This document shows positions 1-64,000 of a DNA stretch of 64,000 nucleotides, in pieces. Under the pieces are notes generated by a model, which had not been told where the DNA came from, searched no databases, and saw only the letters and a list, made by a program, of their open reading frames with translations. Both the position numbers and the translations under genes were made by a program. This stretch comes from an uncultured Clostridia bacterium (GTDB taxonomy: Bacteria > Bacillota > Clostridia > Christensenellales > Borkfalkiaceae): positions 1 to 64,000 of the forward strand of contig CANQWX010000002.1 in the NCBI GenBank assembly GCA_947627665.1, read 5' to 3'. Within the stretch, counting starts at the first letter, position 1; every line of letters begins with the position of its first letter.

Positions 1-66
1 GTGCTTGAGCACCTGCCGGTATTCATGCCCTTTAGGGCGCAAATGAAAGCCCCCACTTTAGTGGGG
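1..66 (+). mobile_element. Possible IS200/IS605 right end / omega-RNA 3' part
   Basis: Three short hairpins follow one another: GTGC-TTGA-GCAC (1-12), GCCCTTTAGGGC (29-40) and CCCCCA-CTTTAG-TGGGGG (about 50-66). The last, preceded by AATGAAAG, resembles the subterminal right-end hairpin of IS200/IS605 elements, where the 3' end of the TnpB guide RNA also lies. The transposase or tnpB gene would sit left of the window and cannot be seen. The last hairpin could instead simply terminate an upstream gene. Confidence 0.4.
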
Positions 67-89
67 GATATTTACTTCCGCCGAAACGG

Positions 90-118
90 TTGACAAACCG
101 CACAAAAACATGTAAGAT
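90..118 (+). promoter_or_regulatory. Promoter of the metal exporter-like gene
   Basis: TTGACA at 90-95 and TAAGAT at 113-118 are separated by 17 bases. A GGGGAGGAG ribosome site precedes the ATG at 149. Confidence 0.8.
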
Positions 119-148
119 AGAGGTGAAATTTTTTGGGGAGGAGCGGAT

Positions 149-1075
149 ATGGCGGAGGTTTTTCTCGACGCGCTGAAAGACGCGCTGTTGCTGCTGCCGT
201 TTTTGTTTCTCCTCTATCTACTCATCGAGCTTTTGGAGCACCGCACGGCGATGGGGAAGCCCTCCAAGCTGCTCACGGGCAAGCTCGCCCCCCTCATCGG
301 CGGCGCGGCGGGGCTTGTGCCGATGTGCGGCTTCTCCGTGATGGCGAGCAAGCTCTACCAAAAAAAATATCTCACCGTGGGCACGCTGTTTGCCGTGTTC
401 ATCGCAACGAGCGACGAGGCGCTCTTGGTGCTTGTTCTCTCGCCGCTCTCCGTTCTCGGGAAGGTGTACACCGTTCTTGCCCTGCTCGGCACGAAATTTG
501 TGCTTGCGGTGGGCGTGGGGTATCTGATCGACCTCTTCGCGGGCAGGACCCGTTCCCGCCTTCCTGCCCCGCAGGAACTTGTGCACGAACAGGAACATGA
601 GCATGAGCATGAACATGAGCATGAGCATGATGTGGAGGGGCTTTCCGTATGCGAGCACAAGCATGAGAGCAAGTGGACGCTCTATCTCTTTTCGCCCCTT
701 CTGCACGCGCTCGAAGTGACGGCGGTGGTATTGGTGTTCAACATTGCGTTCGGGCTGTTGTTCCGCCTCATCGGGGAAGAGAACGTCATCGGCTTTTTGC
801 AGGGCGCGGGGTATTGGTACCAACCGCTGATCGCCGCGCTCGTGGGACTTGTGCCCAACTGCGCGTCGAGCGTTGTGCTCGCCGAGGCCTATGTGATCGG
901 CGGGCTTGGGTTTGCGGGGCTTTTGGGCGGGCTTGTCACCAACACGGGGCTGGGCGTGCTCGCGCTCTTCCGCGAGGGAAGGGAATGGAAACGCAATCTG
1001 CTCATCTTGGGAGCGACTTTTGCGCTGGGCGTGCTCTTCGGCTACGCCGCGGGCGCGATCGAATTCTTTCTGTAA
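149..1075 (+). CDS. Putative heavy-metal exporter, ArsP_2 / 10-TM family
   Basis: This 308-residue polytopic membrane protein has two similar halves of hydrophobic helices. Each half carries a related Gly-Leu-Val-Pro-(Met/Asn)-Cys motif (GLVPMCGFS near residue 54, GLVPNCASS near residue 235), as expected for the putative 10-TM metal exporter family (PF11449). A His/Glu-rich loop (EHEHEHEHEHEHEHD, about residues 150-165, then CEHKHE) lies between the halves and probably binds divalent metal. The family is variously annotated as arsenic, manganese or generic metal efflux, so the substrate is inferred only to be a metal. The gene has its own promoter and a strong ribosome site and ends 29 bases before the next gene. 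Confidence 0.75.
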   Translation: MAEVFLDALKDALLLLPFLFLLYLLIELLEHRTAMGKPSKLLTGKLAPLIGGAAGLVPMCGFSVMASKLYQKKYLTVGTLFAVFIATSDEALLVLVLSPLSVLGKVYTVLALLGTKFVLAVGVGYLIDLFAGRTRSRLPAPQELVHEQEHEHEHEHEHEHDVEGLSVCEHKHESKWTLYLFSPLLHALEVTAVVLVFNIAFGLLFRLIGEENVIGFLQGAGYWYQPLIAALVGLVPNCASSVVLAEAYVIGGLGFAGLLGGLVTNTGLGVLALFREGREWKRNLLILGATFALGVLFGYAAGAIEFFL

Positions 1076-1104
1076 AAAATCAATCGGAATAGGGAGGGTC
1101 GGAC

Positions 1105-2178
1105 ATGCGTCTTGCCTTAGAACCCCTGCCAAAGAAGAGAGAAGAAGAGCACGAAGGAATGGTGTTTGGAACGCTTTCGGAGGGGGTAAGGCAGGCGATG
1201 GAGCGCTCTGCGGGCAAGGTGCTTTTGCTGTCGGACAGCGTCTCGCTGGCGGCTTTTTCCGCCTCTCCGCGCGCGATCTCCCTCATCTTCGACGGCGACG
1301 CCCTGCCGCTGTTTGCGATGCCGGACGGCGTTTCCCGCGTGATCGCTTCGGGCGGGAAGGAAACGCTTTGGGCGGCGCGCTATTTTGCGGACGTGCGCCG
1401 TATCCCATGCACCCTCTTTCCCACGAGCGCCGCATTGGACGGCGTTTTCGAGGCGGAAGGGGACATCGTTCTCGGGGACGGACGGGTGCGTTCCGCCCTG
1501 CGGGAAGGGGAAGCGGTGTGCGACGCGGAGCGCCTCGCGCCCTCTTTGGCGGAGGGATTTTCGCGGCTTTTGCTCACCCGTCTTGCGTTTGGCGAAGCGG
1601 CGGCGCTGACGGCGTTCGGCATTCCCCGCCGCGGGATCGGGACGGAACTGCCCGAAACGGCGGAGGAGATCGTCCTGTTCAACGCGCGCGTGCGGCGTGC
1701 GGAGCGGGCGGGCGGCTACGGGGGAGAGGGAACGGTGCTTGCCTCCCTCTGCGAAAAGAGTCCATGCCCCTCGTGGAGCGCCTATGTGCTCTTGTCGTCG
1801 CTGTATGCGGCGTTCTTCGAGAAGGGAAAGCCGCGGCGCTATCTCACCCCCGATTACCGTGCGCGGGCGGCGCGGGCGGGCGTGGAATATGCGCGGATCT
1901 TCGTCCCCACGCGGGAGGAATATGCGGCGCGCGCCCTCGCCCTGGAACGGATCCGCGGCCGCTTTGTGCGCGAATTCTCGCACCATATTGCAAAAAGAGA
2001 GGAAAATTACGCTCGGGTCTCCCGTTGGAGCACGGCTCCTCTTTCCGCCCAAACGGGGGGAAGGGAACTTTTGGAGCGGTTGCCCGAATGCGCGGGAAGC
2101 GGGCTTTCCGCCGTCATCCGCGACTTCGGGCTTATGGAATGGCATGATGACAAAGGAAGCGCTGTGCAAGCAAACTGA
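1105..2178 (+). CDS. Degenerate AraM/EgsA-like (glycerol-1-phosphate dehydrogenase fold) protein
   Basis: The protein has 357 residues. Around residues 70-150 it follows the AraM/EgsA pattern: an I-A-x-G-G-K nucleotide loop, then IPCTLFPTSAALDG, matching the family's PFxSxPTAPSxDG. The metal-binding Asp of the family motif GFGDMLGK appears replaced (EGFSRLLLTR), and the downstream metal-binding His motifs (GEHHISH and LHGAK types) are not recognisable. It may therefore be a pseudoenzyme or a strongly divergent paralogue. AGGGAGGG at 1091-1098 supports the start at 1105. The 3' end overlaps the following NagD-like phosphatase by 32 bases, echoing the araL-araM pairing in Bacillus. The family call rests on motif pattern only. 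Confidence 0.5.
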   Translation: MRLALEPLPKKREEEHEGMVFGTLSEGVRQAMERSAGKVLLLSDSVSLAAFSASPRAISLIFDGDALPLFAMPDGVSRVIASGGKETLWAARYFADVRRIPCTLFPTSAALDGVFEAEGDIVLGDGRVRSALREGEAVCDAERLAPSLAEGFSRLLLTRLAFGEAAALTAFGIPRRGIGTELPETAEEIVLFNARVRRAERAGGYGGEGTVLASLCEKSPCPSWSAYVLLSSLYAAFFEKGKPRRYLTPDYRARAARAGVEYARIFVPTREEYAARALALERIRGRFVREFSHHIAKREENYARVSRWSTAPLSAQTGGRELLERLPECAGSGLSAVIRDFGLMEWHDDKGSAVQAN

Positions 2179-2929
2179 CGTTTTTCTGCTCGATTTAGAC
2201 GGCACCGTCTACCTCGGCGAAAAGCCGATCGGCAACGCCGCCGCTACCCTGCAAACGCTGCGGGAGCGGAGCAAACGGCTCGTCTTTCTCACGAACAATT
2301 CCTCCAAAACGCAGGAGGAATACCGCGGCAAGCTCCTTAGGATCGGACTTTGGGGGGAGGGCGACCTCGTGTACACCTCGGCGATGGCGGCCGCGTCCTA
2401 CCTGCAAAAGCACGCCGCGGGGCAGCCCGTGTATCTGGTGGGAACGGCGGCGGTGCGGGAGGAATTCGCGCGCTTTGGCGTGCGGCTCGAAGAAGAAGCG
2501 CCCGCGCTGTGCGTGCTCGCCTACGATACGGAGCTGACCTTTGCCAAGCTCGAAAAGCTGGACCGCTTTTTGCGGCAGGGGAAGTACTTCATCGCCACCC
2601 ATCCCGACGACGTGTGTCCTACGGAGAGCGGGACGGCGCCCGACGTCGGCTCCTTCCTTGCCCTCCTCGAGCGCTCCTCGGGGCGGCGGCCCGACCTGAT
2701 CGTCGGCAAGCCGTATACGGCGATGGGGGAGGAGCTTGCGCGGCTCACGGGCGTCCCGCGGGAAAAGATGTGCATGGTGGGGGACCGCATGCACACCGAC
2801 GTGCGGTTCGCCGCCAACAACGGCATGAAGAGCGTTCTGGTGCTCTCGGGGGAAACGACGCGGGAAACGATGTGCCGCTTTCCCGACGTGCCCGACCTCG
2901 TGCTGGAAAACATAGATGAAATTTTATAA
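2147..2929 (+). CDS. HAD-IIA family phosphatase (NagD/AraL-like)
   Basis: This 260-residue cytosolic HAD hydrolase has motif I LLDLDGTVYLG, motif II FLTNNSS, the motif III Lys in VGKPY and motif IV MVGDRMHTDVRFAANNG. The large C2 cap between residues about 80 and 190 is typical of the NagD / p-nitrophenyl phosphatase group, which dephosphorylates small phosphosugars or glycerol phosphates. The start is the ATG at 2147, inside the previous gene, so the pair is probably translationally coupled. Beside an AraM-like gene, a role in glycerol-phosphate or sugar-phosphate clearance is a reasonable inference; the substrate is unknown. Confidence 0.85.
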   Translation: MTKEALCKQTDVFLLDLDGTVYLGEKPIGNAAATLQTLRERSKRLVFLTNNSSKTQEEYRGKLLRIGLWGEGDLVYTSAMAAASYLQKHAAGQPVYLVGTAAVREEFARFGVRLEEEAPALCVLAYDTELTFAKLEKLDRFLRQGKYFIATHPDDVCPTESGTAPDVGSFLALLERSSGRRPDLIVGKPYTAMGEELARLTGVPREKMCMVGDRMHTDVRFAANNGMKSVLVLSGETTRETMCRFPDVPDLVLENIDEIL

Positions 2930-2935
2930 ATATGT

Positions 2936-2963
2936 TTGAAACCGCATGCAACGGTGGTATAAA
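2936..2963 (+). promoter_or_regulatory. Promoter of the partner-switching operon
   Basis: TTGAAA (2936-2941) and TATAAA (2958-2963) with 16-base spacing lie directly after the phosphatase stop and 28 bases before the STAS gene. Confidence 0.65.
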
Positions 2964-2990
2964 ATATACATGCAAAGTCGGAGGTTGTGT

Positions 2991-3296
2991 ATGCAGGAAG
3001 TTACCATTCTCAAGACGGCGCCCGCGCTGACGGTGGGGCTGAGCGGCGAGATCGATTCGAAGAACGCCGAGGAATTTTATACCGTCGTGCTCTCGGCTTA
3101 CGAGAGCGCCAAGGCCGACCTCGTGTTCGATTGCGAGGCGCTCACCTTTATCGATTCCACCACGCTCGGCACTTTCGTCAAGATCTTGAAGCACGCCCGC
3201 GCGGACGGACACGGCATGAAGCTCGTCAAGCTGCAGCCGCGGCTGAAAAAGCTGTTCGTCATCTGCGCGCTCGATACGATCATGGAGATAGAATGA
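2991..3296 (+). CDS. STAS-domain anti-sigma factor antagonist (SpoIIAA/RsbV-like)
   Basis: This 101-residue single STAS domain opens with a beta strand (ALTVGLSGEID) and carries the phospho-acceptor segment FIDSTTLGTFVKIL, where one Ser/Thr would be phosphorylated by a cognate HATPase kinase. When unphosphorylated it would bind the anti-sigma factor and free the sigma factor. The start at 2991 is chosen because CGGAGG at 2979-2984 precedes it; the in-frame ATG at 2946 has no ribosome site and lies within the promoter. It overlaps the next gene by four bases and heads a four-gene operon. Confidence 0.88.
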   Translation: MQEVTILKTAPALTVGLSGEIDSKNAEEFYTVVLSAYESAKADLVFDCEALTFIDSTTLGTFVKILKHARADGHGMKLVKLQPRLKKLFVICALDTIMEIE

Positions 3297-3652
3297 TGCT
3301 GCTCAAAATGGAATTCCCGCTCGATCGGGAGATCATGACGACGGTACGGCTGGCGGTGGGGGGCGTGTGTTCGCTCGCGGGCTTCGGGCTTGACGCCTCC
3401 GAGGACTGTAAAGTATGCGTGACCGAAGGGCTGCTCCTGCTGCTCCATGCGGGTTGCGGGCGGGCAAAGCTCACCTTTTCGCGCGCGGAGGGGCTTGACG
3501 TCGAACTTTGGGGCGAGGGCGGCGCTCCCGCTGCGGAAAAATCGGCGGAGGAGGAGATCTCCGTTGCGCTCCTTACGGCGTTTGCGGAAGATCTCACGGT
3601 GGAACACACCGCAAACGGCACCCGCATCTTTTTCGGGTTCAAGGGTCTGTAA
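3293..3652 (+). CDS. Degenerate HATPase anti-sigma-like protein (RsbW/SpoIIAB fold)
   Basis: This 119-residue protein aligns by pattern with RsbW/SpoIIAB: an N-terminal FPLDREIMTTVRLAVGGV segment, the aSEDCKVCVTEG helix and a C-terminal strand. The N-box Asn that coordinates Mg-ATP is missing (EGLLLLLHAG instead of E-x-x-x-N-x-x-x-H), and no clear G1 or G2 glycine motif is present. It may bind STAS or sigma partners without kinase activity. It overlaps both neighbours (ATGA with the STAS gene, one base with sigma), which indicates tight co-translation. Confidence 0.6.
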   Translation: MMLLKMEFPLDREIMTTVRLAVGGVCSLAGFGLDASEDCKVCVTEGLLLLLHAGCGRAKLTFSRAEGLDVELWGEGGAPAAEKSAEEEISVALLTAFAEDLTVEHTANGTRIFFGFKGL

Positions 3653-4377
3653 TGGACGAACAGGAACTGTTTGCAAGCTATCGCAAGAGCGGCGATCTTG
3701 CGGCGCGCAACCGCATCGTGGAGAAGTATCTCCCCGTGGCGGCGATGATCGCCAAAAAGTTCGTGGGACGGGGCGTGGAATTCGACGACCTCTACCAGAT
3801 CGCCTCGCTTGCGCTCATCAAGGGCGTGGACCGCTTTGACGAAACGAAAGGGGTCAAGTTTTCCACGTTCATCACGCCGACGATCGCGGGCGAGATCAAG
3901 AATTATTTCCGCGACCGTTCCCGCCTCATCCACCTGCCGCGGCGGATCTCGGAGCTGCGCAGGAGCGTGCGGCAGACGGCGGACGAGATCCTCTCCCGCA
4001 CGGGAAAAAATCCCTCCCCGCGGGAAATTGCCGCACTTTTGGGGGTTTCCGAAGAAGAGATCGTTGCGGCGATGGAGCCGGGGAGCGTGGTTTCCCTCGA
4101 CCGGCCCGCAGACGGCGAGGACGGCGCGAGCTACTATGACGTGATCGCCGCCCCCGAAGACGACTTCGAGCATCTCGAGCGGCGGGACGCGGTGCGGACG
4201 GCATTGCAGGGGCTTACCGAAGAGGAGAGGCAGATCGTTTCCTGCCGCTTCGGGGAAGAGCTATCCCAATCGGAAACGGCGCGGCGGTTGAATGTGACGC
4301 AGATGCACATTTCCCGCATGGAACACAAGATTTTGGAAAAACTGAAGGAGAACCTCAAAAAGAGCGCGGTGGACTGA
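3652..4377 (+). CDS. RNA polymerase sigma factor, SigB/SigF/SigG type
   Basis: This 241-residue group 3 sigma-70 factor has region 2 (VEFDDLYQIASLALIKGVDRFD, then KFSTFITPTIAGEIKNYFRD), an intermediate region 3 (LPRRISELRRSVRQT...GKNPSPREIAALL) and a region 4 helix-turn-helix near residues 205-235 (LSQSETARRLNVTQMHISRME). The start overlaps the previous stop by one base. Its place after a STAS/HATPase pair indicates control by partner switching. Whether it serves general stress (SigB) or sporulation (SigF) cannot be decided from sequence; the following second HATPase gene is not part of the canonical spoIIA operon. Confidence 0.85.
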   Translation: MDEQELFASYRKSGDLAARNRIVEKYLPVAAMIAKKFVGRGVEFDDLYQIASLALIKGVDRFDETKGVKFSTFITPTIAGEIKNYFRDRSRLIHLPRRISELRRSVRQTADEILSRTGKNPSPREIAALLGVSEEEIVAAMEPGSVVSLDRPADGEDGASYYDVIAAPEDDFEHLERRDAVRTALQGLTEEERQIVSCRFGEELSQSETARRLNVTQMHISRMEHKILEKLKENLKKSAVD

Positions 4378-4733
4378 TGTACTACGAGATCGGCGACTAT
4401 AACGCGCTGCGAAAAGCGCTGCAAGAGATGTGTTTCGCCTTCCGCAAAGAATTTTCCGAGGAAACGGTGTTCAACAGCAAGCTAGTGGCGACGGAGCTTT
4501 TGTCCAACGTGCTGCAACACGGCGGCGGGCGGGCGCAGCTCCGCGTGGAGAGAGCGGGAAACGAGATCCGCATCTGCGTGCGGGGCGAAAACGGCTACCG
4601 TCCCCCCGAAAAAAGCTCCTGCGCCGATCTGTTTGCCGAGCGCGGCAGGGGACTTTACCTCGTGGACGCCACCTGCGAGCGGCGCACATACAGCGAGGAG
4701 GAGGGCGTTATCGTCTTTTTGAAGATCGAATAA
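4377..4733 (+). CDS. HATPase anti-sigma factor / serine kinase (RsbW-like)
   Basis: This 118-residue GHKL ATPase domain keeps an N-box (ATELLSNVLQHGG, with both Glu and Asn), a G1-like segment (VRGENGYRPP, atypical because the usual D-x-G-x-G is changed) and a good G2 motif (ERGRGLYLVD). It therefore looks more ATP-competent than the HATPase two genes upstream. It should bind the sigma factor and phosphorylate the STAS antagonist. It starts one base inside the sigma stop and is followed by a strong terminator, so it closes the operon. Confidence 0.78.
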   Translation: MYYEIGDYNALRKALQEMCFAFRKEFSEETVFNSKLVATELLSNVLQHGGGRAQLRVERAGNEIRICVRGENGYRPPEKSSCADLFAERGRGLYLVDATCERRTYSEEEGVIVFLKIE

Positions 4734-4771
4734 GGACGCGCCTTGCAAGCAGAGCGCGGAAATAAAGAGAA

Positions 4772-4804
4772 GGGGGAGGCCGTTGCAGCCTCCCCCGGTT
4801 TTTT
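4772..4804 (+). terminator. Intrinsic terminator of the partner-switching operon
   Basis: A perfect 9-bp stem GGGGGAGGC / GCCTCCCCC (4772-4780 with 4788-4796) has a 7-base loop and is followed by GGTTTTTT. Confidence 0.9.
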
Positions 4805-4836
4805 GAGGTCCAATTTAGAAAATGATCGAGAATAGG

Positions 4837-4865
4837 TTGATTTTTAGCTATTTATCGGTTATAAT
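4837..4865 (+). promoter_or_regulatory. Promoter of the Phd-Doc operon
   Basis: TTGATT (4837-4842), 17 bases, then TATAAT (4860-4865). The AGAGGTG ribosome site at 4871-4877 precedes the ATG at 4883. Phd family antitoxins usually autorepress from such sites, but no clear operator palindrome was seen. Confidence 0.8.
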
Positions 4866-4882
4866 AAGATAGAGGTGATAAC

Positions 4883-5125
4883 ATGTTGATCAATACAAGC
4901 CAAGTTCTTTCCATTACGGAAGCAAACCAAAATTTCTCCCGCGCAACGCGGATCGCGGACAGGGAAGGCAGCGTTGTTATTTTTAAGAATAACAGACCGC
5001 AATATATGCTCGTGAGCCTTCACGACAATCCCGCACTCGACCTTACGGACGATGAAAAAATCGACGTGGTGGCAAAGCGCGTTTTGGAGAAGCACCGCAA
5101 GGCGTTTGAGGAACTCGCAAAATGA
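4883..5125 (+). CDS. Phd/YefM family antitoxin
   Basis: This 80-residue protein begins with the DNA-binding Phd fold (ITEANQNFSRATRIADREGSVVIFKNNRPQYMLV), the standard layout of Phd/YefM antitoxins. The C-terminal acidic/basic helix (from about residue 52) would be the toxin-neutralising tail. It overlaps the downstream Doc gene by four bases (ATGA), the usual coupling for this module. It is expected to autoregulate the promoter just upstream. Confidence 0.88.
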   Translation: MLINTSQVLSITEANQNFSRATRIADREGSVVIFKNNRPQYMLVSLHDNPALDLTDDEKIDVVAKRVLEKHRKAFEELAK

Positions 5126-5499
5126 CCAAATTCAGCAAAGAAAAGGTGATGCTTCTGCACCGCTTGCTCATCGAGCAGACGGGCGGCGAAGATGGCGTCC
5201 GTGACATCGGCTTATTGGAGTCCGCGTTGGAAGCTCCCTATGCCACATTTGACGGGATAGACCTTTTCCGGACCAAGGAAGAAAAAGCGGCGAGGCTATG
5301 CGTTGGGCTTATTTCCAACCACGCATTTGTGGACGGGAACAAACGCATCGGGATCTATGTACTTTTGACCTTTCTCGAAGTCAATGGCATTTCCCTGGAA
5401 GCGACCGATGAAGAACTTGTCGGGATCGGGCTTGCCCTCGCAAAGAGCGAAATGAAATACGAGGAACTTCTCGCTTGGATCAAAGCACACGAGGATTAA
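5122..5499 (+). CDS. doc: Doc-type Fic domain toxin (death on curing)
   Basis: This 125-residue Fic/Doc protein carries the catalytic loop HAFVDGNKRIG (about residues 72-82), matching HxFx(D/E)GNxxR. The N-terminal LLIEQTGGEDGVRDIGLLESALEAP segment is typical of Doc. Characterised Doc toxins phosphorylate EF-Tu; the Gly in place of the Ala of phage P1 Doc (DANKR) leaves AMPylation-type chemistry possible. The active-site residues look intact, so this is probably a functional module with the upstream antitoxin. A palindromic element follows the stop codon. Confidence 0.88.
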   Translation: MTKFSKEKVMLLHRLLIEQTGGEDGVRDIGLLESALEAPYATFDGIDLFRTKEEKAARLCVGLISNHAFVDGNKRIGIYVLLTFLEVNGISLEATDEELVGIGLALAKSEMKYEELLAWIKAHED

Positions 5500-5514
5500 A
5501 AACGATAAAAAATG

Positions 5515-5581
5515 CCCCGCGTTTTTGATATGCACCCCAAAAGTTAGACAATTTTGGAGGTGCATATCATTTTACGCGGGG
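5515..5581. repeat. 67-nt nested palindrome between convergent genes
   Basis: Arms CCCCGCGT/ACGCGGGG (5515-5522, 5574-5581), GATATGCACC/GGTGCATATC (5527-5536, 5559-5568) and CCAAAA/TTTTGG (5537-5542, 5552-5557) are nested. The core resembles IS3-family terminal repeats (ACCCCAAAAGTTAGACA), so it may be an IS remnant or MITE now acting as a bidirectional terminator. Confidence 0.6.
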
Positions 5582-5604
5582 ATATTATTTTGGGAATGTG
5601 CTCT

Positions 5605-6717
5605 TTACGGACCTGCCTGCGCGGCGGGTGCGGGCGGCGCGGTTTGCTCCGGTTCGCCGCTTTGTCCGCTCTCCTTCTCCGCCAAGCTGTCCGCGGGCGG
5701 GCTGTCTGAGGGCAGAGGCCGCACGGGCGTTTTCTCGTCCTTTCCCTTTTGCAGAACGCGCGCAAACGCCGAGAGCAGCAGGGCACAGAGGGGAGGAAGG
5801 AGCAAAAACAGGGAGGCAAACGGCTGAGCGGTAAAGAAGTCCGTGATCCCGCCGTCCGCGAGATAGGTGGCGGCAAGCGCCAACGCCGCCGCAAGCTGTA
5901 TGCCGAAGCGGACGATGTCCGCCGTCCGTCTGTGCGGCCTGTCCAGCCGCAGTACGGAGAGAACGAGGTTGACCGCCGTCACGAGCAGCAGGACGGTCAT
6001 GAGGATGTGCTTGGCGATCCCCGTCCCGAACGACGTGATCGCATTGAAGTCGGAAAGGAGCGGGGTCTGCGGAAAGACGAACGCGCAGACGGAGAGCGCG
6101 TTGACGAGGAGCAGAAGGGCGTCCAGCCCGCCGCCTGCGCCGCGGCGCACCACCGCCATCGCCGCAAATACGGCAAAGGCGAGCAAGACGGCGGTCAGCG
6201 AGGGCAGATCGGCTTGCCGCCACGAGTACAGTTCTTGGCGGAGAGAGCCGAGCAGCACGCCCCCGACGCAGAGCGTCCCATAGACAAAGAGGGTGAGAAA
6301 GCCGTTCGCCGTGCAGAGAAGGCGCGCGGAGCCTGCCTTCACGCAGGTGAGCACGGAGAGCGCGAGGGAGAGCAGGACCCCCGCGGCGAGCACAAAGATC
6401 ATGAAGTAGAGCAGGACGGGCAAGAGGTCGGCAAGTTCCGCCCCCTGCGCCTTGGGGAGGGCGATGCTCCCGCGGAGCACTTCCACGATCACGCCGAGAT
6501 AGGAGCCGCGAAGGATCGGCTCCCCGTCCGCGATGAGCGCGCCCACGGAGCCGCGCATAAAGAAGCCGAAGAAAAGCCCCATCAGGGAGATCGTTCCGAA
6601 CAGCGCGGAACAGACCATATAAAAGGACGCCTTCGGACGGCGTTTCTCGTCCCCGTTTCTTTCTTCCTTGGTGCGATCGGATACAAGGCAGAGCCTGTCG
6701 TCGGTTTCATCCCTCAT
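5605..6717 (-). CDS. Uncharacterised polytopic membrane protein
   Basis: The protein has 370 residues: a charged cytosolic N-terminus (about 30 residues), then roughly eight hydrophobic segments, and a Pro/Ala-rich charged C-terminal tail after about residue 335 (EKTPVRPLP...PAPAAQAGP). No domain was recognised. The start at 6717 is supported by GGAGGGGGTG just upstream on the minus strand and a consensus promoter. It is monocistronic, divergent from the PucR-type regulator and convergent with the Doc toxin gene. Confidence 0.7.
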   Translation of the reverse strand: MRDETDDRLCLVSDRTKEERNGDEKRRPKASFYMVCSALFGTISLMGLFFGFFMRGSVGALIADGEPILRGSYLGVIVEVLRGSIALPKAQGAELADLLPVLLYFMIFVLAAGVLLSLALSVLTCVKAGSARLLCTANGFLTLFVYGTLCVGGVLLGSLRQELYSWRQADLPSLTAVLLAFAVFAAMAVVRRGAGGGLDALLLLVNALSVCAFVFPQTPLLSDFNAITSFGTGIAKHILMTVLLLVTAVNLVLSVLRLDRPHRRTADIVRFGIQLAAALALAATYLADGGITDFFTAQPFASLFLLLPPLCALLLSAFARVLQKGKDEKTPVRPLPSDSPPADSLAEKESGQSGEPEQTAPPAPAAQAGP

Positions 6718-6747
6718 ATCTTCACCCCCTCCGAAAACTTTGCCAAC

Positions 6748-6776
6748 ATTATATCACTGCGCGCGGGGCATGTCAA
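6748..6776 (-). promoter_or_regulatory. Promoter of the membrane protein gene
   Basis: On the minus strand TTGACA (6776-6771), 17 bases, then TATAAT (6753-6748); both hexamers match consensus exactly. Confidence 0.9.
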
Positions 6777-6859
6777 CGGCTCGCCGAGGGGGGAAAGGGT
6801 CGGATTTTGGAAAATTGCGAAAGACGGGAAAGTAGTTTGTGCCGAATTTGTGAAAACTC

Positions 6860-6888
6860 TTGTAAAACCGCCCCGTTCATGGTATAAT
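6860..6888 (+). promoter_or_regulatory. Promoter of the PucR-type regulator and S41 protease
   Basis: TTGTAA (6860-6865), 17 bases, TATAAT (6883-6888). It faces away from the minus-strand promoter at 6748-6776, forming a divergent control region. Confidence 0.75.
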
Positions 6889-6913
6889 AAAGCGATCGTG
6901 CAGGGAGAGAGAT

Positions 6914-7858
6914 ATGAACGGAGAGAGCAGGGAACTCAATGCGATCCTGAAAGATATTTACGAAAAGACGGGGACCGAGGTGCGGCTGGCGCCATCGGGC
7001 GGGGAGGAAACGGCGTTTTTCCTCGACGACCGCGGAAAGAAGATCCCCGCCTTCATCGGCGGCACGGGCGAGCAGGCAGAAAAGACCGCGCGGCTCCTCG
7101 GCTACCTCGTATCGGAGGCGCTGTCGTCGGGCCGCGCCTGTTCCCTCAAGGAGATCTTGCTCGGCGAGGGCGACCGCAGCACGATCTACCGTTTTATGAC
7201 CAAACACAACGTGAAGGACGCCCCCTGCTATGCCCTCGATCTCATCGTGGACAAGCGGCTTCCCGAAGCGATCGCCCACGTCGAGAGCTGTCTTGCGGAC
7301 ACGGCGGACCTCATCTCGGGCATGGACGATTCCCATCTCGCGGTGGCGGTGTTCGGCGACGACACGCAGCTTCCCGTGGAGCTTGGCAGCTTCCTCGTGC
7401 AGTCCCTTTACGAAGAACTCGGCGTCAAGGCGAGCGTCGGCGTCGGCTGCGAAGTCAAGAGCTTTACCGAGATCGCGGCGTCGTACAGCCAGGCGGCGAC
7501 TGCCGTGCGCATGAGCGGACTTTTGAAATCCAAGGGAGAGGTCCATACTTACAGGGAATACCTTCTCATCAAGATGCTCGAGGACCTTCCCGAGGGCAAG
7601 CGCAAGGAATATATGGAGCAATTCCATATCACGGGCGCGGAGGAGGTGTTCTCCGATGAGGAGATGACCGATACCGCCGAGGCCTTTCTCGAAAACAGCC
7701 TCAACCTCTCGGAAACTTCGCGCAACCTGTTTATGCACCGCAATACGCTCCTGTACCGTTTAGACAAGATCGAGCGGCTGACGGGGCTGAATATCCGCAA
7801 ATTTTCGGACGCGGTCACTTTCCGCGTGATCACGATCCTCTATAAGCTGTTGCAATAA
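6914..7858 (+). CDS. PucR/CdaR-type helix-turn-helix transcriptional regulator
   Basis: The protein has 314 residues. The C-terminal about 60 residues match the PucR-type HTH (LENSLNLSETSRNLFMHRNTLLYRLDKIERLTG...), while the middle part (about 115-245) looks like the GGDEF-related CdaR domain. The N-terminal 100 residues are of unknown type. Such regulators often respond to small metabolites and control adjacent genes. A GGGAGAGAG ribosome site precedes the ATG. The S41 protease gene follows after nine bases, so they are co-transcribed. Confidence 0.8.
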   Translation: MNGESRELNAILKDIYEKTGTEVRLAPSGGEETAFFLDDRGKKIPAFIGGTGEQAEKTARLLGYLVSEALSSGRACSLKEILLGEGDRSTIYRFMTKHNVKDAPCYALDLIVDKRLPEAIAHVESCLADTADLISGMDDSHLAVAVFGDDTQLPVELGSFLVQSLYEELGVKASVGVGCEVKSFTEIAASYSQAATAVRMSGLLKSKGEVHTYREYLLIKMLEDLPEGKRKEYMEQFHITGAEEVFSDEEMTDTAEAFLENSLNLSETSRNLFMHRNTLLYRLDKIERLTGLNIRKFSDAVTFRVITILYKLLQ

Positions 7859-7867
7859 GGAGTATCT

Positions 7868-9238
7868 ATGGAAAATAACGATACGGACGAATTTTTCGAT
7901 CCGCCTGCCGGATCTCAGCCGCCTGCTGCGCCCGCCCCCGCGGGCGGCGGAAAAAAGGCGGTTCGCATCACCGCCGCCGTTCTCGGCGCGCTCTTACTTG
8001 CGGTCGCCGCGTTTTTGGGCGGCTGGTACGGGCAATATTATTCGCTCGACGGGGAAGTGCGCAACTATCTCTGGGCAAAGTCGGTGCTTGAAAAGAACTA
8101 CTACAGCCCCCTGGACGAGGGGGAACTTTACCAGGCGCTCTACGACTCTCTCGCCGTCGATCCGTATACGCGCTTCTATTCCGCCTCGGAATACGACGCG
8201 TACATGGCGAAAAGCGCGGGGGAGAACGACGGCGTCGGGGTCGCCTTCTTCATCGGGCAGAAGGCCGACGAGCGCGCGCAGGTGTTTGTCGCCATGGAAA
8301 ATTCCCCTGCCGAACGGGCGGGGATCCGCAAGGGAATGTACATCTTTGCATTCGGCAAGACGGCGGACTCGCTCACCGAGGGCAATTTCGCCGAGCTGCG
8401 CACCTTTCTCTCCCAGGAGAAGGGGGAGCTTGTCCTGCGCTGCGGCTACGCTGCGGACGGCTCGGACGCCGCAAACTACACGCTGACGCCGAAGGACTAC
8501 CAGACGTCCTTCCTGCACTACCGCGACAGCGGGGCGGGGTTCCGCTTCCGCGGGGAGGGGAGCACCCTCTCGCTCACCCAGACGGACGAACCGATGGCGG
8601 GGCTTGACGAAAAGACCGCCTACATCCGCCTCGAGGAATTCAGCGGCAGCAATACTCCCGTGGAATTCATCCAATTGCTCTCTAAGATGAAGGAGCGCGG
8701 CAGGACGAACCTCATTTTTGACCTACGCTCCAACGGCGGCGGAAACCTCGGGATCCTGGGCGACGTCGCCTCCCATCTGATGCGGAACGCCGAGGGAGAT
8801 AACCCCGTCGTTCTCTCCGCCGTGACGCGCAGCGGGCAGCGAACCAACTACGTCTGCGCGCACAACGACTTTTCCTCCTATTTCGGGGAGGATTCCGAGG
8901 TGTATGTGCTGGCAGATGAATACACCGCCTCCGCTTCGGAAGCGCTCATCGGCGTGCTGGTCGACTATGGCACCTTGCCCTATTCGCACATCTTCTTGCG
9001 CGAGGACGAAGACGGGATTGCCAAGACCTACGGAAAGGGGATCATGCAGACGCAGTTCACGAGCATGAACGGTTCGGCGATGAAACTCACCACGGCGACC
9101 ATCCACTGGCCCGCGGGGAAGTGCATCCACGGCGTGGGCGTTACGCCGTCGGACGGCGCCATCCCGATCGCCGCGCCCTTTTTCTGGGGAGCGGACGACC
9201 CTATGCTTTCCGAAGTTCTCTCCCGCGTGTGCGCTTAG
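7868..9238 (+). CDS. S41 family C-terminal processing peptidase (CtpA-like), membrane-anchored
   Basis: The protein has 456 residues. A Pro/Ala-rich cytosolic N-terminus (1-30) is followed by one membrane helix (about 35-55). A PDZ-like region lies at about 145-200 (ENSPAERAGIRKGMYIFAFG), and the peptidase core contains the Ser-bearing TASASE segment (residues 353-358) and the catalytic-dyad Lys in YGKG (K390). This matches carboxy-terminal processing proteases, which cleave extracytoplasmic substrates. The LRSNGGGNLG segment is also typical. AAGGAG sits six bases before the ATG. A terminator lies downstream inside the converging gene. Confidence 0.88.
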   Translation: MENNDTDEFFDPPAGSQPPAAPAPAGGGKKAVRITAAVLGALLLAVAAFLGGWYGQYYSLDGEVRNYLWAKSVLEKNYYSPLDEGELYQALYDSLAVDPYTRFYSASEYDAYMAKSAGENDGVGVAFFIGQKADERAQVFVAMENSPAERAGIRKGMYIFAFGKTADSLTEGNFAELRTFLSQEKGELVLRCGYAADGSDAANYTLTPKDYQTSFLHYRDSGAGFRFRGEGSTLSLTQTDEPMAGLDEKTAYIRLEEFSGSNTPVEFIQLLSKMKERGRTNLIFDLRSNGGGNLGILGDVASHLMRNAEGDNPVVLSAVTRSGQRTNYVCAHNDFSSYFGEDSEVYVLADEYTASASEALIGVLVDYGTLPYSHIFLREDEDGIAKTYGKGIMQTQFTSMNGSAMKLTTATIHWPAGKCIHGVGVTPSDGAIPIAAPFFWGADDPMLSEVLSRVCA

Positions 9239-9468
9239 ACCTTTTTCAAAAATTCTTCGAGAATGTGCAGACTCTCTCCCCCTGCGGTTGCGGGGGGAGC
9301 GTTTTTTTCGGCGGCGGGGCACTCTTCTTCCCCGCGCTTTTCGCCCGAGAGCGCCATCAAAAGCGCGCGGTTTTCGCGGTAAAACGCAAGCACCTGCAAA
9401 AGTTTGCTCTTGAATTCGCCGTCCTTTTCCGCGTAAGCGAGTAAGACCAAAACGACCAGCATTTCCAT
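9235..9468 (-). CDS. Small uncharacterised protein
   Basis: This 77-residue protein starts MEMLVVLVLLAYAEKDGEF, giving a short hydrophobic N-terminus, then an amphipathic helical segment (KLLQVLAFYRENRALLMAL), a variable linker and a final helix. No family was recognised. Its stop overlaps the stop of the convergent S41 protease gene by four bases. There is no ribosome site; TACAAT (9480-9475 on the minus strand) ends six bases before the ATG, suggesting a leaderless message, though the -35 is poor. Lower-confidence call because it overlaps a plus-strand terminator. Confidence 0.5.
   Translation of the reverse strand: MEMLVVLVLLAYAEKDGEFKSKLLQVLAFYRENRALLMALSGEKRGEEECPAAEKNAPPATAGGESLHILEEFLKKV
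9276..9308 (+). terminator. Intrinsic terminator after the S41 protease gene
   Basis: The stem CTCCCCC / GGGGGAG (9276-9282 with about 9293-9299) has a 9-10-base loop and is followed by CGTTTTTTT. It lies within the minus-strand small gene 9235-9468. Confidence 0.75.
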
Positions 9469-9534
9469 ACCGTCATTGTATGCCGTGCGCAAAACGCGGG
9501 TTCTTCTCATACAATGGGGCAGAGAGGTGTGCAT

Positions 9535-9795
9535 ATGGACGACTTTGCAAGTTATCGGGGACAGACGGAGGGCGAGGACTGGACGAAAGAGGCACAGGAC
9601 ATCGCCTCGAAGTACAACGGGCGGAACGAGGGAGAACTCACGCGGGACATTTACGCCCGCGCCGCCGAGGGGAAGAGGAACGGGACGCTCACCAACGAGC
9701 AGATCGACCTCTTTTACAGCCAGTTTGCGCCGATGCTCGACGGCGCCAAGCGCAAGAAGCTCAAAAAGCTCATCGAACAGCTCAAGAGCATCTGA
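9535..9795 (+). CDS. Small conserved-looking hydrophilic protein
   Basis: This 86-residue soluble protein (MDDFASYRGQTEGEDWTKEA...) is rich in charged residues, with a basic C-terminus (GAKRKKLKKLIEQLKSI). No signal peptide or known domain was identified. AGAGGT at 9523-9528 supports the ATG at 9535 over the in-frame ATG at 9514. The last 14 bases overlap the 3' end of the convergent cysteine desulfurase gene. Confidence 0.65.
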   Translation: MDDFASYRGQTEGEDWTKEAQDIASKYNGRNEGELTRDIYARAAEGKRNGTLTNEQIDLFYSQFAPMLDGAKRKKLKKLIEQLKSI

Positions 9796-10903
9796 TCTCT
9801 TTGAGGGCGCGGACGAGCGCGTCCACGTCTTTGAGCGATTGCAGCGGAGAGAAGGACGCGCGCACAAGCCCGTCGGGGAAGGTGCCGAGCGCCCTGTGCG
9901 CGAGGGGGGCGCAGTGCAGCCCGCCCCGCACGGCGATATCGAACCGCTCCGAAAGGATCCCTGCAAGTTCCTCCGACGAATGGCGTTCGTCCGCAAAGGC
10001 GGCGATCCCGCAGGGGTTGGGCGTAAAGAAGAGCTTGTATCCGCCCAGCGACGTCAAAGCGGCGTGCAGTACCGCGGTCAGCTCGAAGAGCTTCTCCGCG
10101 TATTCCTTGCGGTGCGCCTTGACGAGGAGCGCGCCCTCGAAGAGGGAACAGATTGCGGGATAAGAGAGGGTGCCCGCTTCCAGACGGTCGGGATAGAAGG
10201 AGGGCATGTTGAGGTCGAAGCTCTCGCTGCCCGTTCCGCCGAAGAGGAGGGGACGCGGCTCCATGCGCTCGGAAAAGAGGAGCGCCGCCGCGCCCTGTAT
10301 GGCAAACAGCCCCTTGTGTCCCGCCAAGGCGAGCGCGTCGATCCCCCATTCCCGCATGCGGATGGGGAGATGCCCGCCTCCCTGCGCGCCGTCCGTCACG
10401 AGAAGGACGCGTTCGGGAAGGAGATCGCGGACCGCTTTGAGGTCGGGCGCTTCCCCCGTGACGTTGGACGCCGCCGTCACCACGCAGAGGCGGGTGTTTT
10501 CGCGCACAAGGGAGGGGAGTGCGCCCAAATCGAGGCGCCCGTTGCGGAGGGGGAGCAGGTCGTAGGTGATGACGCCCGCCTCCTGCAGGACGTGCAGGGG
10601 ACGGAGCACGGAATTGTGTTCGAGGCAGGTAGCGATCACATGGTCCCCCTTTTGCAGGGTGCCGATGAGGGCGATGTTGAGCGCTTCCGTGCAGCTCCGC
10701 GTGAACGCCACGCGGTCGTAGCCGTAGCCGTCGAAGAGATCGGACAGAAGTTCGCGGCAGGCGAGCACGCGTTCGGCGCAGGCGAGGGAGAGGCGGTGCC
10801 CGCTCCTTCCCGGGTTGGCGCACACCTTCATGGCGGCAAGAACGGCGTTTTGCACGGCGGCGGGCTTGTATCCCCCCGTCGCGGCATTATCGAGATAGAT
10901 CAT
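9782..10903 (-). CDS. Cysteine desulfurase-family aminotransferase class V
   Basis: This 373-residue PLP enzyme begins MIYLDNAATG, has FTRSCTEALN for cofactor phosphate contacts, LEHNSVLRP for the PLP-stacking His, the Schiff-base Lys in LAGHKG (near residue 204) and a catalytic-type Cys in the C-terminal loop (RGGLHCAPLAHR, near residue 335). It fits the cysteine desulfurase family related to NifS and selenocysteine lyase, which moves sulfur or selenium from cysteine or selenocysteine. GGAGCG precedes the ATG. It is divergent, with a 55-bp gap, from a DUF3343 gene, so a Se/S-transfer role is supported by context. Confidence 0.85.
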   Translation of the reverse strand: MIYLDNAATGGYKPAAVQNAVLAAMKVCANPGRSGHRLSLACAERVLACRELLSDLFDGYGYDRVAFTRSCTEALNIALIGTLQKGDHVIATCLEHNSVLRPLHVLQEAGVITYDLLPLRNGRLDLGALPSLVRENTRLCVVTAASNVTGEAPDLKAVRDLLPERVLLVTDGAQGGGHLPIRMREWGIDALALAGHKGLFAIQGAAALLFSERMEPRPLLFGGTGSESFDLNMPSFYPDRLEAGTLSYPAICSLFEGALLVKAHRKEYAEKLFELTAVLHAALTSLGGYKLFFTPNPCGIAAFADERHSSEELAGILSERFDIAVRGGLHCAPLAHRALGTFPDGLVRASFSPLQSLKDVDALVRALKEIRCS

Positions 10904-10958
10904 AGAAACGCTCCGAAAAAATTGTTTCGAATATTTTTACGCAGACAGAGGACATCTT

Positions 10959-11201
10959 ATGACAATATTGGCGGTTTTTCGCTCGCGGGCGCAAACGCTC
11001 GAATATCTCTCGGCCCTCAAGGCGGACGGCGTGCCCGCGCAGGCCGTGAACACGCCCAAGGAGGCGGGCGTCGGCTGCGGCATCTCGGCAAAGTTCGAAG
11101 AGGCCTTCTTTCCCCGCGCCCGCGCCTGTCTTGCCAAGCGGCGCTACACTTCCTTTTCGGGGTTCATGCGCGTCAACGGCGGGAAGATGGGATATTTGTA
11201 A
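10959..11201 (+). CDS. DUF3343 protein (putative Se/S carrier-like)
   Basis: This 80-residue protein matches the DUF3343 pattern: an N-terminal FRSRAQTLEYLSALKADGVPAQAVNTP segment, the Cys-Gly-Ile-Ser motif (GVGCGISAKFE, near residue 40) and an R-Y-T-S-F-x-G-F end. Family members are often encoded beside cysteine desulfurases and YedF-like proteins and are proposed to carry sulfur or selenium on the conserved Cys. Here it is divergent from such a desulfurase. AGAGGA lies upstream of the ATG. Confidence 0.82.
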   Translation: MTILAVFRSRAQTLEYLSALKADGVPAQAVNTPKEAGVGCGISAKFEEAFFPRARACLAKRRYTSFSGFMRVNGGKMGYL

Positions 11202-11208
11202 ATATTCC

Positions 11209-11237
11209 TTGCCCGTTCCGCGCAAATGTGCTATAAT
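11209..11237 (+). promoter_or_regulatory. Promoter of nth, probably giving a leaderless mRNA
   Basis: TTGCCC (11209-11214), 17 bases, TATAAT (11232-11237). The expected transcription start coincides with the A of the ATG at 11244, and no ribosome site is present. Confidence 0.7.
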
Positions 11238-11243
11238 GCAGGC

Positions 11244-11873
11244 ATGGAAAGAAAAAAAGCGATCTTGGACGAGCTTGAGCGCCTCTATCCCGGCGCGGGG
11301 CCTGCGCTCCGCTACCGTACGCCCTACGAGCTGCTCGTGGCGGTCATTCTCTCCGCGCAGTGCACGGACGAGCGGGTGAACAAGGTGACGGAAGTCCTGT
11401 TCCGCGCTCACAACACGCCGCAAAGCATGCTCGCACTCTCGCAGGAAGAACTTGAAAAATACATTTTTTCGTGCGGGTTCTACCGCAACAAGGCGGCGCA
11501 TATCCTCTCCGCTTCGCGCGACATCGCGGAAAAATTCGGCGGACAAGTTCCCGATAACATCGAGGACCTGCGATCGCTCGCGGGGGTGGGGCGAAAGACG
11601 GCGAACGTCGTCTATTCGGTGGCGTTCGGCGGCGACGCGATCGCCGTGGACACGCATGTATTCCGCGTGGCGAACCGGACGGAGCTTGCCGTGGGTAACA
11701 CGCCCGAAAAGGTGGAGGAGGGGCTGATGGCGGCCATTCCCAAGGAGAAATGGTCGAAGGCGCACCATCTTCTCATCTGGCACGGGCGGAAGGTGTGCCA
11801 TTCCCAGAGGCCCGACTGCGCGCATTGCACCTTGAGCGCGCTCTGCCCCTCGGCATTCAAGACGGGCAAGTAA
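11244..11873 (+). CDS. nth: Endonuclease III (DNA glycosylase/AP lyase)
   Basis: This 209-residue base-excision repair enzyme acts on oxidised pyrimidines. Visible features are VILSAQCTDERVN, the catalytic Lys region FYRNKAAHI, the helix-hairpin-helix LAGVGRKTANVV, the catalytic Asp in VDTHVFRV, and the C-terminal iron-sulfur ligands spaced C-x6-C-x2-C-x5-C (CHSQRPDCAHCTLSALC). Length fits the family. The start at 11244 is preferred because the ATG at 11226 lies within the promoter. It is followed by a very strong terminator, so it is monocistronic. Confidence 0.95.
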   Translation: MERKKAILDELERLYPGAGPALRYRTPYELLVAVILSAQCTDERVNKVTEVLFRAHNTPQSMLALSQEELEKYIFSCGFYRNKAAHILSASRDIAEKFGGQVPDNIEDLRSLAGVGRKTANVVYSVAFGGDAIAVDTHVFRVANRTELAVGNTPEKVEEGLMAAIPKEKWSKAHHLLIWHGRKVCHSQRPDCAHCTLSALCPSAFKTGK

Positions 11874-11884
11874 AGGAGAAAGCC

Positions 11885-11925
11885 GCGCCCGCCCGCCGAC
11901 AATTTTGCGGCGGGCGGGCGCTTTT
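11885..11925 (+). terminator. Intrinsic terminator after nth
   Basis: A perfect 14-bp GC-rich stem (11885-11898 with 11908-11921) with a 9-base loop is followed by TTTT. The TATAAT at 11930-11935 just after it may be a -10 for the CotF-like pair, but no -35 is visible. Confidence 0.88.
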
Positions 11926-11975
11926 CCCGTATAATTATTTTCCTTCTCGGCCATAACAGCCGCAGGAGGTTTTTT

Positions 11976-12170
11976 ATGACCAATTTGACGGCAAAGGACT
12001 TAGACGTGCTGACGCATGTCCTCACGGCGGAGGAAATGGCGTGCAAAAAGGCGAGGATCTACGCCAACACGCTTACAGACGCGGCGCTTGCGCAGGAGAT
12101 GGAGGCGATCGCAGGCGCGCATGCGGAGCGTTTCAACGCGCTCTATGCCATTTTGGGAGGGAAATCATGA
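11976..12170 (+). CDS. Small ferritin-like/CotF-associated protein
   Basis: This 64-residue, all-helical protein (TAKDLDVLTHVLTAEEMACKKARIYANTL...) resembles the short spore-coat-associated proteins encoded directly before CotF-family genes in Clostridia. AGGAGG at 11964-11969 is a strong ribosome site. Its stop overlaps the next start (ATGA). A role in the spore coat is inferred from the neighbour rather than from direct motif evidence. Confidence 0.65.
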   Translation: MTNLTAKDLDVLTHVLTAEEMACKKARIYANTLTDAALAQEMEAIAGAHAERFNALYAILGGKS

Positions 12171-12457
12171 AACAGAGCAAACAGGACACCACACTCAACG
12201 AAAAGGACGCGCTCCAAGACATGCTCGACACCGAAAAGCTGCTCATGAGCTACTATTCGGTCGCGCTCACGGAGGGGAGCTGCAAGCCCTTCCGCAAGGA
12301 AATTTTGAGGAATTATTCCGCAAGCGCGGAAACGCAGTTCAACGTGTTCGAGCAGATGCTCTCCCGCGGCTACTATCAGGTGATGCCCGCCGAGAAGATG
12401 CTCATCGACCAAAAGACAGAAACGTTTTCCAAGGTCAAAAAGCAGATCGCGCAGTAA
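12167..12457 (+). CDS. CotF-family spore coat protein
   Basis: This 96-residue protein follows the Coat_F pattern: LNEKDALQDMLDTEKLLMSYYSVALTEGSC near the N-terminus, then a second helix pair and GYYQVMPAEKMLI near the end. CotF-like proteins assemble in the spore coat in the mother cell and have a ferritin-like four-helix design. It overlaps the upstream small gene by four bases. Its presence suggests the organism sporulates or descends from a sporulating lineage. Confidence 0.8.
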   Translation: MKQSKQDTTLNEKDALQDMLDTEKLLMSYYSVALTEGSCKPFRKEILRNYSASAETQFNVFEQMLSRGYYQVMPAEKMLIDQKTETFSKVKKQIAQ

Positions 12458-12602
12458 AGGCCCGCCTCATAAGCCGCGCAATACGGTGTCGCGCTGCGTT
12501 TTCCTCGGTCATGTACGGCGAAGTACACTCCCGTCGGAAAGCCTCGCGCTCCTTGTCTTGCTTGCTTCTGAGGCGGGCGAATAGCCGTTGCGTTGCTCCA
12601 TA

Positions 12603-12835
12603 AGCGGCGCAATAGCCCCTCCTAAGGAGGGTGCCGAAATGCCCCCTCCTAAGGAGGGGGTAGGGGGGTGGTGTCCTTCGTTCTCCGACAACACCACCTC
12701 AGTCACCTTCGGTGCCAGCTCCTCCTAAGGAGGCGCCGTGGGTAGGGGGTGGTGTCCTTCGTTCTCCGACAACACCACCTCAGTCACCTTCGGTGCCAGC
12801 TCCTCCTAAGGAGGCGCCTTGGGTAGGAGGGGCTG
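12603..12835. repeat. Tandem 81-bp-period intergenic repeat
   Basis: A 71-bp identical unit occurs at 12667-12737 and 12748-12818 (period 81 bp), and a partial unit precedes it at 12610-12665. Each contains the palindrome CTCCTAAGGAG and a GGTGGTGTC/GACAACACCACC stem. No gene is seen between 12458 and 12954; the only ORFs here are repeat translations. Confidence 0.9.
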
Positions 12836-12909
12836 GCCTTTGTTGCCTCTATTGTCATTTTGCCCCGCGCGTTCGATGTTTCAGAGGACATTTTACCGCT
12901 CCGCATGGG

Positions 12910-12938
12910 TGCATACCTTCATACTCTCCGCACATACT
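12910..12938 (+). promoter_or_regulatory. Possible forespore (SigF/SigG-type) promoter
   Basis: TGCATA (12910-12915), 17 bases, CATACT (12933-12938) resembles the SigG -35 (TGAATA/TGCATA) and -10 (CATACTA) elements and not the SigA consensus. Confidence 0.4.
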
Positions 12939-12954
12939 GAAAGGGGAGGGGAAT

Positions 12955-13098
12955 ATGCCGAAGAAAGTCAAACGCAACAACAGCGGCAAGGGCGAGCGGG
13001 ACAACACGGGCTATGCGCACAATCCGCGCTACTGCATGATCCTGCCCGACGCCGGAAAGCCCGACGAGGACAACATTGCCTCGTCGAGCGAATCGTAA
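12955..13098 (+). CDS. Small basic hydrophilic protein
   Basis: This 47-residue protein (MPKKVKRNNSGKGERDNTG...) has a Lys/Arg/Asn-rich N-terminus and a Ser-rich C-terminus, with no membrane segment. No family was recognised and it is not an alpha/beta-type SASP by sequence. AAGGGGAGGGG precedes the ATG, and a strong terminator follows, so it is a self-contained small gene. The promoter resembles a forespore type, so a spore-associated small protein is possible. Confidence 0.6.
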   Translation: MPKKVKRNNSGKGERDNTGYAHNPRYCMILPDAGKPDEDNIASSSES

Positions 13099-13120
13099 AT
13101 TTGTAAAGAGGAAAAAGGGA

Positions 13121-13156
13121 GCCGCCCGCGGACACATGTCCGCGGGCGGCGATTTT
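13121..13156 (+). terminator. Intrinsic terminator after the small basic gene
   Basis: A near-perfect palindrome, GCCGCCCGCGGACA / TGTCCGCGGGCGGC (13121-13134 with 13137-13150), is followed by GATTTTG. Confidence 0.8.
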
Positions 13157-13214
13157 GTCTGTTCGGTTTCGGCTGCGTTCGGAATGATATAAGTCCCCGT
13201 TCTCGGCGCCCTTT

Positions 13215-13820
13215 CTAATTTGTCATTTCGAGCGGAACGAAGTGGAGTCGAGAAATCTTATCCTTAGTCTTAATATGGTAGAGATTTCTCCACGCAGTCG
13301 CTTTGCTCCCTTGGTCGAAATGACATTTTGGTGTGGGGCGTGTTCTGAGATTGCCCACCCCCTGAATCCCCCTCCCGAGGAGGGGGTAAAATAGCTGCCC
13401 CCTTTGAAAGGGATACCCTCTCCGTGGGGGTGGAACGGCGCCCTTACTTACCCTCTCCGTGGAGGGGTAGGGGTGTGGTACCCTTGCTGTCCCTGAAAGG
13501 GAAAGTACCCGCGAAGCGGGGGAAAGGGTTCTCGGAAAACCCCTCAGTTTCGGCTAACGCCTCGCCAGCTCCCCTGCAAGGGGCGCCGAGAATAAGGTTG
13601 AGATTTCTCGACAAGCTCGAAATGACAATTTTAGAACGGCTTCAAAAGTTTCCAATTTACTTGCCTTAGGCGGAATTGACTTCCGCCGTGGGCGACCCAA
13701 TTTGGCAATTACTTTTGCCTTCTTGTCCGATGAAACGAACAAGAGGCCGAGAAAGTTGAAACAAATAAGTATGTTTCCTCGCGGAAAAGATTTGGCGAAG
13801 CAAGATTTTTCGTGGACCCT
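13215..13820. repeat. Gene-free region with dispersed palindromic repeats
   Basis: Two repeat types are present: the TCATTTCGA...GTGGAGTCGAGAAATCT type (about 13221-13325 and 13596-13626), and the TGTCCCTGAAAGGGAA...CTCCCCTGCAAGGGGCGCCGAG type (13484-13590), separated by CCTCTCCGTGG / CCCGAGGAGGGGG palindromes. From 13630 to 13820 only a short hairpin (GGCGGAA/TTCCGCC at 13670-13688) is seen. No credible gene was found. Confidence 0.8.
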
Positions 13821-14921
13821 TTACACATTAAACCGGAACAGCACGACGTCGCCGTCTTTCATCACATAGTCCTTGCCCTCGGAGCGCACCTTGCCCTTCT
13901 CGCGCGCGCCCGCAAGCCCGCCGCATTCGAGCAGCGTTTCCCACTCCACGACCTCTGCGCGGATAAATCCCTTCTCAAAGTCGGTGTGGATCTTTCCCGC
14001 CGCCTGCGGCGCCTTCGTTCCTTTCACGATCGTCCACGCCCGCGTTTCCTTTTCTCCCGCGGTGAGATAGGAGATCAGCCCCAAGAGGGAATAACTCGCC
14101 TTGATGAGCTTATCAAGCCCGCTCTCCTTTAAGCCGAATTCCTCGAGGAACATCGTACGGTCCTCTTCCTCCATCTGCGAAAGCTCCTCCTCCGTCTTGG
14201 CGCAGATGACGATGACTCCCGCACGGTGCTTTGCGGCATATTCCTTGACTGCCGCCACGAAGGGGATCTTGTCCTCGTCCTCGCCCATGTCCTTTTCGGC
14301 GATGTTCGCGCAGTAGATGACGGGCTTGGAGGAGAGCAGAAAGAGATTGTCGAGCATGGCCTGTTCTTCCTCGGTGCAGGGGTAGCCGCTCGCGGGCTGT
14401 TCCGCCTCGAGATGGGAGAGCAGTTTTTCGAGGAAGGCAAATTCCGCGGCGGCGTTCTTGTCCGCGCCCCCGCGCGCCGCGCTGCGGATGCGGTCCTGTT
14501 TTTTCTGCACCGCTTCGATGTCGGCCAGAATGAGTTCCAGATTGATCGTTTCAATGTCCCGCACGGGATCGACGGAGTTTTCGACATGGGTGACGTTTTC
14601 GTCCTCGAAACAGCGCACGACGTGCACGATCGCGTCCACTTCGCGGATATGGGAGAGGAACTTGTTGCCCAAGCCCTCGCCGCGGCTCGCGCCCTTGACA
14701 AGCCCCGCGATGTCCACGAATTCGACAACGGCGGGGGTCACTTTTTTGCTGTTGTAGAGCGCCGCGAGCTTGTCGAGCCGCTCGTCGGGCACGGCGACCA
14801 CGCCCACATTTGGCTCGATCGTGCAGAAGGGATAATTCGCCGCCTCCGCGCCCGCATGGGTAATGGCGTTGAACAGAGTCGATTTTCCTACATTGGGAAG
14901 TCCCACGACGCCTAATTTCAT
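13821..14921 (-). CDS. ychF: Ribosome-binding ATPase YchF (Obg family GTPase-like)
   Basis: This 366-residue protein starts MKLGVVGLPNVGKSTLFNA (P-loop, residues 8-15), then has FVDIAGLVKGASRGEGLGNKFLSHIREVD (switch II region) and a coiled-coil insert at about 130-190. NIAEKDM sits where the G4 motif NKxD is changed, the hallmark of ATP-preferring YchF. The C-terminal TGS-like domain ends KDGDVVLFRFNV. It binds ribosomes and affects translation initiation and oxidative stress. AGGAGA precedes the start at 14921. It is divergent from argS. Confidence 0.95.
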   Translation of the reverse strand: MKLGVVGLPNVGKSTLFNAITHAGAEAANYPFCTIEPNVGVVAVPDERLDKLAALYNSKKVTPAVVEFVDIAGLVKGASRGEGLGNKFLSHIREVDAIVHVVRCFEDENVTHVENSVDPVRDIETINLELILADIEAVQKKQDRIRSAARGGADKNAAAEFAFLEKLLSHLEAEQPASGYPCTEEEQAMLDNLFLLSSKPVIYCANIAEKDMGEDEDKIPFVAAVKEYAAKHRAGVIVICAKTEEELSQMEEEDRTMFLEEFGLKESGLDKLIKASYSLLGLISYLTAGEKETRAWTIVKGTKAPQAAGKIHTDFEKGFIRAEVVEWETLLECGGLAGAREKGKVRSEGKDYVMKDGDVVLFRFNV

Positions 14922-15041
14922 CTCAATTCTCCTGTGCGCATGTCCGCATTCTCCGCAAAGGGGAGAACGGGCTGCTTTTCCGAAATGGTCTTTGTCGTTT
15001 CCAATTATAAAACATTTCCCCGCAAACTTCAACTCTTTCGG

Positions 15042-15070
15042 TTGCTTAAATCGCAAAATTATGGTAGAAT
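15042..15070 (+). promoter_or_regulatory. Promoter of argS-gph
   Basis: TTGCTT (15042-15047), 17 bases, TAGAAT (15065-15070), followed 22 bases later by the ATG of argS. Confidence 0.7.
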
Positions 15071-15092
15071 GGCGGAGAAAGGAAGTAGAACT

Positions 15093-16772
15093 ATGGATTA
15101 TAAGGCATACATTGCGGAGCGCTTGCCCGTGGAGGGCGTTTCCAGGGAGGAGATCGAGGAGAGCATTTCGGTGCCTCCCGACGCGGGGCTTGGCGATTAC
15201 GCGCTGCCCTGCTTCAAATTTGCGAAGATCTTGCGCAAGCCGCCCGTGCGCATCGCCGAAGAACTCGCCGCGGCCTTCCCGGGGGACGGCGTCATCTCGG
15301 GTGCGGAGGCGGTCAACGGCTATCTCAATTTCAAGATCGACCGCAGGGGACTTGCGGAGGACACTCTCTCCCGCATCACGCGCGAGGGGGAAAGATACGG
15401 TTCTTCCTCTTTGGGCGCGGGCAAGACGGTGTGCATCGACTATTCCTCGGTGAACATCGCAAAGCCCTTCCACATCGGGCATCTCTCCACGACCGTGCTG
15501 GGCGGCGCCCTCTACCGTATTTACGCCTTTCTCGGGTATCGGGTCGTCGGGATCAACCATCTCGGCGACTACGGCACGCAGTTCGGCAAGCTCATCTCCG
15601 CCTATAAGCGGTGGGGGGACCGCGACGAGGTGCAAAGAGGGGGCATCCACGCCATCAACGACCTCTATGTCCGCTTCAACCGCGAGGCGACCGAGGAGAT
15701 GGAGGCGGAGGCGCGCGAATATTTCCGCCTGATCGAGAGCGGGGACGAAGAGGCCGTGGGACTGTTCGGCTGGTTCAAGCAGCTCACCCTCGACTATGTG
15801 CAGACGATCTATGAAAAACTTCACGTTTCGTTCGACAGCTACGCGGGCGAGAGCTTTTATATCGACAAGATGGAGCCTGTCATCGGCGAACTCCAGGAAA
15901 AGGGCCTTCTCACCGAGAGCCGCGGGGCGAAGATCGTCGATCTCGAACCTTACGGCATGCCGCCTTTTCTCGTGCTCCGCTCGGACGGCGCCTCGCTCTA
16001 CGGCACCCGCGACCTTGCCGCGGCGTTCTACCGCAAGCAAGTCTACGATTTCGACAAGTGCCTCTACGTCGTCGCCTACCAGCAGAACCTGCATTTCAAG
16101 CAGCTCTTCAAAGTCATCGAGCTGATGGGTAAGGATTGGGCGAAGGACATGGTCCACGTCGCCTACGGCATGGTGAGCCTCGAGGACGGCGCCATGTCCA
16201 CGCGGCAGGGCAAGGTGGTGTGGTTGGAGGACGTTTTAGACCGCTGCGTCGAGAAGGCGCTCTCCATCATCTCCGAAAAGAACCCCGCGCTCGAAAACAA
16301 GGAGGAAGTCGCCGAAAAAGTGGGCGTGGGCGCGGTGATGTTCGGCGCGCTCTGCAACAATAAGATCAAGGACATCGTGTTCTCCTACGAAAAGGCGCTC
16401 AATTTCGACGGCGAAACGAGCGTGTATGTGCAGTATACCTGCGCGCGCGCTTCTTCCGTGCTCGCCAAGGCGGGGGAATACGGCGCTTTCTCCTGCCCAG
16501 AGCCAAACGAGCAGGAATTCGGGCTTGTCAGGGCGCTTGCGGACTTCCCCGACACGGTGCGGGCGGCGGCGGAGAAGTACGAGCCGAGCCTCATCGCCCG
16601 TTTTGCGGTGGACATCGCGCAAAAGTTCAACAAATTTTACTTTGATTGCAAAATTTTGCAGGCGGAGAGCGAGGAGCGGAAGGCGTTCCGTCTGGCGCTC
16701 ACGCGGGCGACGCTCACGGCGCTCACCAATGCGCTCACCCTGCTCGGCATCGGCGTGCCGGAGAAGATGTGA
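15093..16772 (+). CDS. argS: Arginyl-tRNA synthetase
   Basis: This 559-residue class I aminoacyl-tRNA synthetase charges tRNA-Arg. The N-terminal additional domain (1-110) precedes the HIGH signature (KPFHIGHLS, near residue 128). GINHLGDYGTQFGKLI is characteristic of ArgRS, and MSTRQGKVV takes the place of KMSKS. The C-terminal anticodon-binding (DALR) domain ends with LTALTNALTLLGI. Length is normal. GAAAGGAAG precedes the start at 15093. Its stop overlaps the start of the HAD phosphatase gene by one base. Confidence 0.97.
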   Translation: MDYKAYIAERLPVEGVSREEIEESISVPPDAGLGDYALPCFKFAKILRKPPVRIAEELAAAFPGDGVISGAEAVNGYLNFKIDRRGLAEDTLSRITREGERYGSSSLGAGKTVCIDYSSVNIAKPFHIGHLSTTVLGGALYRIYAFLGYRVVGINHLGDYGTQFGKLISAYKRWGDRDEVQRGGIHAINDLYVRFNREATEEMEAEAREYFRLIESGDEEAVGLFGWFKQLTLDYVQTIYEKLHVSFDSYAGESFYIDKMEPVIGELQEKGLLTESRGAKIVDLEPYGMPPFLVLRSDGASLYGTRDLAAAFYRKQVYDFDKCLYVVAYQQNLHFKQLFKVIELMGKDWAKDMVHVAYGMVSLEDGAMSTRQGKVVWLEDVLDRCVEKALSIISEKNPALENKEEVAEKVGVGAVMFGALCNNKIKDIVFSYEKALNFDGETSVYVQYTCARASSVLAKAGEYGAFSCPEPNEQEFGLVRALADFPDTVRAAAEKYEPSLIARFAVDIAQKFNKFYFDCKILQAESEERKAFRLALTRATLTALTNALTLLGIGVPEKM

Positions 16773-17407
16773 TGAAAGCGATCTTTTTCGACCTCGACGG
16801 CACGCTGTGCAACACGTTGGGGGATATCCGTTACCATGTCAACAAAATGCTCGCGTCGCGCGGCTATCCCGAAATTTCCGAGGAGCAGACCAAGGCGTTT
16901 GTCGGGGACGGCGCGAAGAAGCTTGTCGAGCGGGCGCTCCCCGCGGGCGCGGCGGACGCGGAGGAATGCTACGCCCTCTTTTTGGACGGCTTTTCGCACA
17001 GCGACGGCGCCCTGCTCTCTTTGTACGAGGGGGAGCGGGAGGCGCTGGAAGGGTGGAAGAAGGCGGGCTATCTTCTCGCCGTCATCACCAACAAGCCGCA
17101 GGAGGCGACGCGCCGCACCCTGGCGAAATTTTTCCCCGAGAACTTTTTCGATTTCGTGGGCGGGGATAGCGGCATGTTCCCCGTAAAGCCCGACCCCTCG
17201 CTCACCCGCTATGCGGCGCTCTCGATGCGGGTCTCCCTCCGCGACTGCGTGTTCGTCGGCGACGGCGAGCAGGACGTGCGCACGGCGAAGAATGCGGGCA
17301 CGCGCGGGATCTCCGCCCTGTGGGGCTACCGCACGCGGGAACAGCTCGCCGCGGCGGGCGCCACCGAATTTGCGGAGAGCTTTTCCGCGCTCGCAAAAAT
17401 TTTGTAA
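16772..17407 (+). CDS. HAD phosphatase, phosphoglycolate phosphatase-like
   Basis: This 211-residue HAD-IA hydrolase has motif I FFDLDGTLCNT, motif II VITNKP, motif III Lys in FPVKPDPS and motif IV FVGDGEQDVRTAKNAG, with a small helical cap between residues 15 and 80. The fold and size match phosphoglycolate phosphatase (Gph) and related enzymes that remove phosphate from small metabolites. It is translationally coupled to argS by a one-base overlap. The exact substrate is uncertain. Confidence 0.82.
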   Translation: MKAIFFDLDGTLCNTLGDIRYHVNKMLASRGYPEISEEQTKAFVGDGAKKLVERALPAGAADAEECYALFLDGFSHSDGALLSLYEGEREALEGWKKAGYLLAVITNKPQEATRRTLAKFFPENFFDFVGGDSGMFPVKPDPSLTRYAALSMRVSLRDCVFVGDGEQDVRTAKNAGTRGISALWGYRTREQLAAAGATEFAESFSALAKIL

Positions 17408-17434
17408 AGCATAAAAATATTTCCCAAAAAAATC

Positions 17435-17463
17435 TTGAAAAACCCGCCCGTATGTGATATAAT
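17435..17463 (+). promoter_or_regulatory. Promoter of the rubrerythrin gene
   Basis: TTGAAA (17435-17440), 17 bases, TATAAT (17458-17463). Confidence 0.85.
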
Positions 17464-17493
17464 ACGGGCGAAATCTTTATGGAGGAAAACAAA

Positions 17494-18012
17494 ATGAAAA
17501 GATGTGCGGTTTGCGGCGAGATCGTCGCGGATGATGTAGAGGTCTGCCCTGTCTGCAAGGCGACCAAATTTGTGCCCGTCGAGGAGGCGAAATTCGCCTG
17601 CGAGCACCATGTCGGCGACGGCGTGGTGGAGGACAAGGAAGTCATGGACGGGCTTCGCGCCAATTTCAACGGCGAATGCTGCGAGGTCGGCATGTATCTT
17701 GCGATGGCGCGCGTCGCCGAGCGCGAGGGCTATCCCGAGATCGCCGAGGCGTATAAGCGCTATGCGTTCGAAGAGGCGGAGCACGCAAGCAAATTTGCGG
17801 AACTTTTGGGCGAAGTCGTCACCGGTTCCACCAAGAAGAACCTCGAACTCCGTGCGGCGGCGGAGGCGGGCGCCTGCGAGGGCAAACTCATGCTCGCCAA
17901 GCGGGCGAAGGAGCTGGGCTACGACGCCATTCACGATACGGTCCACGAAATGGCGAAGGACGAGGCGCGCCACGGCGCAGGCTTCCGGGGCCTTCTGAAG
18001 CGTTATTTCTAA
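17494..18012 (+). CDS. Reverse-type rubrerythrin (rubredoxin domain first)
   Basis: This 172-residue non-haem iron protein detoxifies hydrogen peroxide in anaerobes. An N-terminal rubredoxin-like site (CAVCG...CPVCK, two C-x2-C pairs) precedes a four-helix diiron domain with [25 protein letters not shown] and the final [12 protein letters not shown] carrying E-x-x-H ligands. The start at 17494 is chosen because TGGAGG at 17480-17485 is its ribosome site; the in-frame ATG at 17479 overlaps that site. It is monocistronic and supports an anaerobic lifestyle. Confidence 0.92.
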
Positions 18013-18058
18013 ACCTCTTCCGCAAAAGAAGCACCCGAGAACAGAAGAACCAAAGAGA

Positions 18059-18085
18059 AAAGGACAGGCGTCTTGCCTGTCCTTT
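18059..18085. terminator. Bidirectional terminator between rubrerythrin and a membrane protein gene
   Basis: AAAGGACAGGC / GCCTGTCCTTT (about 18059-18069 with 18075-18085), 11 bp with a 5-base loop, serves both convergent genes. Confidence 0.85.
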
Positions 18086-18100
18086 CGGCGTTTTCAACGG

Positions 18101-18625
18101 TTATTTTTTGAATTTCGGGAGGAGCAGACACACGATGTGCAAAAGCGCAAACACGATCGTGAAGGAGAGAACGAGCGCGGGCGCCGCCCCTCCGGCTGCC
18201 TGTACGGAGAGCGCCGAGGAAAGGCCCGTCAGCGAGCAGGCGAAAGAGTAGATGAGAAAGTAGAAAAAGAGGGGCAGGACGCACCAGACTTTCCGCAGCA
18301 TGAGGAAGAGTGGGGATTTTTTGCCGAGGTCTAAAAAGGGCAGGGGCAAGAGCAGAAGCCCGAAGAGCGACGCCGCAAGGGCGAGCGCCGTAAAGACGAT
18401 GAGCGCCGTGCAGATGCCGAGTTCGGCCTGATACACATTGACAGAGAAACCGCCCAGCCCCGAATAGGACACCACGGGGGCGAGAAAGAGCAGGAACAAG
18501 AGCACGGAAAAGACCGCAAAGGCGCAGGAGGGAAGATAGGTGAGAATCCCTCCGCGCGCCGTTTCCTTTTTTTCTTCCTCCCCGCCCTCTTCGCGTGCGG
18601 GGATCCCGTTTCCGTAATCGTCCAT
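18101..18625 (-). CDS. Uncharacterised four-TM membrane protein
   Basis: This 174-residue protein begins with a charged cytosolic segment (MDDYGNGIPAREEGGEEEKKE) and then has four hydrophobic helices (about residues 30-52, 70-98, 108-132 and 142-168), ending KFKK. No family was recognised. AAAGGAG precedes the start at 18625. It has its own consensus promoter and a terminator shared with the rubrerythrin gene, so it is monocistronic. Confidence 0.7.
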   Translation of the reverse strand: MDDYGNGIPAREEGGEEEKKETARGGILTYLPSCAFAVFSVLLFLLFLAPVVSYSGLGGFSVNVYQAELGICTALIVFTALALAASLFGLLLLPLPFLDLGKKSPLFLMLRKVWCVLPLFFYFLIYSFACSLTGLSSALSVQAAGGAAPALVLSFTIVFALLHIVCLLLPKFKK

Positions 18626-18649
18626 GACCGCTCCTTTGTGTTTTTTCTC

Positions 18650-18678
18650 ATTATACCACGCGGGCGGAAGGCTGTCAA
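18650..18678 (-). promoter_or_regulatory. Promoter of the four-TM membrane protein gene
   Basis: On the minus strand TTGACA (18678-18673), 17 bases, TATAAT (18655-18650). Confidence 0.9.
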
Positions 18679-18687
18679 GGGGGAAGG

Positions 18688-18726
18688 CAAAAAAATGGCG
18701 GTCCTTCCGTAAAGAAAGACCGCCAT
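18688..18726 (-). terminator. Minus-strand terminator without an obvious gene
   Basis: The hairpin ATGGCGGTC.../...GACCGCCAT (18695-18703 with about 18718-18726) is followed on the minus strand by TTTTTTT. It lies upstream of the promoter at 18650-18678, so it would end a minus-strand transcript from 18727-18950, where no gene was seen. Confidence 0.6.
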
Positions 18727-18923
18727 CCCGGAGAGTATTCAAACGCCGAAGCCGGGGGGCTACGCGCGTTTTGCGGGGAGTTTTCGGGCGCCATCGCCGC
18801 CCGACGCTTTCATGATACTCCGCCCGCGGCGGCAAAGGCAAGCTATTTTTTTCGTTTTCCGCTCTATCGGTGGCGGCGGGGCGGGTAGAGCCGAAAAAAT
18901 TGCCTCTACTCTCAGTAGAATTG

Positions 18924-18951
18924 TTGACATCGTACGAAAATCTGCTATAAT
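18924..18951 (+). promoter_or_regulatory. Promoter of the XRE regulator, probably leaderless
   Basis: TTGACA (18924-18929), 16 bases, TATAAT (18946-18951); the ATG at 18959 lies seven bases after the -10 and has no ribosome site. Confidence 0.8.
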
Positions 18952-18958
18952 GGTAAGC

Positions 18959-19573
18959 ATGGAAGAAGAAATTTTGGCTGAGGTCATCGGAAAGAACATC
19001 ACCCGCCTGCGGAAGCTTGCCAACATGACGCAGCTCGAGCTTGCGGAGAAGCTCAACTATTCCGATAAATCCATTTCCAAATGGGAGCAGGGGAACGGCA
19101 TCCCCGACGTCCGCATTCTGATCCAGCTGGCGGAGCTGTTCGGCGTCACGCTCGACGATCTCGTGCACGAACATGTCGATAAAGAAGTCTTGCCGAAGAG
19201 CGCCAAGCGGAAGAGCCGCTTCATCACCGTTCTCTGTTCGGTGGGGATCTGCTGGCTCGTCGCCGTGTTCTGCTTTGTCTGTTTGGGCGTTTTCGGCCCC
19301 GAACTCGATTTTATGTGGCTCGCCTTTCTCTTCGCCGTGCCCGTTTCGGCGATCGTCGTGCTCGTGTTTAGCTGTATCTGGCACTGGAAATGGATCCGCA
19401 TCATCTCCATTTCCGTGCTCATCTGGACAACGATCGCCTGCGTCTATCTTGTCATCTTCGCGTTTACGGGCGGGATGCAGAACCTGTGGTATCTCTTTTT
19501 GATCGGGATCCCGCTTCAGCTCCTCACCCTCATCTATTTCGTGTGGCGGAGAGGCGTGCACTTCAAGAGGTAA
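18959..19573 (+). CDS. XRE-family HTH regulator fused to a membrane domain
   Basis: The protein has 204 residues. Residues 8-65 form a Cro/CI-type helix-turn-helix (IGKNITRLRKLANMTQLELAEKL...DKSISKWEQGNGIPDV), followed by a basic linker and about five membrane helices from residue 80 to the end. Membrane-tethered XRE regulators of this kind are common in Clostridia; the ligand is unknown. It is four bases from the next membrane protein gene and is the first gene of the run leading to mcsA-mcsB-clpC, where ctsR would usually be found. Confidence 0.82.
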   Translation: MEEEILAEVIGKNITRLRKLANMTQLELAEKLNYSDKSISKWEQGNGIPDVRILIQLAELFGVTLDDLVHEHVDKEVLPKSAKRKSRFITVLCSVGICWLVAVFCFVCLGVFGPELDFMWLAFLFAVPVSAIVVLVFSCIWHWKWIRIISISVLIWTTIACVYLVIFAFTGGMQNLWYLFLIGIPLQLLTLIYFVWRRGVHFKR

Positions 19574-19577
19574 AGAC

Positions 19578-20615
19578 ATGGAAGAGAGCAAACGGTATCA
19601 TATCCGCAAACAGGCGTGGAGCATATGCGGCTGGGCGGCGATCGTCCTCGCCGTTCTGTGCATGCTGGGGCTTGTCGTAGCGCTCATCATGCTGGGGCTT
19701 GGGAACGAGCACATCGCGCTGCTCGGGATCCTCTGCGGCGCCTTCGCGGGCGGAGCGCTTCTTTGCGGCCTCTCGGGCTTTTTCTCCGTGCGCAGGGGGG
19801 AATTCTGGTTTTCGCGCGAGCTTGACGCTCTGGAACGCGCCGACAGCGAGGACAGCTTCTTCGTCGGCGAGGACACCATGGTCACCTTCGGCGAGGGAGC
19901 GGCCCTTCTGCACAACAACGAGCGCAGCGTGTCGGTCCCTTACGCCGAGATGCGCTTCTTTTCCGTCTGCAACCGCCGCAAACCGCGGGAAAAGGGGGAA
20001 TGGAGCGTGCTCATGGAGGTGCCCGCCTCCTACGTCATGAAAAAGACGAAAAAGGGAGAGCCGCCCGTGCTCGTGCGGACGGAGGGCAAACCGCGGCTGT
20101 ATGCCGTTCTGCAAAAATACGGGCTTACCCTTCTCGGCGAACAACGCGGGGAAGAGGCGGGCGCCCGATTCACTAAACTGCGGACCTTCTCCCTGCCCGA
20201 CCGCGCAAAGCGCAAAAAATCGCTTTGGCTGATGCTCCTCGGCGTGGCGGTCGCGGGCGCCGGCGTGGGGCTGCTCTTCTACATACAGGCGCTCGGCGCG
20301 CCCGTCATCGTCGTGGGCGGCTACATCGTTTTGCGGGCTTTGGCGTCTTACCTGCGCGCCAAACGGGTATTCGCCGTCTACCGCGAGGGCCTGTATCTTG
20401 CCGAACTCACTTTGCGGGACAGTTTCTTTCTGAAGTGGGAGGAAATCGTTTCCCTTGTCCCCGCCGAGGCGGAAAAGCAGGGGATCCTCCGCGCGCATTG
20501 CCTGTACGGCGCATACGATCTTCCCCGCCCCGAAGGCGCATACGAATATCTCAAAGAGCAATTCCCCGGCAAGTGCGGGGAAGGACACATGCGCGGAGAG
20601 GGAGAGGGGCGATGA
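19578..20615 (+). CDS. Uncharacterised membrane protein
   Basis: The protein has 345 residues: two N-terminal helices (about 15-40 and 45-68), a soluble PH-domain-like stretch (about 70-210, alternating strands such as SVSVPYAEMRFFSV), two more helices (about 215-255), and a second strand-rich repeat (about 260-320) that seems to repeat the first half. No confident family. It overlaps the DUF1653 gene by four bases and follows the XRE regulator, so it is part of the operon. Confidence 0.65.
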   Translation: MEESKRYHIRKQAWSICGWAAIVLAVLCMLGLVVALIMLGLGNEHIALLGILCGAFAGGALLCGLSGFFSVRRGEFWFSRELDALERADSEDSFFVGEDTMVTFGEGAALLHNNERSVSVPYAEMRFFSVCNRRKPREKGEWSVLMEVPASYVMKKTKKGEPPVLVRTEGKPRLYAVLQKYGLTLLGEQRGEEAGARFTKLRTFSLPDRAKRKKSLWLMLLGVAVAGAGVGLLFYIQALGAPVIVVGGYIVLRALASYLRAKRVFAVYREGLYLAELTLRDSFFLKWEEIVSLVPAEAEKQGILRAHCLYGAYDLPRPEGAYEYLKEQFPGKCGEGHMRGEGEGR

Positions 20616-20845
20616 GAGAACTCAAACTGCACGGCGTGTACCGCCATTTCAAGGGGAAGTACTACTATGTGGAGGGGGTGGCGACCCACTCCGAAACGCG
20701 CGAACCGCTCGTGGTGTACCGCGCCCTCTACGGCGACAGGCAGCTCTTTGTCCGTCCGCTCGGTATGTTCCTTTCCCCCGTCGACCGGGAGAAGTATCCC
20801 GATGCGGCGCAATTTTATCGCTTTGAAGAAGTGGAAAATGAGTGA
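20612..20845 (+). CDS. DUF1653 domain protein
   Basis: This 77-residue single-domain protein matches DUF1653 closely: HGVYRHFKGKYYYVEGVATHSET, then VVYRALYGD and LFVRPLGMFLSPVD, ending in an F-E-E-V segment. The function of the family is unknown; it has a small beta-rich fold. The ATG at 20612 overlaps the previous stop (ATGA) and its own stop overlaps mcsA by eight bases, showing close translational coupling to the McsA-McsB-ClpC system. Confidence 0.85.
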   Translation: MRELKLHGVYRHFKGKYYYVEGVATHSETREPLVVYRALYGDRQLFVRPLGMFLSPVDREKYPDAAQFYRFEEVENE

Positions 20846-21158
20846 TCTGACCGTTTGTCCCCGCTGCGGGACGACAATCGAAGATTTTCGCCGCACGGGG
20901 CTTTTGGGCTGTGCGGCGTGTTACCGTGCGTTCCGCGGGGAGATCCTCGCCACCGTGCGCCGCGTGCAGGGCAATACCCATCACGAGGGCGGGGTCCGCG
21001 CGGCGTCGGAGGAGAAGTACTCCTTCATGCTCGAGCGGCAGCACCTGAAAGAGGAGATCGAGCGGGCGATGCGCGAGGGTAGGTACGCGGAGGCGGAGGA
21101 GCTTCAACAGCGGCTCAAAGAGAGCGACCGCACCCGCCGCAGGGAGGAGCAATCATGA
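20838..21158 (+). CDS. mcsA: McsA, activator of protein-arginine kinase
   Basis: This 106-residue protein has zinc-type C-x2-C pairs (CPRCG near residue 7, CAACYRAF near residue 25) and a C-terminal UVR motif (MLERQHLKEEIERAMREGRYAEAEELQQRL). It is shorter than Bacillus McsA (about 185 residues), keeping two C-x2-C pairs. McsA activates McsB and links it to ClpC. It overlaps mcsB by four bases. Confidence 0.85.
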   Translation: MSDLTVCPRCGTTIEDFRRTGLLGCAACYRAFRGEILATVRRVQGNTHHEGGVRAASEEKYSFMLERQHLKEEIERAMREGRYAEAEELQQRLKESDRTRRREEQS

Positions 21159-22252
21159 AAGCGCGCGCGATCTGCTACGAGAACGTCGCCGTTTCCACCC
21201 GCATCCGCCTGGCGCGCAATTTCGCCGACTATCCCTTCCCCCGCCGTTTGGACAGGGCGTCCGCGCGGGAGATCGTCAATCTCGTTTCGGCGGCGTTGCG
21301 CGAAGTGGACGCCTTCGAGCTGCGCTATATGGACAGTATCTTCGAGGAGCAGGCGGAACTGCTCATCGAGCGCTATCTCATCAGCCGCGACCTGCTCAAA
21401 AACCGCGCCCTTTCCGCCGTTCTGCTCTCCCGTCCTTGCGGCCCCGTGCGCACGTTCGAGCGGGAACTCGAGGACATCCTCACCGAAAAGGTGTCGATCA
21501 TGATCAACGAGGAGGATCACATCCGCGCGCAGTATTTTATGCGCGGCTTCGACCTGCGGCGCGGCTACGAGCGGCTCTCGGGCATCGACGAGATCATCGC
21601 GGACACCATTCCCTTCGCCTGCGACGAAGAACTCGGCTACCTCACTGCCTGTCCCACCAATGTGGGAACGGGCCTACGCGCCTCCGTCATGCTCTTTTTG
21701 CCCGCGCTCTCCCGCAGGGGACGGATGCGCGGGATCGTGGCGCGGCTCAAGAGCAAGGGGCTTACCGTGCGCGGCATGTTCGGCGAGGGGAGCGGCGCGG
21801 AGGGGGACCTCTACCAGATCAGCAACGAACGCACGCTGGGGGAGCAGGATACGGACATCCTCGCCGCCGTCGAGCGGGAAGTGAACGACCTCGTCGAAGA
21901 TGAGCTTGTCGAGCGCAACATGCTGCTTGCCGAGGGGGGAATGGCGCTTGCGGACCGCATTTTGCGCTCCTACGGCATTCTCACGAACTGTATGCAGATC
22001 GACCCGCATGAATTTTTGGAGCGGCTCTCCGACGTCAAGCTCGGCGTGGCGCTCGGCATGCTGGAGGGGGAGATGAGCGGGCTTGACATGCTGCTCGTCG
22101 CCACCCGTCCCGCCAATTTGCGGGCGCTTGCGGCGCAGCCGCTCACCGAGGAGGAGCAGGACGTCTTCCGCGCGCAGTATGCAGGCAGATCGCTCCGCCG
22201 CATCTGCGTCCTTGACGAAGAGCTGCGCGGAAACCTATTCCAAAAGGAGTAA
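21155..22252 (+). CDS. mcsB: McsB, protein-arginine kinase
   Basis: This 365-residue ATP:guanido phosphotransferase-family enzyme phosphorylates arginines on proteins to mark them for ClpCP. Typical segments are VSTRIRLARNFADYPFP at the N-terminus, RCFDLRRGYE-like text (MRGFDLRRGYERLSGID), TACPTNVGTGLRASV in the catalytic half and GEGSGAEGDLYQISNERTLG. Length is normal. It is co-translated with mcsA and followed three bases later by clpC. Confidence 0.93.
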   Translation: MKARAICYENVAVSTRIRLARNFADYPFPRRLDRASAREIVNLVSAALREVDAFELRYMDSIFEEQAELLIERYLISRDLLKNRALSAVLLSRPCGPVRTFERELEDILTEKVSIMINEEDHIRAQYFMRGFDLRRGYERLSGIDEIIADTIPFACDEELGYLTACPTNVGTGLRASVMLFLPALSRRGRMRGIVARLKSKGLTVRGMFGEGSGAEGDLYQISNERTLGEQDTDILAAVEREVNDLVEDELVERNMLLAEGGMALADRILRSYGILTNCMQIDPHEFLERLSDVKLGVALGMLEGEMSGLDMLLVATRPANLRALAAQPLTEEEQDVFRAQYAGRSLRRICVLDEELRGNLFQKE

Positions 22253-22255
22253 GCT

Positions 22256-24760
<2,505 letters not shown>

Positions 24761-24773
24761 AAGACGGACAGAG

Positions 24774-24816
24774 AAAAGGGCGGCGCCCGAGCAATTTGCT
24801 CGGGCGCCGCCCTTTT
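24774..24816. terminator. Bidirectional terminator of clpC and the minus-strand luxS operon
   Basis: AAAAGGGCGGCGCCCGAGCA / TGCTCGGGCGCCGCCCTTTT forms a stem of about 19-20 bp with a 3-base loop; A and T tracts on both sides allow use in both directions. Confidence 0.92.
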
Positions 24817-24838
24817 ACACCGATCACTTTTACACCGA

Positions 24839-25732
24839 TTAAAGATTGTTCAGGAGGAAGGCCTCGAAGTAGGGGGTCCACCAGTTGAGATAGCCCGCTT
24901 TCTTCGGATGGATGGGGTCGCTCGTGCACCACTTGTAGTACTCGTCCGTCACGGCGGCGTTGAAATCCTCGTCCCCGTAGAGGTCGATGACCTTGACTTC
25001 ATAACCGTCGTCGTACCACTTCTGCGCGATCTCTTTCACCTGCTCCACGAGCTTGCCGTACTCCGAACCTTTGGGGTTGGAATTGGCGCGTGCGCCGCTG
25101 TCGCCGAAGTAGGAGTCGGAGTAGAAGTACACGGGGCAGCCCCAGGTGTCGAGTACATAGCGGATGATGTACTCCACACCGCCGAGGGTGGTCCCGCGGT
25201 TGCAGTCGTCGAGATAATCGGGGACATAGCTGAGCATCTCGCCCCGCTTTGAAAGGCGGTTGTTCGTGCAGTCGTTGGTGGAGATCTGGCAGATGAACGC
25301 GTCGGGGCTTGCGTCCTTGTCGAACACTGTGCTGTTTGTCATGCGGCGGGTATAGGACTTCGCGCCCGAATCGCCGTTTCCGCCGTCGTCGAAGATGGTC
25401 GTGCCCGACACCGCCTCTTTCACGCTCGTACAGCCCGTGAGCGCCGAAAGGAACTCCGCCATGCTCTCTCCTCCCGAAGAGGCGCCGTAGGTAACGGACG
25501 AGCCGAGCCAATAGAAGAGCTTGCCCTCGAGCGGGCTGTTTTCGCGCTTTGTCACCGAGGAAGCGGCGAACACAGCGTCGTTTGCGTCCAGCGTGAGATG
25601 TTCGTCCGACACCGTATATTGCGGCGTTGCCTCGGCCTTATCGGGCGCGGGCGGCTCCTTTTCGCCGCAGGCGCAACATATAGCGAGCGCGGCAAAGAGG
25701 GCGGCGGCCGTCATGCAGGTCGTTTTTCTCAT
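24839..25732 (-). CDS. SGNH/GDSL hydrolase lipoprotein
   Basis: This 297-residue extracytoplasmic protein has a signal peptide with a Cys-rich lipobox-like end (LAICCACG, residues 16-23). A block I Ser motif (FYWLGSSVTYGASSGG), the Asn motif ISTNDCTNN and the terminal D-x-x-H (SDPIHPKKAGY) fit the SGNH hydrolase fold used by esterases and acetyl-hydrolases on cell-wall or dietary glycans. The start at 25732 follows GGAGG by six bases. It is 10 bases after ung in the luxS-ung operon. Confidence 0.82.
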   Translation of the reverse strand: MRKTTCMTAAALFAALAICCACGEKEPPAPDKAEATPQYTVSDEHLTLDANDAVFAASSVTKRENSPLEGKLFYWLGSSVTYGASSGGESMAEFLSALTGCTSVKEAVSGTTIFDDGGNGDSGAKSYTRRMTNSTVFDKDASPDAFICQISTNDCTNNRLSKRGEMLSYVPDYLDDCNRGTTLGGVEYIIRYVLDTWGCPVYFYSDSYFGDSGARANSNPKGSEYGKLVEQVKEIAQKWYDDGYEVKVIDLYGDEDFNAAVTDEYYKWCTSDPIHPKKAGYLNWWTPYFEAFLLNNL

Positions 25733-25742
25733 AACATTCCTC

Positions 25743-26411
25743 CTATTCATTCAAATTCCAGTCGACGGGAGCGATCCCGTGCGCTTTCAGATATTCGTTG
25801 GTTTTGGAATAGTGGCGGCACCCGAAAAACCCGCTGAACGCCGAGAGGGGAGAGGGGTGGGCGCATTCCAAAACGAGGTGTTTGCTCCTGTCGATGAGGG
25901 GGACTTTCCTGCGCGCGTTCCCGCCCCAGAGCAGAAAGACGAGGTGTTCCTTTTGCTTGCTCAGAAGCGCGATCACGCTGTCGGTGAACCAGCTCCACCC
26001 GCAATTTGCGTGCGAATTCGCCTGATGTTCCCGCACCGAGAGGGAGGTGTTGAGAAGGAGCACTCCCTCTTTTGCCCACTTGGTGAGATCGCCCGAGCGC
26101 GGCGGGTCGAACCCCAGGTCATCTTTGAGTTCTTTGAGCATGTTTTCAAGGGACGGCGGCTTTCTCACCCCCTCTTTCACCGAAAAGCACAGCCCGTGCG
26201 CCTGCCCCGGCTCATGGTAGGGGTCCTGCCCGAGGAGCACTACTTTTACGTTTGCATAGGGCGTATAGCGGAAGCAGTTGAAAAGGTCGTACATGTCGGG
26301 ATAGACGATGTAGTGGGAATATTCGTACTTCAAAAATTCCCGTATTTTCAGATAGCGGGTGTCCTCGAAAAGAGGTTTTAGTACTTCGTTCCAATCGCCT
26401 AAGTCTATCAT
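25743..26411 (-). CDS. ung: Uracil-DNA glycosylase
   Basis: This 222-residue family 1 UDG has the catalytic water-activating motif VVLLGQDPYHEPGQAHGL (near residue 60), LLLNTSLSVR, and the HPSPLSA loop (near residue 185). It removes uracil from DNA. It overlaps luxS by four bases and precedes the SGNH hydrolase gene by 10 bases in one minus-strand operon. Confidence 0.96.
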   Translation of the reverse strand: MIDLGDWNEVLKPLFEDTRYLKIREFLKYEYSHYIVYPDMYDLFNCFRYTPYANVKVVLLGQDPYHEPGQAHGLCFSVKEGVRKPPSLENMLKELKDDLGFDPPRSGDLTKWAKEGVLLLNTSLSVREHQANSHANCGWSWFTDSVIALLSKQKEHLVFLLWGGNARRKVPLIDRSKHLVLECAHPSPLSAFSGFFGCRHYSKTNEYLKAHGIAPVDWNLNE

Positions 26412-26836
26412 AAGTTCTCCAAAATACCGAGGTATTTTCTAAGTTCTTCCTTTGCGCCCGCAAGATCGTGCGCGAGGTAGTTCCCGCACTCCTCCCGCCT
26501 GGCGCCGGGCACCTCTTCGAGCGTGAGCGCAACGGGGATGCACTCTTTCAGGAGGGCAAGCACCTCTGCGTAGCTCAAATGCACGGTGAGAAGATAGAAC
26601 CCCGTGCGGCAGCCCATCGGCCCGAAGTAGACGATGTTCTCCTTTTCGCGGCTGTTGCGGAGGACCGTCGCCAGCATGTGTTCGACCGAGTGGAGCGCGT
26701 CGGGGGTAAGATAGTCCCCCGCGTTTGGTTTTTTGAACCTTAAATCGAAGGTCGTCACGCCGTTTGCGGGCGGGAACATATGCAGCCCCGGCTGCAACAC
26801 GTCGTGATTTTTTTGAAATGACGCGATCTTTTCCAT
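26408..26836 (-). CDS. luxS: S-ribosylhomocysteine lyase (LuxS)
   Basis: This 142-residue metalloenzyme converts S-ribosylhomocysteine to homocysteine plus DPD, the AI-2 precursor. Zn ligands are visible in HSVEH (near residues 49-53) and in EECGNYLAHD (Cys near 115), and GPMGCRTGFY carries the catalytic Cys. The N-terminal SFQKNHDVLQPGLHM segment is also typical. AAAGGACC precedes the start. It is followed by ung with an ATGA overlap. Together with pfs, about 300 bp upstream, it completes SAH detoxification. Confidence 0.95.
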   Translation of the reverse strand: MEKIASFQKNHDVLQPGLHMFPPANGVTTFDLRFKKPNAGDYLTPDALHSVEHMLATVLRNSREKENIVYFGPMGCRTGFYLLTVHLSYAEVLALLKECIPVALTLEEVPGARREECGNYLAHDLAGAKEELRKYLGILENL

Positions 26837-27133
26837 ATGTTTTGGTCCTTTTGCATATTGAGGTTAGGTGCGTTATCATTGCGCCACCCTGTCCTGCGCA
26901 CAATTCTAAATACGTCATTCCGAGCGCAGTCGAGGAATGTCCCTATTATAATGCGGACACCCTTCGACAAGCTCAGGGTGACGTGATCGGGAATGGTGGT
27001 CCGCTTATTCTCTTGCTGTCCCTGAAAGGGAAAGTGGCGAGCGTAGCGAGCCGAAAGGGTTTTCAGAGAACCCCTCAGGCTCGGCTATTGCCTCGCCAGC
27101 TCCCCTGCAGGGGCGCCAAGGCAACTTCCCGCT
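26837..27133. repeat. Gene-free repeat region between luxS and pfs
   Basis: It holds the TCATTCCGAGCGCAGTCGAGGAATG repeat (about 26913-26940), a TTCGACAAGCTCAGGGTGACG segment (26951-26985), and the TGTCCCTGAAAGGG...CTCCCCTGCAGGGGCGCCAAG repeat (27013-27120), related to 13484-13590. No gene was seen. Confidence 0.8.
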
Positions 27134-27790
27134 TTACTCCAAGCTCTTCCAAATCTCTGCGAACCGCGCTTTGAGTTCGAGAAGGGCGATCTTGCAATTT
27201 TTGCGGAATTGTTCGGTCGTCGAACCCGAGCCGTACACGTCGGAGATCGCCTTCACGCTCGCAAAGGGCACGCCCGCATAGCGGCACACCTGCGCGATGG
27301 CGGCTCCCTCCATGTCCCGCACGTCGCAGCCGAGGCGGAGGAGGAGGGCATGGTCCGAAGGGGAATCGTCAAAGCGGTCGCCCGTGCCGAGCGTGCGGCG
27401 GGGATAGGGGAGCGGTGGCACATAGAGGGGCAGGGAATTTTCCTCCTCCCCGGGGAGCGTGCCCACTTCCCTGCCCGAGAGCTGTTTGAGGTCGAAATCG
27501 TATTGGATCGCCCTCTCGATGAGATACACTCCGCCGACCTCGGTATTTTCGGGCTTCAAGCCGCCTGCGACGCCGAAGTTCAACACGACGTCCGCGCCCG
27601 CGGCGATCGCGGCGCATGCGCCCGCGGCGGCATTGACCTTTCCCTCCGCCGAAACGACGAGGGCGACCTCCTTCCCGAACGCCCTGCCGATATGCACCGG
27701 TTTTCCGTACAGCGTCTTGGTATTTTCGATCTCCATGGCGCCGAGCAAAAGTTCCACCTCTGTGTCCATGGCGATGACGCAACCGATCAT
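27134..27790 (-). CDS. mtnN: 5'-methylthioadenosine/S-adenosylhomocysteine nucleosidase
   Basis: This 218-residue MTA/SAH nucleosidase (Pfs) begins MIGCVIAMDTEVELLLGAM, has VVSAEGKVNAAAGACAAI, NFGVAGGL, the DMEGAAIAQVC motif carrying the catalytic and ribose-binding Glu, and ASVKAISDVYG with the catalytic Asp. It cleaves SAH to adenine plus S-ribosylhomocysteine, the LuxS substrate. GAGGTG precedes the start, with a good promoter. It lies 297 bp upstream of luxS on the same strand but is separated by repeats. Confidence 0.93.
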   Translation of the reverse strand: MIGCVIAMDTEVELLLGAMEIENTKTLYGKPVHIGRAFGKEVALVVSAEGKVNAAAGACAAIAAGADVVLNFGVAGGLKPENTEVGGVYLIERAIQYDFDLKQLSGREVGTLPGEEENSLPLYVPPLPYPRRTLGTGDRFDDSPSDHALLLRLGCDVRDMEGAAIAQVCRYAGVPFASVKAISDVYGSGSTTEQFRKNCKIALLELKARFAEIWKSLE

Positions 27791-27810
27791 AAGGCACCTC
27801 GTTTTTTTCT

Positions 27811-27839
27811 ATTGTAACAAATTCGCCGCAAAATTGCAA
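27811..27839 (-). promoter_or_regulatory. Promoter of pfs/mtnN
   Basis: On the minus strand TTGCAA (27839-27834), 17 bases, TACAAT (27816-27811). Confidence 0.75.
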
Positions 27840-27895
27840 GGACTTGTATACTTCTTTTCGGATCGGTCGAAAACAATGCGTAAAAGGAGGGGAAA

Positions 27896-29146
27896 ATGAA
27901 CCCATTCGAATGTAAGCCGCAAAAAGCGGACAAGATTTTTACAGGTTGGAACAAGGTGCTCGTCAAGCCGTACGACAAGAACACGGTGGACCCCTACACG
28001 AGGCTTCGGGTCATTCTCATGAACGGCACCGAATTCGAGAGCGTGCGCTGCTCGCATGCCTTTCACCGCATGTGCGCCAACAATGACGTAAGGCGCCGCC
28101 TCGCTTTTATGCGCCGCGGCGAACAGATTCAGCAAAAGCGCATCGCAAGCCTCAAACCCGCAAACGAAACGATCCTGGAGCACACCATCGGCTATGAGCA
28201 GCTCGCCGTCGACCTCACCGCCGCGCTTGCGGTCACCGAAAAGAACAGCTACGTCAAAAAACAGCTCGATTTCGCGCTTTTGGAGGACTTCGACCACCTC
28301 TACCGCTATGCCGACCTCATGGAGCTGGAAAAGGGCGGGGACCCTGCGCGGCTCGTCGGCGACTACACCGAGATCATGCCGGGCCGTCCCACCGTCGCCG
28401 AGTACCGCCACCCCTACGACGATGTGGACTTCTATATCAACGCCTACCTCAACGACCTCAAGACCAAGCTCAACATCAACATCATCACGGCGGCCGAACA
28501 GCAGACGATGAACTTCTATATGAACGTCGGAAACCTGTACGCGACCAACCTCGGCAGGAAGCTCTACAACGAGATCGCCATGATCGAGGAGCAGCACGTC
28601 ACGGGGTACGGCTCTTTGAAGGATCCCTGCATGACCCCGTTTGAAAATCTGCTCATGAACGAATATACCGAGTGCTATCTCTACTATTCCTGCTACGAGG
28701 ACGAAAAGGACGAGCGGATCAAGGCGATCTGGGAGATGCACTTCGAGGAAGAGGTCGCACACCTGCACGAGGCCGCCGATCTTCTCAAAACGTACGAGGG
28801 CAAGGTCTGGCAGCAGGTTCTGCCCGAGGGCGGGGAATTCCCCGAACTCTTGAAATTCCGCCCGCAGAAGGAATATGTGCGCGAAGTCCTCAAGAGCGTG
28901 CGCCTCACGGGGGTGGAGGAGGGTTGGGAGGAGCTTGACAAAGTGCCCGACTCTTTCCGTTTCTTCTTCTACAATTCCCGCATCCACGGCGGCAAGCCCG
29001 AAGCCCACGGCACCCATGTCTGCGTTGAAAAGCTCATCGCCGAAAAGGGGCACGATTACCGCATCCAGAACAAGGAACACCCCGTCAAAGCCCTTTCGGA
29101 CCGGAAGCGGGACGATCTCGATGTCGGCCGCGTCAAGAACAAGTAA
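27896..29146 (+). CDS. Ferritin-like four-helix protein of unknown function
   Basis: The 416-residue soluble protein contains repeated helical stretches with metal-ligand-like residues: EHTIGYEQLAVDLTAALAV and DFALLEDFDHLYRYADLMELE (about 100-145), AEQQTMNFYMNVGNLY and EIAMIEEQHVTGYG (about 200-240), and MHFEEEVAHLHEAADLL (about 280-300). E-x-x-H pairs suggest one or two diiron four-helix bundles. No named family was recognised. AAAGGAGGGG precedes the ATG, and no clear SigA promoter was found. A hairpin terminator follows. Confidence 0.75.
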   Translation: MNPFECKPQKADKIFTGWNKVLVKPYDKNTVDPYTRLRVILMNGTEFESVRCSHAFHRMCANNDVRRRLAFMRRGEQIQQKRIASLKPANETILEHTIGYEQLAVDLTAALAVTEKNSYVKKQLDFALLEDFDHLYRYADLMELEKGGDPARLVGDYTEIMPGRPTVAEYRHPYDDVDFYINAYLNDLKTKLNINIITAAEQQTMNFYMNVGNLYATNLGRKLYNEIAMIEEQHVTGYGSLKDPCMTPFENLLMNEYTECYLYYSCYEDEKDERIKAIWEMHFEEEVAHLHEAADLLKTYEGKVWQQVLPEGGEFPELLKFRPQKEYVREVLKSVRLTGVEEGWEELDKVPDSFRFFFYNSRIHGGKPEAHGTHVCVEKLIAEKGHDYRIQNKEHPVKALSDRKRDDLDVGRVKNK

Positions 29147-29153
29147 CACCCTT

Positions 29154-29196
29154 TGCGCCGCGCTTTTCCCCACGGAAAAGCGCGGCGCAGACCTTT
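29154..29196 (+). terminator. Hairpin terminator after the ferritin-like gene
   Basis: A 16-bp stem (29154-29169 with 29174-29189) with loop CCAC is followed by GACCTTT, a weak T tract. Confidence 0.65.
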
Positions 29197-29235
29197 CAGG
29201 GAGGTTTTTCCTTTCATGAAAGTTGGGTGAAACAG

Positions 29236-29264
29236 TTGAATTTTTTTGCCGCCCGTGTTATACT
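29236..29264 (+). promoter_or_regulatory. Promoter of the BspA-like lipoprotein gene
   Basis: TTGAAT (29236-29241), 17 bases, TATACT (29259-29264). Confidence 0.7.
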
Positions 29265-29303
29265 GTTCGAAAAGAGAAAAAAATACTCCGCACGGAGGCG
29301 CTT

Positions 29304-31082
29304 ATGAAAAAATTCTTTGCTTTGGCGGTCGCCCTCATTTTGGGAACGGGGATCGTATCCGGGACCGCATGCAGCCATCGGCACGAATGGGGGGAATGGA
29401 AGACCATCGTCCCCGCGACTTGCGAACGGAAGGGTTCCGAAAGACGGGACTGCAAGATCTGCGAGGAGTACCAGTCCCGCAGCATCGAAAAGGCGGAGCA
29501 CACGATCTCCGCTTACTATTCCGCCGACGGTTCCCGCCATTGGAAGGTGTGTTCCGTCTGCAAACAGGAATTCGAAGCGGGCGAACATGAATTTTCGGGC
29601 GATGTCTGCTCCGTGTGCCATTACGACAGGCGAGGCACCGACGTCTTGCAATATGAGATGAACGAGGACATGAAGTCCTATGCCGTCGTCGGCGTGCTCG
29701 GCTCCGCGCCCGAGAGCGTCGTCATTCCCGATTCTTACGTCGGCTATCCTGTCACGCGGATCGCAAAGGACGCCTTTGCCGACCAGCTCATCATGAAGGA
29801 CATCGTGCTTCCCGCCTCTCTGACCGAGATCGAGTCGGGCGCCTTCAAGAACTGCGCGAGCCTGACGCAGCTGAGTATCCCCGCTTCCGTCAGGAGCATG
29901 CAGAGAGAAGCGTTCACGGGCTGCACGCGCCTCGCGGCGGTGAACGTCGCGGAGGGGAACGCTTTCTATCTTTCCGATCACGGCGTGGTGTACGACCGTC
30001 CGCAGGTGAAATTCGTCTATGTGCCCGCGGCATTCGAGGGCGAGATCGACGTGCCCTCCACCGTCCTCCGCATCGCGGACAACGATTTCGCAGACTGCAC
30101 GAAGCTGCAGGCGGTCACCGTGGGGGCGAATGTGGAGCAGATCGGGCAGCACGCTTTCCGGAACTGTACCTCCCTCAAGCGCTTTACGGTGGAGGGGGGA
30201 AACACGAAGATCGGCCTTGGCGCACTGCAGGGCTGCTCTTCCCTTGCCGAGCTGGAGCTTGCCGACACCTGGGACGACTCCCTGACGAGGACGTCCACCA
30301 ACCCCGTCACCCAGGACAGGTCGGGGGACAGCTATCTCGGCCACATCTTCGGCGCGGAAAGCTGCATGGGAACGGGTTCCGCCGTGCCTGCTTCTCTCAA
30401 AAAAGTGCGCTTCACGGGCGGCGTTGTCATGTATAACTTCATGTTCTACAACTGCACGAACATCGAGGAGCTTGAATTCCCCGCCACCGTAACGACGATC
30501 GAGGATCAGGTGCTCAACTACCTCACCGCCCTCAAGAGCGTCACGGTCAGCGGGCAGGGCGGCACCTATTATAGCCAAGACGGCGTGCTCTACCGCAGGG
30601 ACAGGACGACCATCTTCCACATCCCCAAGATGCTCGAAGGAGAGATCACGATCCCCGAGGGGATCACGCAGATCGGCGCGGAGGCCTTCATGGGCCGCCC
30701 CATCTCTTCCGTGAGCCTTCCCGCCACCGTGACCTCGATCGGCGCCGAAGCCTTCTCCGATTGCAAACAGCTTCAGACCGTCACGATCCCCGAGGAGAGT
30801 TCGCTCGTTTCCTTCGGCGATTACTGTTTCTTCCACTGCGAGAAGCTCGGGAGCATCCTCATTCCCGCCACCGTGACCTCGATCGGCCGCGCCGCCTTTG
30901 TCGGCTGTACCGCGCTCATCAACGCGGTTTTCAAAGCGACCGACGGTTGGAAACGTTCGCAATCGACGGAAGCCGAAGGCGCTTCTCCGGTCGAAGCGAG
31001 CGCGCTCGCCAATCCCGTCACGGCGGCAAAGGAACTGACGGGCGCCCAATCGATGTATTATTGGTCGAGAAAAGCCGATTGA
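29304..31082 (+). CDS. BspA-type leucine-rich repeat lipoprotein
   Basis: This 592-residue secreted protein has a signal peptide ending in a lipobox-like Gly-Thr-Ala-Cys (Cys about residue 24). A Cys/His module follows (HEWGEWKTIVPATCERKG and similar, about 25-115) with several C-x2-C pairs, seen in many Firmicutes surface proteins. The remainder (about 125-580) is LRR_5/BspA repeats with the pattern LPASLTEIESGAFKNCASL. Such proteins act as surface adhesins or binding scaffolds. ACGGAGG precedes the ATG, and a terminator follows. Confidence 0.88.
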   Translation: MKKFFALAVALILGTGIVSGTACSHRHEWGEWKTIVPATCERKGSERRDCKICEEYQSRSIEKAEHTISAYYSADGSRHWKVCSVCKQEFEAGEHEFSGDVCSVCHYDRRGTDVLQYEMNEDMKSYAVVGVLGSAPESVVIPDSYVGYPVTRIAKDAFADQLIMKDIVLPASLTEIESGAFKNCASLTQLSIPASVRSMQREAFTGCTRLAAVNVAEGNAFYLSDHGVVYDRPQVKFVYVPAAFEGEIDVPSTVLRIADNDFADCTKLQAVTVGANVEQIGQHAFRNCTSLKRFTVEGGNTKIGLGALQGCSSLAELELADTWDDSLTRTSTNPVTQDRSGDSYLGHIFGAESCMGTGSAVPASLKKVRFTGGVVMYNFMFYNCTNIEELEFPATVTTIEDQVLNYLTALKSVTVSGQGGTYYSQDGVLYRRDRTTIFHIPKMLEGEITIPEGITQIGAEAFMGRPISSVSLPATVTSIGAEAFSDCKQLQTVTIPEESSLVSFGDYCFFHCEKLGSILIPATVTSIGRAAFVGCTALINAVFKATDGWKRSQSTEAEGASPVEASALANPVTAAKELTGAQSMYYWSRKAD

Positions 31083-31094
31083 CAAGGCTCGTTT

Positions 31095-31122
31095 CCCCCG
31101 CCGAAAGCGGGGGATCTTTTTT
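31095..31122 (+). terminator. Intrinsic terminator of the BspA-like gene
   Basis: CCCCCGC-CGAAA-GCGGGGG (31095-31113) is followed by ATCTTTTTT. Confidence 0.9.
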
Positions 31123-31264
31123 GCCTTTCCCGCGGCGGGCGCGAAAGGGAGCGAAAGGGGCCGAAAGGGGCCGCGCTCCGTCCCGCTTTCCCGCAAGGAG
31201 AGGAGAGATCGCGTAAAAATTGCCTCCGCCCGAAAATTTTTTTAGGGAAATCGGGCGAACGGGA

Positions 31265-31293
31265 TTGCCAACCGCAAATCAAAATGGTATAAT
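31265..31293 (+). promoter_or_regulatory. Promoter of the MBL-fold hydrolase operon
   Basis: TTGCCA (31265-31270), 17 bases, TATAAT (31288-31293). Confidence 0.8.
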
Positions 31294-31327
31294 AAGTGCA
31301 CGGAATTTTTCGGGAGAACCAAATTTC

Positions 31328-32110
31328 ATGAGGATCAAGTGGTATGGCACGGCGTCGCTCCTCATCGAGGCGGGCAAGACCCGCATCCTCGTCGATCCAT
31401 ACCTGAAAAAATACAATCCCCAATTGCCCCCTCTGCCCATCGAGGAGGGCGCGAGTGCGGACGCGGCGTTCATTACCCATCCGCACCTTGACCATTTCTC
31501 CGACATCGGCGCCTTTCTCGAAAAGGGTCTGAAAAAGGTGTTCGTTTCCGAGCGCGGGATCGAGATCGCGCAGGCAAACGGCATCCCGGACGGCAGAATG
31601 ATCCCGCTCGCCGCCAACGAAAAGATCGCGGTGGGGGACATCACCGTGCACACCTTCCACAGCCGCCACTGCAAATTCGACGCGGGCACCGTCCTCTCGG
31701 CGGCGCTGGCGCCCTCTACCTATTTCTGCCATTTCAAAGACGCCGTGCGCCTGCTCCGCGAGATCAAGCGGTATAAGATCGACGAAAAGGAGATCCTCGC
31801 CCTCGAATTTTCCGCCGAGGGCAAAAAGATCATGGTGCTCGGCTCGGCGGGGATCGAAGAAACCACCGAATATCCCGACGGCGCCGACCTTCTGGTCTTT
31901 CCCTTTCAGGGCCGCGTGCGCATGCATCGGTACATGATCCCGTTTTTGAAGGAATTTGCCCCCAAGGCGGTCATGATCGACCACTTCGACGACGCGTTCC
32001 CGCCCTTTACCCGCGCGGTAAAGCCCCAAAAATTCCTCGCCACGCTGAAAAAGGAGCTGCCTTCGGCAAGGGCGATCGTGCCCGTCGAGGGCGAGTGGTA
32101 CGAGATATGA
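31328..32110 (+). CDS. MBL-fold metal-dependent hydrolase
   Basis: This 260-residue metallo-beta-lactamase-fold protein begins MRIKWYGTASLLIEAGKTRILVDP, carries the metal motif THPHLDHFSD (near residue 50), and has HSRHCKFD and a late IDHFDDAFPP segment supplying further ligands. It is related to the UPF0173/UlaG-like hydrolases; the substrate is unknown. It overlaps the next gene by four bases (ATGA) and is driven by its own promoter. Confidence 0.8.
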   Translation: MRIKWYGTASLLIEAGKTRILVDPYLKKYNPQLPPLPIEEGASADAAFITHPHLDHFSDIGAFLEKGLKKVFVSERGIEIAQANGIPDGRMIPLAANEKIAVGDITVHTFHSRHCKFDAGTVLSAALAPSTYFCHFKDAVRLLREIKRYKIDEKEILALEFSAEGKKIMVLGSAGIEETTEYPDGADLLVFPFQGRVRMHRYMIPFLKEFAPKAVMIDHFDDAFPPFTRAVKPQKFLATLKKELPSARAIVPVEGEWYEI

Positions 32111-32550
32111 GAGCGGAGCGGGCGAGAGAGGGGTTTCTCTCGGGCGAAACTTGCGCGCAGGCGGTCCTGTCGGCATTCGCGGACGCGCTGCCCTGCGACG
32201 CCAAAACGCTGAAAGACATCTCCCGTCCCTTCGGCGGGGGAATGGGCAGGCTGCGGCTCACCTGCGGCGCCCTTTCGGGGGGCGTCATGGCGCTGGGGCT
32301 GTTCTTCCCCGACCTTCCCAAGAGCGGACTCTATGCGCTCGTGCAGGAGTATGCGCGCCGCTTCCGGGAGCGGTTCGGGAGCTGCGTCTGCGGCGAACTG
32401 CTCGTAAAAGCGGGCGTGCAGGCGGGTTCGTCCCCGCAGGCGGAGGAGCGCACGCCCGCCTACTATCGGAAGCGCCCGTGTCCCGAGCTGGTGTACGGTG
32501 CCGCCGAAATTTTGGAACAGCTCTTAAAGGAACAAGGAAAACTCGATTGA
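32107..32550 (+). CDS. C_GCAxxG_C_C family protein
   Basis: This 147-residue protein fits the C_GCAxxG_C_C family (PF09719-type): LSGETCAQAVLSAF near the N-terminus, then FGGGMGRLRLTCGALSGGVMALGL, and later Cys residues (GSCVCGELL and RKRPCPEL). The family is presumed redox-active, possibly binding an iron-sulfur cluster or haem, but its biochemical role is not settled. It is co-translated with the MBL hydrolase gene and followed by a terminator. Confidence 0.8.
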   Translation: MRAERAREGFLSGETCAQAVLSAFADALPCDAKTLKDISRPFGGGMGRLRLTCGALSGGVMALGLFFPDLPKSGLYALVQEYARRFRERFGSCVCGELLVKAGVQAGSSPQAEERTPAYYRKRPCPELVYGAAEILEQLLKEQGKLD

Positions 32551-32556
32551 TTTTTT

Positions 32557-32599
32557 GCGCGGCGCGCCGTTTCCCCGGAAACGGCGCGCCGCGCTTTTT
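32557..32599 (+). terminator. Intrinsic terminator after the MBL operon
   Basis: A perfect stem of about 17 bp (32557-32573 with 32578-32594) with a 4-base CCCC-type loop is followed by TTTTT. Confidence 0.9.
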
Positions 32600-32643
32600 G
32601 CATGCGGAAAATAAAAAGCGGACGGCGGGCGCATACTGTACTT

Positions 32644-33051
32644 ATGAATTTTATGAAAAAAATTTTCTGCATGCTCGTTCTTTCATCTGCGCTCATGTTC
32701 ACGGGCTGCAACGTCGAAAAGATGAGCACTCTGCGCGACATTTCCCGCCCGTATGCGGGGGAATACAAGTGCAGCCGCCTGCAGCTGGGCGGGGAGGACC
32801 TTCTCCCGCAGATGAAGTATCTGAAGCTCAAGCTGGGCTACTACGGCGATTTTTGCGTGACGTATGCCGATTTCGCGGGCGGCGCGGGGGAATATAGCGG
32901 CACCTATCGGATGGAGGACGGCGCCGTCGTGCTGCACGCCGATGCGGGCGGCGAGGAAAAGAAGTATGTCTTTCCGTTTGAAAACGGCACGCTGTATATC
33001 ACCCTTCTCTTCGGCGGCAAGCCGCTCGAAGCGGAATTCCGCACGCCTTAA
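32644..33051 (+). CDS. Small lipoprotein of unknown function
   Basis: This 135-residue secreted protein has a signal peptide (MNFMKKIFCMLVLSSALM) and lipobox FTGC (Cys about residue 22). The mature part is strand-rich (GEYKCSRLQL, GAGEYSGTYRMEDGAVVLHA, YITLLFGGKPLEAEF), like a small lipocalin-type or DUF fold. No ribosome site precedes ATG 32644. CATACT (32632-32637), similar to a SigE-type -10, ends six bases before it, so the message may be leaderless. Confidence 0.75.
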   Translation: MNFMKKIFCMLVLSSALMFTGCNVEKMSTLRDISRPYAGEYKCSRLQLGGEDLLPQMKYLKLKLGYYGDFCVTYADFAGGAGEYSGTYRMEDGAVVLHADAGGEEKKYVFPFENGTLYITLLFGGKPLEAEFRTP

Positions 33052-33117
33052 AGGTTGCTTTTTCCGCCCTGCCGTCCAAGCTGACCGCGCTTTTTGAAAA
33101 AAATTTTTTTAATTATA

Positions 33118-33146
33118 TTGACAAAACATCGCAAATTCTGTAAGAT
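33118..33146 (+). promoter_or_regulatory. Promoter of the tyrosine phosphatase-like gene
   Basis: TTGACA (33118-33123), 17 bases, TAAGAT (33141-33146), then AAAGGAGAT and the ATG at 33174. Confidence 0.85.
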
Positions 33147-33173
33147 AAAGACAGACCCAAAAGGAGATCTGTC

Positions 33174-34376
33174 ATGAAAAAGTACTTAACGGCGATTTTT
33201 TGCGCGCTGCTTGCGGCAGTGCTCGTCTTTGCGGCCTGCGCGCCGCAGGATCCCGATACGCCCACTCCCGACGGCGGGGACGGCGGGGACAGCGGCGAGG
33301 TCGCCGTGAGCGGCGGCTACGAGGGGACGGACGGCGGCGTTGCCTTCAAACTTCCCGATTTAGGCAAGGAAGTGCGCCTTCATACGGAGCTGCAGGCGGC
33401 GTATCTGAACGAGGCGGACCCGGGCTGCATCTCCCGCTATGCCGACGGCGTCAACGCCACGGAGGAGCTGGATTTCCGCGAACTCAGCCATCCCGCGCCC
33501 GTCGTTTTCACCTGGGAAGCGGGCGGCGCGGCGGAGGGAACGGAGTACCTTCTCAGCGTGGGCGAAGGCGAGAAAATGCAAGACGTATTGCATTTTACGA
33601 CCACCGAAACGCAATTTGAGGTCTATGATCTCAAGCTTGCGACGGTGTATTATTGGAACGTCACGGCGGGCTATGCCGAGAGCGGGAAGGCCTGCTTCAC
33701 CACGGAGGGGCAGGGTCCGCGCAACCTGTATGTGGACGGCGTCGCCAACGTGCGCGACATGGGCGGCTGGCCGACGGAGAGCGGCGGGCGCGTCAAGCAG
33801 GGGCTGTTTTACCGCTGCGGCAGGCTCAACGAGAACTACACGGGCAAGCCCACGGTGACGGAAGAGGGCATACGGACGATGCTCGACGTCCTGCACATCC
33901 GCACGGAGATCGATCTGCGCGGCGGCAGCGGCGATCCCACCGAGCACGGCAACATCGAGGCAAGTTACCTTGGCACGGGGGTGACGTATTATCATCTCGG
34001 CATGAATTGGAACGGTCATTTGGTGGACCTCAACCGCAAGAAAATACGAGACGTATTCACAATTCTGGCGCAAGAGGAGAGTTATCCGCTGATTTTCCAT
34101 TGCAGCATCGGCACCGATCGCACGGGGATGATCGCGTTTTTGGTGGGGGCGCTTGTGGGCATAAGCGAGCAGGACCTCTACCGCGATTATCTGTTTTCCA
34201 ATTTTGCGTACATCGAGGGTTCGCGTGATCTGAATACGATCAAAAACACATACGTTGCGGATCTCAAGCGTGCGGCGGGGGAAACGCTTGCGGAGAAGGC
34301 GCGCAGTTATCTGACGGAAACGGTGCGTGTTCCCGTGGAGCAGCTTGACGCGGTGGTGCGCATTTTGGGCGGCTGA
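33174..34376 (+). CDS. Secreted tyrosine-protein phosphatase-like lipoprotein
   Basis: The 400-residue protein has a signal peptide and lipobox FAAC (Cys about residue 22), a Gly/Asp-rich linker, a fibronectin-like region (about 60-175), and a C-terminal Tyr-phosphatase domain (Y_phosphatase3 type) from about residue 180. That domain starts LYVDGVANVRDMGG and has the P-loop HCSIGTDRTG (C-x5-R) near residue 310. It would act outside the membrane on phosphotyrosine or phosphoinositide-like substrates. It has its own promoter, and a terminator lies about 110 bases downstream. Confidence 0.85.
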   Translation: MKKYLTAIFCALLAAVLVFAACAPQDPDTPTPDGGDGGDSGEVAVSGGYEGTDGGVAFKLPDLGKEVRLHTELQAAYLNEADPGCISRYADGVNATEELDFRELSHPAPVVFTWEAGGAAEGTEYLLSVGEGEKMQDVLHFTTTETQFEVYDLKLATVYYWNVTAGYAESGKACFTTEGQGPRNLYVDGVANVRDMGGWPTESGGRVKQGLFYRCGRLNENYTGKPTVTEEGIRTMLDVLHIRTEIDLRGGSGDPTEHGNIEASYLGTGVTYYHLGMNWNGHLVDLNRKKIRDVFTILAQEESYPLIFHCSIGTDRTGMIAFLVGALVGISEQDLYRDYLFSNFAYIEGSRDLNTIKNTYVADLKRAAGETLAEKARSYLTETVRVPVEQLDAVVRILGG

Positions 34377-34487
34377 GCGGCGAAAAAGGCGGAAAAAGCG
34401 GCGAAAAAAGCAAAAAGGGGTAGCAAAGGCGGCTCCTTCGGCATAAGATGAAAACAGAAAAATTGTCCCGAGGGGACAGGATACGGC

Positions 34488-34516
34488 AAAAACCGCTTGC
34501 ACGGAGCGGTTTTTTG
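34488..34516 (+). terminator. Terminator after the phosphatase gene
   Basis: AAAAACCGCT / AGCGGTTTTT (34488-34497 with 34505-34514) is preceded by a second hairpin, TGTCCC-GAG-GGGACA (34464-34478). From 34517 to 34770 there is only a GC-rich 13-bp doublet (34548-34573) and AT-rich DNA. Confidence 0.8.
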
Positions 34517-34770
34517 TTGCATAATCTGCAAGCGGGCTGCGGGCGGGGCGCGGGAGCGGGGCGCGGGAGCGGGGCGGGAAGAATGTTTTGCGAGCAAACA
34601 TGTGTTAAGAAATGAACTTTTGTGCAAACGGGCAAGGCGGGGGATGGGGGCATTTTGGGCGAAAATGCGTACCCGTATTGCGTTTTGCGGGAAAAAGGCG
34701 GCAAAGAGAGGGTGAAAAAAGCAAAAACGCCAAATTTTTAGTGATGAAAAATTTGAAATTTTCGAAAAAA

Positions 34771-34814
34771 AGTGTTTCAAACACTTGACAAGGGCCATAA
34801 ATGGATTATATAAT
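34771..34814 (+). promoter_or_regulatory. Promoter with two palindromes, likely driving the giant surface protein gene
   Basis: TTGACA (34785-34790) and TATAAT (34809-34814) are spaced by 18 bases. A perfect palindrome, AGTGTTT-C-AAACACT (34771-34785), touches the -35, and the GGATTA...TAATCC palindrome (34803-34819) encloses the -10, suggesting operator sites. Confidence 0.7.
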
Positions 34815-34864
34815 AATCCAGAAAATTGAAAAAATAGGGCGGATTTCGTCGAAAGCCGAAAAAG

Positions 34865-35264
34865 CCCCCTCCGCCACGTCATGTTGACCGTAGTCGCCTC
34901 GCGTAGCTCTTAATTGTCATTCCGAGCGTAGTCGAGGAATCTCCACCGCATTGAAACAAAGCGAGATTTCTCCACTCCGCTTCGCTTCGGTCGAAATGAC
35001 AGCAAGAAGGCACGGCAAGAGGGCACGGCATGGAACCCCCTCCGCCACGTCATGTTGAGCGTAGTCGAAACATGACGTCACCCATTCGACTTCGCTCAGG
35101 GTGACGTAAGGCAAGAGGGCATGGAACCCCCTCCGCCACGTCATGTTGACCGTAGTCGCCTCGCGTAGCTCTTAATTGTCATTCCGAGCGTAGTCGAGGA
35201 ATCTCCACCGCATTGAAACAAAGCGAGATTTCTCCACTCCGCTTCGCTTCGGTCGAAATGACAG
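34865..35264. repeat. 138-bp perfect direct repeat in the leader of the giant gene
   Basis: Bases 34865-35002 and 35127-35264 are identical over 138 bp (offset 262). The unit combines CATGTTGACCGTAGTCGC with TCATTCCGAGCGTAGTCGAGGAATCTCC and its inverted complement TTTCTCCACTCCGCTTCGC. A third partial copy lies at 35037-35060. No gene was seen in 34517-35440. Confidence 0.95.
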
Positions 35265-35347
35265 AAGAAGGGACAGCAAGAAGGGCACGGCACGGCGGCG
35301 CCCGCGCACAAAACACGGCAAAGACCCGAGAGGGCAAAAAATAGAAA

Positions 35348-35386
35348 CAAAAGCAACAACCAAAAGCAACAACCAAAAGCAACAAC
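35348..35386 (+). repeat. Three perfect copies of a 13-bp repeat before the giant gene
   Basis: The unit CAAAAGCAACAAC occurs at 35348-35360, 35361-35373 and 35374-35386, followed by CAAAACC/CAAAAAAC variants up to about 35415. It lies 40-90 bases before the ribosome site AAGGAGAAG. Confidence 0.95.
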
Positions 35387-35440
35387 CAAAACCAAAAAAC
35401 CAAAAAACAAAAAGCATTGGAGTGTAAGGAGAAGATAACC

Positions 35441-38400
35441 ATGAAAAGCAGAACGGGAAAAGGGATAAGAGCAGTGCTGGCGAAGCCGTCGGTAAAGTGG
35501 AGCTTGATCCCGATTTTGTTTAGTGCGCTCGTTCTTTCGGCGGTGCTGGGCGGATTGGCGTTCCGTCCCAACAAAGCGTCGGCCGTTGTAAGCGAGCCGC
35601 TTTCAAAATATTTGACGTTCACTTATGTGGAGGAATTGGAATTCCCGGAAGAGGGGACGGGGCAAAAGCACCCCTTGCCCGAGGGCGGTTACGTCATCTC
35701 GGGTTACGTCTACCATGGCAGCGATACGTTCGGGACGTCTACGCAGCCCGCGGTGATCCCCGCGCAGTATAAGGGGCTTCCCGTCGTCGGCATCGAGGCG
35801 GGCGTGTTCTCGGGCGTGCAGACGATCGACTACCTCACGTTCAGCACCATTACGGCGAGCGGCAGCGGCTTGATGGCTTATGCCGATGAAAACATGGCAA
35901 ATCGTCAATCTGCTCACAGCATTATGCCCGATGAATGCAAGCCCTTCGGCACGGCGATCCGCTCCATCGGCGACTATTGCTTCTCCGCCTCCAGCATTAA
36001 AGGCATTACACTCCCCGCGTCCATCGCCAACATCGGCGACGGCGCTTTTACCAACTGCAACAGCCTTACGACGATCCAAAGCTTCAGTGGCTTAAAGGCG
36101 GCGGACGGCACGCCGAATGCTCAAGACGACTTCTCCCAGCTCATGTACTGCAAGCGCTTCGGCTCCAAGTGCTTCATGAACGATACAGTCCTTACGGTCC
36201 ACAATAATGCTCTGCCCGATTTTACCAAGGGCGCCGACGTCGCCGACTACTATCCGATGGGCAAAGGGCTTGAGTGGATCGGTGATACGGGATTTTATCA
36301 AGTCAATTTGACGGGAAATAGTGAAGGTAGCCGCTTTGTCATTCCTGCCTCCTGCAAGAATATCATCGAGGACCCGTTTTATGGCTTTGGCAACAGTGTG
36401 TATGTAACAATAAAGGGCAACCCCGGGGATTATGAATATTATCCTTGGGGGTTTGACGTAAGCAGAATCTCGTGGGCTGGCAACAGCACCGATAGGGTCA
36501 CGGCCGGCAATGCCACTTGGTATTGCAATCCCACGACGGGCATTTTGGGTCCCATAGTGCCTGGCTCGGTAACAAGTACGCATGTTTATATCCCGTCTTC
36601 GGGGAGTTTGATAAATGCTAAGCGCAATATCACCTTCAAGGGAATAGCCTCCGGAGCATTTTCCGGCATAACAGGTATTGAGCGAGTCGACTTCGATGCG
36701 GATGATGGATGGAATACCAGCGGTATCACCGAGATCCCGACGAAATGTTTTTACGGTTGCTCCAATCTTCAGTGGGTCGGCAATATGCCGGATTCCATTG
36801 AAAAAATTGGGGCAATGGTGTTCTATGAAACGGATTTAAGTTTGCTTGGTACAGACAGTCACGGATCAGGCTGGGGCGTCGTAAACCTTCCGAGTAGCTG
36901 TAAGACCGTCGGCTTTTGGGCATTCCACGGGTGCAGAGGTACTGAACCAGATGATGATCACCCAGAGTACGCAACGGATGATGCGGACGGTATTAAAACT
37001 ATAAACGTTTGGGCGAGCGGAACGGCGGAAGAATTCCATATTTCGCAGGCGGCATTTGTCGGTTGTACAAAAATTTCACAGATGACCTTTGAAAACCTTA
37101 CCGACGGCACACCCCGCCAGGTCAACAACCTTGACGGCGAGCGCCCCGAGGAGTGGTCGGTTTGGAAGGACAAGACGTTCCCCTTCGGTTTGAGAAGCGG
37201 GTCAATTCGTTATAGACGCACAAGCAGTGGGGACATCGTCAGCACGGAAACGGCGGTTCATACAGGTAGCAATGCTACATATATCATCTTGTCCGATGAT
37301 GACGGCAATCCGAGCACGGATATTCAGCTCTTAAAATATAACTCTGCCACTTTCCCCGCCACGATTAGCTCCGGCCGCACGACTTACAACGTAAAAAAGA
37401 TCGGCGAGGTGTTAGGTTATAACTATAGCCCTGCTGTGATTTCCAGCGGAGGGAACGTTGTCATTCCCGAAGGCGTAGAGGAGATCGGTTATCAGGCATT
37501 TTTAAGCAGGACTATATCACAATTGAAGTTTCCTACGACCTTGAGAAAGATCGACGATATGGCATTTTCCGGCGCGACGCTCAATTGTAAGCTTGTATTC
37601 CCGGATAGATTGGAATTTATCGGGCTTCGTGCATTTAACGGTGTCACAAATAGCCAAAATAACTCGATCGTCTTTTCGGGTTGGCTCCAAAGTTTGGACG
37701 GCTCCGCGTTCATGAATGCAACATTCAGTAACGTTAAGGACATCTACTATCTCCAATATCGCACGCAGGATTCGGACAACGTGTTCTCTCCGAGCAACGG
37801 CTATTACAAGCGGTACACGGGGGCGCACGCCGCCTCCACCGCGGGCGCGGCAGGCATGAAGGGCGCGCCCACCGTCCACTACATGGACGACTATGTGACC
37901 TACGCCTTCGAACTTGGTACGAACAATTCGGACGATAATCAAGATATAGCGACTACATACAGCACCTATCACCCCGTCGTAGACCATGCCACCAACGAGG
38001 GCAACCACGCCTACGACTCTCCTTACGCTGCCGATTCGGAAACGGGCTTGATGTACATGGTGCCCGTAGAGGAAAAAGACCCCGTGACAGGTGAGTTCCT
38101 CGGTTGGAATGTCAATATCCGCTTCGGCGCGCGCATGATGACGGCAGATCAGGCGAAAGAATACATCTACGACGTTGCACTTGCCAACAGCACGGGCGCA
38201 GAGCTTTACAAATACAACCAAAAAGGCGAAACGGGTGAAAAAGGAGGCGTGAATTTGTCGCAGACCAATCCGACGGCCCCCGGCGACTTCTTCATGGTCT
38301 TTTTGAACGGCGTTTCGGCGTCTTCTACTTATGTGTTCAACATCACATATAGAAATGAGGGCTTGACCAATGCATTAAATGAGGCAAATACCGCCTGGAC

Positions 38401-41400
38401 AAATGGCGGTGGCGACGATAAAATTTTGCCTTATGCCAATGATACCATGACCTTCTTCTCCCGCTTTACCATTTCGGCGGACATCTTTGCCGCGGTGAAC
38501 TTCCAACACGCCCTCACCGATACGCAGTCTATAACGGGCACTCTCCCCGACAAGATGAAGGAGGACGAAGAGCACAAGGCAATGCTCAACACCCGCGAGC
38601 GCAATTATACGCTTTCGGCGGATGGGACAGAGTTTACCGCCGCGTGGGGCGATCCCGCCATTTCCAAAGTGACTTTGCCGAATTCACGCTTCACCCACCC
38701 GAGCGCGGAGTTCATCGGTTGGACCACCGATCCCGCCGTCGGCGGCGTGGTTTGGGCAAGCGCAGTGCCCGACAGCCCGAACTTCTACCCCAAGGACGGC
38801 TCCGAACAGCTGGAAGTCACGCAGGATCAGCTCGATTCGAATAATGAGATCACCGTGTATTCGGTGTTCCGCCTCAAGATCAACAAAAAGGACCCCAAGG
38901 GCGACGGCGAATGGAAGTGGACCTACGGCGATAACCCTTACACGGGCGACCCTGACCAACAATACTTTAGCTTGCCCGTCAACGACCAGATCGCCGCGGG
39001 CAGCCTCACCATGATCCGCATCGACAGCAGCGGCAAGGCGGAAATTGTTAAACCCGTCGTCACTTTCAACGAAGGTATGTTCCGCGATGAGTTCAATAAG
39101 GCTTACAGCCCTTCCACCAACGCGGGCAAATACCTCGTCCTCGCAGGCAATATTGACTCGTTGCCTAATACGGACGCCACAAATTATGACGCTTGGCGCG
39201 ATAATCTTGTGACGTCGATTGGCAGCGGCAATACCTATGTGGTGTCCGAATTCGAAGTCACGCCCGCCGAGCTTGGCACGGGTTCGGAAACAGGCACGGC
39301 GGCAAACAACTCGAAGATCGTTGACAGCGCCGATCTTACCAATCAAAACCTCATCTATAACCGCGAACGGCTTGTCGACGGCATTTCTCTGCAATTCAAC
39401 GCCGACGAAACGCTTTCGCTTGCCTCCGACACCGACTACACCACCAAACTGCTCTATTGGGACGATTCTCAAAGCGGAAAAGAAACGGCGGATTGGAGTA
39501 ACGCCACGTCTTACACCGATAGCACCACGGCGCAAGTTCTTGAACATGTTGAGGACCGCGGCAAATACCGCCTTGTTCTCACTGGCAAAGCGCAAACGGT
39601 CAGCGGCAGCAGCGGCTACGGCTATACCGACGGCAACTACCGCGGCACTTACATCATCGACTTCACCGTCAACCCCGCCAAAATTTCGCTCAATGATATG
39701 AGCAAAACTGAACTCACCTATAACCGCGAGGCGCAGTGGCTCGATGTGCAAGGCGCTGTTCTCAAAAACGAGAGAACGGTCGGCCCCATTACCTACACCG
39801 TGCCGCAACTCAACAACGGCACGGCCCCCGAGTTCGGCGTTTGGTACGAGGCGGAAAACGGCGTCAATATGCAGAGCGGCTTCGACGGAGATACCGAAAC
39901 GAAGAGCCTGCTGCCGTACTATGCCGATAAATACAAGGTCACCGTCATTCTCCTCGGCAACGGGCAGAGGAACTTTACGATGACGGACGGCCATGACAAG
40001 CCTTTCAGCACGGAGGCGCTTACATATGAAGGCACCCCCAACCTTGTGACAAGCGAACCTACGCGCTCGGGCAATGGCTACAACGATTATAAGTGGGAAT
40101 GCAAGTCGCAGCCGCTTTCGGAAAATGTCGCCGCGGGACTCTACGCGAAGACGAGCTTTACGATCACCGCGCGCGAGATCAGCGTCACCCAACGCAACAA
40201 GACCCACGTCTACGACGCCTACGAACACATCGAGGACGCCGCGCAGTTCGAGTTCTATTCCTCCGGCATGACCTTCGACGGCGTGACCTACAACGTCAAT
40301 CTCTACAGCACGCAAGAGGGCGACAACGTTTCCGAGCGCCAGGGCGGCACCCGCGTTGCAACGGTACATATCCTCGGCCTCAATGACTTTCAACCCGACG
40401 ATGCAAAGTTTGAAAATACTACTCCGGGCGGCACGGATACGTCTACCTATTGGAAGATCGGAACCGACAACATGAACGCCTACTACGTCACCTTGGGAAG
40501 CAGCGATACGCACTATTCCTATGCCGATCTCGATAAACTGGACAGCGCCAAAAACGGGGGCGATTCCTATGTGCAGAACAAAGGCACTTACTATGCCGAG
40601 ATCGAACTGCAAACGGGCAACTTCAAGTTTGCAAGCAGCAGTGACTTTACGCCCGTCGAGGACCAGGTAAACGGTCACGTCATTGTGCGCGCCACCTACA
40701 CCATCACGGCGGCGGTCATCGGCATTGCATACAGCTTCTATTCGCAGACCTACGATCCCAAGCGGCGCTTCTATTTCGAGGTCACCCTCACCGATAACAC
40801 CAACGGCCGCACCTACAAGATCGGCTTCACAAAGAAAAACGAGAGCGAGGATGGTTATACGCTCGACGCGCTCGCATATACCACGGAAATCGCTGAACAG
40901 AGCGCTTTGGGAGAAACGAAAAATAGTTTCCATGGCTTGAAGGCAGAGAACTTCTTGTCAACGCTCTCCGTCTATACGCGGACATCAAGCGTTTGGACGA
41001 CAAAGCAAGAGGACGATTTTATGACGCCGACGGAAATAATCTTCAACGACATTTTGCAGAAAGGCGTAAGCGGCCTGCCCGGGCAAAAGGTGGATGAGAT
41101 TGGCAACTATTGGTTGTACGCCGTCCTGAAAGACACAGACAACTACCAGCTCTCCGTTTCGGCCAATGTGCAATCGCTCGGCAATGGCAAGGCGTATGCC
41201 GAAAGTTTCTACATTAACCCCGACAACAGCCACACCGTGAACTTTGTGGCAGGTATTGGAACGACCGAAGCAGGCAACATTACAGATTTCTCCTATCTTG
41301 CCTCTACGCTTCCCGTCACCTATTCCTACATGTCTTTCGGTTCGCAGGTCACTCTGCCCAAAGACCGCCGTATCAGTGTGACGTTTAAGGACGGCTCAGT

Positions 41401-44400
41401 GAACCGTTATCTGCTCGTCGGTTGGACGCGGAAAGCTCCTACCGCCGATACTACCTTTGCCGACGGTTGGCTCTTCAATACGAAGGATGATCTCAGCGGG
41501 CAACAGGATGCGCTCCAGTCTTATCTCCTTGCTATCTTTAAGAGTGGCAATGCGGAACAAGATATTCTGGGCGGTGCAGGCAAGCAGTTCTATACGATTT
41601 CCGATAGCGATACCGAAACGACGTTCGATCTTTACGCGATTTGGGTGCTCGATAACGATGAGAGCGAAAAGCCCGACTGGGAGGAACATTTCAAGCTGGA
41701 GTATAAAACAGGCGCCACGGGCTTTACGGGAGAAGGCGACGGTTGGCCTACCAATGTCGATTCCGTCATGGCGGGTACTTCCGTCACGCTTCAGACGGGA
41801 GGGTATTGGTTGACCAAGCAAGATGGCGACGTGACCCAGCGTTACATACTCTACGGTTGGACGGAGATCTCTTATGATGATGCACTGCGTAGTGTTTCTT
41901 CGACTGACATGTCCCGCTTCACCGATGAATTTGAAAACGGCTATATTTTGAAGAATGCCGATGACATGGCGCTTCTGTATGGCTATATCACCAACCGTCA
42001 GACTTCTTACACCGTTCGTTCGCAAGATGCAAAAGACGGCACGATCACGCTCTATGCGATCTGGGCGCCCGATAACAATAATGACAGCCATCCCGAACTT
42101 GATGCTACGCAGTATACCGTTCTTTACAACGATACCACGAGCGGCAAGGCTATCATGCCCGAAGCCAAGACGGGACCTCACGGCACCCATGTTGCTACCC
42201 TGCAACCTGTCACAGGGGAAAGTAAGAACGACAGAAGCTATTTGACAGACAATGCAGATAAATACATATTCTACGGATGGACGCTCTATAATAGCGGCGA
42301 AATGGCGTATGTTTGCCATGAAGAGGGCGAATTGAAGGGCATTTTGGATGGTACGAGCGCTTTGAAGAGTGCAAGCAATAAGATTTATTACGAACTTGAT
42401 CCAAATGCTCCCACAACTCCGAAGAACGTAAACTATCAGATAAATGCAATCGACGCCAAGGACGGGACCATCAATCTGTACGCAGTTTGGGTATTGGATA
42501 ATAACGAAAACGGTAAGCCCGACTGGGAGGAAACCTCCGCTCAGCTCACCTATCAAAACGATGTGGAGGGTACGGTCGCGTTTATCGAAGGGTATTCCTA
42601 CACGCTGCAAAACTTCCAAGGCAGGGAAGATGAAAAGTTTGACGCCACATTCACCGCGGATGGTCTTAACGTCAAAGAGGGTGTAGCGACAAGCGGCAAG
42701 ATCGTCGACCATGTCCTTCCCGGCAAGGGCTTTGCTCTGCCCGGGCTTGGCAGCGCAAACGAGTATGCGATCAAACGCACGGGCACAGACGGCAATGTTT
42801 ACCTGCTCATCGGTTGGACGACGGCGGGGGGCATGGTCGAAGGTTTCAGCTACGTCTTCCAATATACGAATGGAACGCAGACCCCCGATGAGGTGTACAC
42901 AAAAAATGGGTATCATTACTACGCCGTCGGCGCTTCGTATACCATGCCGAGCGAGGAGGGTGAGACCCTCCATGCGGTTTGGGCAATAGACGGCAACAAC
43001 AACGGCAAGCCCGACTATCAGGAAACCTATCAGGTCACCTTCCAACGCGATGAGGTTGCCGCCGGTGCCGGTTGCACCGTAACTCCTTCTTGGACGGACA
43101 TCACCTATAACAACCAGAATTTGGGGACCGAGCTTCAGTCCCAGACGTCTTCCTATACCCTCACCAAGGGCAAGGATCAGTACATCTTGGTCGGCTTCAC
43201 CACGCAAAAGGGCGAAGAGAACGTCTACTTCGTGGACACTCAACCCACCAAGGACGGTGACTATACCTATGTGGATAGGAACGAGGCTTACATCGTTGCC
43301 GCCAAGGACGACATCGCGGACGGCACGAAAGACAATGCGATCGTATTCTATGCCGTTTGGGGACTTGACGCCAACAAGGACGGCAAGCCCGACTGGAGCA
43401 ACGACAAGTATACGGTGAGCTTCTCGCTCGACCCGCATACGCGTGACGATACGGTCCATCATGTCAACACCGAGGACCAAAAACTGCCCGATATCGTCTA
43501 TAAGGCCTATGAGAACGGCGTATATAGCGATCAATATGACAAAAATCAGGTAGAGATCGGCGATAAGTTCTATTGGAACAATAGCCAATATACCGTAAAG
43601 CATGGCGATGCAGGCGTGCCTTGTATGTATGTGGGCGAGGCGGATTCTGCCGACAGAAAGCACTACATTCTCCTCGGCTGGACCACGAACCACGCCCTCA
43701 CGAACTACCTCTTCGAGAGTTCCGCGCCGCAGTTCACATTTGACACGGGCAACAGCCATACGCTTGCTCTCGAAGATTTGAACGGGAATGCCGTCGAGTT
43801 CTACGCCGTTTGGGCGATCGATATGAACGAAAACGGCACGCCCGACTACGACGATAAGTTTGACATCGCATACAGCCTGAGCGACGGGCTTTATACCGAT
43901 CCTGCTCCCGAGGGGAAGACGGCCAATGTCGAATTGAGCGGTACGCTTCCCGCAGAGCAGAAGGGCCTCGCCGTCGGTGCGACCTACACCCTCGACGGCA
44001 CGTCCTACACGCTCGATGTAAAGAGCAACACCGATTTGCCTACGTCCGAAGAAGGAAAGAATGTTACGCTGAAAGAGGGTGACCATTATATCCTCATGGG
44101 CTGGACCCATCAGATATTCGCCGCCGAAAAAGATAAGGAGAAAGTCTTCTCCGGCTTGTACTTCCCTCAAGACGGCGAGGAGTATAACACGCTGCAAACG
44201 GCGGAGTACTTCTACGGTCTGAACTCCACCTATATCGTTACGCTCGCCCACGACAGCAACAAGGACGGCACGATCACCTTCTATCCGATCTGGGCGCTCG
44301 ACAACAACCACAACGGCACCCCCGACTGGGACGAAAGCAGATACACTCTCACCTATAGCAATAAGGTGTCTTATGCGAGTGGTTCGCTGAAGAATTGGGA

Positions 44401-47400
44401 AGAAACATCAGGCGCCTTCCTCCGCGAAGAGGAAGATTTGCTCAGCGGTACGTTGAAGCTTGCGGGCAAGGTCGAAGGCGGCTATGTCACCATGACCCGC
44501 TATAATACCACCGAACCCACCTATATGCTCATCGGTTGGACGGCCGACAGTGCGCAACCTGAAGACTATTACGTCTTCACAGGCGGCAGCGATCCCAGGA
44601 CGCACTATGGCGTAGGCTACTATGCAGTGGGCGATGAATATACGCTCACGTCGGATATCACCTTCTACGCGATTTGGGCGGCCGATGTCAATAAGAACGA
44701 AATCCCCGATTACCTCGAAGACTTTACGGTCACGTTTGAGTGGGGTGCTACATCGGTAACGGGGAGCTTGCCTGCCACCGAGCCGTCGTATAAACTTGGT
44801 TCGTCGGTAACGACTGCTCTGCCCGATGGCGCTGAGAAACCTTACGTTACGCACAACGAGGTAAAATATGTCCTCATGGGTTGGACGACCACGCAGGGCG
44901 AGCATTGGATCGATCTCGAGAACCATACAAGCACGGCATTTACAGGCTTGGAGAAGTATTGTGCCATCGGCGAGAACTATGTCGTAGACGCGGCAGACGC
45001 AGAGTCGGTCGACGGAAAGAACGTCATCACGCTCTACGCCGTTTGGGGCATAGATGAAAACGAGGATGATACTCCCGACTTCAACGAGGGCAACTATACC
45101 GTTCTCTTCGACGTGCTGCCCGAAGATACAAACGGGACGATCACGCCCGATTTGACGGATTCCACCGTCGTCGGCCAGATGACCGGTAGCACGGTTGCTA
45201 CGCCCGGTAGTTACACCCTTGACAGCAGTAGCAACAGCCTTACCATTACTGAAGGGGCGAACGCGGGGCATTACGTCCTCCTCGGCTGGACGCGCTCTTT
45301 GGAGAAGGATCTCCTTGTGAAATCCGCCACGCCGGATAATGGAACGCTGTCGTATTTCACGGAGAACTACAAAGGGTTCATCGTTGCGGGCACGGATTAC
45401 AAGGTCTTGTCGAGCGATGACGCGGACGATGGCAAGAAAGACGAAATAATCACCTTCTACGCCGTATGGGGGATCGATGCCAACGGCGACGGCACCGAGG
45501 ACTGGAACGACAGAACGTTTACCCTCGCCTTTAAGCTCGGCGACTCCACCACGGGGACCGTGAAGGGCGCCGTATACGATACGGAGTCGGGAACTTTCAA
45601 CATCACCACCTATCGCGGCAACGCCGATGGCAAAGATGATGAGGCTACGTCTGAAACTCAATTCCGCGTGGGGGACTATGCTTATTGGAGCAATACTTAC
45701 ACGGCGGACAACGTAGGCTCGGGCGAAAATCCGGGTGAAGTGGGCAAGAATTACCGCATCATAATCGATGGCAAGGAATATGTCCTCATCGGTTGGACGA
45801 TCGAAAAGACCCTGACCGACGGCCATGTCTTTACCAACAGGCCCACGTTTACGGAGTCCAATGCGGCGCTTGAACGTTATCAGTTCACCACGAAGGCGGA
45901 CGTCACCCTCTACGCCCTTTGGGGCATCGATGCGAATGGGAACTATGTGCCCGATTACAACGAGCAGTTCCATATCGATTATGAGAACAAGGCGACGGGC
46001 AAACTCGTTGAACCGGACGAACATTTCCCCGATATTGATGAGGATGTTACCCACCATGTAGGCGAAAACGTCACGTTGCATGAAAAGCAGCTGCACTTCA
46101 CGGCAGAGGGTAAGCACTATGTGCTCGTCGGCTGGACGAAGGATTCGGCCGCCGAAACCTATTTGTGGGATTCCGCACCCGCGGATACGCGCGGCATGTA
46201 CAACCTCGGCGCCACCTATATCATCACGCCCGATGACGGCAAGTCCATTACCGATGCCGCTAAGGTCGAGAACGTCATCTTCTACGCGGTTTGGGGCATC
46301 GACCAGAACCAAAACGACGTGCCCGACTACGCGGAGAAGTTCTCCGTCGCGTTCGAGAATGCTACAGGCGTCACGTTTAGCGGCGTTACTTTCATGCCCG
46401 ACACGCAAGTCAATTTGAATGTCGGCGACTCTGCAACCGACCCGATCAAGGGCGGCGTTTTCAGGGCTACCTTCAACGAAAGCAACTATGTTCTTGTCGG
46501 TTGGACGACGATCAACAATACTGCCAAGAAGTACTTGTGGACCAGAAAGAACGCCGGAATAGAAACGAATCCCGAGAATTTCTATGAGCGTTATAAGAGC
46601 GAATACGGTGAATCTTCCTTCTTCTACTACGCTAAGGCCGGAGAGGTAGTCGGTAAAAATCCTTACATCGTAAACGCGGCGGACGCAAGCAAGGAAAATG
46701 TGATCACGTTGTATGCCGTTTGGGCAATCGATGAAAACGAGAACGGAAGACCCGACTTTGAAGATTTCGACCGCTATGAGGTGAAGTTTACGGTGTTGGC
46801 GCCTGAAGACGCGAATCCGGACATCACAGAGTCCACACTTCCCGATCGGCTTGCCGATACGGACATCACGTTGCCCGAGAAAAACGGCGATGATAAGCTT
46901 TATTCGTTTGACGTAACGCAAGACGGCGTGAAAAAGCATTATCTGCTCGTCGGTTGGGTATCGGACCAAGAATGGAAAACGGAAAGCGCAACGTCTGAAA
47001 AGCTTCTGTACTCGAACAACCCGATCAATGCGTTGGATCATTACTATGCGGCAGGCGTGACGTACCGGCTCGATGTGGACAAATTGAGCACAACTGACCC
47101 CGACGACGAGTACAAGCACACCATCACCTTCTATGCGGTCTGGGCGATCGATAACGAAGATGGCGGCACGGGCGACGGCATTCCCGACTACTTGCAGGAA
47201 TACACCCTCAGGTATGAAAACGCCGCGGGTGGCACGAATTCGCCCGCCGATCTGCCTTACACCATAGGGGGACAAAAGGTCGAAGCTGCGATCAAGACCC
47301 GCTCGAATTACTCGCTCACCAAGGACGACAAGACCTATACCCTCCTCGGCTGGACGGCAGTGGAGCTTACGGGCGGCTATCTCCTTGACGACGAGAGCGA

Positions 47401-50400
47401 CGTTCCTACCGCGGATTACACCGTAGCGGGCGGAACCTTCACGCTCTACACGCGCTATGTGCAAATTGTCGACGGTCAAAGCGTTGTCACCCTGCGCGCA
47501 GTTTGGGGGATCGACGCGAACAAGAACGGCACGCCCGACTGGAACGACAAGCACTTTGATATCGTCTATAACTATGGCGACTACGAGTCCGAAACGGGCA
47601 CCTTCCCCGAAGGGGACAAGAATTTCCTCGAAGGGCTTACGGTCACGCTCGCGGGCATGGACGGAAGCGGCTATACCATCACCGCGACGAAGGACGGCAA
47701 GCACTATGTGCTCGTCGGTTGGTCGACGAATAGAGTTACCGACGCCCAAACGACGGAGCCGAAGTGGAAGTACGCCGCGGATGGTTGCCTCATGGAGGCG
47801 GGCTACGTCTACACCCTCGACGCGTTCGGGCTTGCGAAGATGGACGAATCGAGCAAAACGGGCACCGTCACCCTCTACGCCGTTTGGGCGGAGGACAACG
47901 AGAGCAACGGCACGGGCGACAAGACCCCCGACTACGCCAACACCTACACGTTGCACTATGCGAACAGCGCGAGCGGCACGCCCGATCCCACTCTGCCCGA
48001 TGATGTAACACCGCTGTCTGTGGGCAATCAGGTCGTCACCGCAAGCGGAACGTATTCGCTCGCCGTAGGGGATAAGCATTACACCCTCATCGGCTGGACG
48101 ACGAAGTCGCTCACGAGCTACCTCTTTGAAGCGGACCCCGGTGCGGACACTTACATCGCAAAACAGGGGCTTTACACCGTTAACGCGGCAGACGCGAACG
48201 AGAGCCACGTCATCACCCTCTACGCCGTTTGGGGCCTGGATATGAACAACGACGGCGAAGGCAACGGCACCCCCGATTGGAGCGAGAACTTCACCCTCCG
48301 CTTTGTGGCGGGCGTGGTCGGCCTCGCAACGGACAGCACGGGGAACAATGCGCTTCCTCAAGATGTGGCGTATACGGGCGAGAACCAAGAGCTGCTGAAA
48401 GAATATTCGCTTCTGCTCAACTACAAGCACTATACCCTGCTCGGCTGGACAAAGACGGCACCCACCTCAGGCGCTCCTTACGTCTATGAATCGAAAGAGG
48501 CGACGACCGGCGCCGCGGGCGTGGGCAATTATACTTACACCCTCGATGTCGCCGACGCGGACGAGAACGGCGTGGTCACCTTCTATGCCGTTTGGGGCAT
48601 CGATAACAACCAAGACGGGCAGGCCGACTACGATCAGAAGTTCGACGTAGAGTACAAGATCGGCAAAACCGCTACGGGCGCGTTGAAGAAGGACGATTAT
48701 CAAGACGAACACGTCAAAGAGGCCTTCCCGACCGAAAAAGATAAGAACGTCGGCGACGAGGTCACCCTTCCCGAGGGCTATACCCTCACCGTGACGGAAG
48801 ACGGCGCAGAGAAGCACTATGTGCTCATGGGCTGGACGCTCACGGCGGACGACTATCTCTGCGGCTCGCTCGAAGATTACATCGCGCAGACGGGCAAACT
48901 GCTCATCTACGGCGCGGGCGCCAAGTATAAGATCGACGATCTTGTCACCAATGCCTCCAAGGCGGCGGAAAGCGGGAACGCGACGGTCACCTTCTATGCG
49001 GTCTGGGGCATCGACGAAGATGAGGACGGCAAAGCGGATTGGGAAACCTACACGGTGGTGTTCGAGAGCCGTTACGGCGAAGACACGGGCGCAGAGCAGC
49101 TCTACGAGATCAGCGGACCTTCGTGGCCGCTCTCCCACTACGGTCTGGCGGCGGATGAAACGACCAACCAGGTCACCGTCACCTACACGGACGGCGGCAA
49201 CTATAAGCTCAGCCTCTACAAGACGACCGCGGAAGGCGTCACCCTTCTCAAACGCTATAAGCTCATGGGCTGGACGCTCACGAACGAGAACAAGGACGAC
49301 GGCGTAACGCACCTCTTCGGCGTTGGAGATCAGGCGGAATATACTGACTTCACCGCGAGCAATTTCTTCCCCGCCAATGACAGAAGCTTCGGGATCGATG
49401 TGAAGTTTGCCGATACGTCCCACTTCATCAAGCTGTACGCCGTTTGGGCGGAGGACAACAACGACAACGGCACGCCCGATTGGGAAGACGAAGAAGCCAC
49501 CGTCACCTTCGCAGATAGCTATAAGACTGCGATCACGGAAGGGGACGGTAAGATCACGGTCACGACCGACGCCGAGGACAATCCTCTCCGCGCGGGCATG
49601 ACGGCGCAAGAACCCGAACTCGCCGCAAGGACGATGACGCAGGACGGCAAGCGCTACATTCTGATCGGCTGGATCGAGGGCGGCTCCGAAAGTAGGCTCC
49701 TCGATACGGCAGAACAGTATGAAGTGATACGGGCCTCGCTGTACGAGAACTCCTACACGCTCCAAAAAGACGAAACAAATGTCACCCTCTATGCCGTCTG
49801 GGCGCTCGACAACGAGAACAACGGCGACGAGAAAGACAAGGGCGACGGCAAGCCCGACTTCTTGCAGACGTACACCCTGCTCTTTGTCAACAAGGCGGCG
49901 ACGGATACGCCCACCTTGCATACGGTCCTCAACCAGGATCCCGACACGACTGTCACCCTGCCCACGGGCTACACCTACGACGCGGCAAGCAAACACTATG
50001 TGCTCGTCGGCTGGACGTTGGACGGCACGCAGGAGAACTATCTCCTCAATGCAGCGCCCGGAGCGGGTTTGCTTGTGGAAGGCCCCGATTACACGATTTC
50101 CTCCAAGGACGCCGTGAAAGTCGACGACAAGTACGTCATCACCTTCTACGCCGTCTGGGGCGAGGACCTCAACAACGACGGCACGGGCAACGGCACGCCC
50201 GACTGGGAGGACGCGAAGTATACCCTCGTCTACGACGTCGAGGGCGCGACGGACGTCACGGCGCCTACGGACGACGGGAAATATCTCAGCGGCACCACGG
50301 TGGAGCTTCTCAAGCCTACGACAACAACGACGAAGGAAGGCGGTGTAAACTATGTGTTCGTCGGTTGGACGACATCCTCCGCGGACGGCTACTTCTTCGA

Positions 50401-53400
50401 AGGCGAACCCACAGTTTCCTTCTACAACATGTTGGGCGGCTCTGCCGAGTATGTTGTGAATGAAGATGACGCCGTAAAGGTCGATGAGAAGAACGTCATC
50501 ACCCTGCATGCCGTCTGGGCGGCGGATAACGAGAACAACGGCGCAGGCAACGGCACGCCCGACTATCTGCAGACCTACACCGTCACGTTTGTCAACGAGA
50601 ACAAAGACGGAAAGACGGTCCCTGCCGATCTTCCTTACACCATCGGCAGCCTCACGGTGGACACTCAGCTCCCGCTCCTTCAGGACTACACCCTCGACGT
50701 GGACGGCAAGCACTATGTGCTCGTCGGCTGGACATTGCAGAGCTTGACAAGTTATCTCATTGAGGCAAAGCCCGAGGACGGTCTGCTTTTGAGCGGCAAA
50801 TTCTATACGGTCGCTTCCAAGGACGCCGTAAAGAATGAGGAAGGCAAGTATGTCATCACTCTGCACGCGGTCTGGGCGATCGATGAAAACCACAGCGATA
50901 CGGCCGACTATTTAGACAATAAGTACACGCTGACCTACCAAAACGGAACGGACGGCACGGTCAAGGGCTGGGAAACGGAAGGATTTACGAAGGTAGTCGA
51001 AAACATCCTCGACGGCACCACGGTCACCTTGTTGGGCAGCTACGACGTCACCCTCGACGTGGACGGCAAGCACTATGTGCTCGTCGGCTGGACGACGGTA
51101 GAAGGTCCGCACAGCTTCATCGCTGCGCCCGATCTCTCTGCCGACGCCTTCTTCGAATGGGGCACGGGCTACACGGTCACGACAAATACCGTTCTCTACG
51201 CCGTGTGGGCTGCCGACAGCGAGAACAACGGCGACGAAACGAAGGGCGATAAGATCCCCGACTACAAGCAGAGCTACACCGTCTTGTTCGTCGATGCGGA
51301 GAACGGCTCCAAAGTGCTCTATACGCTCGAGAACCAGGATGTCAACAGCAGCATCCTCGCACCTTCGGCGAACGCCCTCACCAAGGACGGAAAGCGCTAT
51401 GTGCTCATCGGTTGGACGGTCACGGCGAGCGAAAGCCACATTGTGGATAGCCTCCCGACCGAGGCAGGCTTTGTCGCCGTCAACGGGACTTACAAGCTGC
51501 GTGCGGCAGACGCCGTCAAGAATGGGGACGATTATGTCATCACCCTCTACGCGGTGTGGACGGCCGATGAAAACTCCAACAACGAGGCGGACTACGCCGA
51601 GCCGAAGTACAAGGTGCAGCTCGTCAACGCGACAGACGCGGCGGACGGCAAAATCGAGGGCAAGACGGAAGCGGACCTCTTCGCAACCTTTGAGAACAAT
51701 CTCCGCGGCATGTCCGTCGACATCGACGATTATCACAGCACAAAGGACGCGCAGATCTCGCTCACGGCGGCAGATGGGACCAAATATCTGCTCGTCGGCT
51801 GGACAACGAAGGAGGGCGGCATCTTCAGCAAAGAGAACAAGATGCCCGAAAACGTCACCGTTTACATCGACCTCTACACCGTCAACGCGGCGCACGCCGG
51901 CAAGGATAGAGTCATCAAGCTGTACGCGGTCTGGGGCGTCGACGCCAACAACAACGGCACGGCCGATTGGTCGGAGAACGCCTACCTCGTCAAGCTCGTG
52001 ACGGGCGAAAACAATTCGGTCGGCGCAGCGGTCGGCAGCGCGCTTCCTTACACCTACACCTACCTGCTTACAGACGATGTGATCGATCTGAAAGATCATG
52101 CGACTTGCAGGCTGATCGCGGGCGAGCACACCTATACGATCCTCGGCTGGACCCTCACCGCAGGCACCTACCTCTGCAATTCGCAGGCGGATTATGAAGC
52201 GGTAACGGATGTTCTCACCGAAACTTATACGGTCACCTCTCGCAACGATACGGATAATGATTACGTCATCACGCTGTATGCGGTCTGGGGCGTGGACGAC
52301 AACGCGAACGGTGCAGGCAACGGCACGCCCGACTATGCGGAGAACTTCACGGTAAGCTTCAACGACGGCAGCACGGGCGGTACGACAGAACCCGAAGCGA
52401 TGCCGAAGAGCGAAACCATTTTGGGCGCGGATCTTCTCGACGAGGAGAACAACAAGGTCACGCTCACGCTTGCTTATTCGCTCACGTTGGGCGAAAAGCA
52501 CTACACGCTCATCGGCTGGACGCTCACCGCGCCCACGACCGGTAAGCCCTATCTCTTCGACAAGGCGCCCGGCTTCGTCCTGTACACCGATACCTACACG
52601 GTGCGCGCAAGCGATGTGAACGTCGGCGGCAACACCATCATGCTGTATGCGGTCTGGGGCATCGACGAAAACCAAGACGGTTCGCCCGATTGGAACGACG
52701 TGTTCTCCGTAAGGCTTCATCAGAGCGTTGAGAGCGGCACCGACATCTCGGGGGCGGACGGCCTGTTCGAAGGCATGCACGCCGAGAACCTGCAAGCGGG
52801 CGACGTCGTGACCGATCTCAGGATCAGTTCGGATAGCCCCAAGATCTACCTCGAGGACGGCGGCAGGCACTATGTGCTCGTCGGCTGGACAACGAAGGCG
52901 CCCGAGGCGAACCACCACATCTACGACATCGTGCCGTCGGGGCTGAACCTGCTCAAGGCAAGCTACACCGTTTCGGCAAAGGACGCCGTAAAAGAGAGCG
53001 GTACAAACGTCATCACCCTCTATGCGGTATGGGGCCTTGACAGCGACGACAGCGGCGTTGCCGACTGGGAAGAAACGCTCTACTACGTCGATCTCGTGAA
53101 TAGCATTGACGGCACGCCCGCGGGCGGCATCGCGCTTCCCTACACGCTGAGCGGCCTTCAGAACGGCAAGAGCGTCGTGCTTCTCGCTTCGAACGCGCTC
53201 GAGATCGAAGAGGGCGGCGAGGCCCTCCATTACACCCTCATCGGCTGGCGGCTCAAAGGCCCCGGTGAGATCGTCACGGAAACGCCTACGGCGAACTTCT
53301 ATGCGGCGGGCAGCAGCTACACCGTTTCGGCGACGGACGCGGACAGCGAGGACCACATCGTGTTCTACGCCATCTGGGCGCGGGACGACAACCGCAACGG

Positions 53401-56400
53401 CAAGGCCGACTTTGAGGAAGAGTTCACCGTCGTGTTCTCGAGCGGTACGGATACCGCGTCGGTCACGGGCACCCTTCCCGATGAAGTCCGCGGAAGCGTT
53501 GGCACGGAGGTGCCGCTCACCGCTTCGCTTCAGATCTCCCTCGGCGGCAAGAACTACACCGCCTTCGGCTGGACGCTCTACAACGGCATCTATCTGTATG
53601 AAAACGCTCCGACGGGCAGAGACGCCGAAAAGATCATGCCGATGACGTCAGAGGGCACGGCGGGGGTCTACACCGTGCGTGCGCAGGACGACTTTGACGG
53701 CGACGGGATCATCGAACTGTACGCCGTCTGGGGCATCGACCGCGACGAGGAAGGCAAGGGCGACGGTACGCCCGACTGGCAGGCGACCGAGCTGTACACG
53801 GTCGACTTCGTGCCCGTCGACGGCGCAACGGGCAGCTACACTCTCGACTATAACGGAAAGACGATCTCGCTTGACGACTTCATCCGTATGACCGAGAACA
53901 AGAACAAGAAGCTCGGCGAGAACTTCGGAATGCCTTCCGGCACGCTCTATCTCACGATCGGCTCCAACACCTATCTGTTGCTCGGCTGGACGTACGAGAG
54001 CGGCACCCATCTGTGCACGGAGCTGAACCACCTGCTCGCGCTCAACGGCTACTTCAACAGCGACAACGTCGATCCTTACTATGCGAAGGATCACCTCATC
54101 AAGACGTATGCGGTCTGGGCGGTGGACAACAACCGCGACGGCACGCCCGACTTCTCCCGCAACTTCGCGGTGCACTTCGAAAACGCTACCCCGGGTTCCG
54201 TCATCGACAACGATACGGTCAACGGCGGTATGCCCGACGACGTCGCCGTGCAGGCGGGTATGACGGTCAACCTTGCCGCTTACTCCATCGAAATGGAGCG
54301 CGGCGGCGTCAGCTACACCCTCATCGGTTGGGCGGGCGTGGAGCCGATCGCGGATCCTTACTACGCGTTTGAAACGCCTTCCGCCTTCGAGAGCCTCCGC
54401 ACTACCCTCGGCGACGAGGTGTACACCTCCGCGTACAAGGTAGACCTCACCAAGATGGATTCCGACAGCAAAGTGACGCTGTACGCGATCTGGGGCATCG
54501 ACCAGAACAAGAACGGCATTCCCGATTGGAATGACCTCTTCACCGTCCGCTTCTCCAATATGGAGAACGGCGTTGCGACCAAGATGCCCGAGGAAAAGAC
54601 GGAGCTTTCCGTCAACGACATCGTCGAGCTTGCCTTCGGAACGCTCAGCCTTGACGCAGAGGACGGCGAGCACTATGTGCTCATCGGCTGGACGCTCGAC
54701 ACCCTCGAGAGCTATCTCTTCACCGAAGCGGCTCCCGCAGATTATCTGGAAGCGGGCAGCTCCTATACCGTCGAAGCCAAGGACGCGGTGGGCGTGGACA
54801 TCACTCTCTACGCGGTCTGGGGCAAGGACCACAACGGCAACGGCGTTCCCGATTGGGAAGAGAACTTCTATGAAGTGCAGTTCGTCAACGATGGCGGCGA
54901 TCCGCTCGTGGACGGCGGCGACGAAGAGGTGTTCCGCACGCTCAAAGATCAACTCACGGGCATGGAAGTTTCCCTCGGCGTCAACGGAAACGTCCGCGTT
55001 GAGCACAATGGCGTCCGCTACATCCTCATCGGCTGGACGCTGGAAGAGGCGGAAACCTACTTCTTCGAGGACGAGCCGGAAATCGAGTACTTCGGTCTGT
55101 ACGACAGTTATCTCGTCAATGCGGAGGACGCAAACGACGAGCGCGTCATCACCCTGCATGCCGTCTGGGCGATCGACGGGAACACGAACGACAACCCCGA
55201 CTGGTCGGAGGACTACACCCTCGAATTCCGCACCTTCTACGACAGCGAGAAGCTGATCGAAGACCGCCACGGGCTTCAGGCGAACGACTCCGTCGAACAG
55301 CCTATCATCCGTTCCGTGACCGTGGACGGCAGGAATTACGTCCTCTTCGGCTGGACGCTCGACATTTCGGTCGCGGCCGATCTCTACGTCAGTGCGCCGG
55401 GCGACGCCATCACAAGCAAGCTCGTTTCGTGGCCTTACCTTGTGAAGTTTGCGGACTCCGAATACCGCAAGATCACGATGTACGCGATGTGGGGCATCGA
55501 CAGCAACCGCAACAATATCCCCGACTGGGAGGACGAGTTCACCCTCCGCTTCAACCAGCAGGCGAGCGGTATCTCCGGCCCGATGCCCGAAAATGCGGAA
55601 GGCCTGACGGCGGGCACGACTTACCGCTTCGAACATCATCTGTCCCTGCAATCGGGCGGCGTCACCTACACGCTCATCGCATGGACGCGCGACAGACGCG
55701 ATCCGAAGGGCTTCCTCTACACCGAAGGGTATCCCGAATCGTCCACCAACTATTACGCGGCGAATGTCGAATATCTCGACGGCGACAGGCTCACGAACGC
55801 ATATGTTGTGAACGCGGCGGACGCGGACGGCAGATTCATCGACTTCTACGCGGTATGGGGCATCGATGAGAACGGCAACGGCGTTCCCGACTGGGAAGAC
55901 CCCGTCATCTACTTCATCGATCTGCTCGGCTACGGCGTCGATACGCCTTCCGATCTCCGCTATGTGGCGGGTCAGGACATCAGTCTTCCCGATATGAACC
56001 TCGATCCGCAGTATCTCGAACAGGTCGTCTGGCTTGGCTGGACGCTCGACGCGGGGCTTGGCGGCACGCTCACCGTTTCCTCGCGCGTCCCGTTCCGCAC
56101 ATACCATATCCCCGAGGGAAGCAGACACCTCATCAAGATGTATGCGGTTTGGGGCGTAGACGCAGACATCAAGGGTTGGGTCTATGCCGACGGCGAAGAT
56201 AAGACCTTTGTGGCGCCGCGCGCGCCTGTCACGGGCGAATTCAGGCTCGTGCTCACTAAGGTCACGGGCGATCAGTCGCACATCGACTTCACGCTGGCAA
56301 GCAGCAGCCTCTACGACGCGCTCCTCGAATATCTCACGCCCGATCTCGACGCGGGCAATTGGGAACTTTACGCGGGCGACCGCGCAGACCCGATCGCGGC

Positions 56401-57466
56401 GTTCACCGTCACGCCTCGTGATGTCCATGCCGTGGGCATCGTGGCCAACGACAAGGCATTCGACGGCACGAAGATCGCTACGCTCGATCTCTCGGAGGCG
56501 GGAGTGGCAACGCTCTACTTCAACGACAAGGTGTCCGTGGATTGGGGCGCGCTCGAAGGGACCTTCGAGGACGAGCACGTCGGCACGGATAAGGCCGTGA
56601 CCGTCCGCATCGATCCTTCTAAGATCTTCCTCACGGGCGCAGACGCGACCAACTACAATCTTATCGCAGAAACCATAGATCTGACCGCAACGATCTTCAA
56701 GGCGACGATCGACGCGGGCGGCGGCGACGGTTGGAGCAGGTACCTCAAGGCGCTCGACAAGGTGTACGACGGCAATACGGACGCAGAGATCGAAATTCTC
56801 GGCTACGGTTGGTTGAAAGGCTTCCGCGTCACGGTCACGGGTTACACCGCCCGCTTCGAGGACGAGAACGCCGCCAAGAACAAGCGCGTATTTGTCACGC
56901 TGGAGCTTGCGGGCGAAGACGTGGGCAACATCGAACTGACCGAGATCGTCCTGCGCGCAGAGATCTTCAAGGCGCCCAACGAATGGATCGTGGAATACGG
57001 CAGGGTAGAAAACGGTATCCGCGGTCCCGTGGCGGTCTGGCAGGGACAGGACGAACCCACGGTGGAATTCTTCTACGACTATGAATGCACGCGGCCTCTC
57101 CAAGGCGATCTGAGCGACCAGTTCAGCGGCACCTACTATGCCCGCGTCACCGTCGCGGAAACGCAGAACTGGTACGGGCTGTCGAGCGTGTATGCCGTAG
57201 AGGTGGAAGAGCGCCCGCTCGACATCACCGCATGCGTCATGCTCCTTGTGGCACAGGTCGTGCTGCTCCTGGCGGCGGCGGAAGTCGTGGCGTCCAAGAA
57301 CAGACGGGATAAGGAAGCGCAGGAGGCGGCGGCAGCCGCCGAGGCGGAGAGCGCGGAAGGCGCGGAAGGCGCGGAAGGCGCCGGTACGGACGCTCCCGCG
57401 GGAACGGACGCATCCGCGGGAACGGACGCATCCGCAGGCACGGATAGCGCGGCAAGCGCCGAATAA
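35441..57466 (+). CDS. Giant repetitive surface protein (about 7,341 residues)
   Basis: The start at 35441 is preferred over TTG 35417 because AAGGAG lies just before it and a signal peptide follows. Order of parts: signal peptide (residues 1-49); BspA/LRR_5 repeats (about 60-800, e.g. SIGDYCFSASSIKGITLPASI); a divergent Flg_new-like unit and MBG-like domains (about 950-1930); 39 tandem Flg_new (Listeria-Bacteroides) repeats (about 1932-6907), each with a GKHYVLVGWTT core and ending LYAVWGID, nearly all joined by D-x-N-x-N-G-x-PDW linkers; YDG/MBG-like domains (about 6910-7240, DKVYDGNTDAEI); a membrane helix (about 7260-7283); then KNRRDK and an Ala/Glu/Gly/Thr-rich tail. No LPXTG was seen. 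An adhesin or cell-surface stalk role is inferred. One intact reading frame of 22 kb argues for selection. Antisense frames up to 1,340 codons are by-products of its composition. Confidence 0.93.
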   Translation: MKSRTGKGIRAVLAKPSVKWSLIPILFSALVLSAVLGGLAFRPNKASAVVSEPLSKYLTFTYVEELEFPEEGTGQKHPLPEGGYVISGYVYHGSDTFGTSTQPAVIPAQYKGLPVVGIEAGVFSGVQTIDYLTFSTITASGSGLMAYADENMANRQSAHSIMPDECKPFGTAIRSIGDYCFSASSIKGITLPASIANIGDGAFTNCNSLTTIQSFSGLKAADGTPNAQDDFSQLMYCKRFGSKCFMNDTVLTVHNNALPDFTKGADVADYYPMGKGLEWIGDTGFYQVNLTGNSEGSRFVIPASCKNIIEDPFYGFGNSVYVTIKGNPGDYEYYPWGFDVSRISWAGNSTDRVTAGNATWYCNPTTGILGPIVPGSVTSTHVYIPSSGSLINAKRNITFKGIASGAFSGITGIERVDFDADDGWNTSGITEIPTKCFYGCSNLQWVGNMPDSIEKIGAMVFYETDLSLLGTDSHGSGWGVVNLPSSCKTVGFWAFHGCRGTEPDDDHPEYATDDADGIKTINVWASGTAEEFHISQAAFVGCTKISQMTFENLTDGTPRQVNNLDGERPEEWSVWKDKTFPFGLRSGSIRYRRTSSGDIVSTETAVHTGSNATYIILSDDDGNPSTDIQLLKYNSATFPATISSGRTTYNVKKIGEVLGYNYSPAVISSGGNVVIPEGVEEIGYQAFLSRTISQLKFPTTLRKIDDMAFSGATLNCKLVFPDRLEFIGLRAFNGVTNSQNNSIVFSGWLQSLDGSAFMNATFSNVKDIYYLQYRTQDSDNVFSPSNGYYKRYTGAHAASTAGAAGMKGAPTVHYMDDYVTYAFELGTNNSDDNQDIATTYSTYHPVVDHATNEGNHAYDSPYAADSETGLMYMVPVEEKDPVTGEFLGWNVNIRFGARMMTADQAKEYIYDVALANSTGAELYKYNQKGETGEKGGVNLSQTNPTAPGDFFMVFLNGVSASSTYVFNITYRNEGLTNALNEANTAWTNGGGDDKILPYANDTMTFFSRFTISADIFAAVNFQHALTDTQSITGTLPDKMKEDEEHKAMLNTRERNYTLSADGTEFTAAWGDPAISKVTLPNSRFTHPSAEFIGWTTDPAVGGVVWASAVPDSPNFYPKDGSEQLEVTQDQLDSNNEITVYSVFRLKINKKDPKGDGEWKWTYGDNPYTGDPDQQYFSLPVNDQIAAGSLTMIRIDSSGKAEIVKPVVTFNEGMFRDEFNKAYSPSTNAGKYLVLAGNIDSLPNTDATNYDAWRDNLVTSIGSGNTYVVSEFEVTPAELGTGSETGTAANNSKIVDSADLTNQNLIYNRERLVDGISLQFNADETLSLASDTDYTTKLLYWDDSQSGKETADWSNATSYTDSTTAQVLEHVEDRGKYRLVLTGKAQTVSGSSGYGYTDGNYRGTYIIDFTVNPAKISLNDMSKTELTYNREAQWLDVQGAVLKNERTVGPITYTVPQLNNGTAPEFGVWYEAENGVNMQSGFDGDTETKSLLPYYADKYKVTVILLGNGQRNFTMTDGHDKPFSTEALTYEGTPNLVTSEPTRSGNGYNDYKWECKSQPLSENVAAGLYAKTSFTITAREISVTQRNKTHVYDAYEHIEDAAQFEFYSSGMTFDGVTYNVNLYSTQEGDNVSERQGGTRVATVHILGLNDFQPDDAKFENTTPGGTDTSTYWKIGTDNMNAYYVTLGSSDTHYSYADLDKLDSAKNGGDSYVQNKGTYYAEIELQTGNFKFASSSDFTPVEDQVNGHVIVRATYTITAAVIGIAYSFYSQTYDPKRRFYFEVTLTDNTNGRTYKIGFTKKNESEDGYTLDALAYTTEIAEQSALGETKNSFHGLKAENFLSTLSVYTRTSSVWTTKQEDDFMTPTEIIFNDILQKGVSGLPGQKVDEIGNYWLYAVLKDTDNYQLSVSANVQSLGNGKAYAESFYINPDNSHTVNFVAGIGTTEAGNITDFSYLASTLPVTYSYMSFGSQVTLPKDRRISVTFKDGSVNRYLLVGWTRKAPTADTTFADGWLFNTKDDLSGQQDALQSYLLAIFKSGNAEQDILGGAGKQFYTISDSDTETTFDLYAIWVLDNDESEKPDWEEHFKLEYKTGATGFTGEGDGWPTNVDSVMAGTSVTLQTGGYWLTKQDGDVTQRYILYGWTEISYDDALRSVSSTDMSRFTDEFENGYILKNADDMALLYGYITNRQTSYTVRSQDAKDGTITLYAIWAPDNNNDSHPELDATQYTVLYNDTTSGKAIMPEAKTGPHGTHVATLQPVTGESKNDRSYLTDNADKYIFYGWTLYNSGEMAYVCHEEGELKGILDGTSALKSASNKIYYELDPNAPTTPKNVNYQINAIDAKDGTINLYAVWVLDNNENGKPDWEETSAQLTYQNDVEGTVAFIEGYSYTLQNFQGREDEKFDATFTADGLNVKEGVATSGKIVDHVLPGKGFALPGLGSANEYAIKRTGTDGNVYLLIGWTTAGGMVEGFSYVFQYTNGTQTPDEVYTKNGYHYYAVGASYTMPSEEGETLHAVWAIDGNNNGKPDYQETYQVTFQRDEVAAGAGCTVTPSWTDITYNNQNLGTELQSQTSSYTLTKGKDQYILVGFTTQKGEENVYFVDTQPTKDGDYTYVDRNEAYIVAAKDDIADGTKDNAIVFYAVWGLDANKDGKPDWSNDKYTVSFSLDPHTRDDTVHHVNTEDQKLPDIVYKAYENGVYSDQYDKNQVEIGDKFYWNNSQYTVKHGDAGVPCMYVGEADSADRKHYILLGWTTNHALTNYLFESSAPQFTFDTGNSHTLALEDLNGNAVEFYAVWAIDMNENGTPDYDDKFDIAYSLSDGLYTDPAPEGKTANVELSGTLPAEQKGLAVGATYTLDGTSYTLDVKSNTDLPTSEEGKNVTLKEGDHYILMGWTHQIFAAEKDKEKVFSGLYFPQDGEEYNTLQTAEYFYGLNSTYIVTLAHDSNKDGTITFYPIWALDNNHNGTPDWDESRYTLTYSNKVSYASGSLKNWEETSGAFLREEEDLLSGTLKLAGKVEGGYVTMTRYNTTEPTYMLIGWTADSAQPEDYYVFTGGSDPRTHYGVGYYAVGDEYTLTSDITFYAIWAADVNKNEIPDYLEDFTVTFEWGATSVTGSLPATEPSYKLGSSVTTALPDGAEKPYVTHNEVKYVLMGWTTTQGEHWIDLENHTSTAFTGLEKYCAIGENYVVDAADAESVDGKNVITLYAVWGIDENEDDTPDFNEGNYTVLFDVLPEDTNGTITPDLTDSTVVGQMTGSTVATPGSYTLDSSSNSLTITEGANAGHYVLLGWTRSLEKDLLVKSATPDNGTLSYFTENYKGFIVAGTDYKVLSSDDADDGKKDEIITFYAVWGIDANGDGTEDWNDRTFTLAFKLGDSTTGTVKGAVYDTESGTFNITTYRGNADGKDDEATSETQFRVGDYAYWSNTYTADNVGSGENPGEVGKNYRIIIDGKEYVLIGWTIEKTLTDGHVFTNRPTFTESNAALERYQFTTKADVTLYALWGIDANGNYVPDYNEQFHIDYENKATGKLVEPDEHFPDIDEDVTHHVGENVTLHEKQLHFTAEGKHYVLVGWTKDSAAETYLWDSAPADTRGMYNLGATYIITPDDGKSITDAAKVENVIFYAVWGIDQNQNDVPDYAEKFSVAFENATGVTFSGVTFMPDTQVNLNVGDSATDPIKGGVFRATFNESNYVLVGWTTINNTAKKYLWTRKNAGIETNPENFYERYKSEYGESSFFYYAKAGEVVGKNPYIVNAADASKENVITLYAVWAIDENENGRPDFEDFDRYEVKFTVLAPEDANPDITESTLPDRLADTDITLPEKNGDDKLYSFDVTQDGVKKHYLLVGWVSDQEWKTESATSEKLLYSNNPINALDHYYAAGVTYRLDVDKLSTTDPDDEYKHTITFYAVWAIDNEDGGTGDGIPDYLQEYTLRYENAAGGTNSPADLPYTIGGQKVEAAIKTRSNYSLTKDDKTYTLLGWTAVELTGGYLLDDESDVPTADYTVAGGTFTLYTRYVQIVDGQSVVTLRAVWGIDANKNGTPDWNDKHFDIVYNYGDYESETGTFPEGDKNFLEGLTVTLAGMDGSGYTITATKDGKHYVLVGWSTNRVTDAQTTEPKWKYAADGCLMEAGYVYTLDAFGLAKMDESSKTGTVTLYAVWAEDNESNGTGDKTPDYANTYTLHYANSASGTPDPTLPDDVTPLSVGNQVVTASGTYSLAVGDKHYTLIGWTTKSLTSYLFEADPGADTYIAKQGLYTVNAADANESHVITLYAVWGLDMNNDGEGNGTPDWSENFTLRFVAGVVGLATDSTGNNALPQDVAYTGENQELLKEYSLLLNYKHYTLLGWTKTAPTSGAPYVYESKEATTGAAGVGNYTYTLDVADADENGVVTFYAVWGIDNNQDGQADYDQKFDVEYKIGKTATGALKKDDYQDEHVKEAFPTEKDKNVGDEVTLPEGYTLTVTEDGAEKHYVLMGWTLTADDYLCGSLEDYIAQTGKLLIYGAGAKYKIDDLVTNASKAAESGNATVTFYAVWGIDEDEDGKADWETYTVVFESRYGEDTGAEQLYEISGPSWPLSHYGLAADETTNQVTVTYTDGGNYKLSLYKTTAEGVTLLKRYKLMGWTLTNENKDDGVTHLFGVGDQAEYTDFTASNFFPANDRSFGIDVKFADTSHFIKLYAVWAEDNNDNGTPDWEDEEATVTFADSYKTAITEGDGKITVTTDAEDNPLRAGMTAQEPELAARTMTQDGKRYILIGWIEGGSESRLLDTAEQYEVIRASLYENSYTLQKDETNVTLYAVWALDNENNGDEKDKGDGKPDFLQTYTLLFVNKAATDTPTLHTVLNQDPDTTVTLPTGYTYDAASKHYVLVGWTLDGTQENYLLNAAPGAGLLVEGPDYTISSKDAVKVDDKYVITFYAVWGEDLNNDGTGNGTPDWEDAKYTLVYDVEGATDVTAPTDDGKYLSGTTVELLKPTTTTTKEGGVNYVFVGWTTSSADGYFFEGEPTVSFYNMLGGSAEYVVNEDDAVKVDEKNVITLHAVWAADNENNGAGNGTPDYLQTYTVTFVNENKDGKTVPADLPYTIGSLTVDTQLPLLQDYTLDVDGKHYVLVGWTLQSLTSYLIEAKPEDGLLLSGKFYTVASKDAVKNEEGKYVITLHAVWAIDENHSDTADYLDNKYTLTYQNGTDGTVKGWETEGFTKVVENILDGTTVTLLGSYDVTLDVDGKHYVLVGWTTVEGPHSFIAAPDLSADAFFEWGTGYTVTTNTVLYAVWAADSENNGDETKGDKIPDYKQSYTVLFVDAENGSKVLYTLENQDVNSSILAPSANALTKDGKRYVLIGWTVTASESHIVDSLPTEAGFVAVNGTYKLRAADAVKNGDDYVITLYAVWTADENSNNEADYAEPKYKVQLVNATDAADGKIEGKTEADLFATFENNLRGMSVDIDDYHSTKDAQISLTAADGTKYLLVGWTTKEGGIFSKENKMPENVTVYIDLYTVNAAHAGKDRVIKLYAVWGVDANNNGTADWSENAYLVKLVTGENNSVGAAVGSALPYTYTYLLTDDVIDLKDHATCRLIAGEHTYTILGWTLTAGTYLCNSQADYEAVTDVLTETYTVTSRNDTDNDYVITLYAVWGVDDNANGAGNGTPDYAENFTVSFNDGSTGGTTEPEAMPKSETILGADLLDEENNKVTLTLAYSLTLGEKHYTLIGWTLTAPTTGKPYLFDKAPGFVLYTDTYTVRASDVNVGGNTIMLYAVWGIDENQDGSPDWNDVFSVRLHQSVESGTDISGADGLFEGMHAENLQAGDVVTDLRISSDSPKIYLEDGGRHYVLVGWTTKAPEANHHIYDIVPSGLNLLKASYTVSAKDAVKESGTNVITLYAVWGLDSDDSGVADWEETLYYVDLVNSIDGTPAGGIALPYTLSGLQNGKSVVLLASNALEIEEGGEALHYTLIGWRLKGPGEIVTETPTANFYAAGSSYTVSATDADSEDHIVFYAIWARDDNRNGKADFEEEFTVVFSSGTDTASVTGTLPDEVRGSVGTEVPLTASLQISLGGKNYTAFGWTLYNGIYLYENAPTGRDAEKIMPMTSEGTAGVYTVRAQDDFDGDGIIELYAVWGIDRDEEGKGDGTPDWQATELYTVDFVPVDGATGSYTLDYNGKTISLDDFIRMTENKNKKLGENFGMPSGTLYLTIGSNTYLLLGWTYESGTHLCTELNHLLALNGYFNSDNVDPYYAKDHLIKTYAVWAVDNNRDGTPDFSRNFAVHFENATPGSVIDNDTVNGGMPDDVAVQAGMTVNLAAYSIEMERGGVSYTLIGWAGVEPIADPYYAFETPSAFESLRTTLGDEVYTSAYKVDLTKMDSDSKVTLYAIWGIDQNKNGIPDWNDLFTVRFSNMENGVATKMPEEKTELSVNDIVELAFGTLSLDAEDGEHYVLIGWTLDTLESYLFTEAAPADYLEAGSSYTVEAKDAVGVDITLYAVWGKDHNGNGVPDWEENFYEVQFVNDGGDPLVDGGDEEVFRTLKDQLTGMEVSLGVNGNVRVEHNGVRYILIGWTLEEAETYFFEDEPEIEYFGLYDSYLVNAEDANDERVITLHAVWAIDGNTNDNPDWSEDYTLEFRTFYDSEKLIEDRHGLQANDSVEQPIIRSVTVDGRNYVLFGWTLDISVAADLYVSAPGDAITSKLVSWPYLVKFADSEYRKITMYAMWGIDSNRNNIPDWEDEFTLRFNQQASGISGPMPENAEGLTAGTTYRFEHHLSLQSGGVTYTLIAWTRDRRDPKGFLYTEGYPESSTNYYAANVEYLDGDRLTNAYVVNAADADGRFIDFYAVWGIDENGNGVPDWEDPVIYFIDLLGYGVDTPSDLRYVAGQDISLPDMNLDPQYLEQVVWLGWTLDAGLGGTLTVSSRVPFRTYHIPEGSRHLIKMYAVWGVDADIKGWVYADGEDKTFVAPRAPVTGEFRLVLTKVTGDQSHIDFTLASSSLYDALLEYLTPDLDAGNWELYAGDRADPIAAFTVTPRDVHAVGIVANDKAFDGTKIATLDLSEAGVATLYFNDKVSVDWGALEGTFEDEHVGTDKAVTVRIDPSKIFLTGADATNYNLIAETIDLTATIFKATIDAGGGDGWSRYLKALDKVYDGNTDAEIEILGYGWLKGFRVTVTGYTARFEDENAAKNKRVFVTLELAGEDVGNIELTEIVLRAEIFKAPNEWIVEYGRVENGIRGPVAVWQGQDEPTVEFFYDYECTRPLQGDLSDQFSGTYYARVTVAETQNWYGLSSVYAVEVEERPLDITACVMLLVAQVVLLLAAAEVVASKNRRDKEAQEAAAAAEAESAEGAEGAEGAGTDAPAGTDASAGTDASAGTDSAASAE
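41236..56160 (+). repeat. Array of 39 Flg_new-type protein repeats with Ca-loop-like linkers
   Basis: Counting the LYAVWGID-type ends gives 39 units averaging about 128 residues (about 383 bp); 38 are followed by a D-x-(N/D)-x-(N/D)-x-x-x-D-(W/Y/F) linker. DNA copies have diverged, but short identical blocks remain, for example 45 bp shared by 50689-50733 and 51049-51093. Confidence 0.9.
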
Positions 57467-57477
57467 AAAACAAAGAG

Positions 57478-57514
57478 GCCTCTCTGCGGGGGAACCTGCG
57501 GGGAGGCTTTTTTT
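57478..57514 (+). terminator. Terminator of the giant gene
   Basis: The hairpin begins GCCTCTCTGC and ends GGGGAGGC (57478-57507, with G-T pairs) and is followed by TTTTTTT. Confidence 0.8.
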
Positions 57515-57592
57515 GCGCTCTTTTTGGGCGGGGAAAAGCGAAAAGGGGACGGAAAATTTTTCGCCGCCCGTTCACATAGGCTTGTGAATTGA

Positions 57593-57621
57593 TTGACAAG
57601 AGCAACAAAATATAGTATAAT
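57593..57621 (+). promoter_or_regulatory. Promoter of rny
   Basis: TTGACA (57593-57598), 17 bases, TATAAT (57616-57621). The leader of about 75 bases holds a weak GCCCT/AGGGC hairpin (57643-57662) before the AGGAGG ribosome site. Confidence 0.9.
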
Positions 57622-57704
57622 GCAATCGACAATGTCTAACTATGCCCTTTTTTACGGAGGGCGTTTTGGGATAAACGTCAAAATCAAATCAGGAGGCTGA
57701 ACTT

Positions 57705-59321
57705 ATGAACACCATTGTCAGCCTGCTCCTTGATATGAGCACGGGACTTGCCGGCGGTTTGTTCGTCGTATTCCTCGTCGTGGGACTCGGCGCCGGCGGC
57801 CTCATCACATGGCTCATTCTCAAACAAGTTTCCAAAAAAAGAAACGCACAAAAGCTCGATGCAACATCGCAGCAAGTCGAAGAAATGCTTGCAAAGGCGC
57901 AAGAGGACTGCAAGCAATTAAAGCGGGAAACGATTTTAGAGGCGAAGGAACAGGTAGAAAAGCGAAGAAACGAATTCGAACAGGAGATGCGCGAAAAGCG
58001 CTCCGAACAGCAGCGGCAGGAGGCCCGCCTCAATAAGCAGGAGGACCAGCTCGAAAAGAGGGAAACGGAGATCTCCCGCAAGGAGCAATCCCTCGAGGAC
58101 CAGAAGAAGAACCTCGTCAAAAAGACCGAAGAGGTCGACAAGATGCAGGAGCAGGTTTCCCATCAGCAGGAACTCATGACGCAGGAGCTTGAGCGCATCG
58201 CCCAGCTCACCCGTGAGGAGGCGAAACAGCAGCTCACCGAGGAGATCCTCGACGAAACCCGCCGCGACTGCGCGGTGCAGGTGCGCAATCTCGAGGCGCA
58301 GGCGAAGGAAGAGGCGGACATCAACGCCAAGAACATCATCTCTCTTGCCATCCAGCGCTGCGCTTCCGACCACGCGTCCGAGAGCACCGTGTCCGTGGTG
58401 CCCCTTCCCAACGACGACATGAAGGCGCGCATCATCGGCAGAGAGGGGAGAAACATCCGCGCCATCGAAAACGCGACGGGCATCGAACTCGTCATCGACG
58501 ATACGCCCGAGGTCGTTATCTTGTCGGGCTTCGACCCCGTGAGGAGGGAGATCGCCCGCCTCACCCTCGAAAAGCTCATTTCCGACGGCCGCATCCACCC
58601 CGCTCGCATCGAGGAAACGGTGGAAAAGGTCACCAAGGAGCTTGACCAGCAGATCAAGGCGGCGGGCGAGAACGCGATGTTCGAGGTGGGCATCTTCGGG
58701 CTTCATCCCGAACTCATCAAACTCATCGGGCGGCTCAAATTCCGCACGAGCTACGGCCAGAACGTCTACCGCCACTCCATCGAGGTGGCGCAGCTCGCGG
58801 GGCTTATGGCGCAGGAGCTGGGGCTTGACGTCAACTTTGCAAAGCGCGCGGGGCTGCTGCACGACATCGGCAAGGCGGTCGACCACGAGCAAGAGGGCAC
58901 TCACATCCAGCTCGGCGCCGATCTTGCCAAGAAGTATAAGGAAAACGCGATGATCGTCAACGCCATCATGGCGCACCACGGCGACGTGGAACCCAAGACG
59001 ATCGAAGCGATCTTGGTGCAGGCGGCGGACGCCATCTCGGGTTCCCGCCCGGGCGCGAGAAGGGAAACGGGCGCAGGCTACGTCAAGCGGCTCGAAAAGC
59101 TCGAGGAGATCGCGTCCTCGTTCAAGGGTGTCGACAAGAGCTATGCGATACAGGCGGGCAGAGAGGTGCGCGTCATCGTCAAACCCGAAATGGTAGACGA
59201 CGCGCAGGCGCTCTTCCTTGCCAAGGACATCGCCAAGAAGATCGAGGCGGAGCTTGAATACCCCGGCCAGATCAAGGTGAACGTCATCCGCGAATTCCGC
59301 AGCGTGGAATACGCGAAGTAA
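57705..59321 (+). CDS. rny: Ribonuclease Y
   Basis: This 538-residue membrane-anchored endoribonuclease initiates mRNA decay in Firmicutes. An N-terminal helix (about 12-40) is followed by a long coiled coil (about 45-205, rich in Glu/Gln/Lys), a KH RNA-binding domain ([19 protein letters not shown], about 242-262) and an HD hydrolase domain with [22 protein letters not shown] and MAHHGDVEP. Length and order match RNase Y. AGGAGG precedes the ATG. Confidence 0.97.
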
Positions 59322-59372
59322 AGCGGGATAAAGTGTAAAGCGGGATAATGTAAAACGGAACTAAAATGTAAA

Positions 59373-59404
59373 GCGGCGGCGCGGGCAAATTGCCCGCGCC
59401 GCCG
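59373..59404 (+). terminator. GC-rich hairpin after rny
   Basis: GCGGCGGCGCGGGCAA / TTGCCCGCGCCGCCGC (59373-59404) is a 16-bp perfect palindrome, but no T tract follows, so termination is uncertain. Confidence 0.55.
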
Positions 59405-59419
59405 CTTACGATCTGCAAC

Positions 59420-59853
59420 GTTCCCACCCCCTTGATCCCCCTCCCGAGGAGGGGGCAACAGAACCCCCTCCATTGAGGAGGCAACAGAACCCCCTCCAAT
59501 GGAGGGGGGTAGGGGGGTGGGCTTCTCGGCGCCCCTGTAGGGGAGCTGTCACGAGCGAAGCAAGTGACTGAGGGGTTCTCAGCAACCACTCGCTTCGCGG
59601 GTCAGGGACAGCGAGCGTCCCACACCCCTGCCCCGCGCCCTCTTTACGTCACCCTGCCCCGCGCCCTCTTTACGTCACCCTGAGCGTAGTCGAATGGGTG
59701 ACGTCATATTTCGACTGCGCTCAATATGACGTGAGTGGGTAATGCCCTCTCCTTAGGAGAGGGTGCCGAGCAACGCGAGGCGTAGTCGAATGGGTGACGT
59801 CATGATAATGAGGACCATATCTCGCCTAATTATCATGCAGGGCGACCGTCCGC
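59420..59853. repeat. Gene-free repeat region between rny and the LRR lipoproteins
   Basis: It contains CCCTCCCGAGGAGGG and CCCTCCATTGAGGAGG palindromes (59435-59515), an inverted copy of the 13484-13590 type repeat (59525-59614), and duplicated CTTTACGTCACCCTG and GTAGTCGAATGGGTGACGTCAT segments (59638-59803). No gene was seen. Confidence 0.8.
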
Positions 59854-61479
59854 TTAGATTTCTTCTGTTTGCGGGATCATTTGGCGGTCTACAAGACCGA
59901 CTGCTTCTCTGCGGAGCGCCTCGTCCGAGGCGGCAATGACCGTGGCGCTTAAAACGATCGGCTCTTCTCCGCCGGCGCCGTTGGTAGCGAACACGATCTC
60001 GTCGATCGTGAGGTCGGCGCTCGTCTGTATTCGATAGTAGCGATAGGTCAAGCATCGCCATCCTTGATCCGCGACATCGAATACGATCCAGCCGCTTTCC
60101 CCGACTTCAATCTCGACGTAGTTGTAGAAAGAACTATCGGCACCGGGTCCGCGTGCGATCCGCAAGATGCCGTTCCCTTCGGAAACGTGAATATAGACGC
60201 GGTTGACGGAAACATCCATTCCCGCAAGAGCCGTCGGGACATCTATACGCAACATGACGGAAGGATATGTATCTTGGCCCATAGCGGGGAGAGTGAAGGA
60301 ACAGCCGAATTTCCCGGTGCCGAGGAACGCAAAGTGTCCGATCGTGGCCCCTTCGGGGATATTCATGTTCTCTATGTCGAGTTCCGAGCAACGGGCAAAC
60401 GCCTCTTCCCCGATCTCTTTCAACGTGGAAGGGAAGGAAACGCGCTTCAGCGAGGCACAGTTTGAGAACGCTTTTATGCCGATTTTTTCGACTCCGTCCT
60501 CAAACGTCACCTCTTCCAAAGCGGTGCAGCCGTAGAGATGATCGTGGTAGAAACTCTCGGGCACCTCTTTCAGCCCGAGCTTCAAAGACCGAAGAGAGAT
60601 ACAGTTGGCAAACGCATATCCCCCAATCGAGGTAACGCTCTTCGGAATGTTGATCTCCTCCAAATTTTGCACGCTCTCGAATGCGAACGGCGCAATTTTG
60701 CGTATTCCTTCGGGAATGACGCTCGTCTTGCAACCCGCGACCACCGTCTTTGTCGCGGTTTCGATGATGCAATTCCCCTCGCTGTGATAGACGGGGTTTT
60801 TCTCGGACACCTCGATCTTTGTCAGCTTGTTGCAAAAGCCCAACGGACAGAGGTTAGAAACATATTTGAAGTCTGTTACGCTCTCGGGAAGATACAGGCT
60901 TTCGATGTCGCTTCCCGCAAACGCATCAAAACCGATCTCTTTCACGCCGTTCGGAACTTTAATTGTCTTTGCCTTGCTGTAAACAAAAGAGTATTGCTGG
61001 AAAAAGGAAATAGTTACTTTCAGATACAGCTCCACATCTTTTTCGATCTCTTGCGGATCGTACCCAAGCCCTTCGCAGTAAGAGGTGTAACTTTCATTGA
61101 ATTTTTTCGTTGAACTGTACTGTCCTTCGACGGGAGCGTCGGGCGGCCACGGCTCGAAGAAGTCCTCCCACATCCCGATGCGGAGGACAGGCAAACCGTC
61201 GTGCTCTGCGGGAATGACGATTTTCTCCTCGTCCACGGCTTCGCCCACGCCCACGGTATAGCCGATCGCAGTGCCGTCCTCGCCGTAGATCGGGGTGTAA
61301 TGCAAGCCCTCGGTCGCCTGTTCCTCTTCGGGCGGCGTTTCGGGCGTCCCGTGTTGTCCGTTCGGGTCGGTGGTATTGACGTCCCCCGACGGCTGCTTTT
61401 CTTGGCGGCAAGCGGAAAAGAGGCCCGCGCTCATCGCCATGACGAGTGTCAGCAGCAGCGCGCAAATTTTGTGTTTCAT
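59854..61479 (-). CDS. BspA-type LRR lipoprotein (duplicate copy, long)
   Basis: This 541-residue lipoprotein has a signal peptide and lipobox FSAC (Cys about 24), a Pro/Glu-rich linker (DPNGQHGTPETPPEEE), then LRR_5 repeats (about 75-400: AGSDIESLYLPESVT, IPKSVTSIGGYAFANCISL). A C-terminal strand-rich domain (about 400-541) lacks LRR pattern. The first 100 residues are almost identical to those of the neighbour at 61628-62680, showing tandem duplication. AAAAGGAG precedes the start, but no promoter was found in the 148-bp gap, which holds a dispersed repeat, so it may depend on readthrough. Confidence 0.88.
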   Translation of the reverse strand: MKHKICALLLTLVMAMSAGLFSACRQEKQPSGDVNTTDPNGQHGTPETPPEEEQATEGLHYTPIYGEDGTAIGYTVGVGEAVDEEKIVIPAEHDGLPVLRIGMWEDFFEPWPPDAPVEGQYSSTKKFNESYTSYCEGLGYDPQEIEKDVELYLKVTISFFQQYSFVYSKAKTIKVPNGVKEIGFDAFAGSDIESLYLPESVTDFKYVSNLCPLGFCNKLTKIEVSEKNPVYHSEGNCIIETATKTVVAGCKTSVIPEGIRKIAPFAFESVQNLEEINIPKSVTSIGGYAFANCISLRSLKLGLKEVPESFYHDHLYGCTALEEVTFEDGVEKIGIKAFSNCASLKRVSFPSTLKEIGEEAFARCSELDIENMNIPEGATIGHFAFLGTGKFGCSFTLPAMGQDTYPSVMLRIDVPTALAGMDVSVNRVYIHVSEGNGILRIARGPGADSSFYNYVEIEVGESGWIVFDVADQGWRCLTYRYYRIQTSADLTIDEIVFATNGAGGEEPIVLSATVIAASDEALRREAVGLVDRQMIPQTEEI

Positions 61480-61627
61480 CTGTTTTCTCCTTTTAGGTCA
61501 TTTGCGGGCAAGCCGCACACTTTTTTGTCATTTCGCCCCGCGCACGTTCTATTTGTCGAAGCGCGGCACGAGCCGCAGGCGAAGTAGCGGAACGAAGTGA
61601 AGTCGAGAAATCTCGCTTCCATAAAAT

Positions 61628-62680
61628 TTATCCAATGTCACTGCCCGTCAGCGTTCCGTTCGTGCAGACAACTTCATAAACAGTTCCGTTTGCCCGCCAT
61701 CCGACGCTTTGGGCGCTTTTCAACTTGTCGATGCGGTTCCATTCTTCTATCGTGCCGCCGTACACGATGCGATCGATCACGCATTGGAAAAAGGCATAGT
61801 TTTGGATGGAGGTAACGCTCTTCGGAATGTAGACCTCCATTGCTGTGCCGCCCGTACCGATACTGCCTACGCAGCTGAATGCGCTCATCCCGATCGAGAG
61901 GGTCCCCTCGGGAATGACGCTCGCCTTGCAACCCGCGACCACCGTCTTTGTCGCGGTTTCGATGATGCAATTCCCCTCGCTGTGATAGACGGGATTTTTC
62001 TCGGAAATTTCGATCTTCGTCAAATTGTTGCAAAAATTAAACGGAGTTATAAAGGACAAATTCTCGATCTTCGTCACGCTCTCGGGAAGATACAGACTTT
62101 CAATATCGCTTCCCGCAAGTGCGTAAAGCCCGATTTCTGTCACGCCGTTCGGGATCTCGATCGTCTTTGCCTTGCTGTAAGTAAAAGTGTATTGCTGATA
62201 AAAGGAGTAAAGGATTTTTTGAAACAACTCTATATTTTCTTTATCTCCTTCAAGCTCTCGCGGGTCATATCCGAGTTCCTCGAAGTAGGCAGTACATTCT
62301 TCAAGGAATTTGTCCGTATAGTTGTATGCTCCTTCTTGGTTGGTAACCGGTCCAAAAAACTCCTCGGGCATTCCAATGCGGAGGACAGGCAAACCGTCGT
62401 GCTCTGCGGGAATGACGATCTTCTCCTCGTCCACGGCTTCGCCCACGCCCACGTTGTAGCCGATTACCGTTTCGTTATCTTCGCCGTAGATCGGGGTGTA
62501 GTGCAAGCCCTCGGTCGCCTGTTCCTCTGCGGGCGGCGTTTCGGGCGTCCCGTGTTGTCCGTTCGGGTCGGTGGTATTGACGTCCCCCGACGGCTGCTTT
62601 TCTTGGCGGCAAGCGGAAAAGAGACCCGCACTCATCGCCATGACGAGCGTCAGCAGCAGCGTGCAAATTTTGTGTTTCAT
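61628..62680 (-). CDS. BspA-type LRR lipoprotein (duplicate copy, short)
   Basis: This 350-residue lipoprotein has the same signal peptide, lipobox FSAC and linker as its downstream neighbour, then LRR_5 repeats to about residue 320 and an ending with a CVIDRIVYGGTIEEWNRIDK cap common in BspA proteins. It lacks the neighbour's C-terminal domain. GAAAGGAG precedes the start. Its leader carries a structured RNA and terminator (62711-62851) under a consensus promoter, so expression may be set by attenuation. Confidence 0.88.
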   Translation of the reverse strand: MKHKICTLLLTLVMAMSAGLFSACRQEKQPSGDVNTTDPNGQHGTPETPPAEEQATEGLHYTPIYGEDNETVIGYNVGVGEAVDEEKIVIPAEHDGLPVLRIGMPEEFFGPVTNQEGAYNYTDKFLEECTAYFEELGYDPRELEGDKENIELFQKILYSFYQQYTFTYSKAKTIEIPNGVTEIGLYALAGSDIESLYLPESVTKIENLSFITPFNFCNNLTKIEISEKNPVYHSEGNCIIETATKTVVAGCKASVIPEGTLSIGMSAFSCVGSIGTGGTAMEVYIPKSVTSIQNYAFFQCVIDRIVYGGTIEEWNRIDKLKSAQSVGWRANGTVYEVVCTNGTLTGSDIG

Positions 62681-62710
62681 CCGTTTTCTCCTTTCAGGTC
62701 ATTTGCGGGC

Positions 62711-62851
62711 AAAAATAAGGACGTTCCGATACGGAACGCCCGCTAAGAGTATCCCGTACTGTTGCGACACAATTTCCTGTTTCATGCAAGAAAAAAAGGA
62801 TACACTTTCGCCGCTTGTATCTTGCATGAATATTATGAAATTATGTCGCAG
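62711..62851 (-). ncRNA. Structured leader or small RNA ending in a terminator
   Basis: On the minus strand, a transcript from about 62850 would fold into a long nested hairpin: GCGACA-TAATTTC pairs with GAAATTG-TGTCGC, TTCATGCAAGA with TCTTGCATGAA, and GATACA with TGTATC (arms 62761-62791 and 62820-62851, with a promoter 17-spaced TTGCAA/TATAAT just upstream). A terminator follows: GGxCGTTCCG-TAT-CGGAACGxCC (62741-62719) and TTATTTTT (62718-62711). No known class was recognised. It could be a stand-alone sRNA or an attenuator for the LRR lipoprotein 31 bases downstream. Confidence 0.6.
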
Positions 62852-62856
62852 GTTTC

Positions 62857-62885
62857 ATTATAGCAAAATGCGAGGAGAATTGCAA
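62857..62885 (-). promoter_or_regulatory. Promoter of the structured RNA / LRR lipoprotein
   Basis: On the minus strand TTGCAA (62885-62880), 17 bases, TATAAT (62862-62857). Confidence 0.8.
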
Positions 62886-62998
62886 GCCTTTGGCGGGAGA
62901 ATTTTGTGCGCACATATAGGGGCGGCACGCGGCCATGCCGCCGCGGCATATACTGACAGTGCGGAAATCTCCGTAAATTTTACGACAGAGGTCTTTTT

Positions 62999-63412
62999 AT
63001 GTGTAACTCTTGCAACACCTGCGGCTGCGGGTACGACCCGCTTCTCGCCACGCTCACCAACCTGTTTACACCGCTCGGCTGCGGCTGCTGTAACAGGAAC
63101 AACGGTTCCCTCGTGCTCATAAATCCACTCGGCACGGTGCAGACGCGCGGCGGCTGCGGCTGCGGAAACAATAACGGCTGCGGCTGCCAAGGCAACAACG
63201 GCTGCGGCTGTCAGGGCAACCGCGGCAATAACGGCAACTACGGCTTCCAGTCCACATCGGGCTTCGGCAACACGGGCTTCGGCGGCTGCGGAAACAACAA
63301 CGGTTGCGGCTGCCAAGGCAACAACAACGGCTGCGGTTGCGGCTGCGGGAACAATACCTACGACGCCTACTACGTGAGGCAATACGCGCTGAACTCCTGC
63401 TGCAACGGTTGA
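62999..63412 (+). CDS. Cys/Gly/Asn-rich small protein
   Basis: The 137-residue protein has 21 Cys, mostly as CGC triplets inside GNNNGCGCQGN-type repeats (about residues 52-72 and 95-115). A less biased segment (YDPLLATLTNLFTPLG, 12-27) and an aromatic end (YDAYYVRQYALNSCCNG) flank these. No signal peptide. Such composition suits a cross-linked or metal-binding structural protein, for example in the spore coat, but no family was recognised. AGAGGT lies six bases before the ATG. CATATACT (62947-62954) could be a mother-cell-type -10. A terminator follows. Confidence 0.75.
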   Translation: MCNSCNTCGCGYDPLLATLTNLFTPLGCGCCNRNNGSLVLINPLGTVQTRGGCGCGNNNGCGCQGNNGCGCQGNRGNNGNYGFQSTSGFGNTGFGGCGNNNGCGCQGNNNGCGCGCGNNTYDAYYVRQYALNSCCNG

Positions 63413-63419
63413 CCTTGCG

Positions 63420-63445
63420 GAGGACGGGGATCCCCGTCCTCTTTT
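63420..63445 (+). terminator. Terminator of the Cys-rich gene
   Basis: GAGGACGGGGA / TCCCCGTCCTC (63420-63441) is a perfect palindrome followed by TTTT. Confidence 0.85.
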
Positions 63446-63531
63446 CATGCGCGGGAAAGGGCGGCGGGAAAGGACGGCGGGAAGGGCGGTAGGGGAGAAA
63501 AAATTTTTTTGTTTTTCCTTTCGGAAAATTC

Positions 63532-63560
63532 TTGCAAAGCGAGGGGGGAAATGCTATAAT
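63532..63560 (+). promoter_or_regulatory. Promoter of the YitT-family gene
   Basis: TTGCAA (63532-63537), 17 bases, TATAAT (63555-63560). Confidence 0.8.
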
Positions 63561-63589
63561 AATCGGCGGAAAAGAAATCGGGGAAGGCC

Positions 63590-64000
63590 ATGAAATCCAC
63601 AAAACCCACAAAACCCGCAAAACCCACCAAGGCGCAGGTCAAGAAGTTTGTTCTTTACTGCCTCATCATCCTCGTCGGGAACGCCCTTGCCGCGGCGGGC
63701 GCCGCGTTTTTCATCGAGCCGAACAAGCTCGTGATGGGCGGCACGACGGGCGTCGGCATCTTTGTGCGCAATATGCTCGAAAAGACGGGCACCGCAAGCG
63801 AAGATCTGACGAAGTGGATCGTCAATATCACGGTTTACACGGCGAACATCATCCTGTTCGCCATCGGCGCGTTCCTGCTCGGCAAGCGCTTTGCCGCTTC
63901 CACCCTTGCGGGCACCCTGCTCTATCCCTCCTTCATGAGCCTCTATAAGCTCATCAACAAGGGGGAACCCATCGTGAACGACACGATCCTGGCGGTCATC
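63590..64000 (+). CDS. YitT-family membrane protein (5' part, cut by window end)
   Basis: Translation from ATG 63590 runs open for 137 codons to the window edge. After a Lys/Pro/Thr-rich cytosolic start (MKSTKPTKPAKPTKAQ), a first membrane helix (about 20-40) leads into FFIEPNKLVMGGTTGVGIF, the signature region of the YitT/DUF161 family. Two more helices follow (about 80-100 and 105-120). Family members usually have about five helices and a cytosolic DUF2179 domain, missing here because of the window end. GGGGAAGG precedes the start. Function unknown. Confidence 0.85.
   Translation, partial: MKSTKPTKPAKPTKAQVKKFVLYCLIILVGNALAAAGAAFFIEPNKLVMGGTTGVGIFVRNMLEKTGTASEDLTKWIVNITVYTANIILFAIGAFLLGKRFAASTLAGTLLYPSFMSLYKLINKGEPIVNDTILAVI

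Follow-up and report, generated by a model that had tools for sequence, protein, structure and literature searches.

A giant protein of an uncultured gut Clostridia bacterium: a candidate fibrillar adhesin with a B-repeat-like stalk, calcium-type loops and an apparently exchanged tip

Huge bacterial proteins in general are already known (PMC11573180), and giant adhesins of the size treated here have been described (PMC10619420, PMC12863079). The 7,651-residue adhesin of Mobiluncus mulieris falls in the same size class and has a proposed surface role, but it is built of 51 Ig-like cross-linked domains (PMC10619420). Giant1–5 of Apilactobacillus kunkeei are likewise extracellular proteins of very large size, from a bacterium with a small genome, but they carry β-solenoid heads and belong to lactic acid bacteria (PMC12863079). 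The RTX adhesins MpAFP/MpIBP, MhLap and SiiE would work like the protein described below, with tandem β domains, acidic calcium sites at the linkers and a head distant from the cell; their linker Ca2+ stiffens the tandem domains, which measure 4.5 nm each in MpAFP (PMC7493085, PMC4083281). They differ in that they consist of Ig-like or other β-sandwich domains and are exported by type I secretion in Gram-negative bacteria, whereas the present protein has B-repeat-like units, a signal segment and a C-terminal membrane segment. The Pfam scan of the latter returned no RTX family, and its chain ends in the membrane segment and a tail. In Periscope Proteins such as Sgo_0707, as is proposed here, a tandem SHIRT stalk projects an N-terminal binding domain (PMC8201768, PMC9704523), and CdrA extends 71 nm per 15 MBG_2 repeats (PMC9704523). 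Flg_new domains, finally, are known from gut adhesin-like proteins (PMC9723798). A 7,743-residue protein, P0003, resembles the present one in having Flg_new-like units followed by DxNxNGxPDY segments but ends in SLH domains, and the identity is 24% over 46% of the query.

The window, that is, the whole stretch of DNA analyzed, comprises 64,000 nucleotides (positions 1 to 64,000 of contig CANQWX010000002.1) of an uncultured Clostridia bacterium whose genome assembly consists of 46 contigs and is 89% complete. An earlier note on this sequence had proposed an intact gene for a surface protein of about 7,341 residues, and the proposal stands: a single open frame (35441..57466, +) encodes 7,341 codons and a stop, is preceded by a ribosome-binding site, AAGGAG (35426..35431, +), read directly nine bases 5' of the ATG, and includes a signal segment and a membrane segment. 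An alternative in-frame TTG start at 35417 would give 7,349 residues. A sigma-70-type promoter-like site, TTGACA-18-TATAAT (34785..34814, +), with 12 of 12 consensus bases, lies 627 nt 5' of the ATG; two such perfect pairs occur in the window against 0.4 in shuffles, which by itself is no proof of function. The RNase Y gene downstream has a perfect promoter-like pair of its own (57593–57621). The stop codon is followed by a hairpin with a T run (57472..57513, +; −37.9 kcal/mol, z −6.2), a probable terminator, although a terminator pattern scan listed none. With its own promoter-like pair, this 3' hairpin and a separate promoter-like pair for RNase Y, the giant gene is therefore probably a stand-alone transcription unit. 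Third-position GC climbs along 35441–57466, from 0.55–0.75 in the first half to 0.75–0.84 in the second, and long antisense frames reach up to 1,340 residues. Neither an Rfam scan nor a tRNA scan of the window gave a match. The computed mass of the protein is about 806 kDa, with a pI of 4.3 and a net charge of about −583 at pH 7.

Hydropathy reveals two strongly hydrophobic segments in the chain, residues 22–40 (35504..35560, +), predicted to belong to a probable signal peptide, and residues 7262–7280 (57224..57280, +), predicted to be the C-terminal membrane segment; the membrane anchoring proposed previously agrees with the latter. The head (residues 41–1200; 35561..39040, +) is composed of a leucine-rich region and following domains. 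As previously suggested, the region is of the BspA type: Pfam LRR_5 matches at E 4.1e-31, with the best stretch at residues 672–771. A structure model of the head, computed from three sequences, is of low confidence (pLDDT 44.7). The head end, at about residues 960–1200, weakly resembles a stalk unit, and a zone in which kinship changes, delimited by binned identities, spans residues 1200–1320 (39038..39400, +). The neck (residues 1240–1950; 39158..41290, +) has no Pfam match and is delimited by homology to other giants: it shares 29–34% identity with those of genomes G049, G133 and G138, and 24–29% with parts of the giants P0006, P0007 and G047. A search for the neck among 687 candidates gave no match though relatives exist, and carries little weight. 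Behind the stalk, the membrane-proximal part (residues 6912–7261; 56174..57223, +) carries one or more YDG domains (Pfam, E 7e-16) and is 66, 59, 51, 45 and 42% identical to five same-genus relatives. The tail (residues 7281–7341; 57281..57463, +) is basic, then rich in Ala, Glu and Gly, with short tandem repeats. The MBG-like domains of the earlier note have Pfam support only in the YDG match near the C terminus, and the stretch between the leucine-rich region and the repeats is devoid of Pfam matches; two of the giants that match parts of this stretch, P0006 and P0007, have precomputed Pfam MBG_2 annotations. LRR_5 and YDG are the only Pfam families above cut-off in the whole protein, and the single hit of the NCBIfam scan, adhesin_HupY, scored 39.5 bits, below the cut-off of 1250.

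The stalk (residues 1957–6911; 41309..56173, +), defined by a unit search and by the fold of three units, is made up of 39 B-repeat-like units of 93–164 residues, and our count equals that given before. The 35 of 39 units that were aligned have in common a Y...GW...AVW pattern and a trailing acidic segment. Neighbouring units are on average 34.7% identical and at most 46% (38 pairs), and non-adjacent ones are also about 35% identical (703 pairs); exact repetition is scarce, with six repeated 40-mers. Since the units are equally alike whether adjacent or not, the array is old and differs from the Periscope type, the repeats of which are highly identical and fast-varying (PMC8201768, PMC9704523).

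A three-unit AlphaFold2 model, a structure prediction of representative repeats of the kind suggested earlier as a check, is confident (pLDDT 93.1) and resembles the InlB B-repeat. It was computed from a triple-unit alignment, A4, of 32 non-overlapping rows, namely the query row and 31 of the 97 ranges of a previous alignment, A3; the latter was dropped because its overlapping rows were out of register. The five best matches in the VIA structure comparison are all InlB B-repeats (68–72 residues, 1.9 Å), and the fold matches also include the mucus-binding MUB repeat; no further family stands out in the VIA list, where absence carries no weight. Below E 0.001, Foldseek matched a SHIRT stalk tandem and nothing else, and PDB sequence searches with unit and anchor profiles returned nothing. 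The modeled unit thus resembles the B-repeat, a β-grasp-type fold that is the solved fold of Flg_new (PF09479; PDB 2y5p, 7nms). The previous assignment of the units to Flg_new holds at the level of fold and, moderately, of profile comparison, in which eight Flg_new domains of the same genome matched the unit profile with a probability of 74% over 47 of 66 columns; the Pfam model itself has no match in the giant protein, while it matches 36 times elsewhere in the genome and not once on the same contig. The 39 units provide the tandem folded stalk domains expected of a fibrillar adhesin; the two hydrophobic segments would serve as its export signal and envelope anchor, and the LRR_5 region is the candidate for its adhesive domain at the far end.

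Behind the AVW-type motif, 38 of the 39 units carry an acidic segment, absent only from the last unit; the first is at residue 2071 and the last at residue 6809 (41651..55900, +). Among these, 28 have the canonical form D-x-N-x-N-G-x-P-D-W-x-E, nine have insertions and one is degenerate. The ligand spacing of this loop (positions 1, 3, 5, 9 and 12) we take to be that of EF-hand and TSP3 loops. The 28 loops of the window were defined by D at positions 1 and 9, P/A/E at 8 and W/Y/F at 10, and 23 of them align in full with the homologue in genome G138; the other five were left out, and this stricter set supersedes an earlier comparison of 25 aligned loops. The putative ligand positions 1, 3, 5, 9 and 12 are identical in 23, 22, 22, 23 and 20 of the 23 loops, respectively, that is, 110 of 115 pooled, against 29 of 92 at the four non-ligand positions 2, 4, 7 and 11 (6, 6, 8 and 9 of 23). 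Positions 6, 8 and 10, identical in 15, 16 and 20 loops, were counted in neither group, 8 and 10 being part of the window search pattern. For comparison, the identity over all aligned unit positions is 53.5%. Residue frequencies tabulated for the loops are given no weight here, since the pattern by which those loops were collected already constrains positions 1, 3, 5 and 9. The putative acidic ligand positions are hence under the constraint expected of an EF-hand/TSP3-type loop and, judged from sequence, the loop behind nearly every stalk unit looks built for calcium binding. It is absent from all eight plain Flg_new domains examined, out of 36 in the genome. Searches of an open-licence library turned up no description of a calcium loop between B-repeats.

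Proteins with related units were traced by a unit-profile search, in which 8 of 103 same-genus genomes, counting that of the window, match at E 1e-10 or better. G138 encodes a complete homologue of 7,513 residues (P0002) at the same locus, within a 138-kb contig. The frame in G133 is open over 11,419 residues with 61 loops; that in G049 has at least 7,300 residues and is cut at the contig end; in G142 a single gene appears to be divided between two contig ends; G060 has a 2,124-residue frame at the giant locus; G140 retains a contig-end fragment; and G006 has a 2,787-residue frame with a few units. The units correspond one by one between species. With G138, 26 of 39 units are reciprocal best matches, all consecutive and in order, about 55% identical against about 35% within one protein. 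In G049, 28 units are reciprocal best (29 or 28, depending on the unit pattern used), 26 of them in order; the C-terminal piece of G142 gives 20 of 20 in order and its N-terminal piece 13 (11 in order), G133 gives 22 (15 in order) and G060 gives 10 (8 in order). Gain of units is seen in G142, where a block duplication added five (g16–20 and g21–25, 57–75% identical). The ratio dN/dS relative to G138 is 0.36 and 0.30 in two stalk stretches and 0.23 near the anchor, rough values at a dS of 1.1–1.2. Together with the colinear homologues, these ratios indicate that the gene is more than chance. An assembly artefact, named beforehand as what would overturn the gene, is unlikely in view of the complete 7,513-residue homologue at the same locus, the homologue of at least 7,300 residues and the 26 of 39 units matched in order.

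The identity of matched units increases toward the membrane (Spearman 0.69 for G138 over 28 units, w11–w38, and 0.60 for the 29 reciprocal best units of G049). Left out of the G138 gradient were w01–w04 (29–43%, fitting the trend), w05–w10 (alignment broken) and w39 (48%, against the trend). The outermost part of the fibre is the most changeable, as would be expected of a tip that faces a changing target. A "length ruler", suggested by sizes of 7,341, 7,513, 7,872 and 7,873 residues, was rejected because the G060 protein has 2,124 residues and the G133 frame 11,419.

The giant gene occupies a recognizable chromosomal locus. Upstream are genes for a metallo-β-lactamase-fold protein (31220..32110, +; Pfam) and for a protein without Pfam match (32151..32897, +), homologues of which precede the giant gene in G138, G142, G133 and G060. 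Downstream is the RNase Y gene (57705..59321, +; Pfam), which directly follows the giant gene in four relatives, G138, G142, G060 and G140. In G133, RNase Y is absent from the 4 kb behind the giant gene and is located on another contig, and the G049 contig ends just behind its giant gene. From these flanking homologues, the locus is common on both sides with G138, G142 and G060, and on one side with G133. Just before the giant gene lies a gene of the tyrosine phosphatase family (33174–34376, +), which was not found in the stretches searched in the relatives.

The head has a different kinship. Searched at E 1e-8, window residues 40–1150 have no match in G138, G049, G142, G133 or G060, and the heads of G138, G142, G133 and G049 are mutually related (26–41%). 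The same residues match, over about 1,110 positions, four LRR-headed giants: G047 (42%; 10,048-residue frame), P0006 (41%; 7,872 residues), G008 (39%; incomplete, cut) and P0007 (37%; 7,873 residues). In the three that have a C terminus, G047, P0006 and P0007, the last ~130 residues also match the window protein (36–39%), but the parts between differ: P0006 and P0007 show no loop-bearing units between head and C terminus, and G047 shows no unit match even at E 1e-3 and none of the flanking genes of the window in the two stretches searched. At E 1e-30, a window-type head occurs in no more than 4 of 103 same-genus genomes, counting that of the window. Binned identities place the shift of closer kin, from LRR-headed to same-locus giants, at residues 1200–1320; the boundary is complicated by the weakly unit-like head end and by the weak match of the neck to P0006, P0007 and G047. 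Given a head unlike those of same-locus relatives although the flanking genes are the same, the tip appears, from sequence comparison, to have been exchanged while stalk and locus were kept, and tip and stalk look like exchangeable modules. This apparent exchange and the calcium-type loop after nearly every unit are the features that the first reading had overlooked.

We consider it somewhat probable that the protein is a single-chain fibrillar adhesin with a calcium-stiffened stalk, an LRR tip and exchangeable heads. The chain would leave the cell by the Sec route and remain attached through its C-terminal helix. In the EF-hand/TSP3-type loop, a Ca2+ ion would join each B-repeat-like domain to the one that follows, and in calcium the stalk would be stiff and keep the LRR head away from the cell; the stiffening is proposed by analogy with RTX adhesins. 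The head would bind a ligand on host, mucus, plant fibre or another microbe. A lineage would change its ligand when a different head recombines with the stalk it has kept, and would alter its reach by gain or loss of unit blocks. If extended, the stalk would measure about 175–185 nm (~0.18 µm; 39 × 4.5–4.7 nm, per-unit values borrowed from MpAFP and CdrA). The far-reaching role in adhesion suggested earlier is likely from this anatomy; for predation defence and substrate capture, nothing beyond the general anatomy spoke on either side. A wider reading, which we find somewhat less likely than not, is that such proteins are species-conserved, calcium-locked fibres of gut Clostridia, with fixed unit addresses, membrane-proximal units the most conserved and tips exchanged at an unchanged locus with heads of a second giant class that has unrelated stalks, the scaffold turning soft or stiff with gut calcium. 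Giant bacterial proteins are easily dismissed as annotation noise; here one can be traced across species at one locus, and it offers a testable stiffening mechanism in the calcium loops as well as a natural experiment in tip exchange. As such units occur in other Clostridia too, a three-unit structure, if solved, would inform many gut surface proteins.

The stalk could also be read otherwise. The units might themselves form a multivalent surface that binds mucin, polysaccharide or host receptors, and the head would then be a further binder. That they diverge strongly from their neighbours yet are each conserved at their own place between species would fit, as would the MUB and InlB B-repeats among the fold matches; but neighbour divergence also serves to avoid misfolding in large multidomain proteins (PMC8201768), and the conserved residues of the loop are ligand-spaced acids rather than a surface patch, so that we judge this reading rather unlikely. 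We find it improbable that the loops are mere Asp/Asn/Gly turns devoid of calcium. No Pfam calcium family matches the giant gene, and TSP3_bac (PF18884) has no match in the genome (2 of 14 control genomes matched), as such turns would predict, but turns would leave unexplained why the ligand positions are so much better kept than the four non-ligand ones.

That metagenome assembly artificially joined head and stalk, or miscounted the repeats, seems very improbable. The assembly is fragmented and incomplete, and the related genes of G049, G142 and G140 are interrupted by contig ends, but here the genes on both flanks are those of the relatives' locus, the frame runs on unbroken from head to stalk, and long exact repeats in the stalk are few. 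Least credible of all is the view of the chain as a passive, highly charged coat that keeps phages, predators or neighbours at a distance from the cell and in which the tip matters little: the strong negative charge and the widely varying lengths of the relatives would suit it, but the retention of the LRR head at 37–42% on other stalks suggests a functional tip. The calcium-stiffened adhesin is the reading that we retain.

Related proteins and repeats occur around the locus and beyond. An LRR_5 protein (29223–31082, +; E 5e-62) has a 59% homologue ahead of the G138 giant gene, and two closely similar LRR_5 proteins with lipobox-like N termini lie side by side behind RNase Y (59854–61479, − and 61628–62680, −). 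A second protein of the same genome (G000:C9:39351-43262, −; frame of 3,021 residues) has about nine weaker units, with the loop in some only. A search of 391 genomes showed loop-bearing units in 10 others, also Clostridia, where the frames span 2,036 to 10,597 residues, and in the five such loci that were read the loop is present in only some units. Frames of 10,245 and 10,597 residues with related units exist in other families of the same class (G246:C3 and G192:C2), and same-genus giant frames of 7,828 to 10,048 residues have a related C terminus (G047:C10, G056:C11, G134:C2, G128:C2). A dispersed repeat, CATTCCGAGCGTAGTCGAGGAATC, and near copies of it are present at window positions 26916, 34918 and 35180, two of these within the stretch that separates the promoter-like site from the giant gene; at up to two mismatches it occupies 16 places in the genome, against none for the reversed control. 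An 81-bp unit forms two tandem copies with 97% matches at 12658–12827.
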